A stretch of 64,000 bases of DNA from Mycteria americana (lineage: Eukaryota > Chordata > Aves > Ciconiiformes > Ciconiidae): contig NC_134366.1 in the NCBI RefSeq assembly GCF_035582795.1, forward strand, positions 136,734,756 through 136,798,755. Direction: 5' to 3'. Under the pieces are notes generated by a model that made no database searches, was not told the DNA's origin, and saw only the letters and a list, made by a program, of their open reading frames with translations. Positions 1 through 64,000 of the stretch are shown here, piece after piece (within the stretch, counting starts at the first letter, position 1; each line of letters starts with the position of its first letter). The position numbers were made by a program, and so were the translations under genes.

Positions 1-1512
1 TGGAATTCATAAAAAGCAGAGATCTGCTTAAAACTTTATTACATATTACTATAATAAATAATCCATATTTTTGCAATAGATCCATTTCCTTTATTTACCA
101 AACTCATTTTCACTGGCACTTTTGGAGTAAAGTGAAGTACTGGGCCCCATAGAGACACCTGAAATTTTCACAGAGGGTCTGAGAGGCTGTATCTGGGCCT
201 GAGCCACCATGTAGGAACATGAAGAAAGCAATGCCACAAACCAGTCAGTAGAGGTGAGAAAATACAACAGATGAAACAGATGGGGATCAATGTGTGCATT
301 CAACAAAACCATATTGCTTTCAAAACAATCTCACAAAATGCAGAGGTAATATTCTGCCATCAAGCACTTCACACAAATTATTTGATCTGCACCTTCTCCC
401 AAGGGGGACAAACCCCATAAGTCACTGGTGACACAACTCTCATACACTGCCTTCAGTCAGTCCTCATTCTTTATTCTCACAAATATTACAAAGGAAACTT
501 CAGGTAAGACCTTTACACAGCGTCTTCTACAGCAAACATGAAGAACTACTAAGAAAGGATGCCCATGCACGTCACTTTTTCCATCCTCAAGTTTTACTTC
601 ATCTGCAGAACAATCATCTGCTACTGATCAATTCTCTTCTCCCAAACGCCAGCATGCATGAAATGGAAGCCAATACATTTATTGCTGCAGCTTCTTCTCT
701 TCTATCATGATCCAGCAAATGTATCAGCCATACGGCCTATCTTATCTCCTGGATGTTGACGGTTCCCAGGAATGTTCTCATGGGGTTGCACTGGGCAGAC
801 TGGCATATGGCATCCGAACTCCCTCAAGGCACTTCTCCTAGGACAGGGGTTGGGTTCCACACAGGCCCCTAAGGAAGCCACCCACAAATACCTCCACAGA
901 ACTGGAGGCACTTCAGGCTGGGATTCAAAATAATTCTGCCAATCAACATAATCAGCATACTGTGTGCTCTACTAAATTCAGCAGAAACGGATGGCTGAAC
1001 AACTGTGCACACATGTATTCAGTCAATCCAAATTTGTTTGACTTGGCAACTTGGTAACATAGAGAACAGCTATTACGGTACGACTGTCCTTGGCCTAAGA
1101 CATGCGTCAGGGCAAGCTCTACAAAGTTTGAAAGAGATATCTAACAACTAGGAATCTGGAGGGGGAAAAAAAAAAAAGACTAAAAAGAACAATCCCAACA
1201 GTTACCTGACATCATCCTGAAGCACTTACAACACCGTAAAACTATGTGTCTTTATCTATTGTTCATTCTGACCAAGTGCTTCTAAAACTTTACTGTAAAT
1301 GATAAAGGCTAGTGATCTAATAAGCATAAACTTCTTGCTTAGAAAGATCGAGTAAAAGCAACAAATATTCCAGAAATTGATACATTTAGGATATTATTTT
1401 GTTCTGTGACTTGCTGGACACCAGGCAACATGGTAGCAAATGGTACAATGAATACTGTTTTTTCTGAATCTATGCTGCACCCACCATACCCTTATTCTGT
1501 TATCACATTTTC

Positions 1513-1593
1513 ATATATATCTATATATTTATTTTCATACATATATACACATATATATACACACACACACCCACATACACACACACACACGCA
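1513..1593. repeat. TA/CA dinucleotide microsatellite
   Basis: A run of alternating TA and then CA dinucleotides with interruptions. It is a compound microsatellite, probably length-polymorphic. A short open frame that crosses it (1406-1603) ends in Thr/His repeats and is not a gene. Confidence 0.9.
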
Positions 1594-4500
1594 GGCCTTT
1601 TAAGTATTCTAAGCAATTCTCCAAAGACAAAAGACAGGATTGATCCTCATGTTCTGACACGTTTCATTTATAAACTGTAGCAACCATAGCTACTTTTCAG
1701 TAAAAAAAGGAGACAGGAAAGACGTTTTCAGTTTCACATGAAAATAACCTTTCATTTGTACATTATTTCTAAATGTTCTATTCATACACATAAGAAAAAC
1801 AAAAACAGAATTTCATATTTTGAATAAGTCTATTAACCCAAATTTCCAAATTGCATCTTTTACAGTTAAAAAAAGAGAAGAATCTAGATTCTTCTGACTT
1901 AATGCACTTTATCAAGCACTTGTTCAAAGGTTAACAACAGCCCTTTTAAAACGTTCTTTTTACCAAGTCAAATCTATCCAATATCTGAAAAATACAGAAG
2001 CATGGACTCATCTAATAAAGATGAAATTACAGATTTTGAAGTTATGTGAATATTAATGTATAAAAGGCACGGGGTGCACAATGCTTTTTCAAGAATACTA
2101 AATAGCAGAATACAGTGCATTAGTTAATTTGAGTAACACTGGGGAACTACTCAGCCCACTCTTGTTTGGGGAGAAAGGGAAACAATTCCACACAGTTGTC
2201 AGCTGCTCTGGACATTCCTCCAACTGCAGTGGAAACAACTTGAGTCAGTGTTGCCACAAATCGTGCTGCCTCTGACTGTACATCCCTGCTCCTTCCCTTG
2301 CACCAACACTCCTCAGACCCTGCAAGAAAGCCAGGGAGATCCAAATAAGCAGAAAATTACTGCTACAAAAAGGAAAGGGCTTTCTGCTGCTGTAGCTCAG
2401 TAAACTAGCTTTCTGTGGGGTCAGAGGAGTGCAAATATCAGCACAAGAGGAGGAGTAAAGACACGCAGCTTAAAAGCAATTCCTGTGCAAGCAATACTGC
2501 TTACATTTAACACCAAAACCACCTTGGAACTATGACTACAAACATTAAATAAAACTCTTCTCTGAAAGAGAAGAATTTCTGTTTAAAAGAATATTAGTAA
2601 CAAAAACTATGGCTCCAGTCAACGACAATCATCAACCACCATGCCTCTCCAAGCACTAAGCCCAGCATCACAGAGTGTCAAACAAGGTAGAATTAAAGAA
2701 ATTGCCCTCCTATTTTCATGACACATTAAACATGAAAACCATCATACTTCAATTTAACAATCTTAATTTGAGGATTGTCAGAAACAAAAACCTTCTGTAA
2801 CATGTATTATTACATTAATAAATGAGCTTAAGATGTATTCTTTAGCTTATCGATCTTTGCCTCCTCTCACTCTAACCAGACCCTTTGCCACATTCAGCAT
2901 AAGAGAAAAATTCGACCTCCTGGTTCCCAAATTGGCTTCAATACAATCAGATTTTTTAGTATATAGCCTCTTTCCTATGCTCTCATATGAATACAACAGT
3001 ATTAAAGATAAAGAAAAAAAGTCTTAAACTTCATTAGTCATAATAGTCTTTCCTACTTAGTCAACCAATCATGAATAATAACTCCTCATCTAATCCTCTC
3101 AAATCATCTTTCCTAAAAAGCTCATGAAAATGGATTAGCCTTGTAGTGCACAGCAGATTATTTCACTTACAGTCTATTGTATCAAAAGGTGATAGACAAG
3201 GAATTTTAACCAAGGGCCTTTTATTAAGACACAAAACATCCCTTTGGGCCTCAACGTAAGCTGGAAGGGCACTGGCAAAAATACCATAATATCGCATGAA
3301 AAAGAAAAACACCAAGGTAACCATAGCTTCAACCATTCAACATTCCCAGGCAGATGAAGCCTTTCTCCTCCTTAAAAAAGACTAAACGTCAATACAGATC
3401 ACAGAGTACAAGCCCAACACATTCCCTGCAAGCAAAACTTAAGGAATTTAGTACCTGCAATTTGCTCTGTTTAACTTCTAGTCTTCATTTATGGTAGGTT
3501 GCAAAATTCTCACAATAATCTGAAGTGACAAAGATATAAGCAAGGTGACTATATTCAGGAGAGAACCAGTGTCATTTTTTAAAGGAGAAGGAAAAAAATG
3601 GGATGGACAACAATTTTTTTGGAAGTATTTGGGACATTATGGGATTTCTCAAGGTAAAAAACTGCAGTTCACTTTTTCTTTTTTTAAATTCAGGCAATAG
3701 ATAAACTTCTACCATTTCCTCTGTCAATTTGTGCACTAAATGCTAGATGTTTTATCTGGACAAAGATGTAATCAGTTTATTTTGTCCAAATGAAAACAAG
3801 CTAAGAAAAGCTGATTAAATATATTGTTTAAGTCCAGTGAAAAGTGCAGAAATTCCTATTATCACTATGCTAAAGGAAATGTAGCTCAGACTTTACAACA
3901 GAAGAAATGACAGAACAAAACTCCATGAAGTTACTCTCTAGATCTCTCACAATAAGCAACAACATCAAAGAAAACTCCTCACCTTTACTTCCATACATGG
4001 ACATTTTGTATTTAGCAGTCTCACACCATGTTTGCAGCTGTAAAAGAAACTGTATGGATTTTCCTTTGCCCAATACCAGAAAGAGCTCAATTATTGCAGT
4101 TGCTGAAATCTAAAGGCTAAAATTCCACTGATAACAATCAAGGAAATTTAAGTACTCCAGACTTTTTGAAAACTGGTTAGAGGCCTTTACCATTCCAAAA
4201 GAGAAGCTAAGGCAGGGCACTACTGACAAGACCCCCACCACCACCACCGCACATATGCATTTCAGGAGATCACTGTTGCACAGGAACTTTACTGAAAAGT
4301 TTAAAAAAATGGAAGTGCAAGTTCATGCCTGACTAAATGTGAAACCTCCTCAGCATGCCATCAACTGCAACGTCAACATACAGAGTGTATTAGCTACAAA
4401 CATAAAGCAAGAAATAACACAGGCCAGTGTCACTCCTGTCATGACAGCTATGGTCCCTCCACTACCGGACTACACTATTAATAAACAGAGTATTTTTTTG

Positions 4501-6035
4501 TAAGAACGTTCACTTTTTCTGATATAGATGTGTAACTGAGCCCCTCAGGAAATCACTTGCTTGTCAGTATCCCAACACCATATGTACCTCAATTTCTAAG
4601 ACAACTAAGAACCACCACATCAGACAGAGACTGCGCACAAAGATTCTAAACCTTTCCTGTACCAAGGCTGACCTGCCTACTGAAGTCTCAAGCTTCCCAT
4701 TAGAACCTTTTTCCTCACAGCCTTGGAACAGGTTACTGTACGTTTTCCTCTGTTTTTTTTCCCCCTTGGGACAGAATTGACCCCTTGCCCTAGAGTGGGC
4801 AAGCAGTTGTATTTCGCATGTATTAAATGCATATCCAGCTATGTCTGCTATGGGGGAGGAGAGGGGGGGATATCACTGGTAAACAGCCTCTTTCTCTCCA
4901 CATATCTCATCTGGCAGAAAAAAGTGGGAGAAATAGTAAAATCTTCTACTGATAGAGAGCTATCTTCATTATTCTCATTGCAGCATTCTCTTTCTGATGC
5001 TCAGGCAGGCAGAGAAGGAGGGCCTGCTGCAAATTTTGGCTCCTTCACACTTCCAGCTAGGAGCTGAGAAAAGAATTTGCCCTCTACCTTGTGATGTAAA
5101 GCAGACTCCAGGAATCTCTTTAATTATAATTATTGTGGGAGTGTGGTCAGGAAGATAATAAGTCAGATTGCCGTATCACAGGTGTACAAAGAGGGGGGAA
5201 GTGGGAAGAAAACAGGAGTTAGACTGCTGTAACAGAAATAAAAAATTCTTAGGGTATGGAAGGGAGGAGGGCAGGGAAGGTGAGATAACAGCCACAAATT
5301 TATTTTTGACCAGAAAGAAAACAAAATATTTGGCTACAAATTCCTTACCATACACCTAGCATGCAAACATACAAAGAAATAATCCCCCAACTAACCCTTA
5401 AATCCAGTTTTCCAGAACTGCATTTTTATAATAAAATATTTTGTCTTTGGCAGGCTGCCTTGCTGGATTACATGGGGTGCTTATTTACACTGCAGTTACT
5501 TGTTAATGACATAATCAGAACAAACTGAGGAAAACTTCACATCTAATGAAATACAAACTCTTCCAAGTTTTCCTATGAGGATTTTTATGCATAACACTGA
5601 ACTGGAATTTGAGAGGTCTACGTTCAATTCCTGGTCCCAGACACATGCTTCCCGTGAGACCCTACATGCATGCACGTGCACCCACCAAGCATTTGTATTT
5701 GCTTATACAAAAGAATTTTCTCAAGTAGAACTGAACATTTCATTTAGCTGTGAACGCACACAAAGGACCATTTGCACTAAATGCATTATTTAGTATGATT
5801 TCCAAGATTAAGATTAAACTCTTCAAATTTTTAGCATGTCCATCCTCAGTCCTTCATTTACAAGGAAAGGGCATTCTAACTAACAGAATACACTACATTT
5901 CTTTCATCATATCATGACATATATGAATTACATCTTAGACACCCAACTGTACAAATTCACATGTGGAAAGTATTGATGTGTATTAACAAAGATTTACACA
6001 GTAAAGGACAACCACATTACTTTGGTTTCACACTT

Positions 6036-6054
6036 GGGGGGGGGGGGGGGGGGG
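6036..6054 (+). repeat. 19-base poly-G run
   Basis: Nineteen consecutive G residues on the plus strand, inside PDE7A intron 1. The run is able to form a G-quadruplex and prone to slippage. On the PDE7A transcript strand it is a C run. Confidence 0.95.
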
Positions 6055-7675
6055 ATCTAATTTGAGCTGCCAAATTACTATTTCTACACAGATTCAGTGA
6101 ATTTTTAAGAAAGACAAATACAACAGGTTTAGTCCAATCCAAAACGCGTTTCTTATACCTGAGCCATAACCTGGCAGGACCTGAAAACAGAGTCACAAAT
6201 CCAAGATCCTCTATGCTATAAAATGACTGAGTATACTCAGAAACCTACAATTTTAGCAGAAAACAAGTGGAAACTTGTAGATACTGAGTGATGAGGGAAA
6301 CACAAGGAAAAAAATAAGCCAATGGTCATTGACATGACAGAGAACTGTTCTAACAAATCACCATTCTAACTATTACCAGGGCTTTTTTCTCCCCACAGGC
6401 TTTGCAGAAAATAAAAGAACTGAAGAAATAAGGATTTAAACCACAGATGTCTTCAACATTATTTTCTACATGCAAAAAGAGCACAACAACAGAAGTGTCA
6501 GAAAATTACATTATTTTTATGAGACTTTATTTTACCTCATAATTGAGCATATTACCATATTGACTCAGAATTAACCCAATTTGGATACTGTTGCTTTTCT
6601 CAAGCAACCTAAAAAAACCAGACTTACTTAGCAAATACAGGGGGTTTTTTAAAGAAAAGCTGCTGAAACAGACATCCTATACAAAACACTTCTAATTCCA
6701 ACAACCTGTATCTGCATTACGTTACTACATTATTAGTTTATACAGAATATTGAATATTCATATACTAATGCCAACTTATTGTTAAATTGTTTTACGGTTA
6801 AAATTCAATATTTCACAACTTAAGGGGCACATAGCTACAATCTCTCTTTTCAAACCAATTTCTCTTTAAAGATAGCATCAGAAAATTGAGGTTCATACAA
6901 AGCACAAGACATACTATTACACAATCTGGACAAAGAAGAATTGACTTCTGGTGATTTAAGACAATCTAATTAATGGGAACTTTAAACTATTATTCTGCTT
7001 AGATCTTACATAGGCAATTATAGGCCATGAAATAAGCTGCTATGACCTTTTGCAGAATGAAAGTACCAATGTTGCTTTACACTAAAACATATGAAAAAGT
7101 TAATTGGTCATAAAACTTGAGAGCATTTTAAAAATGAACTGCCACATAAAATTACTGTAGTGCATGAAATCCCCAATCAGAACTTGTCCGTGCTGTGGGT
7201 AGAGTCAGACTCTGCCTCTCATATGAATAGATGCAATCTCAGCAACCAGACACAATAAATAGAAGATGAAGGGAATGGCAAGCATAGCAGCAACACACAG
7301 AATTAATTCCAGAGGCTAGGAATCACATCATGAAAATTATTTCATTATTTTAACTTGTTAATTATTCATGCAGCAGAGATATGGGAAACGGCAGGAGAAA
7401 GCTAATAAAAATGAGGAAGCAAATGAGAAACACTAATGGAGACTATTAGAAAGGTATAAAAGAAAAGTTATAGAAAAACAGCAGATGAGGAAAGAAAGGG
7501 GTTTAGGGTAAGGTTCCACATTCGATAGCAGGGCCAACCTAAGGCATTCCTTCTGTCTCCCCACCGCTCGTTACTCCTGGTCTAGCATTGTGGCATACTG
7601 CTTCCTCCTTACTAACAGGCACAATCATTTATGAAACTATACTATGAATCAGCCAGGGCTGGAAAATAACCTGAT

Positions 7676-7690
7676 AAAAAAAAAAAAAAA
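7676..7690 (+). repeat. 15-base poly-A run
   Basis: A homopolymer of 15 A residues in intron 1. No flanking target duplication or retrotransposed body was recognised next to it, so I call it only a simple repeat. Confidence 0.85.
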
Positions 7691-10600
7691 GAAGTTGACA
7701 CAACTGAGAGGAAAATGCAGGAGCAAAAATGAGCAGCTGCAAGGGAAAAATAGGTCATGCTATCACTTCTCCCAACAAAAAGGTGCAACCATGGGATTAA
7801 AGACCAAGGCCTATGTTCAGACCATAAAAATACACCTCTCAGCTATGTCTTGTACCTTGTAACACTACATGCAGAGCAAAACATGTTTGTATCATATCAG
7901 GTGACAAACACTGAAAAGGGGAGTTACACAGCAAAAGGTGGCCAAAGCACTTAGTTAATGTTGTGGAATACATTTTTCAGAGGAAGCATGTACCCTTCAC
8001 TGAAGAGCCCACCAGTGCAGTACACTTCCAGCTGCTCTTAGTGACTTTTTTCCCCACTGTGTCCTCTTTAAGTCAAGTGTAGGATTCCATGTGCATGATC
8101 TGCTATCTACTGTTCAGGTGTATATAACATGGAGAGTCACAAAGCATGATGCTATATTGCTTAAATGCATGAAATGGAGATGCAATAAAAAGGGATCATG
8201 AACTAGATGATCAAACACCAGGTAGCAGTACATGGTAGTACCTGGTACATGGTAATACTTGGTACTTCAGGTAGAGACTTAGTGCCTACATTTCTGAGGC
8301 TCAAATGGAGTCTTCTACTATTTGCTCCACTCCCCCTTCATGCAATTTGTCCTTAGGAGATATATTCCTTTACCATCATCAATTTCAAACATTTAAGGAC
8401 AAAAAGGCCAAAACTAGATCTTTACTTCCATTCAGACTCTGCTACTAGATACCACCAATGCCATTTTTGGAGGCACTGAAGAGAGTGCAGAACTAGTTAC
8501 AAGGATAGGAATGAGTCAAAAATAACAGGTTAGGCAGTTTTCTTTAGGCACTCATTTGTGATACGTTTATGTTGATTCTACTTTTCTGGGGAGGGAGTGC
8601 AACACCGGACACAATCTAAAAGTGCTCACAGCTACATTTGTGAAGTGGTTTTTATTATAAACCCTTATTCATTAAAAAAATGACTAAAAATTTTCACACT
8701 AAAGTACAGACAGTCTTAGAAACTCCTTTTTACTACTATTAACAACACAAGTTAAAAAACAGATGAGCAAAGAATCCAAAATCGTCCTCTGAAAGCTCAG
8801 CTTTAATGTAAAAAACATCATTTTGCAACATTTGTAATGAACACCCTAAACGTATGATCCAAGGTACTACTTAACATCCACTTGATCTCACAGTGAACCT
8901 AAAGTCAGTCTCACCAGTGTGAAATGTCCTAGTCATTTCAACAGTTACCCATTTAAGTGCCCTTAAAAACAGCTTTTAACACTAGCATTTAAAATTATTT
9001 CATGTTCAAAGACAATTATTAACTCAAACAATTGTATAAACCCATACAATAGCAGCTTTTCACTTGACTGGACTTGAACAGTAAATATCACAAATAACCT
9101 CCAGGTAACAGATGTCACTTAGTATTTTTGCTGTTAATATTTTGAAATTAAAGATGACTACAGGGAAATAATTCATACATAACAAAACTGCAAAGAGAAA
9201 ACGAATAAGCTTTTCTCCACATTTACTGGGGATAGTAACAGGTGTAAATCGCCACAAGGAAGATCTAAATTCAGTATTAGGAAAGAACTCTCTTATGACA
9301 AGAACAGTTAAGCACTATTAACAACAGTTAAGTTGCCTAGTGAGATTGCGTAATTTCTGTTATCTGAGGCTTTTATGGGTTTCAAAAGCCTAGTGGTACC
9401 ATCCTTTCCTTTAAATCAGTTCTGACAAACTTCACTAAGCCTATTTTATTCAAAGAGATGGCAGGCAGCTACCCAGTTTCCTGCTTGTATTAGTTTTCTG
9501 CTGTTCCAGTGAACTGAAACAGCAAACACCTGACAAGCATCAGAGATGGCATAAAGGAAGTAGTAATAATACATGCCCAATGTCAGGACTTTAACCTTCA
9601 GCAATAATGAGTTATGTCAGCTCACCGCATCTCATAAGACTGTATCTTAAAAAACAGATTAAGCAAACAGATTAGACAAACATCTGCTAATAATACTGTA
9701 AGTACAATTCATCCTTCCTGGGGCTGAGAGGAATAGACCAGAATTCTTGAGGTCATTTCCAGCACCACTTTATTTAAGCTTTAAAAAAGTAACACAGAGC
9801 CCATTTTGAACCCATTTAGTGAAAATTTTAACAAAATATTAAACTGAAATTTCACTTAATATATTTTAAGAGATAAATATTTGCCTGCTTAGCATTATGA
9901 CAATTAAATGCTATGTCTAATGTAGCACACATTTGTCTCACCTGAGTTTCCCATGTAAAATACCTCCTTGCTGAAAGGATAAGCCTAAAATGTTTTATGT
10001 CAAAATCATTTCACTTTTAATCTGTAAGTGCGAATTCAATTTTCAAGACCTTACTTTTTTTAAGAAAATCTGCCAAATGTGTATTAACTGTAAAATGCTG
10101 GCTGTACATAAGTGGCTTTGAGTTTGCTAGTACGCATCTCCAGTTTTACTCCTATTGCTCAAAGCTAGCCCAAGCAGAAGACCGAAAACGACAAACTGGT
10201 AATGGTTCAGACCTCTTTGAACAGCAATGAAACTGGAATACTAGGAGTCTTACAGAAGACTTGCAAGGTGAAATTAAGTTCCAAAGTTACACAGAATCAT
10301 TAATCTCACTGGTGATGCTTCTTAGTCCATCATTTACACCAGCCTATGATTGCAAGTCTGGTAGACATTCACATCCTATTATCTGTAGGAGACTTCAAGA
10401 AAAGGAAAAAAAAGATAAAGACAGCAAAACATAGCCGTACTTTAATCAGCTGGCTGATATTTACAAAGATTTCCTCACTTAAATTCCCTTTTATTAATGC
10501 ATAAGCTTATTTCTCTGGTTTACTCAAAGGAAATACTACTTGGTCAAGCATACATATAGTTTTCACTTTTTTGACAAGTTATTCAAGCACCTCTCCCTGT

Positions 10601-11987
10601 GACTCACTAATACACCTACAGCGTATTGGTCAGAAAACAAGGAATCCATCGAGAAGCTTGAAAGTTGGGGAAAAAAATACTTAAATGTCAATATCATATT
10701 TACTTTGATAAGCTTGTATACACTTCATGCATCACCTGCTCTGGAAACCACGCAGAAAAGGAATAAATATAATACATCACCTTGATCACTTTGCCTATTC
10801 CTTTTCCCAGAAGATCATGAATGCTTCAAACAAGAGAGACTCCTCTTATTTGCACAGGACAAAACATGCTAAATTAGGTTGGACTTTCAAGACGACTTAT
10901 ACGTATGGAAAATTCATCATCACCAAGTACAACTCAGATCAAGCGGTACAAATGCAAAACATCCTAACCCAGTTGCTATGTGGAAAATTAATTTGTCATA
11001 AAAACAAAGTTTTTGTCAATTATTACATTCATACTCAGGGAAGGGAGGGTTATCAACATATGTTCATCTTCATTTGCTTACTAATAATTATTTCCATATC
11101 CATTCAAATTCATGGTCATTTACACAGTATTTTGTTGATCCTTCCTTCCCAAACACGCACATGCCTAATGCTCACGTACACACAGAGCTTCACTGCTACC
11201 AAACCAGGGGCAAAGCCAAAAGAGACTGGTAGCTCTATATTTTCTATATATGCATATATGAAGCAAAGCAAGTCATTAAAAATCAGTATAACTTAATACG
11301 ATACCCCAAAAATGTAAACAAGAAAAAAATGACCATTACACACATAAAGAGTGAAGACAACATCCTCTGTAAGGACAATGTACTTTAGAGCACTGAAACA
11401 GACCTTTCAATCTAGACATTATAGGAAATCCCTAGAAGCCAAAACCGGCTGACTTTCCACCAGAACACATGCTTTCCACCATAATTCCAAATTTTCCCCA
11501 GAGACTTCTGCCAGAATATGATTTTATCAGTTTTCTGGGAAACCATACTAACGCGTATTCAGAAATTTAAGGCAGTGGTCACAAGAAAAACCTCCCTTTT
11601 GTCCCGATAGTTATAATGACCCTTTTTGTAGTATTTCCAACACGATCAAATGAAACAAAACACAGTATAGTTCGTCTTGTGCCTGATGTAATGCGAGCAG
11701 GGAACAATACCGTGGAAATAGAAAAGCCAAGGATCTTTGTCTCTTTTTAGACGGATTGCCAAGTCTTAATAGTTGGAGGGAGAAATAGCTTAGCATCCCA
11801 AATAAAACACTGCAGTGCATGTTCATTATTTCAATAAAGTCATTGCAGCTTTTGGCAACCCCATAGGAAACTTCGACCCTTCAAAGAAAGCCCAAGCTAA
11901 AACGATAGAAAACAACCCTAGTTTAAAAATTACAGAAGAAACACATAATTCACTGGCTCTGAAAAAAAAAAAACCCAAGGAGCTCAC

Positions 11988-12053
11988 CGCTCGCATTACA
12001 ATCAATGCTAAAAAGACAACCTCGACAATAACTAGCCATAAACCTACAAGACG
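11988..12053 (-). other. Candidate alternative first exon of PDE7A (hydrophobic N-terminus), no AUG seen
   Basis: Read on the minus strand, this stretch encodes about 22 mostly hydrophobic residues (containing LVIVEVVFLALIV) and then reaches a good splice donor, GTGAGC, whose GT is at 11987-11986. The donor falls after a complete codon, so the frame is phase 0, the same phase as the PDE7A exon 1 donor. The PDE7A2 isoform of mammals, as I recall it, replaces the exon 1 sequence with a hydrophobic leader of about 20 residues. The stretch lies about 400 bp downstream of exon 1, still at the edge of the CpG island. Against it: no in-frame ATG occurs at the expected place, where a valine codon stands. 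It may be chance or a lineage-specific loss. Confidence 0.28.
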
Positions 12054-12394
12054 TTGTATGTCCTCGTCAACGCCACCAGTATTTGGCAGCAGGCGGGGAA
12101 GGCGCGACCGGCGACTCGGCCGGGGAGGCAGGCCGCTCGCCCCTGCCGCCGCCCCCCGCCGCAGCTCGCCGGGCGCCCGCGGGGGCAGCTCCGCCGCCAG
12201 CCCACCCTCCCCGCACCTCTCTGGCACCACTAGCTCCCTGCTGGCAGCAAAAGCAGGCCCTGGCGCCCGGCAGCGGCACGGCGGGGGCTGGCCGGGGCCG
12301 CCCGCCCGGGCAGGGGACCGGCGGGACGCCGAGCCGGCGCAGACCCCGCCGCCGCGGAGCGGCGGGAGCCGGCGGGCCCGGTGGCGGTGCCTAC

Positions 12395-12532
12395 CTGCGA
12401 GAGCTGCCGGGGGTTGGGGCAGCCGAAGAGCGCGGAGCTGGAGCTGAAGCTGATGGCCCCTCTGCGGCTGAGGACGTGCTGCGGCACCGGCCTGTCCAGC
12501 GGCAGCACCGGCAGCTGGTAACATACTTCCAT
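12395..12532 (-). CDS. PDE7A: PDE7A first coding exon (PDE7A1-type N-terminus, 46 codons)
   Basis: Encodes the N-terminus of the high-affinity, cAMP-specific phosphodiesterase 7A, which hydrolyses cAMP to 5'-AMP. The 46 residues begin MEVCYQLPVLPLDRP and contain SRRGAIS (R23-R24-G25-A26-I27-S28), then a serine run and FGCPNPRQLSQ. This matches the mammalian PDE7A1 N-terminus as I remember it, nearly residue for residue. In the family the RRGAI motif is repeated at the start of exon 2, and the pair mimics a PKA pseudosubstrate that binds the PKA catalytic subunit. The exon ends in CAG followed by GTAGGC (donor GT at 12394-12393), phase 0, which would join directly to the second RRGAI exon. The start context is weak (T at -3, G at +4). 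The catalytic HD-type domain lies in exons outside the window. The exon sits in the CpG island and points away from DNAJC5B. Confidence 0.93.
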
Positions 12533-13070
12533 TGAAGAAGCCTCCGTGAGCCGGCCCCCCGCAGGGCAGCGGCCTCGCCCGCCGCCGCACCTGCCCGCGC
12601 AGGGCTCGCCGCAGCGGGGTGGCGGGGGGGAAGCCCGCGGCGAAACCCCGCGGGGGCCCGGCGCCTCCTCACCGCCCCCGCACCCCCCGGGGGGTCGGGC
12701 CGGGCCGCGCCGGGCCCCGGGCCTTTGTCCTCCGCCGCCAAAGCCTGGCGGGAACCGCCGCCGGGAGCGAGGGGGAGGCGGCGAAGCGGGACGCCTCTGT
12801 CAGCGCCCGAGGCGGTGGGTCCCGGCCCGGAGCTCGCGGCCGCCGCCGCTCCCTCGGCCTCGCTGCTGCCGGCGGGAGCCGCTGTCAGCCCCGCTGCCCG
12901 GCGCCGCGCATGGAGGCGAGACCGGCCTGGGGGGGCCGCTTTGGGTGAGACACACGCCGCGCTCGCCCCTATTGTCCGGCACGGCCGGGAGGAGGAGGAG
13001 GAGGCGCCGCCGCTGCCGCACGGCCCCGCTCCGCCGGGGGGAAGGGGCCGGGCCCTAGGAGAGGGGACCC

Positions 13071-13150
13071 GGGGAGGGGAGGGAGAGGAGGACAGGGAGA
13101 GGGAGAGGGAGAGGAGGAGGAGGAGGAGGAGGAGAAGGAGGAGGGAGGAA
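13071..13150 (+). repeat. GGA/GAG polypurine tract upstream of PDE7A
   Basis: About 80 bases of almost pure purine, rich in GGA and GAG units, with a rare pyrimidine interruption near 13093. It lies roughly 540-620 bp upstream of the PDE7A start codon inside the CpG island. It could form triplex (H-DNA) or G-quadruplex structures. On the complementary strand it gives a meaningless poly-Ser/Leu reading frame. Confidence 0.85.
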
Positions 13151-13355
13151 GCCTTCGCCCCGCCCGCCCCCACTCGGAACAGCCCTGAGCGCACGGGCCC
13201 AGGAGGAGGCACAAGCCCGACGGACTCTGCGTGGGTCGCGCGACTGGCGACACGCAGCGCGTCATCACGTAACTACCCACTCTCCCCTTCCTCCCGCCCG
13301 CCCGTGCGCAGCAGGGTAGCTCGGCGGCGCCAGCGGGCCCCGCGCGCCGCGGCAG

Positions 13356-13365
13356 GCGCATGCGC
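13356..13365. promoter_or_regulatory. NRF1-type palindromic site
   Basis: The decamer GCGCATGCGC is the core of the consensus for nuclear respiratory factor 1, common in CpG-island promoters. It lies about 820 bp upstream of the PDE7A start codon. Binding is inferred from the motif only. Confidence 0.5.
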
Positions 13366-13809
13366 CCTCCTTTTCGCGCCTTCGGTGGCGGCCGCGGCTG
13401 GCGGCGAGGCCGGGGCTGCGGCGGGCGGGGGGACGGTTGGGCGGGCGGCCTGCGCCACGCCCCGCGGCTGGCAGCGCGGCCCGCCCAGGGGCGGGGGCGG
13501 CACCTCCCTCCCTGCTTCCTCCCGGCCCGCCGGCGGGCTGAGCACGTGCTGTGCGCGGCGCTGCTCGGGCGAGGCCTGAGGGGGCCGGGCCCGGGGGGCG
13601 AGGCGGGTCGGAGCCCCCGGGCGGGGAAGGCGGTCGCGGGGGTGGGGGGCGTGACGCGGTGCCCGCGTTTTCTGTCAGCCCTCGGTCCTCCCCGGCTGTG
13701 CCCTGAGGGCTGGGGGAGCCTCGCTGAGGGGGCGTCGTTCTCCCCAGGGATCCGGCCTCTCCGGCTGCTTCCGCGGGAAACGGCACCGGTCGGTACGGCC
13801 TGGCCTTGA

Positions 13810-16770
13810 ACGCCCAACCTGCGCGGCTACGCGAAAATCAAACACGGAAAGACGGTTTTGTTTAAAATGCATCATATATCAAAAGCAATACACGGAGGAG
13901 TTTGTATTTGCATTTGAATCCTCGCTGTTCATCTTTTAGACTGTGGAGGGGTGGTTTTTTGCAAGATGAAGAAGTAAAACCATGTAATTTTTGTTAAGGT
14001 AAAAAAATGAGATTCCTGGCAAACCACACGATTCCGGGAATTGGACTTTAAGGAAGAAATAGAGTAATCCATGACGTGGTCTGGTCCATGGCTGCGTACA
14101 TCACATTAGCTGGGACAGTTGGGAATAAACTTTGGTTCATTTTCTAGAACTAAGGCTCTCTTTGTCTTTCCCTGCAGCTGCTTTTTTCCATCCTTTCATC
14201 TCTTTTATTTCCCCATCATAAAAAAATCCTAAATATAGCATGATAGGTAAGGGAACGTTTCTGTTCTTTGAATAATACATGAAGTGCCTGTACCCACTTA
14301 AACATCAGATTTTGCAAAATGATTCATATGATTTAATTTCGCATAATACATTGTTCTTCGAAGTGCTTGCTTACTGGCAGAAAGGTTTCGATTTCACATG
14401 ATAACGGTTATTTATAGGCAATGACATGGCTTTGGAGCAACCCAATTGGAAAGAATAGGGGGTTTGTACGGAGGATTTTCATCTGTTTGAACTAGTTGTA
14501 CAAACAAGAAGTTTTATAGATGTGGACTGATGGCCATTTTACTCTGAGCTATGAAGTTAACAAATGCACCTCATCTTTTGCAGAACTGCAATCCCACATT
14601 GTCTCATGGATAGCCAAACGGATATTCGGACACATGAGAGAGGACACTGGATCAACTGCCTCATCTTAAAAGCTTTCTTCAGCTGTTTTCCTCCTGTTCG
14701 ATGAAATAAAAATGTCACAAGCATTCACAGTATGATTTTGTAACATATGCATGCAATAATTCAAAATATATAATAATCCCGTAATAATTCACAGAAAAAT
14801 AACATACTCAGCTTTTTTTTTTCCCCCAGTAATTAAGGTATGTCAGGTTTTCTTCTGCATTCTTTGACAGTTTACTCATATTTGGCCTGCTTACCTTAAA
14901 TGAATGGTGCGTTTAAGTTACTGATAGAACTCCACCAGCTTCACTGGAGTCAGGATTTCCCTCCCCCATTCATTTTTCAAAATTACTTTTGGTTCTTTCC
15001 TACTAATAACAAATTAGTCTTATGTACTCCGGTAGGATGGATTTTTACTCTAGTCAACCTAAAACTCAATTTATGAACAAAATATCATGTTTTGTAGGGG
15101 AAAAAAAGCATATTCTTACTTTCACTGAATATACATAGTCTATATTTCAATCCTACGAGGTCAAACTATAAATAAAGATTATTGATAATGTGTTTTACGG
15201 TTCTTATCAGGTCTACGTACTTCCCATCTGACTAGTTGAAACTAGTTCTTTAAGGTCCTATTAGCGCTCAGTCTGAGCCAGTATATTATTAAATAACATA
15301 ATCAGCATTTTCTTTTCCCTCACTAATAATCAAATTACCTTTGATCTCTAATTAATGTTACATAAACACCTTTAAGGAATCTGAAATACATTCTTACAAA
15401 GTAAGCATAGATTTTTCCCGGCAGTGACTGATTCCATAAGCGGTCTGCTTTCAGGACACAAATTACTATTTTTAGTAAATACAGAAGTTATTAATATTAG
15501 CCAGGTGATGATTTCTCATACAAGTTTATGAGGAAGAATCCCACCTCAGGATGATAGACAAAGCCTTAGAATTATGGTGTAAGTTTCGTATTTTCAGCCT
15601 AAATATGTTTGCTACAAAAAGAATACATGTTCTGTGTCTTACATCCTGCCTATCCTGTCTGCTGTCTTGTTTTGCTGCAAGTTAAGAGCTTGTAGCACAG
15701 GAAAGAGGTTTTTATTTATTTTTGTTATAGAAGTGTAGCAACACCAAAATGTTCATTCACAGCATTTTGTCTGAATTAAGTTGTTTTCCTTGTGAACCAT
15801 GGAGTGCTTTGAGCACCACGGTACTGTGCTTCTTAAATGCATCATATGGCATCATGAGTTGCCATAGTTCACCTACGTAAGCCCTCTGTATTGTGGCTTC
15901 TTTATCATGGCGGATACATCCTTTAACAGAGACTACACATCACAATTTATTCAGATTTAAGGAGCGTTAATATAGTTCCAATTTTTTAGCACATTTAGCA
16001 CATTTACAGTTAATGTCTTTTACACATCGTTATCATTTTCAGGGTGCTGTCTAGCAAGGAAGTAGCGTTACTGATTACCAGATTTATCGCGAAGCAGGGC
16101 ACTCATGAAACCAGAGAGACAGAAGATCACAAAATCGGAGTTAGTTTGGTTTCCTGGTTACTATGAAAAGAGGATGAAATCACACAGGTACACCAGCAAG
16201 ACATTCTGCTGGGCTAACTGCACGGCACAGAGTGCCGCTCTGGGGCACAGCCAGCTAACACTGGCAGAACTGAACGGTCTGAACAGAAGACGATGCTTTT
16301 CCCACCTTGTACAAAACAGAAAATAAGGATCCTCAAAGGCATAACATGCTTGTACTTTGAAAACACCCTGAGAACCCAGAAAATTTTCATTTGTCCGGGT
16401 ACACGATCAAGAAAAACACAAGAGAGTCTTTAGCTTTTCTTCTTACCTGAAGGAGTTACATGGTATAAAAGGTAGGCTTTATTTCTATAGACAGGAAAAT
16501 GTCTTTTCATTTGGTGTGACCTCAGTAACTGCATTTTTACACATTGTTTTTGGCATGTGCCATTTCTCTGGCATATGTCCAGATACATCCTTTCTTTCTA
16601 CCCAGGGTTATTGTCTGAGTGAATACTACATATTTCCATAGGACTTCCAGACATCTGGCAGCCCAGTTGAAGCGTACTCCTATCCCCATTCAGTGTATCC
16701 CTTCCCTCTGCCTTGCCCTGGGTCTGCGTCAGGCTTTTTTGAATTTTTGTGGCAATATGACATTTTGTGG
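13810..16770. other. Intergenic, no gene seen
   Basis: AT-rich sequence beyond the CpG island. I see only short open frames without domains (for example 16105-16326), and no recognisable transposon or RNA gene. Confidence 0.6.
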
Positions 16771-16777
16771 CAATACG

Positions 16778-17475
16778 GAAAGCTGCCCAGTGGAAAAGGA
16801 CCTGGGGTGTTGGTTGACAGCTGGCTGAATATGAGCCAGCAGTGTGCCCAGGAGGCCAAGAAGGCCAACAGCATCCTGGCTTGTATCAGAAACAGTGTGG
16901 CCAGCAGGACTAGGGAAGTGATCGTCCCCCTGTACTCGGCACTGGTGAGGCCGCACCTCGAATACTGTGTTCAGTTTTGGGCCCCTCACTACAAGAGAGA
17001 CATTGAGGTGCTGGAGCGTGTCCAGAGAAGGGCAACGAAGCTGGTGAAGGGTCTGGAGCAGAAGTCCTATGAGGAGCGGCTGAGGGAACTGGGGTTGTTT
17101 AGCCTGGAGAAAAGGAGACTGAGGGGAGACCTTATCGCTCTCTACAACTACCTGAAAGGAGGTTGTAGCAAGGTGGGGGTCGGTCTCTTCTCCCAAGTAA
17201 CAAGCCATAGGACAAGAGGAAACGGCCTCAAGTTGCGCCAGGGGAGGTTTAGATTGGATATTAGGAAAAATTTCTTCACCGAAAGGACTGTCAAGCATTG
17301 GAAGAGGCTGCCCAGGGAAGGGGTTGAGTCACCATCCTTGGAGGTATTGAAAAGAGGTGTAGATGTGGTGCTTAGGGACATGGTTTAGCGGTGGAGTTGG
17401 CAGTGCCAGGTTAACGGTTGGACTTGGTGATCTTAAAGATCTTTTCCAACCTAAACAATTCTATGATTCTATGAT
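16778..17475 (+). mobile_element. CR1 LINE 3' end, ORF2 tail still open
   Basis: A 5'-truncated CR1 non-LTR retrotransposon, the dominant LINE of birds. The plus-strand frame stays open to a stop at 17386-17388. It encodes the C-terminal part of the ORF2 reverse transcriptase, including the family hallmarks [57 protein letters not shown] and a terminal [21 protein letters not shown] block. After the stop comes the short CR1 3' UTR, ending in copies of the ATTCTATG-type terminal octamer (17457-17475). The uninterrupted frame suggests a comparatively young insertion. It lacks the endonuclease and most of the RT domain, so it cannot move by itself. Confidence 0.93.
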
Positions 17476-17499
17476 ATCCTTGACTCCTGTTTGGTTTGC

Positions 17500-17775
17500 C
17501 ATCCCCTGCACCCCCAGATCATTTTCTGCAGAACTTTAGCCATCCCCTTGGTGTGTTAGTCCTTCCTGAGTGGGATAACTTGCACTTGCCTTTACCTGAG
17601 TGCATTGTGATTTCCCCAAGCCATTTTTTTCAGTTGATCAAGATTGAATACTAGTCCTGTCATTCAATATACTTGCAGTCTTTCCTGGCTCTCTGTCATC
17701 TGCAAATTTAGTAAGCATGCTCTCAAAAACAGTCAGGTCCACAGTGAAAATTCTGTGAATGAGTGAGTCCAAGAT
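17500..17775 (-). mobile_element. Possible old, diverged CR1-like fragment
   Basis: Directly after the young CR1 the text resembles reverse-orientation CR1 coding sequence, notably the cue 'catctgcaaatttagtaag' preceded by a 'cttgcacttgcctttacctgag' segment. The similarity is weak and has many differences, so this may be an ancient CR1 or another old retroposon. Ends are approximate. Confidence 0.35.
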
Positions 17776-20700
17776 CTGGAAGAGACCTGAAGAGTGGTAT
17801 TTAGTATATCCTGTCAACCCTTGCTAACTCCTCTGGGAATGGTTTCAAATCATTTTTGCACCCATATTGCAGTAGTTTTATCTACTCTGTGGCCCAGGTT
17901 CATCTTTCCTAACTTTAGAGGCTTAACCTAGAGAATAGTTGTCTAAGGCTAATTTCATGGTCAATAATTAAGGGAAAGACAGCAGGCCATTCAAGTTATT
18001 CTTTGAAGCTGCCTTTGTCTTCACTGAAAAGGAGGAACACAGCGCAGCCTTTCTCCTAATTTAGATGCTTCGGTTTGTGTCCGTGAAGTTGATCAGATGA
18101 AGTGGGATAGGTGATTTTGTTTACGGTAGTGTCAGAGCAGACTGTGTAGAAGGGCAGTGTCGGCGAAGACGAGCTATGTCACGTGTACCATGTTCCCATT
18201 AGCTGCAGGTTTTGTCATTCTGCTGGAGGGGCAGATTAAGTCAGTTTGGCTTGCTTGGGCAGACTGCTTGTTTGCTTTTGCTTCCATTTCTGGTATTTTG
18301 AATATTGTATTGAAAACTATTTAGAATACTTTCAATATTTGTAATAACTTCAATTTCACTAAACTGACATTGGCTAATGGACGTGTACCAGTTCTGCACC
18401 AAAACCAGCAAGCTGGAGCAGAAAGTTAAAAAGAATGATCCCAGAGGATTTCAGTTTTTCTTTGCTTCCAGCCCTAAGAATCCCGCTCTATGCTTAATTT
18501 AAGACTGGAGTTTTACTGACAAGTTATAGCCTCCAGAAACAGGGGCTGACTGTGGAAACAGGCTAACAAAAGTCAGTTCTGAACACAGCTGCAGACTATC
18601 AAAAGTTTAATATTGGTTCAAAGACAGCTTTTTGTAACTCCACTGAAGATATTGGGAATAACAGCATGAAAAGGTGATTCTTTTCACACACTTATTCTTG
18701 CTTAAATGCATTTCTAGAAATTTGCTAGAGTGCACAAGCTTAAATGATCTCAGCCGTCGAAGTTCTGGTTTTCTCAGTGACTATGGTTGTCTGGACAAAA
18801 ATCCTCATACTACAGTGGTGTTAAAATGACTAAGGGCGTTGGTGTCAGCATAAGCCTGTAGAGAAAGCTGCTCTTCGTGTCATTTTTACATGCATAATAA
18901 CAGCTGATGCACAGAATATTTTTAATATCAGAGTGGGAGGATATGAGAGCCCCAGGTGCAGTTTCAGAGGTGCAGCTTACAAGTTTAATGGTGTTATTAG
19001 AAGCTGAAAATTCACAGCTTTTTGTGTTGGTAATGGAAGTGGGTTTGGACCCCTATAAACAGACACAACGAATGCATTGCACACTCACCAGCTGAATAAT
19101 TTCTCAACATACCATTCAGCGTACAGTACCTGGTAGCCTCTGTGATAAGCTGTAGAGCATCAATCACCCGTTCTGTCTTTAGAAAATGTAGTGGTTTATT
19201 TTGATTTGGTTTTGTAACTTTTTTTATGTTTTATATGTTGCCCCAATACCTCATTAAAATTGCACACCCTTTCTAGATTTCTTGACATGAAGGTGTAATT
19301 TTCAGCACAGTCTTAACAAAGATTTTTTAAAGCATTTTTTACTTCTTTTTTTTTTTAAATTAAGTAAGCAGTCCCGTAATTAGGGACTGAGAGTTAGGAT
19401 TAGGTTTGGATTTGGAAGTTTTATTTAGGTTCAAAAGATTCCTGGTGTCCCATCTGATTCTTTAGTGGCCTGTTGGCATCTGGTAAAGGTGTCTTGTAAT
19501 ATTAAAACTGAGAATATCAAATACTGCTAGAAGTGAAATAATGAACTGAAGTTCCTGCTTACCAACTAGGCTGAAGCAACAGTGCCTTATTAATCTCACT
19601 GTGTTTAGTTGTCAAAAACTAAAGGAAAGCAGTTTGTTATTTAAAGCTCAAAAATGAGACCTTTCTTAATAACACTAGAATTTTTCAGACAAAGAACATT
19701 TTAATTTATTTCTGGTTATATTAAAGATGAGTGCACTTCCTTGTTGCAGAAGCTTATTTGTATGAGAATGTAGAGTAGTTGCTTTTTTATATATGCCAAA
19801 ATTATTGGAAAATTTCTAGCAACAAAAAGGACACATTAACAACAGTCTCCCTTTGGTGGATGAAGCAAATCAGAAATGGAAGCTGGAGTAACTTGCAGCA
19901 TTTGCACATCCTACACTACCTCCAGGGAACTAGCAGTCTTTCTCTTACACCTACCCTCCTCTTGCACTTTGGCTTTTTTATTATTCAATTTTATTTCTAT
20001 TGAAGTGTCATTTTGTGCAATTATTCCCTCACAAAAAGAGTTAAGTTGAAATAAATATTAACTACAATTAGAATTAACAGCTACGTTCAGAGGATCACAT
20101 TAGTAGTAAAAATGTATACTAATTAGTATTCAAATTAAATTACTCCATTACATTCCAAGTAGTTATTTTTTCTGCCTTTTCAAAAGATGCTCAAATATAC
20201 TACTTCAATTTCTCCATTACGTTTGAGCTTGCATCAAAAATTAATCGGGTATTTCATCTTTTTGTGCTTGCTTTTTAGCTAATTGGTGGGACCGCTCTTC
20301 TATCAAAACCTGTAGCAATAGAAGGTTATCCCATTCACATGAATAGAGGTGAGAGGATTAAATATTTGCAGCAACTCATGTTTTTCCACCATGTAGCATC
20401 CTGACATTTCTTTGTGAAGGAAAGAATGTGTCGGGGTTAGCATTAGCATGACTTCACCTTGAAAGTCTGGAAGAACATCTGTCATTCTGCCAGTCTTCCC
20501 ATTAACTACCTGAGCAAATGCAGCGAGACGATTTCATTACTTTCAAGAGACTACCTCTGGTTTTATTTAGGTTTATTCTTTGCTAGACCTTTTGTTTTTA
20601 ACAATAGCAAAAAGGTAGCTGGAATCCTGTCTGATTTACAACTCATTACATTTCTATGTGCTTAATCCAATTAAAACTGGAAGGAATGTTGCCAATATGT

Positions 20701-21358
20701 CAACAAAAATGCAACAAAGCAATGGGAGGTTTAGTTTACAGAAATTCCTGAATTCCTTTGTCTTGACCAAATGAAAGAAAATTGTTCTTGTAAGACAAGT
20801 GCATACTAAAAGGATTAACTCTGATAAACTGACTTTTATGTTCAGATAAAAGCCAGTCTGAGTACTAGGAGAACATTTTTCAATCAATTTCTTAAAAGCA
20901 GCTTTGCATTTAATTAGAGACGGGTCTCTGGTTTAAAAGCCAAGGGGGGGTTAGTGCACTAAAGCGCGGAGGCTGGGCTCTTAATGGCGTGGAGTGCACT
21001 GGAAATGTGGTTTTAAAATACATTGGTGCTAAGCTAGATGCTGCTATGCAGAGGGGCCATGACACTCCATCTCACTCCTGGCTGTTTGCTCCTACCAGGA
21101 CTGATGCTCAGCTCCAGGGTAAGCCAAGAGAGTTTAGGGAGTTAAGCTGGCAGAAAATGAACCTTAGCCTCCCCCCAAAAAGTGGGACCAGCCAAACAGC
21201 ACAGCTGGTACAAAGTGCAGATATATAACTGGCGATGGGAGTGCCCCTTTTGGAGTCAGCCCACAGTTAGACCACATCATCTATATCATAGAAACTCACC
21301 TACGTGGTGTAAATCAGGATTATGTAAGGGATTACTCGGATACTATACAATTCAAAAA
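17776..21358. other. Intergenic, no gene seen
   Basis: No coding region, RNA gene or clear transposon was recognised. The segment 20940-21358 just before the solo LTR is less AT-rich than its surroundings but has no feature I can name. Confidence 0.55.
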
Positions 21359-21363
21359 GTAGT

Positions 21364-21958
21364 TGTGCTGGTTTTGGCTGGGATAGAGTTAATTTTCTTC
21401 ATAGTAGCTTGTATGGGGCTGTGTTTTGCATTTGTGCTGGAAACAGTGTTGATAACACAGGGATGTTTTCGTTACTGCTGAGCAGTGCTCACACAGAGTC
21501 AAGGCCTTTTCTGCTCCTCACCCCACCCCACCAGCGAGTAGGCTGGGGGTGCACAAGAAGCTGGGAGGGGACATGGCCGGGACAGCTGACCCCAACTGAC
21601 CAAAGGGCTATTCCAGACCATATGGCGTCATGCTCAGCATATAAAGCTGGGGGAAGAAGAAGGAAGGGAAGGACGTTCGGAGTGATGGCGTTTGTCTTCC
21701 CAAGTAACCGTTACGCGTGATGGAGCCCTGCTTTCCTGGAGATGGCTGAACACCTGCCTGCCCATGGGAAGCAGTGAATGAATTCCTTGTTTTGCTTTGC
21801 TTGCGCGCGTGGCTTTTGCTTTACCTATTAAACTGTCTTTATCTCAACCCACGAGTTTTCTCACTTTTACTCTTCCGATTCTCTCCCCCATCCCACCAGG
21901 GGAGAGTGAGCGAGCGGCTGGGTGGGGCTGAGTTGCCGGCTGGGGTTAAACCACAACA
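21364..21958 (+). mobile_element. Solo LTR of an avian endogenous retrovirus (ERVL-like), 595 bp
   Basis: Begins TGTGCTGGTTTTGGC and ends GGTTAAACCACAACA, so it has the TG...CA ends of an LTR. It is flanked by a perfect 5-bp target duplication, GTAGT, at 21359-21363 and 21959-21963. A TATA box (TATAAA, 21640-21645) and a poly-A signal (ATTAAA, 21827-21832) set the orientation to plus. No gag, pol or env sequence adjoins it, so it is a solo LTR left by recombination between the two LTRs of a provirus. The sequence type is the common bird LTR that I associate with ERVL-class elements; the class name is from memory, and the 5-bp duplication agrees with it. Confidence 0.88.
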
Positions 21959-22010
21959 GTAGTTCATTTTAGAAAATCTAGTGTTAAAATCTCACATAAA
22001 GATATTCTTT

Positions 22011-22131
22011 GGAATATATGTATAACATATATTGAAATATGTAACGGATATGTGGAATATATAACATATATATGGAATATATAACATGTGGAATATATAC
22101 GTATATAATATGGAATATATGTGTAACATGT
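22011..22131 (+). repeat. Imperfect AT-rich tandem repeat (GGAATATAT-type units)
   Basis: A run of degenerate units built from ATATA, GGAATATAT and ATAACAT words. It produces a Tyr/Ile-rich chance frame on the minus strand. It is a simple AT-rich minisatellite. Confidence 0.75.
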
Positions 22132-22552
22132 TTATGATACAAGACAGACATAGCAGAATTTGCGGTGAAAATATGGGTTAATTGGCATAAAGTATTAGTG
22201 GTGCAAAGTATGTACTTAATTTTATGCATGTTCTTACATGCTTTGCTGAGTTGGGATTATGGAGAACACCCTCTAGTCATGTGTTAGAACATCAGTTAAA
22301 TCTACATAAATCAATACCATGTCAGCATTTTTCTGGATTAAATTACATTACTAGAAGTTTGTAGAATACTTTTTTCAAGGACAGGCCTAAGAAAATAAAC
22401 AACTTTTATAATGTTTAATCTCACCTTGGACTCTGAATATTTTTAACATAATTCTTTACTAAGCAATTTCATTCTAAAACATAAAAAATATGAATAAATA
22501 TACTAGTTTGCGAATTGTTCAAAACCTGCAAGACAGCATGTTTTATAGTATA

Positions 22553-22628
22553 CCTAAAACCAGGGAAAACCATGACATCTGCTCAGGTTCCCTAAAACCA
22601 GGGAGAACCATGACATCTGCTCAGTTGT
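22553..22628 (+). repeat. 38-bp direct tandem duplication
   Basis: Two adjacent copies (22553-22590 and 22591-22628), each beginning CCTAAAACCAGGGA and containing CATGACATCTGCTCAG. They differ at only a few positions, so this is a recent local duplication of unknown significance. Confidence 0.85.
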
Positions 22629-25600
22629 ATGCAGGAGGTTTTACTTACACACTCAATTCATGATTACGCAAAATAAGTAGAAAAAACATATTCTGCAGTA
22701 CCTGTAATTTGTCTAAAAAGACAAAAAGAGTGTAAGCGTCTAAAGAAAGATCCTGATACTTTACTGCAGAGGACAAAGATTTGAGAACCAATAGGCCCAA
22801 ATAGCTTAATTTGGTGAAAGATTGGTTATATTGCTGCTGATCTTGAGCTGGATGATCTGTGAGCAAGCTACATGTCATTGCATCTGTAGCCAAGATAATC
22901 AATTCCCAGGTAATGGGAAAATTGACTTTAATTTGTTAGAAGTCAGAACTATTACTAATACACTGCAAGTCAATACCATTTGCATTACAAGTGACTGGTT
23001 TATTGCAAGATATGGAAAAAAATGTACAGTGTGAAGCTATGCTCCCAAACAATATATGCATTCAAAGCATAATTGCTTTGTAATTCAATTTTCAGGTATA
23101 TTTTTGTTTTCTTGTCACTTTATCATGTCTATATGCATGAATGTCCATTTGCGGAAACAATTGATGAAATGGATCTTTCTAAACACTACTTGGAAAAAAA
23201 TGAACAAATGTTCATCATGCACACTTATTTATAATTGCCACTTATCAAATGTAGGAACGAACATTGTTTTGTATGTGATTTGTAACAATGCATTAATTTA
23301 AATTGCATGTGACTTTTAAATAATATGCAAATAGGAAAGGGAAGAATTGGTGAAATCCGTTATTGCAAATTGTCTATTTTGAATTGTGACATCAAAAGTT
23401 GATGATGAAAGATTACAAAGTCAGGTGCCTAGCACCAGCAGAGGAGATTGCGATGCGAACGAACAGTAGCAGCATATACCAACTGTTAGCTAGTAATACC
23501 TAATATGGATTCTCTTCTGCTCTGGTACAACATACATACCACAGCAAATCATTTCCCCTTCCTATGGCATAGACTCCGTGCACACCCTAAAAGTCTTTAT
23601 AATACTGCCCATTCCAGCCAGAGGGTGCTGGTGGCCAATTTCTACTTGCTGTAAGGAGAAGGCTTTTGCCCAGCTTCCCAGGAGAAGCTTCACCTCTCCA
23701 GGTGTGTGATTTTGGAATAGAATAAACATGTAACAGTGCAAATTTGGAGAGTTAGCTGTTATTTGATATTCTCGTTTCCATTCGTTAGAACTGTGCAAAG
23801 CTTCCTGCATGAGCTGACGCATGGTTAACCTGGGCTGGGGACCGGTGGTGCAGCAGGGCAGCAGTAGTTCCCAAGGACTGCAACTGCCTTCCTAAGTAGC
23901 TTAGGTACTCTGGTGCTAGGATACCACGGTTTGGGAATCCCTGTCTAATATCGGTAAATTGTTTTGAAATAATATTTTGAAATAACATGGAAAAGTTTGA
24001 AGAGCTGGTTTTTAAGGAAAGCAAGAAACTAAAGTACCTCGCTTCCCCTGAAGTGAATCATCCTCCCCCCACTTTTGGAAAAAAAAAAAAGTAGAATTTA
24101 ATGTGAGTAAAACCCACAAGGTTCCCCGGTCACATAGAGTAATTTATGGAAAATTTTATAAATAAGAGCTGGAAATGATTGGGTGCTCATTTTCTGTCAA
24201 TGTCAATCAGGAGTTCTGTCCCTGATTTATAGAGGGCTGGGATCTCACCTTCTGAATCAAAAGGACATTAAAAATTATTTTGTAGGTTTTATAGCAGCCA
24301 TAAAATTCTTTATTGAATTCTGTGTGATTTCCATAAAGTCCATAGGACTCTTTGATATAATAAATGCCTTGTAATCGATTTGCCTGAACTAAGAAATACG
24401 AGTTATGGTAAAGCCTGTGAATATTCACCCCCAAAGATTGTTTTCTGGTAAAGCATAATTCTTCATTTATTGATAGCAATTACCACTGAATTTTATGGCC
24501 TGAATTTTTTATTGCAATCAATAGATAAATCATAAAGTTGAAAAGTGCATGATGTTCTTTAGCAGGGAATAAATGCCAGCACTCTATACCTTTACAATTA
24601 TATTGACCTTAATATGGACAAATCAGCCGACTTGGAAATAAGCAACTACTAAGCGGCGGCCATAATTTTAATACCGGTTTCTTGCTCCAAAGGACAGCCC
24701 GCGCTCTGTTGTCACAGCTGCCTAACTGAAGGTTGGTCACACAGCTGGATCACGCACCAGTGACCGCTCCATGGCTTTGGCAACTCATTGCTGTTACACT
24801 AACTTTTTGTTTCTCAATCATAAGCAAATTAAAGCAGGCAGCTGCAAAATCATCAATAGGTTAAATTCCTTAGCTGTTCTCGGTATGAAATAAACAGGAA
24901 AATGAAGCTCTCCGTGGTCTTAATTAGTTCTTATAAAAGTTGGCAGGGAAACAAAGACATTTGCACGCTCCTTTATTTTTATAAGAGACTTGCCCAAAAG
25001 AAAAACCTCAGACATGTAATTTCCTTTTTTTTTTTCCCCTCCCCTACTTAATGCTCTCAGTCAGAGGCTAACCCAGCACCCTCCCTCTAAGGGTAGAAAG
25101 AAAGGTGGTTTGGCAAGGGGTTACACTATGTCTCTTTTGTGCGGATCGGGGCACGTCCTGGAGAGCCTGCACAAGCTGTTTCCACAGTGATAGGCCACAT
25201 GCTGTATTTACAGTCTGCTGTACGGGTAATTCATCTGCAGGAGAAGCCTTAGCCGAGCGCTGTGGTTCCACAATCATTACCGCTGGCTCTGGGCCATGCC
25301 ACATCACCCAGCAGTACAAATTTGATCTGGATCAGGTGTGGGCACATGATTACATTTTTGTCAAATTAGCAGAGCGCTTCGTGAGGATTTTACGCTGCCT
25401 GTCTGCTTTTATCCTGGTTGCAGAGGAACACGTAGTGCTGGAACCACAGAGGGTTAGGGCTGTGTGGGCAACCGGTGCCTGTTGTAGCAGTCATCCCGCC
25501 GGGGCAAAGTTAACCTGGCAAAGTTTTGTTTGAACAAATTGAATTGGCAGAGGGCATTTCAACAGGAACAGCACATTGTGTCATGCACCCATGGCACTGT

Positions 25601-28600
25601 AAAGCTGGCAGCAGAAGCCTCCAAAATATTTAATAGGCTGTCAAACATTGGCCTGTCCTATAGCCACAGACTAGTCCAGAGGAGTCTTAATTCTTCTAAT
25701 TCGTGCTATTTTCCATAGAATTTACTTGTGCTTCACACTTGTATGGTATTCTGGCCCCTATGTACTTTTTAAGGTGCAGTTTTGTGGTGAGCTGAAGACA
25801 ATGTAAGACTTTACTGCTGCTGAAAAGGTGTGATGTCACCACTTCCATTGCATCAGCTCTAGTAATGAAGTCAGTCATGGAGTGAGTCAGACTAGCAAGT
25901 TGATTTAACTGAAAACTAAGAAAAAAAAAAAGAAAGAAAATCAGTGAAAGTTTGGACCGCTCCTTTGCTGGCAGCCCTCAGACTGACTTGAGCCAACTGT
26001 AAGCCCACAGGTTCAGACTTCGAGTTTCAGCTCTGAGTATTTTCTAGCTGAAAGGTCTTGTTGTAATAAGGGGGGGGATGACGACCTAAGAACAGTTGTG
26101 ATAAATGGTTAACAATGAAGCTACTAATTTACTGAAATGTTAGTCTGCTGAATTATTGGGAAATGTTTCCAGTGGCTTTTTCTACGCCTACTATGTGGAG
26201 AATAGCATTCATATTCATGTTTTTGCTTCTTTACTTTATTGGTGAAATATTTATTCTAATTAAATACATTTTCAGGAATTTTTACTTTCTCCCAATAAGT
26301 GACATTCAGAAAAAACAAATGTATCATCTGAGGCTTCTGTCTTCTCATCCATTAATCTGTAATTGCTCTATTTTGCATATTGCTTTAATTCTTTGATTTT
26401 TAACTCAACAGCTGGACAGACATTCCTATCTGGATCTAGATAGCCGGATAAGTTAAGACAGTTACTCATCAGCACTTTAGAAAGAGTTTACCTTTCTCAG
26501 CCATCAATTAAGTGAGCATTTCTAAGACAGGGTAATAAATCTTATGTGAGGATTAATGAAGCTTTAAAAAGAAATGGCTACTGACTGCCATCTCCCCTGC
26601 TGCATCCCCTCCCTCCTGGGGACAGTTTTGGTAAGGAGCCAGCTTGTAGGAATTTGGGAGAGAATAGTTAGGAGGTTGGTGCAGGATGGAACTGAGGACT
26701 ATGTTGGGGATTTCAGGAAAGAGCTTGCTTAGACAAAGACTGCAGGAAGTATCAAAGACTGGTTTAAGAAAACTGTGTGAAGGAGGAACAAGTGGAGAGA
26801 ACTGTTAAGTACTGGAGAAAGGTTGTACCTGGTGGGGAGGACTGAAAGCAGCTGTTGATTCCCAGGAGCAGGTCCTGAGAAGGTGTGGTACTGCCACTGC
26901 TAATCTGTTTCTGGTAAAGTAAGCTTAAAAATAGTTCAAAGCACTCATTTATACTGTCCAAGCTAATCTTACTGATTCTTAGCTGTAGCTGATTAGGCTG
27001 TGCTAAAATTAATAACTCTGCTATCAAAACTATGGGTTTGTTAATTTACAATAAGAAGTGGTGGAATAATGCCTTAAAGTGCTACAGCTGTTTGCAAAAT
27101 AAATTACCAAGGCACTGCCTAAATAAGGACTTAGTGGACTCTCTTACTTCACTTTTACTTGAAGTCCTAGATAAGTCAGCTCTGAGTTGTCAAAGCTATA
27201 TAAACTAGGGACTTCCTATCCTTTGCTTTTCAGAAAGAAATTTAAATTGAAGCCAGAGAGATTATGATGATTTATGTCTTAGTTATGGCTACCTCCATGA
27301 CCCACTTTAAATTAGGGAGGGTAGACGGAACTTTCTCCTAAAGTGCAGATGAAAATAAAATTCCCTGTGTTCCACTGAGTATCTTGTTGAAAAAACTAAG
27401 TATATTACTATTACTTAAAACTTCATTTTTAAGCCTCTAATTTAATTTTTAGGGAAAAAAATGTTTATATGCATATAACTTAGGTAGTCCACCAAGCCTT
27501 TGAACTAGAATTACTGGAATGAGGTAGAAAGTTACAGTTCTGGATTGCTTCTCTATGTCAAACTGACCACGTAAAGGCATGAGCAATTTGGATATGTAAC
27601 AGACTGTTCATTTAAGGTTCATGCTTCTTGAGTTTGTTACTTTTTTCCAATACTGAAGTTGTTGAAAGATATTAAAAACCCAACATATATTTAAATTGAG
27701 ATATTTTATGTGAATAGTAACAGAAGGTCACAATATGTTCAGAGGATTCAAATATATGAATGTTCTCTTATGAATACTTACTTCTTGTATAGATGGAGTT
27801 GCAGATGGGTTACCAGATGGAATACCTTCCTTCCAATATAGTTATATGTATTTAAAAATGGATGCAATGCAATCATATTATTTAAATCAATTCTGTTATT
27901 ACTTTTGAAGCCATAATGACACTACCTATTCTGGAACAGAGAAATATGGCAAGATGAATGTAATTTCTTGCTGTAGAATCGTTGGGCTCATCTGAGATCT
28001 TAAAAGGCTCGCTCTGAAGAAAGGACCTTAAACTAATCCTCTCTTCTTTAGGAGATTGGTTGACTGTCTAACAGGTAGCATGCAATACAGTTCAGGCAGG
28101 GCTCTAGATGTCCAGGAGCATGTGAAGCAGAACTGGCTAAAAAGAAGTGACATGAACATTTTGGGACATAGCTACCTCAGAAGTACTCTTCCCTTGTTAA
28201 CAAAAATCAGTCCCTGTGCCTGAGCCAGAGGCCCAGCACACCTTGGCAGAAGCATCCTTTTCCACTTGCTCAGTCTTTTGCCCTTTGATTAGCTTGCTCA
28301 GTTGGGTGTTATTAATGTTGACATCACCATAGCACACTATTCAAAAATAAAACAAAAGGTAGATCCTGCCCAAAGAGTGAAAAAACAGTACATACTACCA
28401 GTGTATACACCCTTTCTCAGTGTACATGTTCCCTCATCTCATCAGCCTACTGTACTTCACTCATATCCTCATGCTGTACTTGTTTTGTGTCTTTTTTTTT
28501 CAGACTGCCATTTATTCACCTGTGAAAAGTCATCAACTAGCAAGAGCTCTTGTTTCAGTCTCCTCATCTGCCTTCTTTCTCTTGTCACTTCTGGGCAGTC

Positions 28601-28711
28601 ACCAGTATAAATTCCAACATCCTTGCTAATGTTCTTACCACCTTTTTGGCAGAACAAGGCACAGAAATTGGTGATGATAGTAATCACACTAGGGAAGTTC
28701 TGGGGAAAGAA
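22629..28711. other. Intergenic, no gene seen
   Basis: AT-rich, with only short frames lacking domains or splice context. I could not assign any coding exon, RNA gene or transposon here. Confidence 0.55.
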
Positions 28712-28794
28712 GGCAGGGCCACCTAGAGCCAGTTGCCCTGGACCATGTTCAGGCGGCTTTTGAAGATCTCCAAGGATGGCAACTCCACAACCTC
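28712..28794 (-). mobile_element. CR1 LINE fragment, first part (split by an LTR)
   Basis: Reverse-orientation CR1 coding sequence ending '...ggatggcaactccacaacctc' at the LTR insertion point. It continues beyond the LTR at 29352 in the same orientation. The outer edge is approximate. Confidence 0.8.
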
Positions 28795-29351
28795 TGTCGT
28801 GGTTTAAACCCAGTCAGCAACTAAGCACCACGCAGCCGCTCGCTCGCCCTCTCCCCCCTCCACCCCAGTGGGATGGGGGAGAGAATCGGAAAAAAAAACC
28901 CAAACCTGTGGGTTGAGATAAAGACAGTTTAATGGGACAGCAGAGGAAGAGAAAATAATAATAATAGTAATAATGATAAAAGAATGTAGAAAACAAGTGA
29001 TGTACAATGCAATTGCTCACCACCCGCCGACTGATGCCTAGCCAGTCCCTGAGCAGCGATCGCTGCCCCCCTGCCAACTCCCCCCGGTTTCTATACTGAG
29101 CATGACGCCATACGGTATGGAATAGCCCTTGGGCCAGCTGGGGTCAGCTGTCCTGGCTGTGCCCCCTCCCAGCTTCTTGTGCCCCTGGCAGAGCATGGGA
29201 AGCTGAGAAGCCCTTGACTAGTATAAGCACTGCTTAGCAACAACTAAAACATCAGTGTGTTATCAACATTATTCTCATACTAAATCCAAAACACAGCACT
29301 ATACCAGCTACTAGGAAGAAAATTAACACTGTCCCAGCCAAAACCAGGACA
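28795..29351 (-). mobile_element. Solo LTR, same family as at 21364, inserted in a CR1
   Basis: Reverse-orientation relative of the LTR at 21364-21958: it opens TGTCGTGGTTTAAACCC and closes with CAAAACCAGGACA. The poly-A signal reads ATTAAA on the minus strand at 28929-28934. Its TATA region is altered (TATAGAAA on the minus strand near 29090). The flanking bases CCTC (28791-28794) and CTTC (29352-29355) are a slightly decayed target duplication; removing one copy restores a continuous CR1. It is 557 bp with no viral genes attached. Confidence 0.87.
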
Positions 29352-29786
29352 CTTCTCTGGGCAACCTGTGCCAGTGCTCGGTCACCCTCACAGGGAAAAA
29401 GTGTTTCCTGATATTCAGAGGGAACCTCCTGTGTTTCAGTTTGTGCCCATTGCCCCTGGTCCTGGCACTGGGCACCACTGAAAAGAGCCTGGCCCTGTCC
29501 TCTTTGCACCCTCCCTTCAGGTATTTATATACATGGATGAGATCCTCCCCCCCGGAGCCCCCTGTTCAGCTCCAGGCTCAACAGGGCCAGCTTTCTCAGC
29601 CTTTGCTCATAGGGGAGATGCTCCAGTGCCTTCATCATCTTTGTGGCCCTTCTCTGGACTCTCTCCAGTATGTCCATGTCTTTCTCACACTGGGGAGCCC
29701 AGACCTGGACACAGTACTCCAGGTGTGGCCTCACCAGTGCTGAGTAGAGGGGAAGGATCACCTCCCTTAACCTGCTGACTTTACTA
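29352..29786 (-). mobile_element. CR1 LINE fragment, second part
   Basis: Continuation of the split CR1. On the minus strand it encodes ORF2 tail residues including [19 protein letters not shown] and [20 protein letters not shown]. It is truncated at the 5' side near 29786 and contains a few frame-damaging differences, so it is older than the CR1 at 16.8 kb. Confidence 0.9.
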
Positions 29787-29789
29787 AAG

Positions 29790-31483
29790 CACGTCAGCAA
29801 GATAATTTATTTCACTCCCCAAATTCCTCTGACTAAAATCAGAGATTTTCTTTCCCTGTCCCTGGAAGAAAGAGTCAGAGAAGCTGTAGGTTCTCCGTGA
29901 AGATCAGGAATGCTCTATCTGACCACTTCTATCTCCTACATGCTTTGATGATGTCAGTATTAACACCGCCAGATTCAACAAACTAAGAAAACAGTTCAGC
30001 TTTTAAAAACTGTCTTTCCTTGCCTTGGAAGCTAAAAATTCACACCACTGTTGAGCAATGATGCCAGTCCTTTCATGCATGTATGTGTACCTACCAGTCT
30101 TTCAGCTCCAGGCTCTTAGTTCCTGAACTTGCTATGAGCCAGGAAAAGTAGGGAGTGGTGGGAGGAAGGACCAGAGTGACTCAGAGTTCTTCAACCCTTA
30201 GCTCTAGTTGTGTGCAACTGGAGGCTTCTGAAGCAACCCCGGACCTCCTGCTCCGTCTGGGCCATGTTTCAAATTTTTATAGGCTCATATGCAGCTTTAC
30301 CTTTCCAGACATGTTCTGATTTGTCTGTTTTGAAATGCATGCAACATATAAATGAAATGTAAAGGGTAAGACTTTTTAGATATAAGGTCCTTTGGGACTA
30401 GGACTGTCTTTTAGTTTTGCATTGCCTGCCACAGTGGTGTTGTGATGCACTATTAGATGTTACGATACAAAAAAAAAATGAGAAGAGTGAAGAGGTATTA
30501 AATTATATGTTTTATTCTTCTAAATTACATAGCTGATCTGACGAAAGAGTTATGACAATTAATTAAAGTTTGGGTCTTTTAAAGATTCATTAGGATGTGC
30601 TTAGGATGTAGAATCCCCAAAGGAAAAGAAATAGGTTTGCAGAGATTGTGTTCATTTCCTTCAAACAAAACAAAAATGCTTATAAGAAAAGCAATATAGG
30701 TTACAGAGCAGTGTTAGCGCAACACACCAGAGGGAGCTGTATTCACACAGAACTGCAGGTCTAGGTATGTGAAAAGATTGCAGAACAGTGAGTGATGTTT
30801 TTCTTGATAATAGGATGTTTATAAGTACAGAGGACTTGGGTAACCTCAAAGTGATTTTATTTTCTTCCTTTTATTTTTTTTCGCCTTAATTTCTTCTTAC
30901 CATTAAAACATGTACTTTGTTTGTTTGTTTGTTTGTTTTGCAAGAATGATAAAGTCATTTCAAAGATTGAGATCAAGCAAGTTGATTGAATAATCCGGTT
31001 TATTGTGTTCATACAACGTATCAGAATTAGCTGTACCTGCTCTGTTGTTAATGTCCTGGAAAAGATATTTTGACTATGCTATTTTGACTTCTCATAACTA
31101 TGAAAAACACTCACATTTTAGGTTGAAATGTGCCTTGCTTTATCCTCATCCAAAGCTGAAATTTGAGGGAATGTTTGAAATTAAAGAATATACCTAAGAA
31201 CAAGAGAAATGTTCAAATCACATGCTTCACATTAAAAAGCATCCGCTTTATTTTTTTCCATCAGCTGTCACACTGTTTGCTTCCTTTTTCGTAAATAGTG
31301 TTTTCATGTGAACATAATTGATTAAGCTGGGTTTTTAAAAATTTACTGATTTATTGTTGCAGTCTTGCAGTAGAATCCAAGCACAAACTCGCTGCCTCTT
31401 GCTGAAGCAGACTTTACCTGGGTTATGGGGCTCCATGAATCGGTTTGCAGGACTGCAGTCTGTGTAAAACTGTACTGGATGTC
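29790..31483. other. Intergenic, no gene seen
   Basis: AT-rich, with a (GTTT)n tetranucleotide run at about 30916-30939. No exon or transposon was identified. Confidence 0.6.
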
Positions 31484-32081
31484 TGTGGCAAGGTTTAGGT
31501 AGCGGGGCTGCAGAGGGGGGCCCTGCGGAAGGAGGTTAGGGGCTGTCCCAGGCTGGATACAGCCAGCTCCACAACAGACCCACTGCAGGACACGGCTGAG
31601 CCCATCGGCCAAGCTGGCGGCACCTCTGGGAACACGTATTTAAGAAAGAGCAAAACTGCACGGCGGTGAGGAGCGAGGGAAAAAAAGTGTGAGAAACAGC
31701 CCTCTGAACACCAAGGTCAGAGAAGAAGGAGGAGGAAGGGGTGCTGCAGGCGCTGGAGCAGAGGTACCCCTGCAGCCCCTGAGGGCCACGGTGGAGCAGG
31801 TATTTCGCTGCAGGCCGTGGAGAGGCCCACATCAGAGCAGATACCCACAGAGCAGCCCATCCACTCCATGCCAGAGAAGGCAGATATTTCCTGAAGGAAC
31901 TGCCGTCCATGGAGAGGAGCCCATGCCAGGAGCAGGTTCTCCTGGCAGGAACTGTGGCCTGTGGAGGACTCACACTGGAGCAGTTCGTGAAGGACTGCAG
32001 CCTGCAGGAAGGACCCACACTGGAGCAAGGGAAAAGTGTGAGGAGGAATGAGCAGCAGAGAGGAGCTGTGTATGGGGTTTG
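31484..32081 (+). mobile_element. Avian ERV LTR, copy A, 5' part
   Basis: Begins TGTGGCAAGGTTTAGG and carries a TATTTAA promoter box (31637-31643) followed by the internal 'ctggagcag' repeats typical of this LTR family. The sequence runs parallel to copy B (from 32082) and stops where B begins. Its 3' part appears to lie beyond B, at 33288-33655. No clean target duplication was found at the outer ends. Confidence 0.72.
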
Positions 32082-33287
32082 CGTGGCAATGTTTTGGTAG
32101 CGGGAGGGCTACAGGGGTGGCTTCTGTGAGAAGCTGCTAGGAGCTTCCCCTATGTCCGACAGAGCCAATGCCAGCCGGCTCCAAGACAGACCCGCTGCTG
32201 GCCAAGGCCAAGCCCATCAGTGACAGTGGTAGCGCCTCTGGGATAACGTATTTAAGAAGGGGGAAAAAACCTGTGCAACAGAAACTGCAGCTGGGGAGAG
32301 GAGTGAGAATATGTGAGAGGAACAGCCCTGCAGACACCAAGGTCAGTGAAGGAGGAGGGGGAGGGGGTGCTCTAGGCGCCGGAGCAGAGATTCCCCTGCA
32401 GCCCCTGGTGAAGGCCATGGTGAGGCAGGCTGTCCCCCTGCAGCCCATGGAGGTCCACGGTGGAGCAGATACCCACCTGCAGCCCATGGAGGTCCATGGT
32501 GGAGCAGATATCCACCTGCAGCCCATGGAGGTTAACAGTAGAGCAGATATCCACCTGCAGCCCATGGAGGACCCCATGCCAGAGCAGGTGGATGCCCAAA
32601 GGAGGCTGTGACCCCATGGGAAGCCCATGCTGGAGCAGGCTCCTGGCAGGACCTGTGGCCCCATGGAGAGAGGAGCCCATGCTGGAGCAGGTTTGCTGGC
32701 AGGACTTGTGACCCCTTGGGGGACCGATGCTGGAGCAGTCTGTTCCTGAAGGACTGCACCCCGTGGAAGGGACCCATGTTGGAGCAGTCCATGAAGAACT
32801 GCAGCCCGTGGGAAGGACTCACGTTGGAGAAGTTTGCGGAGAGCTGTCTCCCATGGAGGGACCCCACGCTGGAGCAGGGGAAGAGTGTGAGGAGTCCTTC
32901 CCCTGAGGAGGAAGGAGCGGCAGAGACAACGTGTGATGAACTGGCCACAACCCCCATGCCCCATCCCTGTGTGCTGCTGGAGGGGAGGAGGTAGAGAACT
33001 TGAGAATAAAGTCAAGCCTGGGAAGAAGGGAGGGGTGGGGGGAAGGTGTTTTAAGATTTAGGGTTTTTTTCATTATCCTACTCTGATTTTGATTGGTAAT
33101 AAATTAAACTAATTTCCCCAAGTCGAGTCTGTTTTGCCTGTGACAGTAATTGGTGAATTATCTCTCCCTACCCTTATCTCGACCACGAGCCTTTCGTTAT
33201 ATTTTCTCTCCCCTGTCTAGCTGAGGAGGGGAGTGATAGAGCAGCTTTAGTGGGCACCTGGCCTCCAGCCAGGGTCAACCCACCACA
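32082..33287 (+). mobile_element. Avian ERV LTR, copy B, about full length (1.2 kb)
   Basis: Starts at GTGGCAATGTTTTGG (the expected first T is C here) and ends GGTCAACCCACCACA. It has a TATTTAA box near 32249 and a poly-A signal AATAAA at 33005-33010. Its middle is made of direct repeats (see the 39-bp minisatellite). No gag, pol or env sequence is present. It lies between two halves of a second LTR of the same family, which suggests LTR-in-LTR insertion or a recombination product. The open frames on both strands are by-products of the GC-rich repeats. Confidence 0.75.
32441..32596 (+). repeat. 39-bp minisatellite inside LTR copy B
   Basis: Four units start at 32441, 32480, 32519 and 32558, each opening CAGCCCATGGAGG and carrying a GAGCAGAT-type core (the fourth is divergent). 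Spacing is exactly 39 bp, a multiple of three, so reading frames pass through it. Related but less regular 'tggagcag' units continue to about 32880. Confidence 0.88.
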
Positions 33288-33655
33288 ACCTGTTATGAAC
33301 TCACTGCAACCCCCCATTCCCTGTCCGCCCTGCACCGCTCAGGGGTGGGGGGTAGAGGAGACAGGAATGAAGGAGTGAAGTTAAGCCTAGGAACAGGGTG
33401 GTGAGGGGAAGGCATTGTTTTAATTTTTGCCTTTGTTTCTGACCATCCAAATCTATTTTAATTGGCAACAAATTAAATTAATTTTCCCCAAGCTGAGTCT
33501 GTTTTGCCCGTGACAGTAATTGGTAAGTGATCTCCATATCTTTGTCTTGATCAACAAGATTTTCATCTTATTTTCTCCCCTTGTCCTGCTGAGGAGGAGG
33601 AGTGAGTAAGTGGCTGGGTGGGGGTCTGGCAGCTGGCCAAGGTCAATGCACCACA
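33288..33655 (+). mobile_element. Avian ERV LTR, copy A, 3' part
   Basis: Parallel to the last 350 bp of copy B: poly-A region with 'aacaaattaaattaattttccccaag', then the 'gtgacagtaattgg' block, ending GGTCAATGCACCACA. It fits as the end of the LTR that begins at 31484, separated from it by copy B. It has more differences from the family type than B, so it is likely older. Confidence 0.7.
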
Positions 33656-36600
33656 AAAACATATCATTTGGAACTGGGTGATTTGGGAGATGAACTTTAT
33701 GAGTTTGAAGGATGAACTATTTGGTTCCAAGGATGATGTCCCAAGGTCAATTTTTTTTTTTTAAGTCTCTGGCATTTACAGTCTTCCCTATTCCAAATGG
33801 AAAGGAATGGTTCTCCAGGCTTTTTAATGGTATACGTTAGAGGAGTAGCTCCATCAGAGTAAGAGAAGTACATCTTCTGTTTTGATATAAAATTTTACAA
33901 GAACTCAGGAGTCCTAAAGGGTCTTCTTCACTTAATCTTGTTCTGGAAGAGACTATATAGTAAGCCTAAGCCATGGCTGGTCTCAGAGAAGTGAACTTTA
34001 GAGCAAAACTGTTGTATCTTTAAACAAATTTAATACATTTGTGTGCACAAAAAAAAGACAAACTCAAGACTCTGTCAAGAGTAAAGCACAGAACAACTAA
34101 GTAAGTACACTGATGTCCCATATTTTTTGGTGTCATTAACTCTCAGATATATCAGCCTTTAGGCTCATGAATGTTTTATTCGTTCTTTCGTAGGTCTTCC
34201 TGAGAGATAACCAATTGGATACTGAGCAAACAAACAAAAAGAGTAATCAGACTCCACTGACCTGTTTAACCTTGATTGTGAAGGATGAAAAGCAGCAGCA
34301 GCCACTTTCCGTGGAACGGGGCTTCTGGTGGCACTTGCTCCTTTCCTTTTGGATTATATTGTCATAAAGACATCAAGATATTGAGCGGATAATGTTGTGA
34401 GTTTATACATGCCAGACTGTGTTCCATCACTTTTTGAAGCAGGTATGTTATTTGAATCACCTTGCCTTATTTTTCAGTGCAAATCCAAATGAATTATGGG
34501 TATGGTAGAAAAAAGGCATATTATTACAACTTCTGTATAAGATAGTTCATCCTGGATAGTATAAAATTTGCACAGAAAATGTTGAAGTTAACTGAGGTCC
34601 CATCCTCCTAGGAGATGTGGAATTGTTGTCAGAATTTGGATTGTCTTTTAATATATTTTATTGTTGGTCAAGGAAATAAACAATATTTCCTTGTCTCTGT
34701 TCCACTGGAACAAAAACACATAGCTTGAAAACAGAATTCTAATGTAATTTCAGCCATCAGAAAGGATCTAGTATTAAAATTGTAACTGTTATATCTTCCT
34801 TAATAAACAGAGCATAACTTTTTTCTAGAAACGTGTTCTCATTGTGCTTTTAGTATTTTATAGGAATGCTTTAAATAAGTAAGAAATAACTTTAAGCAGT
34901 TAGACCTTCAAGGGGATTAATCACTAAAAGACTGAATAAGCTAGTGAGTTTAAATTTCCATAGCTGACTGGGTTATTAAAATTCTTTTATTAGAAAGTAC
35001 AAATTACATGATTTTTTAGTTCTTCAGAATAAAATCCATCATAACTCTAATTTTGTTTTATGCTTCAGGGTTGCCATGTAGCTAATCAGCATTCTGTAAC
35101 GGAATTTTAAAATAATGCTGTCTATCTGTGATTTCACACGGTTGCCTACCATTATTTTGTGCATTACCAGGCTTGATGTGCCTTGCATGATTCTAGCATG
35201 GTCAGGATAGATCCCAGGATTATGTTAAATATGCTCTGGACATACCATTGTTAACAAGTAGCATTGTAACTACTGCAGGTGATAAAGTAATATCTATATG
35301 CTCATATATAATTTCATTCTTAACTGTTACTTTAAAAACAAAAGATCAGTCCATTTAGTTGATGGTTTGTGTACGACACTTAAAAGTAGAAAGGAACCTT
35401 TTTTCATCAGATCACGAGACCCCCAAATTGTATGTTAGCTTATTAAGAGAAAGAAAATATCAAAGTAAATATGAATAAATTTAGGTCTTTTAGTAAATCA
35501 GATACTATGTGCCAGAATTACTCAGTTTATTATATTTCTGTGTGTACTTACATGGTATTAGATTTTCTTTTTGGTACTGAACAAAGCCGAAGAGCTTAAA
35601 AGTGTTACATGGCTGGTTCTGAACCAAAATGTGGCCTAGTAAATAATATATGAATAATCGCAAGATAGTGTTTCTAGCTCAGCAATGAGAAGGGTGAAAT
35701 AGCAGAGTGGGTAGTCTTATCTAGCAAAACAGGTTCTCAGAAATTTTTCTTATGGCTGGGGTTACAGCTCACTTTTAGGCTTTTTCTGTGATCACTTCTC
35801 AACATTTGGAGAAGGGTGCAACATACAAAGAAATAAAGAGGTTGTGGTGAGTGTTTTGTTGTGGCAAGTCTGCCATCAAAGAGCTGCAGCTTCCTCTTAT
35901 GAATGATAGGTATCTGTACCTGGTGTTTTAAATTATTGTTTATATGCGTTTCTTCATGTCATTGCCTAGCATTAGCTAGATCTGGTTTAAAAATGTTTGG
36001 TTCTTCAAATCCAGAAGGATGAACTATGAACTGTAAGGAGGTAGTAGAGCCATTCAGTGGACAATCACTTGTTTGTCTGCTTTGTCTCTGTGATGCATGG
36101 AGGAATGAACGATAGATCTTAAGTGGACTAAATCTGTCAGCTTATGCTTAGCCTTTATTTGCACTATACTGTAAGAGCACCTTGTTAAATTTATCACAAG
36201 CTCATGAATTCAGCCCAAAGTCTTGTACCTCAAATAAGATAGGACCCTGATTGACATCAGTATTTCTCATGCATAAGTTTGCAATAAACAGTTACTTTTG
36301 TAATACTGAGGTCAATTCTTGGTATCTAGTCAAATTAGGCACCTAAAATTGGTTAGGCTGAATCCGAGTCCTTCTCTTGAGAAAGCAAAAATTTGCCGCT
36401 GTGTTGCATTAGGTTATACTTGGAGGTACAAAGCTCTTACCCCACTGCAAGAAGCCAATAGCCTTAACAAATAGTAGAATTATTCTTCTAAGACTTAGAA
36501 AAGGTAGATGTAAACAAACACAAATGAAAACTAGGTGGAAATACTATGTGCAGGCATTAATGCTGCAGGAAATTTAGCCATTCATTTCAGTGAAAGCAAC

Positions 36601-36853
36601 ATCAAGCCTTCAATATGAACAGTGATACCTAACATAAGAGCTTCTGTTCTTTGTTTTTTGCTTTTCCATTTTCTCAAATAATTTAAAAATATCTTAAGGG
36701 ATGGAGGATAATTTAGAGGAGATTTTATTCTAGCTTCACTTTCATGTATTTTTAACCTTTTACTACCTGATTAAAATCTGTTAAAATGAACAACAAGAAA
36801 TATTATCCATATATACTTGCAGTCCCTGCTATTTTAAATTCTATTCTACATTA
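33656..36853. other. Upstream region / 5' intron of DNAJC5B, no exon assigned
   Basis: AT-rich, without a CpG island. DNAJC5B probably has a non-coding first exon here or farther upstream, but I cannot place it. No transposon was recognised. Confidence 0.5.
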
Positions 36854-36878
36854 GCAGCTTTGGTAATGCACTGCTAAC

Positions 36879-36985
36879 ATGGCTGAACAAAGGCAACGTG
36901 CTTTGTCAACATCAGGGGAAGCGTTATATGAAATCCTGGCCCTAGAGAAGGGAGCAACACATGATGAGATTAAGAAGTCCTACAG
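36879..36985 (+). CDS. DNAJC5B: DNAJC5B first coding exon (cysteine-string protein, start of J domain)
   Basis: Encodes the N-terminus of a DNAJC5-family co-chaperone, which recruits Hsc70 through its J domain and is membrane-anchored through a palmitoylated cysteine string. Thirty-five codons plus two bases are present: [20 protein letters not shown], then a segment with [13 protein letters not shown]. The J domain starts around residue 15. The RQRALS motif keeps Ser10, which in CSP-alpha is a PKA site. The words GEALYEIL and KGA..EIKK..YR favour DNAJC5B over DNAJC5, and the position beside PDE7A agrees. The start has a strong context (A at -3, G at +4). The exon ends TACAG followed by GTATGT, splitting the arginine codon. 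An acceptor AG at 36853-36854 or 36856-36857 would place the start inside a second exon with a short leader. The HPD motif and cysteine string lie in later exons that are not in this window. Confidence 0.88.
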
Positions 36986-39224
36986 GTATGTCAAATGTGC
37001 TTTGCAACATGTCTAAAAATACTTGTGTGTCTGGCATGATTATTATGGTAAAACCTTCTAGGTTACCTGCACTGTAGACATTCATTGTTACAAATTTTTT
37101 TTGCACCATAAGCCTGAAAAGAATCAGAGATGATGCAATGTGAACCTATTGATTTCATCCCACAAGCAAACTGTGTGCTTCATCTAAAATGTTATAATCT
37201 AGCTGAATGAGAGGTCAGACTGTTAGGGTAAAATAACGCAGACTATGCTTGTGAAGTGCAGTCTTTGAATACTGCACCCAGTCCTTGTGTTAACAACTTA
37301 TCCTGAAGTATGTTGAAAAGTAAAGCCAATGCAGAAAAGTGCTATAATAACGATTCAAGAACTAGAGTAAGAGACATAAGGAGTTCCATCAGTTTATCTT
37401 ATCATAAAGAAGACAAATAATAGATTGTTTGGTTATAGTGTGTCATGTCTTTGAAGGGGAAAAATGCTAGGTGTGAGAAGGTTCTTCACTTTATGAAGGC
37501 AGGCATAACCAAAACCAGTGCTTGGAATCTGCAAAAAGCAATATGAGCTGAAAGAGAGGTACATGGTTTTAACAGTGAGTGTAACCAACCACTGAAACAT
37601 ACTGGCACAGGAAATGGTATGTTCTCTATTGAAAAAGAAGAGAGGACTTTAAGGTAAGTTTTACTCAAACACGAGTTATCAAAACGGTGAAAAGTATTTT
37701 ACTGTTGAAAACAAGACCTAGAAGTAAGACTAGAAGATTTTATGGGCCTTTTTGCTCTTAAATCTGTTCTGCTGCTATTAAAAAGAGAAAGAACTTTAAA
37801 TGTCATGAGTGAAATAGATGTTCTTGACATGGAAATATGCCAGACATGTACTTGCAGGTTTAATAAATATAGTAAAACTTTTATTACAGCATCATTCTGG
37901 GTGTTGTTGGTTGCACTGTATTACCAGTCAAACTTTAGCACAGCTTGCTTTTCCTATAAAATGCAAGAATATATTTGAAGTGAAAAAGAGGTTATGAAAT
38001 AGATCTACCTGCATCATTGTTTAGTCTGAATTTTGCTGGGACTCTGTCCTCTGTGTTTTTGAACAAATTGCATCTCTCCTGCTTTCTGTTCCTAAAGGCA
38101 TATAATCAATGGAGGTGGGAGAAGTAGTGAATGTTCAAACTCTTCACACAATGGAAAGAAAACTATTGACATCTCATGATTCTGTTGTCTTGCATAACTG
38201 TACCACTGGGGGATAAACTTACTACAGTATCAAATTCACTCATGACTTGCACCTTCTGTGTCCCTGTAGTATAGCCTGGCTGCAGAAACCATCTTCTGTA
38301 TCAAACCTCATGTTTTTCTGTTGCTTTTACATTTAAATTTATGAAAAGGAGGCCTTCGTTAATCCCCAAAGGAGAGAGTTGTCATGGAAGAATGTAGAAT
38401 GGAATTAACTATATTTAATGCTGAACATGAAGAAGGATGATTTACACAGTGATCTATGGTAAAACTGACAGTGGTGCTTTATCCATCTTTATTAGTAATT
38501 ACAGCAAAAAAAAGGCTGCTTCTGACTAAAGTGGAAATGTCAGAGGGATTCACTTTTAATGGAGTAGCTGTAAATATTTGCAAGATAAAATGATGAGTCA
38601 GTCTCATAGATTTGCTTTAATTATCTTTTAATTTATGCTAATCCAAAAATCTGCTGCTGAAGTGGTATTCTTTAGTACAAGGTATAAAACCAGCAATACC
38701 TGATTCTGAGTTTCCTGCCACTATTAATTAAGTCAGTATTAATCATACTACCACAGCCCAGGGCAAAATTTACTTTTTAATAAACATGACAGAGGTACCT
38801 CTCTGTGCTTTTATTTGGAGTTTAGCACAGTCTAATTTATCAAGGAGTAAAGCTAATAGGCTTCTAAGCAGCAGAATTTCAAAGGAGACCTGTTTATGTT
38901 CACTACCCTACAAAAAAATCTTTAGAAACTTTTTTGGCATAATAACTTAAATTGTACTTTGCCTTCTGCTTTCCAGTCTGACAGTGAAGGAATATGCAGA
39001 TGGATATGGTATTTCTTATATTTTCTTCAGAACTTTGAAAAGATCCAATCTGACAGACTAGTTACAAAAAAATAAGTACATCAACATCTCTGTGAGTGAG
39101 TACACATTGGAGATTTAGAATTTTGTGAGTAAATGAATGCAGTACCCTGAATACCATTTACTGACTGCCAAAAAAGAAGGCTAATCACTTACCTATGCTT
39201 ATGCCAATGCCCTGTGCTACTTCT
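36986..39224 (+). other. DNAJC5B: DNAJC5B intron, left of the tRNA array
   Basis: AT-rich intronic sequence following the donor at 36986. No second J-domain exon, which should encode the HPD loop, was seen. A frame at 37742-37978 has no recognisable domain. The tandem tRNA array begins abruptly near 39225 with a clear rise in GC content. Confidence 0.6.
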
Positions 39225-39318
39225 GATACAGCCCTGAATGCTCTCATCCACTGCGCACATGACGAGGTTGGGCCCCAGGCAAAGGGCACTATATCCAGGC
39301 AAGGGGAAAGAAAAAAGT

Positions 39319-39391
39319 TGGAGAATGAGGGCATTAATCCCGCTGCCTCTCACATGCGAAGCAAGCGCTCTACCACTTGAGCTAATTCCCC
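39319..39391 (-). tRNA. tRNA-Ala(CGC), edge copy, probably decaying
   Basis: Seventy-three bases with the same acceptor stem (GGGGAAT) and D arm as the other alanine copies, but the anticodon is CGC rather than AGC (A34C; bases 39358-39356). The T loop has C56T and G57A, which break the B box and the 19-56 tertiary pair, and base 64 is T so the C50-G64 pair is lost. A T6 run follows the gene. It is best read as a pseudogene or a poorly functional tRNA, although the cloverleaf outline remains. Confidence 0.7.
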
Positions 39392-39710
39392 AGCCCACGG
39401 CCTCTGCCTGAGGTCCCCTCCCCTCCCAGGCACCCACCCCTGACCCAGGATGCCCTGCACCCAAAGCCTGAGCCTCCCAACAGCCTCGCTCTCACACCCC
39501 CACCCACTCACCCACTCACCTTCCTGCTGGGGGTGACCCCTGACAACCTCGGTGCTCAGGACCACCATCCCCTGCCCAGGGTTCACCTGAAACTGCCTTG
39601 GCTGGTCTTCTCCCCACCTTAGGCAAGAGTTCAACGCTGGGCAGCCCTTGAAGGGGAGCCACCCGGGCAGGGCCAAAAGGCAGAGGTGCCGCAGGGTCTG
39701 GGCCAGAGCC

Positions 39711-39714
39711 AAAA
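39711..39714 (-). terminator. Pol III terminator after tRNA-Tyr (representative)
   Basis: AAAA on the plus strand is TTTT on the tRNA strand, close to the end of the gene (context GTGCCCTTTTGGC). The same run follows all 14 tRNA-Tyr genes. Confidence 0.8.
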
Positions 39715-39720
39715 GGGCAC

Positions 39721-39809
39721 TCCTTCGAGCCGGAGTTGAACCAGCGACCTAAGGATGGCCGTGCAAGGGAGCCTACAGTCCTCCGCTCTACCAGCTGAGC
39801 TATCGAAGG
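39721..39809 (-). tRNA. tRNA-Tyr(GTA) with 16-nt intron
   Basis: Decodes UAC/UAU. The 73-base mature part begins CCTTCGATAGCTCAG and folds into a complete cloverleaf: acceptor CCTTCGA/TCGAAGG, D stem GCTC/GAGC, anticodon stem GAGGA/TCCTT, T stem GCTGG/CCGGC, discriminator A. The anticodon GTA is followed by G37, then a 16-base intron (GCTCCCTTGCACGGCC), exactly at the canonical 37/38 position; all vertebrate tRNA-Tyr genes I know of carry such an intron. The internal A box and B box (GGTTCAACTCC) are intact. A TTTT Pol III terminator lies 8-11 bases past the 3' end. This is the reference copy; the other 13 look identical. Confidence 0.97.
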
Positions 39810-39996
39810 AATCATGGGATAGCATTGACACCTCCCGCCTCCATCACACGCTCATCCAACCATTCTGCTCTCACACCACTCCCGCATACCCGCATGACTC
39901 TCCTCAGCAGGAAGAAACACAGGCTTGCCTTACACCCGCATTGCCCACAACCTCTCAGGCCCACACCACCTGACCAGGGCAGACCCACCCGTGGTG

Positions 39997-40013
39997 GCTC
40001 GCTCCAAGCGAGC
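39997..40013. repeat. Perfect 7-bp inverted repeat in cassette X spacer
   Basis: GCTCGCT and AGCGAGC separated by CCA form a short stable hairpin on either strand. It recurs in every X cassette, for example at 43443-43459. No protein or RNA function is known to me for it. Confidence 0.7.
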
Positions 40014-40390
40014 GTCCAGAGCAGAACGTACAATCGTCATGGTGAGGAAGGGACAACTGCATGCCAGGAGGTCACTGCATAGGGCAGGGTGACGATCACG
40101 TCCAGTGAGTGCCAGGCAGGTCCAGACTGACAAGCCAGGGATGAAGTCAAGACAGAAGATCTGTCTGCACGTCAGCGTCTGTATCAAGGGTCACTGCGGC
40201 TGGACATCTCCGTGGCCGGGGCCATGGCTGAGCTAGAGACCAGGACTCCTAGCATGTAGCTCGGAAGGAGAGTGAAGGCCTAGGCAGGGCTGAACACACA
40301 TACAGCTCCTGGACCCATGGGTGGAGGTGGAGGCCCCACACGAGGCTGGTCAGGGCCAGTCAGGCCTATTAGGGCTCTCAGGGCCCGGAC

Positions 40391-40456
40391 GAGACGTAAG
40401 GGTAGCCATGCAAGGGAGCCTGCAGTCCTCTGCTCCACCAGCAGAGCTACTGATGG
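40391..40456 (-). pseudogene. Truncated tRNA-Tyr relic with GCA anticodon
   Basis: On the minus strand this aligns base for base with the tRNA-Tyr 5' half: CCATCAGTAGCTC against CCTTCGATAGCTC, then a D arm, the anticodon region ACTGCAG (GTA changed to GCA), a 16-base intron remnant differing at two positions, and the start of the 3' half. The T arm is largely deleted and the acceptor stem cannot close, so no tRNA can form. It is present once in each cassette X and so was amplified with the array. Confidence 0.85.
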
Positions 40457-40499
40457 ACTGGCAGGGCCCCCTCCCAGCTCTGCCTCCATGACAGAGCAG

Positions 40500-40885
40500 T
40501 CAAAGAAATCAGCTTGGATGAGACCTCAGGACATCTCTACTCAAACCTCCTCCAAGCAGCCTGAGCTTGGGGATCACAGCAGCTTGCTCAAAGCTTCATC
40601 CAGTCGGCTCGTGCCAGCCTCCAAGCATGGAGACTGCAGAGCACTCCGGGGCACCCTTCTTCTCCTGCCTGCCTGGCGTGAGGGGAGAACAAATTGAACC
40701 CGCCCTGCTTCAGTTGTGGGCCGTTGCTTCTCATGCCTCTGGCAATCACCACAGTAAAAGGCCTATACCTGTTGAATCAATAATCTCCTGACAGGCGTTG
40801 GAAAGCTGCTGCTTAGCTCCCCCAAAGCCCTCTCTTCTCCAGGCTCTGGACAAGCCCACATTCACTGACATCTCCTCACGGGGCA
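40500..40885 (-). mobile_element. Old CR1 fragment in cassette X
   Basis: Reverse-orientation CR1 coding sequence, recognised by 'cagcttggatgagacctcag', 'ctcaaagcttcatccag', 'catggagactgcagagc', 'ttctccaggctctggacaag' and similar family words with many differences. It was inserted before the amplification, because each X copy has it at the same offset (from about 43946, 47393, 50840, 54287, 57734, 59945 and 61816). Edges are approximate. Confidence 0.7.
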
Positions 40886-41182
40886 AATGCGCCTGCTCCC
40901 AACCGTCACGGTGGCCTTGTTCCGAGGTCACTGCACTTGGTCAACGTCTGTCTTCTACACAGAGGCCCGAAGCCGGCCGTGTTCTTCGAGATGCCATCAG
41001 TCAAGCGCTGAGTAAAGGTGCTGAGTAAAATCCCATCCCTCGATCCAGGGCCCGGGCTGCCCTTGGTGCAGCCCTGGATGCTGTCCTTTTCTGTGCGGCC
41101 CAGGTGCACCGCGAGCTCCCCACAGCCCCCAGAGAACAGAGGGCCCCAGGCAGAGGGCCCTGTGTCCCGGCAAGGGGAGTGA

Positions 41183-41186
41183 AAAG
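41183..41186 (-). terminator. Pol III terminator after tRNA-Ala (representative)
   Basis: The tRNA strand reads CCAATGCTTTTCAC, so a T4 run starts a few bases past the gene. It is conserved in every AGC copy. The edge copy at 39319 has a T6 run instead. Confidence 0.8.
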
Positions 41187-41189
41187 CAT

Positions 41190-41262
41190 TGGAGAATGCG
41201 GGCATCGATCCTGCTGCCTCTCGCATGCTAAGCGAGCGCTCTACCACTTGAGCTAATTCCCC
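41190..41262 (-). tRNA. tRNA-Ala(AGC), cassette X, T-stem intermediate
   Basis: Decodes GCU (and GCC after A34 deamination). The 73 bases begin GGGGAATTAGCTCAAG, with anticodon AGC, acceptor GGGGAAT/ATTCTCC and discriminator A. The T stem has A51 (base 41212) opposite C63 (base 41200), an A-C mismatch. Other X copies have A-T here and Y copies G-C. A TTTT terminator lies about 5 bases past the 3' end. Confidence 0.93.
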
Positions 41263-41591
41263 AGCCCACGGCCTCTGCCTGAGGTCCCCTCCCCTCCCAG
41301 GCACCCACCCCTGACCCAGGATGCCCTGCACCCAAAGCCTGAGCCTCCCAACAGCCTCGCTCTCACACCCCCACCCACTCACCCACTCACCTTCCTGCTG
41401 GGGGCGACCCCTGACAACCTCGGTGCTCAGGACCACCATCCCCTGCCCAGGGTTCACCTGAAACTGCCTTGGCTGGTCTTCTCCCCACCTTAGGCAAGAG
41501 TTCAACGCTGGGCAGCCCTTGAAGGGGAGCCACCCGGGCAGGGCCAAAAGGCAGAGGTGCCGCAGGGTCTGGGCCAGAGCCAAAAGGGCAC

Positions 41592-41680
41592 TCCTTCGAG
41601 CCGGAGTTGAACCAGCGACCTAAGGATGGCCGTGCAAGGGAGCCTACAGTCCTCCGCTCTACCAGCTGAGCTATCGAAGG
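41592..41680 (-). tRNA. tRNA-Tyr(GTA) with 16-nt intron, cassette Y
   Basis: Same 89-base gene as at 39721. It opens cassette Y and has the Y-type 5' flank (GGGGCCCTGCCCC on the plus strand just right of the gene). Confidence 0.96.
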
Positions 41681-41879
41681 AATCATGGGGCCCTGCCCCT
41701 TACCTCGCCCATCACACACTCATCCGACACTTCTCCACGCAAAGCGCAGAATGACGCCTCTACTCCAACACCATGCTTCAAACAGCCCCAGCTCCAACAT
41801 CACACCACCTTGCTCAACCCTTTAGCCCATCAAATCATGCAGACCCCCAAACAGAAGAACTCCACAGGCTCCCTGGACG

Positions 41880-42330
41880 TCATCTTCTACAGCTGCACTC
41901 TCCTCAGGGCCAAAAAAAGCTTACCCGTATCCACCTGCATTCATCTTGATCCAATTTCACTGTGCTGTCTTTTGCCCTCTGCTCAAGCACCAGACAAAAG
42001 GACAGCATTTCCTCTGCTCATTGACCGCCTCCTAAGTGCTGGAAGGTCCTGCGTAAGGCCTCTGAACTTCGCTTTCTCCAGGCTGAACATGCTCAGTGTC
42101 CTCAGCCCATCCTCACACAGAAACCCCTCCATTCCCTGAGCTTCGTGGTGGCCCTCCACTGAAGCGCCTCCACTTCATTCATGTCTCTCCTGTACAGGGG
42201 AGCTCACAGCTGGACACAGGACTTGAGATGACATTTGACGTCTGTCAAGCAAAGAGGGAGAAAAGAAGGTCCCCTGTTAAACTGCCCACGCTGCTCTTGT
42301 AACAACCCCAGGATGTTGTCCTACCCTTTG
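41880..42330 (-). mobile_element. Old CR1 fragment in cassette Y
   Basis: Reverse-orientation CR1 sequence, with cues 'cctcctaagtgctggaagg', 'tttctccaggctgaaca', 'ctcagcccatcctcacacag' and 'ggggagctcacagctggaca'. It is a different piece from the one in cassette X. Repeated in each Y at the same offset (from about 45326, 48773, 52220, 55667 and 63196). Boundaries are approximate. Confidence 0.75.
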
Positions 42331-42424
42331 CTGTCTGGGTGCACTGCGAGCTCCCCACAGCCCCCCAAAGGACACGGGCCCCAGGCAAAGGGCCCTGTGT
42401 CCCGGCAAGGGGAGTGAAAAGCAT

Positions 42425-42497
42425 TGGAGAATGCGGGCATCGATCCCGCTGCCTCTCACATGCTAAGCGAGCGCTCTACCACTTGAGCTAATTCCCC
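42425..42497 (-). tRNA. tRNA-Ala(AGC), cassette Y
   Basis: Reference Y-type alanine gene. It differs from the X type by a G51-C63 T-stem pair (T stem GCGGG/CCCGC) and by T40, giving a G30-T40 wobble in the anticodon stem. The B-box region reads GGATCGATGCC, as in the known vertebrate GGGGAATTAGC alanine tRNA family. TTTT follows the 3' end. Confidence 0.95.
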
Positions 42498-42649
42498 AGC
42501 CCACGGCCTCTGCCTGAGGTCCCCTCCCCTCCCAGGCACCCACCCCTGACCCAGGATGCCCTGCACCCAAAGCCTGCGCCTCCCATCGGCCTCGCTCTCA
42601 CACCCCCACCCACTCACCCACTCACTTTCCTGCTGGAGGCGACCCCTCT

Positions 42650-43130
42650 GACAAAACCAGAACTCAGGGTCAAGTCACTTGGGAGCCTGCGTGCAGCCCC
42701 ACCACCACGCGCATTTGGCTGTCGGAGCTCAGAAACAACTTGGAGCGTGTGCAAATGGTGGCCTTGCATGAAAATGCTACGAGAAGCCTGAGCAGGGGCC
42801 CGGCCCTCCTTGGCACGGGAGATGCTTTGAAGCTGAGCCTCTTGCCCTCGGTACCTTCCTGAGAACCGCTGGATCTGGCTTGCAGCTCTGCCTGTGCCTG
42901 CCCACGTTCCTCATTGATGCTGAGCCTGGCCATGACCCTTGGACTCAAGTAGCCTGCCTGAACTCCCACCGGCTTGAGCGGGGCCGTGGAGCTGCCTGTG
43001 CACCGCACGACTGCGACTGAAGCTTGTGCAGCCTTCCCAATTGGTCCCGAGCAGCCTTTTTGGCCTCAACCGCTCCCATCGGACCTCACAAGTGCCTCCT
43101 CAGCGTGACCTTTCCTGCTTAAGAGACAAA
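42650..43130. other. Cassette Y spacer, unrecognised
   Basis: About 480 bp between the tRNA-Ala flank and the next tRNA-Tyr, present only in cassette Y. The minus strand has a 112-codon frame (42670-43008), repeated unchanged in each Y. It has no domain I recognise, and array homogenisation alone would keep it intact. It could be an old unnamed transposon remnant. Confidence 0.4.
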
Positions 43131-43166
43131 GGTGCCGCAGGGTCTGGGCCAGAGCCAAAAGGGCAC

Positions 43167-43255
43167 TCCTTCGAGCCGGAGTTGAACCAGCGACCTAAGG
43201 ATGGCCGTGCAAGGGAGCCTACAGTCCTCCGCTCTACCAGCTGAGCTATCGAAGG
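43167..43255 (-). tRNA. tRNA-Tyr(GTA) with 16-nt intron, cassette X
   Basis: Identical to the reference gene. Y-type left flank (GACAAAGGTGCCGC) and X-type right flank (GGGATAGCATTGAC). Confidence 0.96.
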
Positions 43256-43836
43256 AATCATGGGATAGCATTGACACCTCCCGCCTCCATCACACGCTCA
43301 TCCAACCATTCTGCTCTCACACCACTCCCGCATACCCGCATGACTCTCCTCAGCAGGAAGAAACACAGGCTTGCCTTACACCCGCATTGCCCACAACCTC
43401 TCAGGCCCACACCACCTGACCAGGGCAGACCCACCCGTGGTGGCTCGCTCCAAGCGAGCGTCCAGAGCAGAACGTACAATCGTCATGGTGAGGAAGGGAC
43501 AACTGCATGCCAGGAGGTCACTGCATAGGGCAGGGTGACGATCACGTCCAGTGAGTGCCAGGCAGGTCCAGACTGACAAGCCAGGGATGAAGTCAAGACA
43601 GAAGATCTGTCTGCACGTCAGCGTCTGTATCAAGGGTCACTGCGGCTGGACATCTCCGTGGCCGGGGCCATGGCTGAGCTAGAGACCAGGACTCCTAGCA
43701 TGTAGCTCGGAAGGAGAGTGAAGGCCTAGGCAGGGCTGAACACACATACAGCTCCTGGACCCATGGGTGGAGGTGGAGGCCCCACACGAGGCTGGTCAGG
43801 GCCAGTCAGGCCTATTAGGGCTCTCAGGGCCCGGAC

Positions 43837-43902
43837 GAGACGTAAGGGTAGCCATGCAAGGGAGCCTGCAGTCCTCTGCTCCACCAGCAGAGCTACTGAT
43901 GG
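43837..43902 (-). pseudogene. tRNA-Tyr relic (GCA), unit 2
   Basis: Same truncated relic as at 40391-40456; no T arm. Confidence 0.83.
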
Positions 43903-44635
43903 ACTGGCAGGGCCCCCTCCCAGCTCTGCCTCCATGACAGAGCAGTCAAAGAAATCAGCTTGGATGAGACCTCAGGACATCTCTACTCAAACCTCCTCCA
44001 AGCAGCCTGAGCTTGGGGATCACAGCAGCTTGCTCAAAGCTTCATCCAGTCGGCTCGTGCCAGCCTCCAAGCATGGAGACTGCAGAGCACTCCGGGGCAC
44101 CCTTCTTCTCCTGCCTGCCTGGCGTGAGGGGAGAACAAATTGAACCCGCCCTGCTTCAGTTGTGGGCCGTTGCTTCTCATGCCTCTGGCAATCACCACAG
44201 TAAAAGGCCTATACCTGTTGAATCAATAATCTCCTGACAGGCGTTGGAAAGCTGCTGCTTAGCTCCCCCAAAGCCCTCTCTTCTCCAGGCTCTGGACAAG
44301 CCCACATTCACTGACATCTCCTCACGGGGCAAATGCGCCTGCTCCCAACCGTCACGGTGGCCTTGTTCCGAGGTCACTGCACTTGGTCAACGTCTGTCTT
44401 CTACACAGAGGCCCGAAGCCGGCCGTGTTCTTCGAGATGCCATCAGTCAAGCGCTGAGTAAAGGTGCTGAGTAAAATCCCATCCCTCGATCCAGGGCCCG
44501 GGCTGCCCTTGGTGCAGCCCTGGATGCTGTCCTTTTCTGTGCGGCCCAGGTGCACCGCGAGCTCCCCACAGCCCCCAGAGAACAGAGGGCCCCAGGCAGA
44601 GGGCCCTGTGTCCCGGCAAGGGGAGTGAAAAGCAT

Positions 44636-44708
44636 TGGAGAATGCAGGCATCGATCCTGCTGCCTCTCGCATGCTAAGCGAGCGCTCTACCACTTGAGCT
44701 AATTCCCC
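44636..44708 (-). tRNA. tRNA-Ala(AGC), cassette X
   Basis: X-type gene with T stem GCAGG/CCTGC, fully paired (A51-T63), and C40 pairing with G30. Confidence 0.95.
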
Positions 44709-45037
44709 AGCCCACGGCCTCTGCCTGAGGTCCCCTCCCCTCCCAGGCCCCCACCCCTGACCCAGGATGCCCTGCACCCAAAGCCTGAGCCTCCCAACAG
44801 CCTCGCTCTCACACCCCCACCCACTCACCCACTCACCTTCCTGCTGGGGGCGACCCCTGACAACCTCGGTGCTCAGGACCACCATCCCCTGCCCAGGGTT
44901 CACCTGAAACTGCCTTGGCTGGTCTTCTCCCCACCTTAGGCAAGAGTTCAACGCTGGGCAGCCCTTGAAGGGGAGCCACCCGGGCAGGGCCAAAAGGCAG
45001 AGGTGCCGCAGGGTCTGGGCCAGAGCCAAAAGGGCAC

Positions 45038-45126
45038 TCCTTCGAGCCGGAGTTGAACCAGCGACCTAAGGATGGCCGTGCAAGGGAGCCTACAGTCCTC
45101 CGCTCTACCAGCTGAGCTATCGAAGG
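45038..45126 (-). tRNA. tRNA-Tyr(GTA) with 16-nt intron, cassette Y
   Basis: Identical to the reference gene, with Y-type right flank. Confidence 0.96.
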
Positions 45127-45871
45127 AATCATGGGGCCCTGCCCCTTACCTCGCCCATCACACACTCATCCGACACTTCTCCACGCAAAGCGCAGAATGA
45201 CGCCTCTACTCCAACACCACGCTTCAAACAGCCCCAGCTCCAACATCACACCACCTTGCTCAACCCTTTAGCCCATCAAATCATGCAGACCCCCAAACAG
45301 AAGAACTCCAACAGGCTCCCTGGACGTCATCTTCTACAGCTGCACTCTCCTCAGGGCCAAAAAAAGCTTACCCGTATCCACCTGCATTCATCTTGATCCA
45401 ATTTCACTGTGCTGTCTTTTGCCCTCTGCTCAAGCACCAGACAAAAGGACAGCATTTCCTCTGCTCACTGACCGCCTCCTAAGTGCTGGAAGGTCCTGCG
45501 TAAGGCCTCTGAACTTCGCTTTCTCCAGGCTGAACATGCTCAGTGTCCTCAGCCCATCCTCACACAGAAACCCCTCCATTCCCTGAGCTTCGTGGTGGCC
45601 CTCCACTGAAGCGCCTCCACTTCATTCATGTCTCTCCTGTACAGGGGAGCTCACAGCTGGACACAGGACTTGAGATGACATTTGACGTCTGTCAAGCAAA
45701 GAGGGAGAAAAGAAGGTCCCCTGTTAAACTGCCCACGCTGCTCTTGTAACAACCCCAGGATGTTGTCCTACCCTTTGCTGTCTGGGTGCACTGCGAGCTC
45801 CCCACAGCCCCCCAAAGGACACGGGCCCCAGGCAAAGGGCCCTGTGTCCCGGCAAGGGGAGTGAAAAGCAT

Positions 45872-45944
45872 TGGAGAATGCGGGCATCGATCCCGCTGCC
45901 TCTCACATGCTAAGCGAGCGCTCTACCACTTGAGCTAATTCCCC
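45872..45944 (-). tRNA. tRNA-Ala(AGC), cassette Y
   Basis: Y-type gene (G51-C63, T40), as at 42425. Confidence 0.95.
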
Positions 45945-46613
45945 AGCCCACGGCCTCTGCCTGAGGTCCCCTCCCCTCCCAGGCACCCACCCCTGACCCA
46001 GGATGCCCTGCACCCAAAGCCTGCGCCTCCCATCGGCCTCGCTCTCACACCCCCACCCACTCACCCACTCACTTTCCTGCTGGAGGCGACCCCTCTGACA
46101 AAACCAGAACTCAGGGTCAAGTCACTTGGGAGCCTGCGTGCAGCCCCACCACCACGCGCATTTGGCTGTCGGAGCTCAGAAACAACTTGGAGCGTGTGCA
46201 AATGGTGGCCTTGCATGAAAATGCTACGAGAAGCCTGAGCAGGGGCCCGGCCCTCCTTGGCACGGGAGATGCTTTGAAGCTGAGCCTCTTGCCCTCGGTA
46301 CCTTCCTGAGAACCGCTGGATCTGGCTTGCAGCTCTGCCTGTGCCTGCCCACGTTCCTCATTGATGCTGAGCCTGGCCATGACCCTTGGACTCAAGTAGC
46401 CTGCCTGAACTCCCACCGGCTTGAGCGGGGCCGTGGAGCTGCCTGTGCACCGCACGACTGCGACTGAAGCTTGTGCAGCCTTCCCAATTGGTCCCGAGCA
46501 GCCTTTTTGGCCTCAACCGCTCCCATCGGACCTCACAAGTGCCTCCTCAGCGTGACCTTTCCTGCTTAAGAGACAAAGGTGCCGCAGGGTCTGGGCCAGA
46601 GCCAAAAGGGCAC

Positions 46614-46702
46614 TCCTTCGAGCCGGAGTTGAACCAGCGACCTAAGGATGGCCGTGCAAGGGAGCCTACAGTCCTCCGCTCTACCAGCTGAGCTATCGAA
46701 GG
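46614..46702 (-). tRNA. tRNA-Tyr(GTA) with 16-nt intron, cassette X
   Basis: Identical to the reference gene, intron included. Confidence 0.96.
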
Positions 46703-47283
46703 AATCATGGGATAGCATTGACACCTCCCGCCTCCATCACACGCTCATCCAACCATTCTGCTCTCACACCACTCCCGCATACCCGCATGACTCTCCTCAG
46801 CAGGAAGAAACACAGGCTTGCCTTACACCCGCATTGCCCACAACCTCTCAGGCCCACACCACCTGACCAGGGCAGACCCACCCGTGGTGGCTCGCTCCAA
46901 GCGAGCGTCCAGAGCAGAACGTACAATCGTCATGGTGAGGAAGGGACAACTGCATGCCAGGAGGTCACTGCATAGGGCAGGGTGACGATCACGTCCAGTG
47001 AGTGCCAGGCAGGTCCAGACTGACAAGCCAGGGATGAAGTCAAGACAGAAGATCTGTCTGCACGTCAGCGTCTGTATCAAGGGTCACTGCGGCTGGACAT
47101 CTCCGTGGCCGGGGCCATGGCTGAGCTAGAGACCAGGACTCCTAGCATGTAGCTCGGAAGGAGAGTGAAGGCCTAGGCAGGGCTGAACACACATACAGCT
47201 CCTGGACCCATGGGTGGAGGTGGAGGCCCCACACGAGGCTGGTCAGGGCCAGTCAGGCCTATTAGGGCTCTCAGGGCCCGGAC

Positions 47284-47349
47284 GAGACGTAAGGGTAGCC
47301 ATGCAAGGGAGCCTGCAGTCCTCTGCTCCACCAGCAGAGCTACTGATGG
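47284..47349 (-). pseudogene. tRNA-Tyr relic (GCA), unit 3
   Basis: Same truncated relic as at 40391-40456. Confidence 0.83.
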
Positions 47350-48082
47350 ACTGGCAGGGCCCCCTCCCAGCTCTGCCTCCATGACAGAGCAGTCAAAGAA
47401 ATCAGCTTGGATGAGACCTCAGGACATCTCTACTCAAACCTCCTCCAAGCAGCCTGAGCTTGGGGATCACAGCAGCTTGCTCAAAGCTTCATCCAGTCGG
47501 CTCGTGCCAGCCTCCAAGCATGGAGACTGCAGAGCACTCCGGGGCACCCTTCTTCTCCTGCCTGCCTGGCGTGAGGGGAGAACAAATTGAACCCGCCCTG
47601 CTTCAGTTGTGGGCCGTTGCTTCTCATGCCTCTGGCAATCACCACAGTAAAAGGCCTATACCTGTTGAATCAATAATCTCCTGACAGGCGTTGGAAAGCT
47701 GCTGCTTAGCTCCCCCAAAGCCCTCTCTTCTCCAGGCTCTGGACAAGCCCACATTCACTGACATCTCCTCACGGGGCAAATGCGCCTGCTCCCAACCGTC
47801 ACGGTGGCCTTGTTCCGAGGTCACTGCACTTGGTCAACGTCTGTCTTCTACACAGAGGCCCGAAGCCGGCCGTGTTCTTCGAGATGCCATCAGTCAAGCG
47901 CTGAGTAAAGGTGCTGAGTAAAATCCCATCCCTCGATCCAGGGCCCGGGCTGCCCTTGGTGCAGCCCTGGATGCTGTCCTTTTCTGTGCGGCCCAGGTGC
48001 ACCGCGAGCTCCCCACAGCCCCCAGAGAACAGAGGGCCCCAGGCAGAGGGCCCTGTGTCCCGGCAAGGGGAGTGAAAAGCAT

Positions 48083-48155
48083 TGGAGAATGCAGGCATCG
48101 ATCCTGCTGCCTCTCGCATGCTAAGCGAGCGCTCTACCACTTGAGCTAATTCCCC
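48083..48155 (-). tRNA. tRNA-Ala(AGC), cassette X
   Basis: X-type gene (A51-T63, C40). Confidence 0.95.
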
Positions 48156-48484
48156 AGCCCACGGCCTCTGCCTGAGGTCCCCTCCCCTCCCAGGCCCCCA
48201 CCCCTGACCCAGGATGCCCTGCACCCAAAGCCTGAGCCTCCCAACAGCCTCGCTCTCACACCCCCACCCACTCACCCACTCACCTTCCTGCTGGGGGCGA
48301 CCCCTGACAACCTCGGTGCTCAGGACCACCATCCCCTGCCCAGGGTTCACCTGAAACTGCCTTGGCTGGTCTTCTCCCCACCTTAGGCAAGAGTTCAACG
48401 CTGGGCAGCCCTTGAAGGGGAGCCACCCGGGCAGGGCCAAAAGGCAGAGGTGCCGCAGGGTCTGGGCCAGAGCCAAAAGGGCAC

Positions 48485-48573
48485 TCCTTCGAGCCGGAGT
48501 TGAACCAGCGACCTAAGGATGGCCGTGCAAGGGAGCCTACAGTCCTCCGCTCTACCAGCTGAGCTATCGAAGG
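48485..48573 (-). tRNA. tRNA-Tyr(GTA) with 16-nt intron, cassette Y
   Basis: Identical to the reference gene. Confidence 0.96.
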
Positions 48574-49318
48574 AATCATGGGGCCCTGCCCCTTACCTCG
48601 CCCATCACACACTCATCCGACACTTCTCCACGCAAAGCGCAGAATGACGCCTCTACTCCAACACCACGCTTCAAACAGCCCCAGCTCCAACATCACACCA
48701 CCTTGCTCAACCCTTTAGCCCATCAAATCATGCAGACCCCCAAACAGAAGAACTCCAACAGGCTCCCTGGACGTCATCTTCTACAGCTGCACTCTCCTCA
48801 GGGCCAAAAAAAGCTTACCCGTATCCACCTGCATTCATCTTGATCCAATTTCACTGTGCTGTCTTTTGCCCTCTGCTCAAGCACCAGACAAAAGGACAGC
48901 ATTTCCTCTGCTCACTGACCGCCTCCTAAGTGCTGGAAGGTCCTGCGTAAGGCCTCTGAACTTCGCTTTCTCCAGGCTGAACATGCTCAGTGTCCTCAGC
49001 CCATCCTCACACAGAAACCCCTCCATTCCCTGAGCTTCGTGGTGGCCCTCCACTGAAGCGCCTCCACTTCATTCATGTCTCTCCTGTACAGGGGAGCTCA
49101 CAGCTGGACACAGGACTTGAGATGACATTTGACGTCTGTCAAGCAAAGAGGGAGAAAAGAAGGTCCCCTGTTAAACTGCCCACGCTGCTCTTGTAACAAC
49201 CCCAGGATGTTGTCCTACCCTTTGCTGTCTGGGTGCACTGCGAGCTCCCCACAGCCCCCCAAAGGACACGGGCCCCAGGCAAAGGGCCCTGTGTCCCGGC
49301 AAGGGGAGTGAAAAGCAT

Positions 49319-49391
49319 TGGAGAATGCGGGCATCGATCCCGCTGCCTCTCACATGCTAAGCGAGCGCTCTACCACTTGAGCTAATTCCCC
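49319..49391 (-). tRNA. tRNA-Ala(AGC), cassette Y
   Basis: Y-type gene (G51-C63, T40). Confidence 0.95.
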
Positions 49392-50060
49392 AGCCCACGG
49401 CCTCTGCCTGAGGTCCCCTCCCCTCCCAGGCACCCACCCCTGACCCAGGATGCCCTGCACCCAAAGCCTGCGCCTCCCATCGGCCTCGCTCTCACACCCC
49501 CACCCACTCACCCACTCACTTTCCTGCTGGAGGCGACCCCTCTGACAAAACCAGAACTCAGGGTCAAGTCACTTGGGAGCCTGCGTGCAGCCCCACCACC
49601 ACGCGCATTTGGCTGTCGGAGCTCAGAAACAACTTGGAGCGTGTGCAAATGGTGGCCTTGCATGAAAATGCTACGAGAAGCCTGAGCAGGGGCCCGGCCC
49701 TCCTTGGCACGGGAGATGCTTTGAAGCTGAGCCTCTTGCCCTCGGTACCTTCCTGAGAACCGCTGGATCTGGCTTGCAGCTCTGCCTGTGCCTGCCCACG
49801 TTCCTCATTGATGCTGAGCCTGGCCATGACCCTTGGACTCAAGTAGCCTGCCTGAACTCCCACCGGCTTGAGCGGGGCCGTGGAGCTGCCTGTGCACCGC
49901 ACGACTGCGACTGAAGCTTGTGCAGCCTTCCCAATTGGTCCCGAGCAGCCTTTTTGGCCTCAACCGCTCCCATCGGACCTCACAAGTGCCTCCTCAGCGT
50001 GACCTTTCCTGCTTAAGAGACAAAGGTGCCGCAGGGTCTGGGCCAGAGCCAAAAGGGCAC

Positions 50061-50149
50061 TCCTTCGAGCCGGAGTTGAACCAGCGACCTAAGGATGGCC
50101 GTGCAAGGGAGCCTACAGTCCTCCGCTCTACCAGCTGAGCTATCGAAGG
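50061..50149 (-). tRNA. tRNA-Tyr(GTA) with 16-nt intron, cassette X
   Basis: Identical to the reference gene. Confidence 0.96.
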
Positions 50150-50730
50150 AATCATGGGATAGCATTGACACCTCCCGCCTCCATCACACACTCATCCAAC
50201 CATTCTGCTCTCACACCACTCCCGCATACCCGCATGACTCTCCTCAGCAGGAAGAAACACAGGCTTGCCTTACACCCGCATTGCCCACAACCTCTCAGGC
50301 CCACACCACCTGACCAGGGCAGACCCACCCGTGGTGGCTCGCTCCAAGCGAGCGTCCAGAGCAGAACGTACAATCGTCATGGTGAGGAAGGGACAACTGC
50401 ATGCCAGGAGGTCACTGCATAGGGCAGGGTGACGATCACGTCCAGTGAGTGCCAGGCAGGTCCAGACTGACAAGCCAGGGATGAAGTCAAGACAGAAGAT
50501 CTGTCTGCACGTCAGCGTCTGTATCAAGGGTCACTGCGGCTGGACATCTCCGTGGCCGGGGCCATGGCTGAGCTAGAGACCAGGACTCCTAGCATGTAGC
50601 TCGGAAGGAGAGTGAAGGCCTAGGCAGGGCTGAACACACATACAGCTCCTGGACCCATGGGTGGAGGTGGAGGCCCCACACGAGGCTGGTCAGGGCCAGT
50701 CAGGCCTATTAGGGCTCTCAGGGCCCGGAC

Positions 50731-50796
50731 GAGACGTAAGGGTAGCCATGCAAGGGAGCCTGCAGTCCTCTGCTCCACCAGCAGAGCTACTGATGG
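50731..50796 (-). pseudogene. tRNA-Tyr relic (GCA), unit 4
   Basis: Same truncated relic as at 40391-40456. Confidence 0.83.
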
Positions 50797-51529
50797 ACTG
50801 GCAGGGCCCCCTCCCAGCTCTGCCTCCATGACAGAGCAGTCAAAGAAATCAGCTTGGATGAGACCTCAGGACATCTCTACTCAAACCTCCTCCAAGCAGC
50901 CTGAGCTTGGGGATCACAGCAGCTTGCTCAAAGCTTCATCCAGTCGGCTCGTGCCAGCCTCCAAGCATGGAGACTGCAGAGCACTCCGGGGCACCCTTCT
51001 TCTCCTGCCTGCCTGGCGTGAGGGGAGAACAAATTGAACCCGCCCTGCTTCAGTTGTGGGCCGTTGCTTCTCATGCCTCTGGCAATCACCACAGTAAAAG
51101 GCCTATACCTGTTGAATCAATAATCTCCTGACAGGCGTTGGAAAGCTGCTGCTTAGCTCCCCCAAAGCCCTCTCTTCTCCAGGCTCTGGACAAGCCCACA
51201 TTCACTGACATCTCCTCACGGGGCAAATGCGCCTGCTCCCAACCGTCACGGTGGCCTTGTTCCGAGGTCACTGCACTTGGTCAACGTCTGTCTTCTACAC
51301 AGAGGCCCGAAGCCGGCCGTGTTCTTCGAGATGCCATCAGTCAAGCGCTGAGTAAAGGTGCTGAGTAAAATCCCATCCCTCGATCCAGGGCCCGGGCTGC
51401 CCTTGGTGCAGCCCTGGATGCTGTCCTTTTCTGTGCGGCCCAGGTGCACCGCGAGCTCCCCACAGCCCCCAGAGAACAGAGGGCCCCAGGCAGAGGGCCC
51501 TGTGTCCCGGCAAGGGGAGTGAAAAGCAT

Positions 51530-51602
51530 TGGAGAATGCAGGCATCGATCCTGCTGCCTCTCGCATGCTAAGCGAGCGCTCTACCACTTGAGCTAATTCC
51601 CC
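51530..51602 (-). tRNA. tRNA-Ala(AGC), cassette X
   Basis: X-type gene (A51-T63, C40). Confidence 0.95.
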
Positions 51603-51931
51603 AGCCCACGGCCTCTGCCTGAGGTCCCCTCCCCTCCCAGGCCCCCACCCCTGACCCAGGATGCCCTGCACCCAAAGCCTGAGCCTCCCAACAGCCTCGC
51701 TCTCACACCCCCACCCACTCACCCACTCACCTTCCTGCTGGGGGCGACCCCTGACAACCTCGGTGCTCAGGACCACCATCCCCTGCCCAGGGTTCACCTG
51801 AAACTGCCTTGGCTGGTCTTCTCCCCACCTTAGGCAAGAGTTCAATGCTGGGCAGCCCTTGAAGGGGAGCCACCCGGGCAGGGCCAAAAGGCAGAGGTGC
51901 CGCAGGGTCTGGGCCAGAGCCAAAAGGGCAC

Positions 51932-52020
51932 TCCTTCGAGCCGGAGTTGAACCAGCGACCTAAGGATGGCCGTGCAAGGGAGCCTACAGTCCTCCGCTCT
52001 ACCAGCTGAGCTATCGAAGG
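51932..52020 (-). tRNA. tRNA-Tyr(GTA) with 16-nt intron, cassette Y
   Basis: Identical to the reference gene. Confidence 0.96.
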
Positions 52021-52765
52021 AATCATGGGGCCCTGCCCCTTACCTCGCCCATCACACACTCATCCGACACTTCTCCACGCAAAGCGCAGAATGACGCCTC
52101 TACTCCAACACCACGCTTCAAACAGCCCCAGCTCCAACATCACACCACCTTGCTCAACCCTTTAGCCCATCAAATCATGCAGACCCCCAAACAGAAGAAC
52201 TCCAACAGGCTCCCTGGACGTCATCTTCTACAGCTGCACTCTCCTCAGGGCCAAAAAAAGCTTACCCGTATCCACCTGCATTCATCTTGATCCAATTTCA
52301 CTGTGCTGTCTTTTGCCCTCTGCTCAAGCACCAGACAAAAGGACAGCATTTCCTCTGCTCACTGACCGCCTCCTAAGTGCTGGAAGGTCCTGCGTAAGGC
52401 CTCTGAACTTCGCTTTCTCCAGGCTGAACATGCTCAGTGTCCTCAGCCCATCCTCACACAGAAACCCCTCCATTCCCTGAGCTTCGTGGTGGCCCTCCAC
52501 TGAAGCGCCTCCACTTCATTCATGTCTCTCCTGTACAGGGGAGCTCACAGCTGGACACAGGACTTGAGATGACATTTGACGTCTGTCAAGCAAAGAGGGA
52601 GAAAAGAAGGTCCCCTGTTAAACTGCCCACGCTGCTCTTGTAACAACCCCAGGATGTTGTCCTACCCTTTGCTGTCTGGGTGCACTGCGAGCTCCCCACA
52701 GCCCCCCAAAGGACACGGGCCCCAGGCAAAGGGCCCTGTGTCCCGGCAAGGGGAGTGAAAAGCAT

Positions 52766-52838
52766 TGGAGAATGCGGGCATCGATCCCGCTGCCTCTCAC
52801 ATGCTAAGCGAGCGCTCTACCACTTGAGCTAATTCCCC
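52766..52838 (-). tRNA. tRNA-Ala(AGC), cassette Y
   Basis: Y-type gene (G51-C63, T40). Confidence 0.95.
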
Positions 52839-53507
52839 AGCCCACGGCCTCTGCCTGAGGTCCCCTCCCCTCCCAGGCACCCACCCCTGACCCAGGATGC
52901 CCTGCACCCAAAGCCTGCGCCTCCCATCGGCCTCGCTCTCACACCCCCACCCACTCACCCACTCACTTTCCTGCTGGAGGCGACCCCTCTGACAAAACCA
53001 GAACTCAGGGTCAAGTCACTTGGGAGCCTGCGTGCAGCCCCACCACCACGCGCATTTGGCTGTCGGAGCTCAGAAACAACTTGGAGCGTGTGCAAATGGT
53101 GGCCTTGCATGAAAATGCTACGAGAAGCCTGAGCAGGGGCCCGGCCCTCCTTGGCACGGGAGATGCTTTGAAGCTGAGCCTCTTGCCCTCGGTACCTTCC
53201 TGAGAACCGCTGGATCTGGCTTGCAGCTCTGCCTGTGCCTGCCCACGTTCCTCATTGATGCTGAGCCTGGCCATGACCCTTGGACTCAAGTAGCCTGCCT
53301 GAACTCCCACCGGCTTGAGCGGGGCCGTGGAGCTGCCTGTGCACCGCACGACTGCGACTGAAGCTTGTGCAGCCTTCCCAATTGGTCCCGAGCAGCCTTT
53401 TTGGCCTCAACCGCTCCCATCGGACCTCACAAGTGCCTCCTCAGCGTGACCTTTCCTGCTTAAGAGACAAAGGTGCCGCAGGGTCTGGGCCAGAGCCAAA
53501 AGGGCAC

Positions 53508-53596
53508 TCCTTCGAGCCGGAGTTGAACCAGCGACCTAAGGATGGCCGTGCAAGGGAGCCTACAGTCCTCCGCTCTACCAGCTGAGCTATCGAAGG
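53508..53596 (-). tRNA. tRNA-Tyr(GTA) with 16-nt intron, cassette X
   Basis: Identical to the reference gene. Confidence 0.96.
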
Positions 53597-54177
53597 AATC
53601 ATGGGATAGCATTGACACCTCCCGCCTCCATCACACGCTCATCCAACCATTCTGCTCTCACACCACTCCCGCATACCCGCATGACTCTCCTCAGCAGGAA
53701 GAAACACAGGCTTGCCTTACACCCGCATTGCCCACAACCTCTCAGGCCCACACCACCTGACCAGGGCAGACCCACCCGTGGTGGCTCGCTCCAAGCGAGC
53801 GTCCAGAGCAGAACGTACAATCGTCATGGTGAGGAAGGGACAACTGCATGCCAGGAGGTCACTGCATAGGGCAGGGTGACGATCACGTCCAGTGAGTGCC
53901 AGGCAGGTCCAGACTGACAAGCCAGGGATGAAGTCAAGACAGAAGATCTGTCTGCACGTCAGCGTCTGTATCAAGGGTCACTGCGGCTGGACATCTCCGT
54001 GGCCGGGGCCATGGCTGAGCTAGAGACCAGGACTCCTAGCATGTAGCTCGGAAGGAGAGTGAAGGCCTAGGCAGGGCTGAACACACATACAGCTCCTGGA
54101 CCCATGGGTGGAGGTGGAGGCCCCACACGAGGCTGGTCAGGGCCAGTCAGGCCTATTAGGGCTCTCAGGGCCCGGAC

Positions 54178-54243
54178 GAGACGTAAGGGTAGCCATGCAA
54201 GGGAGCCTGCAGTCCTCTGCTCCACCAGCAGAGCTACTGATGG
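54178..54243 (-). pseudogene. tRNA-Tyr relic (GCA), unit 5
   Basis: Same truncated relic as at 40391-40456. Confidence 0.83.
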
Positions 54244-54976
54244 ACTGGCAGGGCCCCCTCCCAGCTCTGCCTCCATGACAGAGCAGTCAAAGAAATCAGC
54301 TTGGATGAGACCTCAGGACATCTCTACTCAAACCTCCTCCAAGCAGCCTGAGCTTGGGGATCACAGCAGCTTGCTCAAAGCTTCATCCAGTCGGCTCGTG
54401 CCAGCCTCCAAGCATGGAGACTGCAGAGCACTCCGGGGCACCCTTCTTCTCCTGCCTGCCTGGCGTGAGGGGAGAACAAATTGAACCCGCCCTGCTTCAG
54501 TTGTGGGCCGTTGCTTCTCATGCCTCTGGCAATCACCACAGTAAAAGGCCTATACCTGTTGAATCAATAATCTCCTGACAGGCGTTGGAAAGCTGCTGCT
54601 TAGCTCCCCCAAAGCCCTCTCTTCTCCAGGCTCTGGACAAGCCCACATTCACTGACATCTCCTCACGGGGCAAATGCGCCTGCTCCCAACCGTCACGGTG
54701 GCCTTGTTCCGAGGTCACTGCACTTGGTCAACGTCTGTCTTCTACACAGAGGCCCGAAGCCGGCCGTGTTCTTCGAGATGCCATCAGTCAAGCGCTGAGT
54801 AAAGGTGCTGAGTAAAATCCCATCCCTCGATCCAGGGCCCGGGCTGCCCTTGGTGCAGCCCTGGATGCTGTCCTTTTCTGTGCGGCCCAGGTGCACCGCG
54901 AGCTCCCCACAGCCCCCAGAGAACAGAGGGCCCCAGGCAGAGGGCCCTGTGTCCCGGCAAGGGGAGTGAAAAGCAT

Positions 54977-55049
54977 TGGAGAATGCAGGCATCGATCCTG
55001 CTGCCTCTCGCATGCTAAGCGAGCGCTCTACCACTTGAGCTAATTCCCC
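54977..55049 (-). tRNA. tRNA-Ala(AGC), cassette X
   Basis: X-type gene (A51-T63, C40). Confidence 0.95.
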
Positions 55050-55378
55050 AGCCCACGGCCTCTGCCTGAGGTCCCCTCCCCTCCCAGGCCCCCACCCCTG
55101 ACCCAGGATGCCCTGCACCCAAAGCCTGAGCCTCCCAACAGCCTCGCTCTCACACCCCCACCCACTCACCCACTCACCTTCCTGCTGGGGGCGACCCCTG
55201 ACAACCTCGGTGCTCAGGACCACCATCCCCTGCCCAGGGTTCACCTGAAACTGCCTTGGCTGGTCTTCTCCCCACCTTAGGCAAGAGTTCAACGCTGGGC
55301 AGCCCTTGAAGGGGAGCCACCCGGGCAGGGCCAAAAGGCAGAGGTGCCGCAGGGTCTGGGCCAGAGCCAAAAGGGCAC

Positions 55379-55467
55379 TCCTTCGAGCCGGAGTTGAACC
55401 AGCGACCTAAGGATGGCCGTGCAAGGGAGCCTACAGTCCTCCGCTCTACCAGCTGAGCTATCGAAGG
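55379..55467 (-). tRNA. tRNA-Tyr(GTA) with 16-nt intron, cassette Y
   Basis: Identical to the reference gene. Confidence 0.96.
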
Positions 55468-56212
55468 AATCATGGGGCCCTGCCCCTTACCTCGCCCATC
55501 ACACACTCATCCGACACTTCTCCACGCAAAGCGCAGAATGACGCCTCTACTCCAACACCACGCTTCAAACAGCCCCAGCTCCAACATCACACCACCTTGC
55601 TCAACCCTTTAGCCCATCAAATCATGCAGACCCCCAAACAGAAGAACTCCAACAGGCTCCCTGGACGTCATCTTCTACAGCTGCACTCTCCTCAGGGCCA
55701 AAAAAAGCTTACCCGTATCCACCTGCATTCATCTTGATCCAATTTCACTGTGCTGTCTTTTGCCCTCTGCTCAAGCACCAGACAAAAGGACAGCATTTCC
55801 TCTGCTCACTGACCGCCTCCTAAGTGCTGGAAGGTCCTGCGTAAGGCCTCTGAACTTCGCTTTCTCCAGGCTGAACATGCTCAGTGTCCTCAGCCCATCC
55901 TCACACAGAAACCCCTCCATTCCCTGAGCTTCGTGGTGGCCCTCCACTGAAGCGCCTCCACTTCATTCATGTCTCTCCTGTACAGGGGAGCTCACAGCTG
56001 GACACAGGACTTGAGATGACATTTGACGTCTGTCAAGCAAAGAGGGAGAAAAGAAGGTCCCCTGTTAAACTGCCCACGCTGCTCTTGTAACAACCCCAGG
56101 ATGTTGTCCTACCCTTTGCTGTCTGGGTGCACTGCGAGCTCCCCACAGCCCCCCAAAGGACACGGGCCCCAGGCAAAGGGCCCTGTGTCCCGGCAAGGGG
56201 AGTGAAAAGCAT

Positions 56213-56285
56213 TGGAGAATGCGGGCATCGATCCCGCTGCCTCTCACATGCTAAGCGAGCGCTCTACCACTTGAGCTAATTCCCC
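56213..56285 (-). tRNA. tRNA-Ala(AGC), cassette Y
   Basis: Y-type gene (G51-C63, T40). Confidence 0.95.
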
Positions 56286-56954
56286 AGCCCACGGCCTCTG
56301 CCTGAGGTCCCCTCCCCTCCCAGGCACCCACCCCTGACCCAGGATGCCCTGCACCCAAAGCCTGCGCCTCCCATCGGCCTCGCTCTCACACCCCCACCCA
56401 CTCACCCACTCACTTTCCTGCTGGAGGCGACCCCTCTGACAAAACCAGAACTCAGGGTCAAGTCACTTGGGAGCCTGCGTGCAGCCCCACCACCACGCGC
56501 ATTTGGCTGTCGGAGCTCAGAAACAACTTGGAGCGTGTGCAAATGGTGGCCTTGCATGAAAATGCTACGAGAAGCCTGAGCAGGGGCCCGGCCCTCCTTG
56601 GCACGGGAGATGCTTTGAAGCTGAGCCTCTTGCCCTCGGTACCTTCCTGAGAACCGCTGGATCTGGCTTGCAGCTCTGCCTGTGCCTGCCCACGTTCCTC
56701 ATTGATGCTGAGCCTGGCCATGACCCTTGGACTCAAGTAGCCTGCCTGAACTCCCACCGGCTTGAGCGGGGCCGTGGAGCTGCCTGTGCACCGCACGACT
56801 GCGACTGAAGCTTGTGCAGCCTTCCCAATTGGTCCCGAGCAGCCTTTTTGGCCTCAACCGCTCCCATCGGACCTCACAAGTGCCTCCTCAGCGTGACCTT
56901 TCCTGCTTAAGAGACAAAGGTGCCGCAGGGTCTGGGCCAGAGCCAAAAGGGCAC

Positions 56955-57043
56955 TCCTTCGAGCCGGAGTTGAACCAGCGACCTAAGGATGGCCGTGCAA
57001 GGGAGCCTACAGTCCTCCGCTCTACCAGCTGAGCTATCGAAGG
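56955..57043 (-). tRNA. tRNA-Tyr(GTA) with 16-nt intron, cassette X
   Basis: Identical to the reference gene. Confidence 0.96.
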
Positions 57044-57624
57044 AATCATGGGATAGCATTGACACCTCCCGCCTCCATCACACGCTCATCCAACCATTCT
57101 GCTCTCACACCACTCCCGCATACCCGCATGACTCTCCTCAGCAGGAAGAAACACAGGCTTGCCTTACACCCGCATTGCCCACAACCTCTCAGGCCCACAC
57201 CACCTGACCAGGGCAGACCCACCCGTGGTGGCTCGCTCCAAGCGAGCGTCCAGAGCAGAACGTACAATCGTCATGGTGAGGAAGGGACAACTGCATGCCA
57301 GGAGGTCACTGCATAGGGCAGGGTGACGATCACGTCCAGTGAGTGCCAGGCAGGTCCAGACTGACAAGCCAGGGATGAAGTCAAGACAGAAGATCTGTCT
57401 GCACGTCAGCGTCTGTATCAAGGGTCACTGCGGCTGGACATCTCCGTGGCCGGGGCCATGGCTGAGCTAGAGACCAGGACTCCTAGCATGTAGCTCGGAA
57501 GGAGAGTGAAGGCCTAGGCAGGGCTGAACACACATACAGCTCCTGGACCCATGGGTGGAGGTGGAGGCCCCACACGAGGCTGGTCAGGGCCAGTCAGGCC
57601 TATTAGGGCTCTCAGGGCCCGGAC

Positions 57625-57690
57625 GAGACGTAAGGGTAGCCATGCAAGGGAGCCTGCAGTCCTCTGCTCCACCAGCAGAGCTACTGATGG
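57625..57690 (-). pseudogene. tRNA-Tyr relic (GCA), unit 6
   Basis: Same truncated relic as at 40391-40456. Confidence 0.83.
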
Positions 57691-58423
57691 ACTGGCAGGG
57701 CCCCCTCCCAGCTCTGCCTCCATGACAGAGCAGTCAAAGAAATCAGCTTGGATGAGACCTCAGGACACCTCTACTCAAACCTCCTCCAAGCAGCCTGAGC
57801 TTGGGGATCACAGCAGCTTGCTCAAAGCTTCATCCAGTCGGCTCGTGCCAGCCTCCAAGCATGGAGACTGCAGAGCACTCCGGGGCACCCTTCTTCTCCT
57901 GCCTGCCTGGCGTGAGGGGAGAACAAATTGAACCCGCCCTGCTTCAGTTGTGGGCCGTTGCTTCTCATGCCTCTGGCAATCACCACAGTAAAAGGCCTAT
58001 ACCTGTTGAATCAATAATCTCCTGACAGGCGTTGGAAAGCTGCTGCTTAGCTCCCCCAAAGCCCTCTCTTCTCCAGGCTCTGGACAAGCCCACATTCACT
58101 GACATCTCCTCACGGGGCAAATGCGCCTGCTCCCAACCGTCACGGTGGCCTTGTTCCGAGGTCACTGCACTTGGTCAACGTCTGTCTTCTACACAGAGGC
58201 CCGAAGCCGGCCGTGTTCTTCGAGATGCCATCAGTCAAGCGCTGAGTAAAGGTGCTGAGTAAAATCCCATCCCTCGATCCAGGGCCCGGGCTGCCCTTGG
58301 TGCAGCCCTGGATGCTGTCCTTTTCTGTGCGGCCCAGGTGCACCGCGAGCTCCCCACAGCCCCCAGAGAACAGAGGGCCCCAGGCAGAGGGCCCTGTGTC
58401 CCGGCAAGGGGAGTGAAAAGCAT

Positions 58424-58496
58424 TGGAGAATGCGGGCATCGATCCCGCTGCCTCTCACATGCTAAGCGAGCGCTCTACCACTTGAGCTAATTCCCC
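58424..58496 (-). tRNA. tRNA-Ala(AGC) at the X/Y recombination junction
   Basis: Gene body is Y type (G51-C63, T40) but the sequence to its left on the plus strand is X type (AGAGAACAGAGGG, CAGGCAGAGG). The last X-specific base is 58387 and the first Y-specific base 58434, so the exchange lies in or just beside the 3' end of this gene. The tRNA itself remains intact. Confidence 0.94.
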
Positions 58497-59165
58497 AGCC
58501 CACGGCCTCTGCCTGAGGTCCCCTCCCCTCCCAGGCACCCACCCCTGACCCAGGATGCCCTGCACCCAAAGCCTGCGCCTCCCATCGGCCTCGCTCTCAC
58601 ACCCCCACCCACTCACCCACTCACTTTCCTGCTGGAGGCGACCCCTCTGACAAAACCAGAACTCAGGGTCAAGTCACTTGGGAGCCTGCGTGCAGCCCCA
58701 CCACCACGCGCATTTGGCTGTCGGAGCTCAGAAACAACTTGGAGCGTGTGCAAATGGTGGCCTTGCATGAAAATGCTACGAGAAGCCTGAGCAGGGGCCC
58801 GGCCCTCCTTGGCACGGGAGATGCTTTGAAGCTGAGCCTCTTGCCCTCGGTACCTTCCTGAGAACCGCTGGATCTGGCTTGCAGCTCTGCCTGTGCCTGC
58901 CCACGTTCCTCATTGATGCTGAGCCTGGCCATGACCCTTGGACTCAAGTAGCCTGCCTGAACTCCCACCGGCTTGAGCGGGGCCGTGGAGCTGCCTGTGC
59001 ACCGCACGACTGCGACTGAAGCTTGTGCAGCCTTCCCAATTGGTCCCGAGCAGCCTTTTTGGCCTCAACCGCTCCCATCGGACCTCACAAGTGCCTCCTC
59101 AGCGTGACCTTTCCTGCTTAAGAGACAAAGGTGCCGCAGGGTCTGGGCCAGAGCCAAAAGGGCAC

Positions 59166-59254
59166 TCCTTCGAGCCGGAGTTGAACCAGCGACCTAAGGA
59201 TGGCCGTGCAAGGGAGCCTACAGTCCTCCGCTCTACCAGCTGAGCTATCGAAGG
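59166..59254 (-). tRNA. tRNA-Tyr(GTA) with 16-nt intron, cassette X
   Basis: Identical to the reference gene. Confidence 0.96.
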
Positions 59255-59835
59255 AATCATGGGATAGCATTGACACCTCCCGCCTCCATCACACGCTCAT
59301 CCAACCATTCTGCTCTCACACCACTCCCGCATACCCGCATGACTCTCCTCAGCAGGAAGAAACACAGGCTTGCCTTACACCCGCATTGCCCACAACCTCT
59401 CAGGCCCACACCACCTGACCAGGGCAGACCCACCCGTGGTGGCTCGCTCCAAGCGAGCGTCCAGAGCAGAACGTACAATCGTCATGGTGAGGAAGGGACA
59501 ACTGCATGCCAGGAGGTCACTGCATAGGGCAGGGTGACGATCACGTCCAGTGAGTGCCAGGCAGGTCCAGACTGACAAGCCAGGGATGAAGTCAAGACAG
59601 AAGATCTGTCTGCACGTCAGCGTCTGTATCAAGGGTCACTGCGGCTGGACATCTCCGTGGCCGGGGCCATGGCTGAGCTAGAGACCAGGACTCCTAGCAT
59701 GTAGCTCGGAAGGAGAGTGAAGGCCTAGGCAGGGCTGAACACACATACAGCTCCTGGACCCATGGGTGGAGGTGGAGGCCCCACACGAGGCTGGTCAGGG
59801 CCAGTCAGGCCTATTAGGGCTCTCAGGGCCCGGAC

Positions 59836-59901
59836 GAGACGTAAGGGTAGCCATGCAAGGGAGCCTGCAGTCCTCTGCTCCACCAGCAGAGCTACTGATG
59901 G
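59836..59901 (-). pseudogene. tRNA-Tyr relic (GCA), unit 7
   Basis: Same truncated relic as at 40391-40456. Confidence 0.83.
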
Positions 59902-60634
59902 ACTGGCAGGGCCCCCTCCCAGCTCTGCCTCCATGACAGAGCAGTCAAAGAAATCAGCTTGGATGAGACCTCAGGACATCTCTACTCAAACCTCCTCCAA
60001 GCAGCCTGAGCTTGGGGATCACAGCAGCTTGCTCAAAGCTTCATCCAGTCGGCTCGTGCCAGCCTCCAAGCATGGAGACTGCAGAGCACTCCGGGGCACC
60101 CTTCTTCTCCTGCCTGCCTGGCGTGAGGGGAGAACAAATTGAACCCGCCCTGCTTCAGTTGTGGGCCGTTGCTTCTCATGCCTCTGGCAATCACCACAGT
60201 AAAAGGCCTATACCTGTTGAATCAATAATCTCCTGACAGGCGTTGGAAAGCTGCTGCTTAGCTCCCCCAAAGCCCTCTCTTCTCCAGGCTCTGGACAAGC
60301 CCACATTCACTGACATCTCCTCACGGGGCAAATGCGCCTGCTCCCAACCGTCACGGTGGCCTTGTTCCGAGGTCACTGCACTTGGTCAACGTCTGTCTTC
60401 TACACAGAGGCCCGAAGCCGGCCGTGTTCTTCGAGATGCCATCAGTCAAGCGCTGAGTAAAGGTGCTGAGTAAAATCCCATCCCTCGATCCAGGGCCCGG
60501 GCTGCCCTTGGTGCAGCCCTGGATGCTGTCCTTTTCTGTGCGGCCCAGGTGCACCGCGAGCTCCCCACAGCCCCCAGAGAACAGAGGGCCCCAGGCAGAG
60601 GGCCCTGTGTCCCGGCAAGGGGAGTGAAAAGCAT

Positions 60635-60707
60635 TGGAGAATGCAGGCATCGATCCTGCTGCCTCTCGCATGCTAAGCGAGCGCTCTACCACTTGAGCTA
60701 ATTCCCC
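60635..60707 (-). tRNA. tRNA-Ala(AGC), cassette X
   Basis: X-type gene (A51-T63, C40). Confidence 0.95.
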
Positions 60708-61036
60708 AGCCCACGGCCTCTGCCTGAGGTCCCCTCCCCTCCCAGGCCCCCACCCCTGACCCAGGATGCCCTGCACCCAAAGCCTGAGCCTCCCAACAGC
60801 CTCGCTCTCACACCCCCACCCACTCACCCACTCACCTTCCTGCTGGGGGCGACCCCTGACAACCTCGGTGCTCAGGACCACCATCCCCTGCCCAGGGTTC
60901 ACCTGAAACTGCCTTGGCTGGTCTTCTCCCCACCTTAGGCAAGAGTTCAACGCTGGGCAGCCCTTGAAGGGGAGCCACCCGGGCAGGGCCAAAAGGCAGA
61001 GGTGCCGCAGGGTCTGGGCCAGAGCCAAAAGGGCAC

Positions 61037-61125
61037 TCCTTCGAGCCGGAGTTGAACCAGCGACCTAAGGATGGCCGTGCAAGGGAGCCTACAGTCCTCC
61101 GCTCTACCAGCTGAGCTATCGAAGG
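61037..61125 (-). tRNA. tRNA-Tyr(GTA) at an X/X recombination junction
   Basis: Gene identical to the reference. The left flank is the type normally seen before a Y tRNA-Tyr (GGCAGAGGTGCC), while the right flank is the X type (GGGATAGC), so exchange occurred between 61000 and 61134, across this gene. Confidence 0.95.
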
Positions 61126-61706
61126 AATCATGGGATAGCATTGACACCTCCCGCCTCCATCACACACTCATCCAACCATTCTGCTCTCACACCACTCCCG
61201 CATACCCGCATGACTCTCCTCAGCAGGAAGAAACACAGGCTTGCCTTACACCCGCATTGCCCACAACCTCTCAGGCCCACACCACCTGACCAGGGCAGAC
61301 CCACCCGTGGTGGCTCGCTCCAAGCGAGCGTCCAGAGCAGAACGTACAATCGTCATGGTGAGGAAGGGACAACTGCATGCCAGGAGGTCACTGCATAGGG
61401 CAGGGTGACGATCACGTCCAGTGAGTGCCAGGCAGGTCCAGACTGACAAGCCAGGGATGAAGTCAAGACAGAAGATCTGTCTGCACGTCAGCGTCTGTAT
61501 CAAGGGTCACTGCGGCTGGACATCTCCGTGGCCGGGGCCATGGCTGAGCTAGAGACCAGGACTCCTAGCATGTAGCTCGGAAGGAGAGTGAAGGCCTAGG
61601 CAGGGCTGAACACACATACAGCTCCTGGACCCATGGGTGGAGGTGGAGGCCCCACACGAGGCTGGTCAGGGCCAGTCAGGCCTATTAGGGCTCTCAGGGC
61701 CCGGAC

Positions 61707-61772
61707 GAGACGTAAGGGTAGCCATGCAAGGGAGCCTGCAGTCCTCTGCTCCACCAGCAGAGCTACTGATGG
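61707..61772 (-). pseudogene. tRNA-Tyr relic (GCA), unit 8
   Basis: Same truncated relic as at 40391-40456. Confidence 0.83.
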
Positions 61773-62505
61773 ACTGGCAGGGCCCCCTCCCAGCTCTGCC
61801 TCCATGACAGAGCAGTCAAAGAAATCAGCTTGGATGAGACCTCAGGACACCTCTACTCAAACCTCCTCCAAGCAGCCTGAGCTTGGGGATCACAGCAGCT
61901 TGCTCAAAGCTTCATCCAGTCGGCTCGTGCCAGCCTCCAAGCATGGAGACTGCAGAGCACTCCGGGGCACCCTTCTTCTCCTGCCTGCCTGGCGTGAGGG
62001 GAGAACAAATTGAACCCGCCCTGCTTCAGTTGTGGGCCGTTGCTTCTCATGCCTCTGGCAATCACCACAGTAAAAGGCCTATACCTGTTGAATCAATAAT
62101 CTCCTGACAGGCGTTGGAAAGCTGCTGCTTAGCTCCCCCAAAGCCCTCTCTTCTCCAGGCTCTGGACAAGCCCACATTCACTGACATCTCCTCACGGGGC
62201 AAATGCGCCTGCTCCCAACCGTCACGGTGGCCTTGTTCCGAGGTCACTGCACTTGGTCAACGTCTGTCTTCTACACAGAGGCCCGAAGCCGGCCGTGTTC
62301 TTCGAGATGCCATCAGTCAAGCGCTGAGTAAAGGTGCTGAGTAAAATCCCATCCCTCGATCCAGGGCCCGGGCTGCCCTTGGTGCAGCCCTGGATGCTGT
62401 CCTTTTCTGTGCGGCCCAGGTGCACCGCGAGCTCCCCACAGCCCCCAGAGAACAGAGGGCCCCAGGCAGAGGGCCCTGTGTCCCGGCAAGGGGAGTGAAA
62501 AGCAT

Positions 62506-62578
62506 TGGAGAATGCAGGCATCGATCCTGCTGCCTCTCGCATGCTAAGCGAGCGCTCTACCACTTGAGCTAATTCCCC
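62506..62578 (-). tRNA. tRNA-Ala(AGC), cassette X
   Basis: X-type gene (A51-T63, C40). Confidence 0.95.
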
Positions 62579-62907
62579 AGCCCACGGCCTCTGCCTGAGG
62601 TCCCCTCCCCTCCCAGGCCCCCACCCCTGACCCAGGATGCCCTGCACCCAAAGCCTGAGCCTCCCAACAGCCTCGCTCTCACACCCCCACCCACTCACCC
62701 ACTCACCTTCCTGCTGGGGGCGACCCCTGACAACCTCGGTGCTCAGGACCACCATCCCCTGCCCAGGGTTCACCTGAAACTGCCTTGGCTGGTCTTCTCC
62801 CCACCTTAGGCAAGAGTTCAACGCTGGGCAGCCCTTGAAGGGGAGCCACCCGGGCAGGGCCAAAAGGCAGAGGTGCCGCAGGGTCTGGGCCAGAGCCAAA
62901 AGGGCAC

Positions 62908-62996
62908 TCCTTCGAGCCGGAGTTGAACCAGCGACCTAAGGATGGCCGTGCAAGGGAGCCTACAGTCCTCCGCTCTACCAGCTGAGCTATCGAAGG
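62908..62996 (-). tRNA. tRNA-Tyr(GTA) with 16-nt intron, cassette Y
   Basis: Identical to the reference gene. Confidence 0.96.
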
Positions 62997-63741
62997 AATC
63001 ATGGGGCCCTGCCCCTTACCTCGCCCATCACACACTCATCCGACACTTCTCCACGCAAAGCGCAGAATGACGCCTCTACTCCAACACCACGCTTCAAACA
63101 GCCCCAGCTCCAACATCACACCACCTTGCTCAACCCTTTAGCCCATCAAATCATGCAGACCCCCAAACAGAAGAACTCCAACAGGCTCCCTGGACGTCAT
63201 CTTCTACAGCTGCACTCTCCTCAGGGCCAAAAAAAGCTTACCCGTATCCACCTGCATTCATCTTGATCCAATTTCACTGTGCTGTCTTTTGCCCTCTGCT
63301 CAAGCACCAGACAAAAGGACAGCATTTCCTCTGCTCACTGACCGCCTCCTAAGTGCTGGAAGGTCCTGCGTAAGGCCTCTGAACTTCGCTTTCTCCAGGC
63401 TGAACATGCTCAGTGTCCTCAGCCCATCCTCACACAGAAACCCCTCCATTCCCTGAGCTTCGTGGTGGCCCTCCACTGAAGCGCCTCCACTTCATTCATG
63501 TCTCTCCTGTACAGGGGAGCTCACAGCTGGACACAGGACTTGAGATGACATTTGACGTCTGTCAAGCAAAGAGGGAGAAAAGAAGGTCCCCTGTTAAACT
63601 GCCCACGCTGCTCTTGTAACAACCCCAGGATGTTGTCCTACCCTTTGCTGTCTGGGTGCACTGCGAGCTCCCCACAGCCCCCCAAAGGACACGGGCCCCA
63701 GGCAAAGGGCCCTGTGTCCCGGCAAGGGGAGTGAAAAGCAT

Positions 63742-63814
63742 TGGAGAATGCGGGCATCGATCCCGCTGCCTCTCACATGCTAAGCGAGCGCTCTACCACT
63801 TGAGCTAATTCCCC
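63742..63814 (-). tRNA. tRNA-Ala(AGC), cassette Y
   Basis: Y-type gene (G51-C63, T40), the last tRNA before the window ends. Confidence 0.95.
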
Positions 63815-64000
63815 AGCCCACGGCCTCTGCCTGAGGTCCCCTCCCCTCCCAGGCACCCACCCCTGACCCAGGATGCCCTGCACCCAAAGCCTGCGCCTCC
63901 CATCGGCCTCGCTCTCACACCCCCACCCACTCACCCACTCACTTTCCTGCTGGAGGCGACCCCTCTGACAAAACCAGAACTCAGGGTCAAGTCACTTGGG

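Follow-up and report, generated by a model that had tools for sequence, protein, structure and literature searches.

How does a tandem array of tRNA genes arise and persist in a bird genome, and what would it be kept for? This question is raised by a locus in the 64,000-nucleotide stretch of Mycteria americana DNA analysed here (the window), which contains no N. In this study, we show that the array is built of composite units, that the junctions of its shortened units can be placed, that a uniform core is bordered by a decayed edge, and that most of its tRNA genes are intact and followed by T runs. We think it fairly probable that the array grew by local amplification of a small Tyr/Ala cluster and was then shaped by unequal exchange at the tRNA genes, with a uniform interior and a decaying edge as the outcome.

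Gene content of the array

ARAGORN predicted 28 tRNA genes between 39,720 and 63,815 (14 Tyr-GTA and 14 Ala-AGC), all 28 on the minus strand, and an Rfam scan of the whole window returned the same 28 together with a degenerate tRNA-Ala at 39,319-39,391 (Table 1). All 29 Rfam matches in the window are tRNA genes lying inside the array, each passes the gathering score, and in each a run of at least four T begins no more than 6 nt from the annotated end. An earlier note on this DNA had described 14 intron-containing tRNA-Tyr(GTA) and 15 tRNA-Ala genes, standing head to tail on one strand and equipped with terminators, and both programs and the T runs bear this out. Its further statement that the genes are intact is correct for most of them; however, the edge Ala gene is degenerate, and one T-stem pair of the Ala gene at 41,189 is an A-C mismatch. 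Judged by Rfam score and by eye, all 14 Tyr genes and 13 of the 15 Ala genes are free of defects. The A and B boxes were assessed by eye only, and the genes look Pol III-competent. The array reaches from about 39,229, a start placed by eye (BLAST similarity to the unit begins at 39,270), to the end of the window and continues beyond it, about seven unit lengths being visible.

A vertebrate tandem tDNA array can be recognized by head-to-tail repeats on one strand with at least two different tRNA genes per unit, by high identity among the units, and by genes that match the tRNA model with a T run behind each, and all of this is found here. The sequence supports the reading as a tandem tDNA array of rDNA-like form in which most genes are intact.

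The tRNA-Ala genes fall mainly into two types, Ala-C and Ala-T, which differ by a paired change preserving a T-stem pair and by an anticodon-stem change from G-C to G-U. All three differences are CpG transitions, so the paired T-stem change could be two deaminations. Minimum-energy folds of Ala-C and Ala-T are cloverleaves; those of the Tyr gene (with or without its intron), the 41189 Ala gene and the edge Ala gene are not, and the Tyr assignment therefore rests on the Rfam match. A reading of the copies as a tRNA-derived SINE was rejected, given that all 29 Rfam tRNA matches lie within the array, the spacers are fixed and the copies are not dispersed.

Table 1. Positions of the array components and of the flanking frame (numbering of the window)
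Feature	Position	Strand	Basis or remark
Putative PDE7A exon 1: 46-codon frame ending in a splice donor	12395..12532	-	Within CpG island 12000-14000
Array edge containing a degenerate tRNA-Ala (39319-39391; anticodon read by eye as CGC)	39229..39719	-	Rfam 41.1 bits
Five regular composite units (3446, then 4 x 3447 bp)	39720..56953	-	Self-comparison, unit alignment
2211-bp unit without Ala-C/Tyr-b part	56954..59164	-	Read as unequal exchange; switch from C to T version within 58388-58433
1871-bp unit without Ala-T part	59165..61035	-	Read as unequal exchange; switch within 61000-61134
Further regular unit, first 2965 bp, cut by window end	61036..64000	-	2 differences in 2965
tRNA-Tyr(GTA), intron read as 16 nt, 14 identical copies	43166..43256 (one copy)	-	ARAGORN, Rfam
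Other 13 tRNA-Tyr (starts)	39720, 41591, 45037, 46613, 48484, 50060, 51931, 53507, 55378, 56954, 59165, 61036, 62907	-	
tRNA-Ala(AGC), Ala-C type, 6 copies	44635..44709; others start 48082, 51529, 54976, 60634, 62505	-	ARAGORN
tRNA-Ala(AGC), Ala-T type, 7 copies	45871..45945; others start 42424, 49318, 52765, 56212, 58423, 63741	-	ARAGORN
tRNA-Ala between C and T types, T-stem A-C mismatch	41189..41263	-	
tRNA-Tyr relic in the longest spacer, unit positions 674-730	43839..43895	-	86% over 57 bp to Tyr gene, same orientation
Retrotransposon-like fragment in spacer, unit positions 2355-2635	45520..45800	-	63% to reverse strand of 16833-17112, E 2.6e-21

Composite units, junctions and edge

In a self-comparison of the window over lags of 300-12,000, the strongest lag was 3,447 bp. 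The unit of this length is composite and holds, in plus-strand order, Tyr-a, Ala-C, Tyr-b and Ala-T, as well as an old Tyr relic that Rfam did not report at E up to 1 and a retrotransposon-like fragment that we take to be CR1. Within one unit the two Ala blocks (342 aligned bp) are 92.4% identical and the two Tyr blocks (144 bp) 97.9%, which points to an older duplication. The 3,447-bp period given in the earlier note holds for five units, the first being 3,446 bp, but not for the 2,211-bp and 1,871-bp units that come next. The 2,211-bp unit has its junction within 46 bp at the 3' end of an Ala gene, and the 1,871-bp unit has its own within 135 bp that include the Tyr gene 61036-61126, so that both short units change version within the duplicated Ala/Tyr blocks. 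It seems that the array has been reshaped by unequal exchange at the tRNA genes, which would be the maker of these junctions. At unit positions 131 and 815, variants occur in all four combinations among the eight units.

The regular units are 99.86-100% identical (99.86% between the first and the unit at 43166, and 99.94-100% for the three later ones). A list of variable sites in the core, compiled by hand from the unit alignment with switch differences excluded, holds eight unit positions, of which one lies inside a gene, and the genes make up 332 of the 3,447 bp. With so few variable sites, the intactness of the core genes is no evidence of selection, and we rejected their identity as proof of it; near-identity of the core probably reflects homogenisation and is not proof of function. 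Unit position 131 is part of a CpG, and two separate mutations may have occurred there.

At the edge, decay is concentrated in the part up to 39363: compared with the C-type sequence, 39270-39363 differs at 18 of 94 positions, but 39364-39818 at only 2 of 455. The edge Ala gene differs from Ala-C at 8 of 75 positions and from Ala-T at 5. Between the two halves of a unit, with two gap columns omitted, 3 of 166 positions differ in the tRNA genes, compared with 24 of 318 in the flanks (Fisher p = 0.011). However, the flank differences are 15/116 downstream of Ala, 6/149 upstream of Ala and 3/53 for Tyr; the contrast stems from the downstream Ala flank, which makes the case for constraint a weak one.

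Left flank and proposed origin

In human, two tRNA-Tyr genes and one tRNA-Ala gene stand upstream of TRIM55, and PDE7A lies beyond DNAJC5B. In the window, a frame about 27 kb from the array has a translation beginning MEVCYQLPVL, presumably the N-terminus known from human PDE7A; this string had no match in the text of the open-licence literature. A euchromatic locus is plausible in view of the CpG island around this putative exon, about 25 kb from the array. For the gene between them, a crude motif test (HPD[KR] or CCCC, for DNAJC5B) gave nothing in six frames of the window, and the human order PDE7A-DNAJC5B-tRNA is therefore not reproduced. The patterns of this test, for a J-domain, a cysteine string and also a RING finger, would be expected if DNAJC5B or TRIM55 stood in the flank, and none of them had a match. 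Pfam returned no family in any of 18 frame segments covering 1-39,502 in six frames (E up to 0.01 for some scans and up to 0.1 for others), a search that had no positive control and so does not show that genes are absent from the flank, and a search of solved structures with one frame of 13,001-27,998 had no match at E up to 1. On human chromosome 8, three tRNA genes are placed upstream of TRIM55, with DNAJC5B as the next gene, in the available part of one account (PMC13025873). That cluster has three genes and forms no array, whereas here DNAJC5B was not found between the putative PDE7A and the array. Nevertheless, the array may have arisen where it stands, by amplification of an ancient amniote cluster of Tyr and Ala genes orthologous to the human one.

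In the origin that we propose, a small Tyr/Ala cluster, possibly the one upstream of TRIM55 in human, would have been the starting point. A Tyr-Ala block would have duplicated first and its two halves diverged, and the diverged pair would next have been amplified as a single 3.45-kb composite unit. Unequal exchange between copies, and probably gene conversion too, would rely on the homology of the tRNA genes and of the flanks they share, alter unit size and hold the interior uniform, leaving the edge to decay. At least some copies would be transcribed by Pol III, and the array would supply extra Tyr and Ala tRNA gene dosage, possibly restricted to certain stages as in Xenopus. A bolder version, which we regard as unlikely, is that an old Tyr/Ala cluster became an rDNA-like, recombination-maintained array supplying Tyr and Ala tRNA during development (in the germ line or the early embryo), so that a bird would have arrived independently at an equivalent of the oocyte tDNA of Xenopus.

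Rival readings and known arrays

It is very unlikely that an assembler multiplied a few real units, even though three units (starting at 43166, 46613 and 53507) match each other exactly through 3,447 bp. Simple copying would hardly yield mosaic units whose junctions fall in shared blocks, together with variants common to non-adjacent units and a diverged edge, and the window is free of N. tRNA genes can serve as chromatin boundaries, and GC content leaps from 0.36 to 0.55 between neighbouring 1-kb bins at about 39 kb, a change in composition only; that the array is mainly a TFIIIC-bound insulator beside its neighbours is nonetheless highly improbable. In human, an enhancer beyond the tRNA genes has been suggested to act on TRIM55 regardless (PMC13025873), and so many genes would not be needed for a boundary.

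More serious, though in our judgement somewhat doubtful, is the possibility that the array is a mostly silent satellite that spread as unequal exchange drifted and sees little use in most tissues, its tRNA genes being homogenised passengers. Homogenisation alone accounts for the identity of the core, and the unit spacers are poor in CpG (observed/expected 0.37) with TpG/CpA at 1.385, as after germline methylation; however, CpG depletion is milder there than in the flanks (0.20-0.26) and least in the four genes of a unit (0.74-0.88). Large tRNA clusters are near-completely methylated in zebrafish embryos (PMC11574265), and the Arabidopsis SYY (Ser-Tyr-Tyr) cluster is silenced in most tissues, yet SYY tRNAs are made in root cap cells despite methylation (PMC12308677). 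The near absence of defects among the array genes also speaks against a silent satellite, as does, weakly, the smaller number of between-half differences in genes than in flanks.

Local amplification with continued exchange, the reading that we prefer, makes the Mycteria array a further case of a known type, the tandem tDNA array, with an unusually readable history. The oocyte-type tDNA of Xenopus laevis likewise consists of repeats of a few kb, arranged head to tail, each with several kinds of tRNA gene; its unit of about 3.18 kb holds eight tRNA genes for more amino acids, Tyr and Ala included, whereas the Mycteria array has only Tyr and Ala, in a two-half composite unit. For the size of the Xenopus unit (about 3.2 kb in the earlier note), no account was found among the open-licence papers listed. 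Xenopus, named in that note as the known vertebrate parallel, is not the only one, because chromosome 4 of zebrafish carries clusters with 5,227 tRNA genes (PMC11574265). The zebrafish clusters on chromosomes 4, 8 and 3 resemble the array in being large vertebrate tRNA gene clusters (PMC11574265; PMC11075544), but comprise thousands of genes, mostly in a heterochromatic region of chromosome 4, against two isotypes in view here, and their authors concluded that tRNA levels are not mirrored by gene number (PMC11574265), a point that bears on the suggestion of the earlier note that the array could furnish much of the Tyr and Ala tRNA pool. Arabidopsis SYY, as far as the available part of its description goes, shares tandem units with two Tyr genes each, a core dominated by one sequence and edges that vary and include pseudogenes (PMC12308677); it differs in being a plant Ser/Tyr cluster, mostly silenced and presumably of independent origin. 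Entamoeba histolytica, a protist, also has tandem tRNA gene units, and in the accessible text of a 2010 survey it is the only organism with known tRNA tandem repeats (PMC2888827). Among the open-licence matches listed, no title reports a tandem tRNA array in a bird, which is not proof of absence in print, although several, such as PMC6993614 (on circular DNA in pigeon), PMC7144075 and PMC7116210, contain related words. The available parts of PMC4378963, PMC9858662 and PMC13169703 have no tandem array of this kind, and PMC8007984 and PMC5607496 contain none of the terms looked for.

This single stretch still records an old duplication and how it was amplified, together with exchanges that altered the size of units and an edge that has decayed. 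It is thus a good test case for whether tRNA gene arrays are retained for the dosage they give or simply carried along by recombination, and also for the developmental time at which they are used. Repeats like these are likely to have been missed by short-read assemblies. Transcripts of the array could be distinguished by the sequence differences between Ala-C and Ala-T.

Gene content and the composite unit

Of the 28 tRNA genes that ARAGORN identified in the window, 14 are Tyr(GTA) and 14 are Ala(AGC); the minus strand carries them all. Rfam located an additional degenerate tRNA-Ala. All 29 Rfam tRNA matches were above the gathering score, and no RNA family other than tRNA exceeded that score in the window. 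In each of the 29 genes a run of at least four T begins no more than 6 nt from the annotated end. The tRNA-Tyr genes are identical in 14 of 14 copies, including an intron read as 16 nt, and the 15 tRNA-Ala genes comprise seven of the T type, six of the C type, one intermediate and one degenerate. By eye, the A and B boxes look normal except for an A in the Tyr T loop, where G is the usual base.

The 3,447-bp unit carries, in plus-strand order, Tyr-a, Ala-C, Tyr-b, Ala-T and the next Tyr-a, with successive start-to-start distances of 1,469, 402, 834 and 742 bp. Because the two Ala regions of one unit match each other (92.4% identity, 342 aligned bp), as do its two Tyr regions (97.9% over 144 bp, the Tyr gene proper being identical), the unit appears to be a duplication whose copies diverged and which was later amplified whole, in the manner of higher-order satellite repeats. 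The longest spacer holds a further Tyr relic (86% over 57 bp), and two spacer stretches are 61-63% identical to a retrotransposon-like remnant in the flank. We take this remnant to be CR1, and a bird host is suspected for that reason. The GC content is 59% in the array (39720-64000) versus 40% at 14-39 kb; GC-biased gene conversion could be the source of the high value.

Features of the window and their coordinates
Feature	Position	Strand	Remarks
CpG island	12000-14000		GC 0.74; CpG observed/expected 0.91
PDE7A-like frame	12395-12532	minus	46 codons; splice donor at its end
Open frame	16693-17388		231 codons; resembles C-terminal end of retrotransposon protein
Retrotransposon-like remnant	16.8-17.2 kb
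DNA similar to 231-codon frame	near 29.6-29.8 kb		opposite orientation to that frame
Minisatellite-like DNA	31560-33656		39- and 45-bp repeats, diverged longer repeats
Degenerate edge tRNA-Ala	39,319-39,391		anticodon CGC, not AGC
28 tRNA genes	39,720-63,815	minus
Five regular units	39,720-56,953
2,211-bp unit	56,954-59,164		Ala-C version at left, Ala-T version at right
C-to-T switch	within 58,388-58,433		last 11 Ala-gene bases and 3' flank
1,871-bp unit	59,165-61,035
Switch of 1,871-bp unit	within 61,000-61,134		includes entire Tyr gene
Partial unit	61,036-64,000		2,965 bp of regular unit

Uniformity and probable exchange between units

With the unit starting at 43,166 as reference, the first and last of the three later regular units show no difference and the middle one shows two, while the first unit of the array has four differing positions plus one gap. 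At the outer edge, differences affect 18 of 94 positions as far as 39,363, a point within the terminal Ala gene, versus just 2 of 455 past it; homogenisation seems to end inside this gene. The edge gene joins the worn part to the core-like part. Likewise, the Arabidopsis SYY cluster is described, in an excerpt of PMC12308677, as having one predominant core sequence and worn, pseudogene-rich edges.

Both short-unit junctions match the products that would be expected from unequal exchange at shared blocks. The first unit already has a T-like base at unit position 1481, and if the parent resembled that unit, the switch in the 2,211-bp unit could be located as much as 12 bases deeper. Moreover, eight units between them show every one of the four possible combinations of the variants at unit positions 131 and 815, which suggests exchange between units; position 131 lies in a CpG and may instead have mutated twice. 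The most economical account would be in-place amplification of a small Tyr/Ala cluster, with exchange at the tRNA genes keeping the array uniform and Pol III probably transcribing at least some of its copies. The array may also matter as tRNA gene dosage.

Possible constraint and CpG content

Variation in the core is limited to eight unit positions (compiled by hand, switch differences left out), one of them genic, and the genes occupy 332 of 3,447 bp; therefore, the intactness of the core says nothing about selection. Between the two diverged Tyr-Ala halves of the unit, 3 of 166 gene positions differ versus 24 of 318 in the flanks, excluding two gap columns (Fisher p = 0.011), and the flank differences are uneven (downstream of Ala 15/116, upstream of Ala 6/149, beside Tyr 3/53). 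Ala-C and Ala-T are separated by a paired change preserving a T-stem pair and by G-C to G-U in the anticodon stem; because all three differences are CpG transitions, these changes are weak evidence for constraint. The four genes have a CpG observed/expected ratio of 0.74-0.88 and a TpG/CpA value of 0.73-1.20; the corresponding figures are 0.37 and 1.385 for the spacers, and 0.20-0.26 and 1.21-1.25 for the flanks. The spacers were likely methylated in the past; for the genes this is less probable.

Neighbourhood, possible orthology and predicted use

Upstream of the PDE7A-like frame, 26.7 kb separate its start codon from the beginning of the array. We take the 46 residues of this frame to be the same as the human PDE7A N-terminus, and the minus side of the CpG island is read as PDE7A. 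At this island the sign of the AT skew flips, and broadly that of the GC skew does too, as at a two-way promoter. The genes sought in the flank were chosen with a view to the human tRNA cluster upstream of TRIM55, which we assume to be Tyr, Tyr, Ala, with PDE7A presumably located beyond DNAJC5B; motifs of DNAJC5B and TRIM55 were sought in the window and neither was found, whereas the PDE7A-like frame was. An excerpt of PMC13025873 places three broadly expressed tRNA genes upstream of TRIM55 on human chromosome 8 and names DNAJC5B as the gene that follows upstream. Orthology of the array to this cluster is attractive but unproved, because the gene order here does not demonstrably match the human one.

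Tandem tDNA arrays are of a kind already known; as far as the literature was searched, the new elements are a probably avian host, a composite unit with two isotypes, and junctions that can be read. Tandem tRNA genes specific to the oocyte are switched on in Xenopus at zygotic genome activation (excerpt of a commentary, PMC11500080). In zebrafish embryos, methylation of the big tRNA clusters is near-complete, and tRNA levels do not follow gene number (excerpt of PMC11574265); as of 2024 it had not been established whether the tRNA genes on zebrafish chromosome 4 are maternal (excerpt of PMC11075544). The human tRNA-Tyr-GTA-5 genes, identical in sequence, have different flanks and unequal activity (excerpt of PMC10791582), and since the 5' flanks of Tyr-a and Tyr-b also differ, the activity of these two genes may differ likewise.

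The flank also contains the 231-codon open frame, presumably of CR1 type, as well as the similar DNA in opposite orientation and the minisatellite-like stretch.
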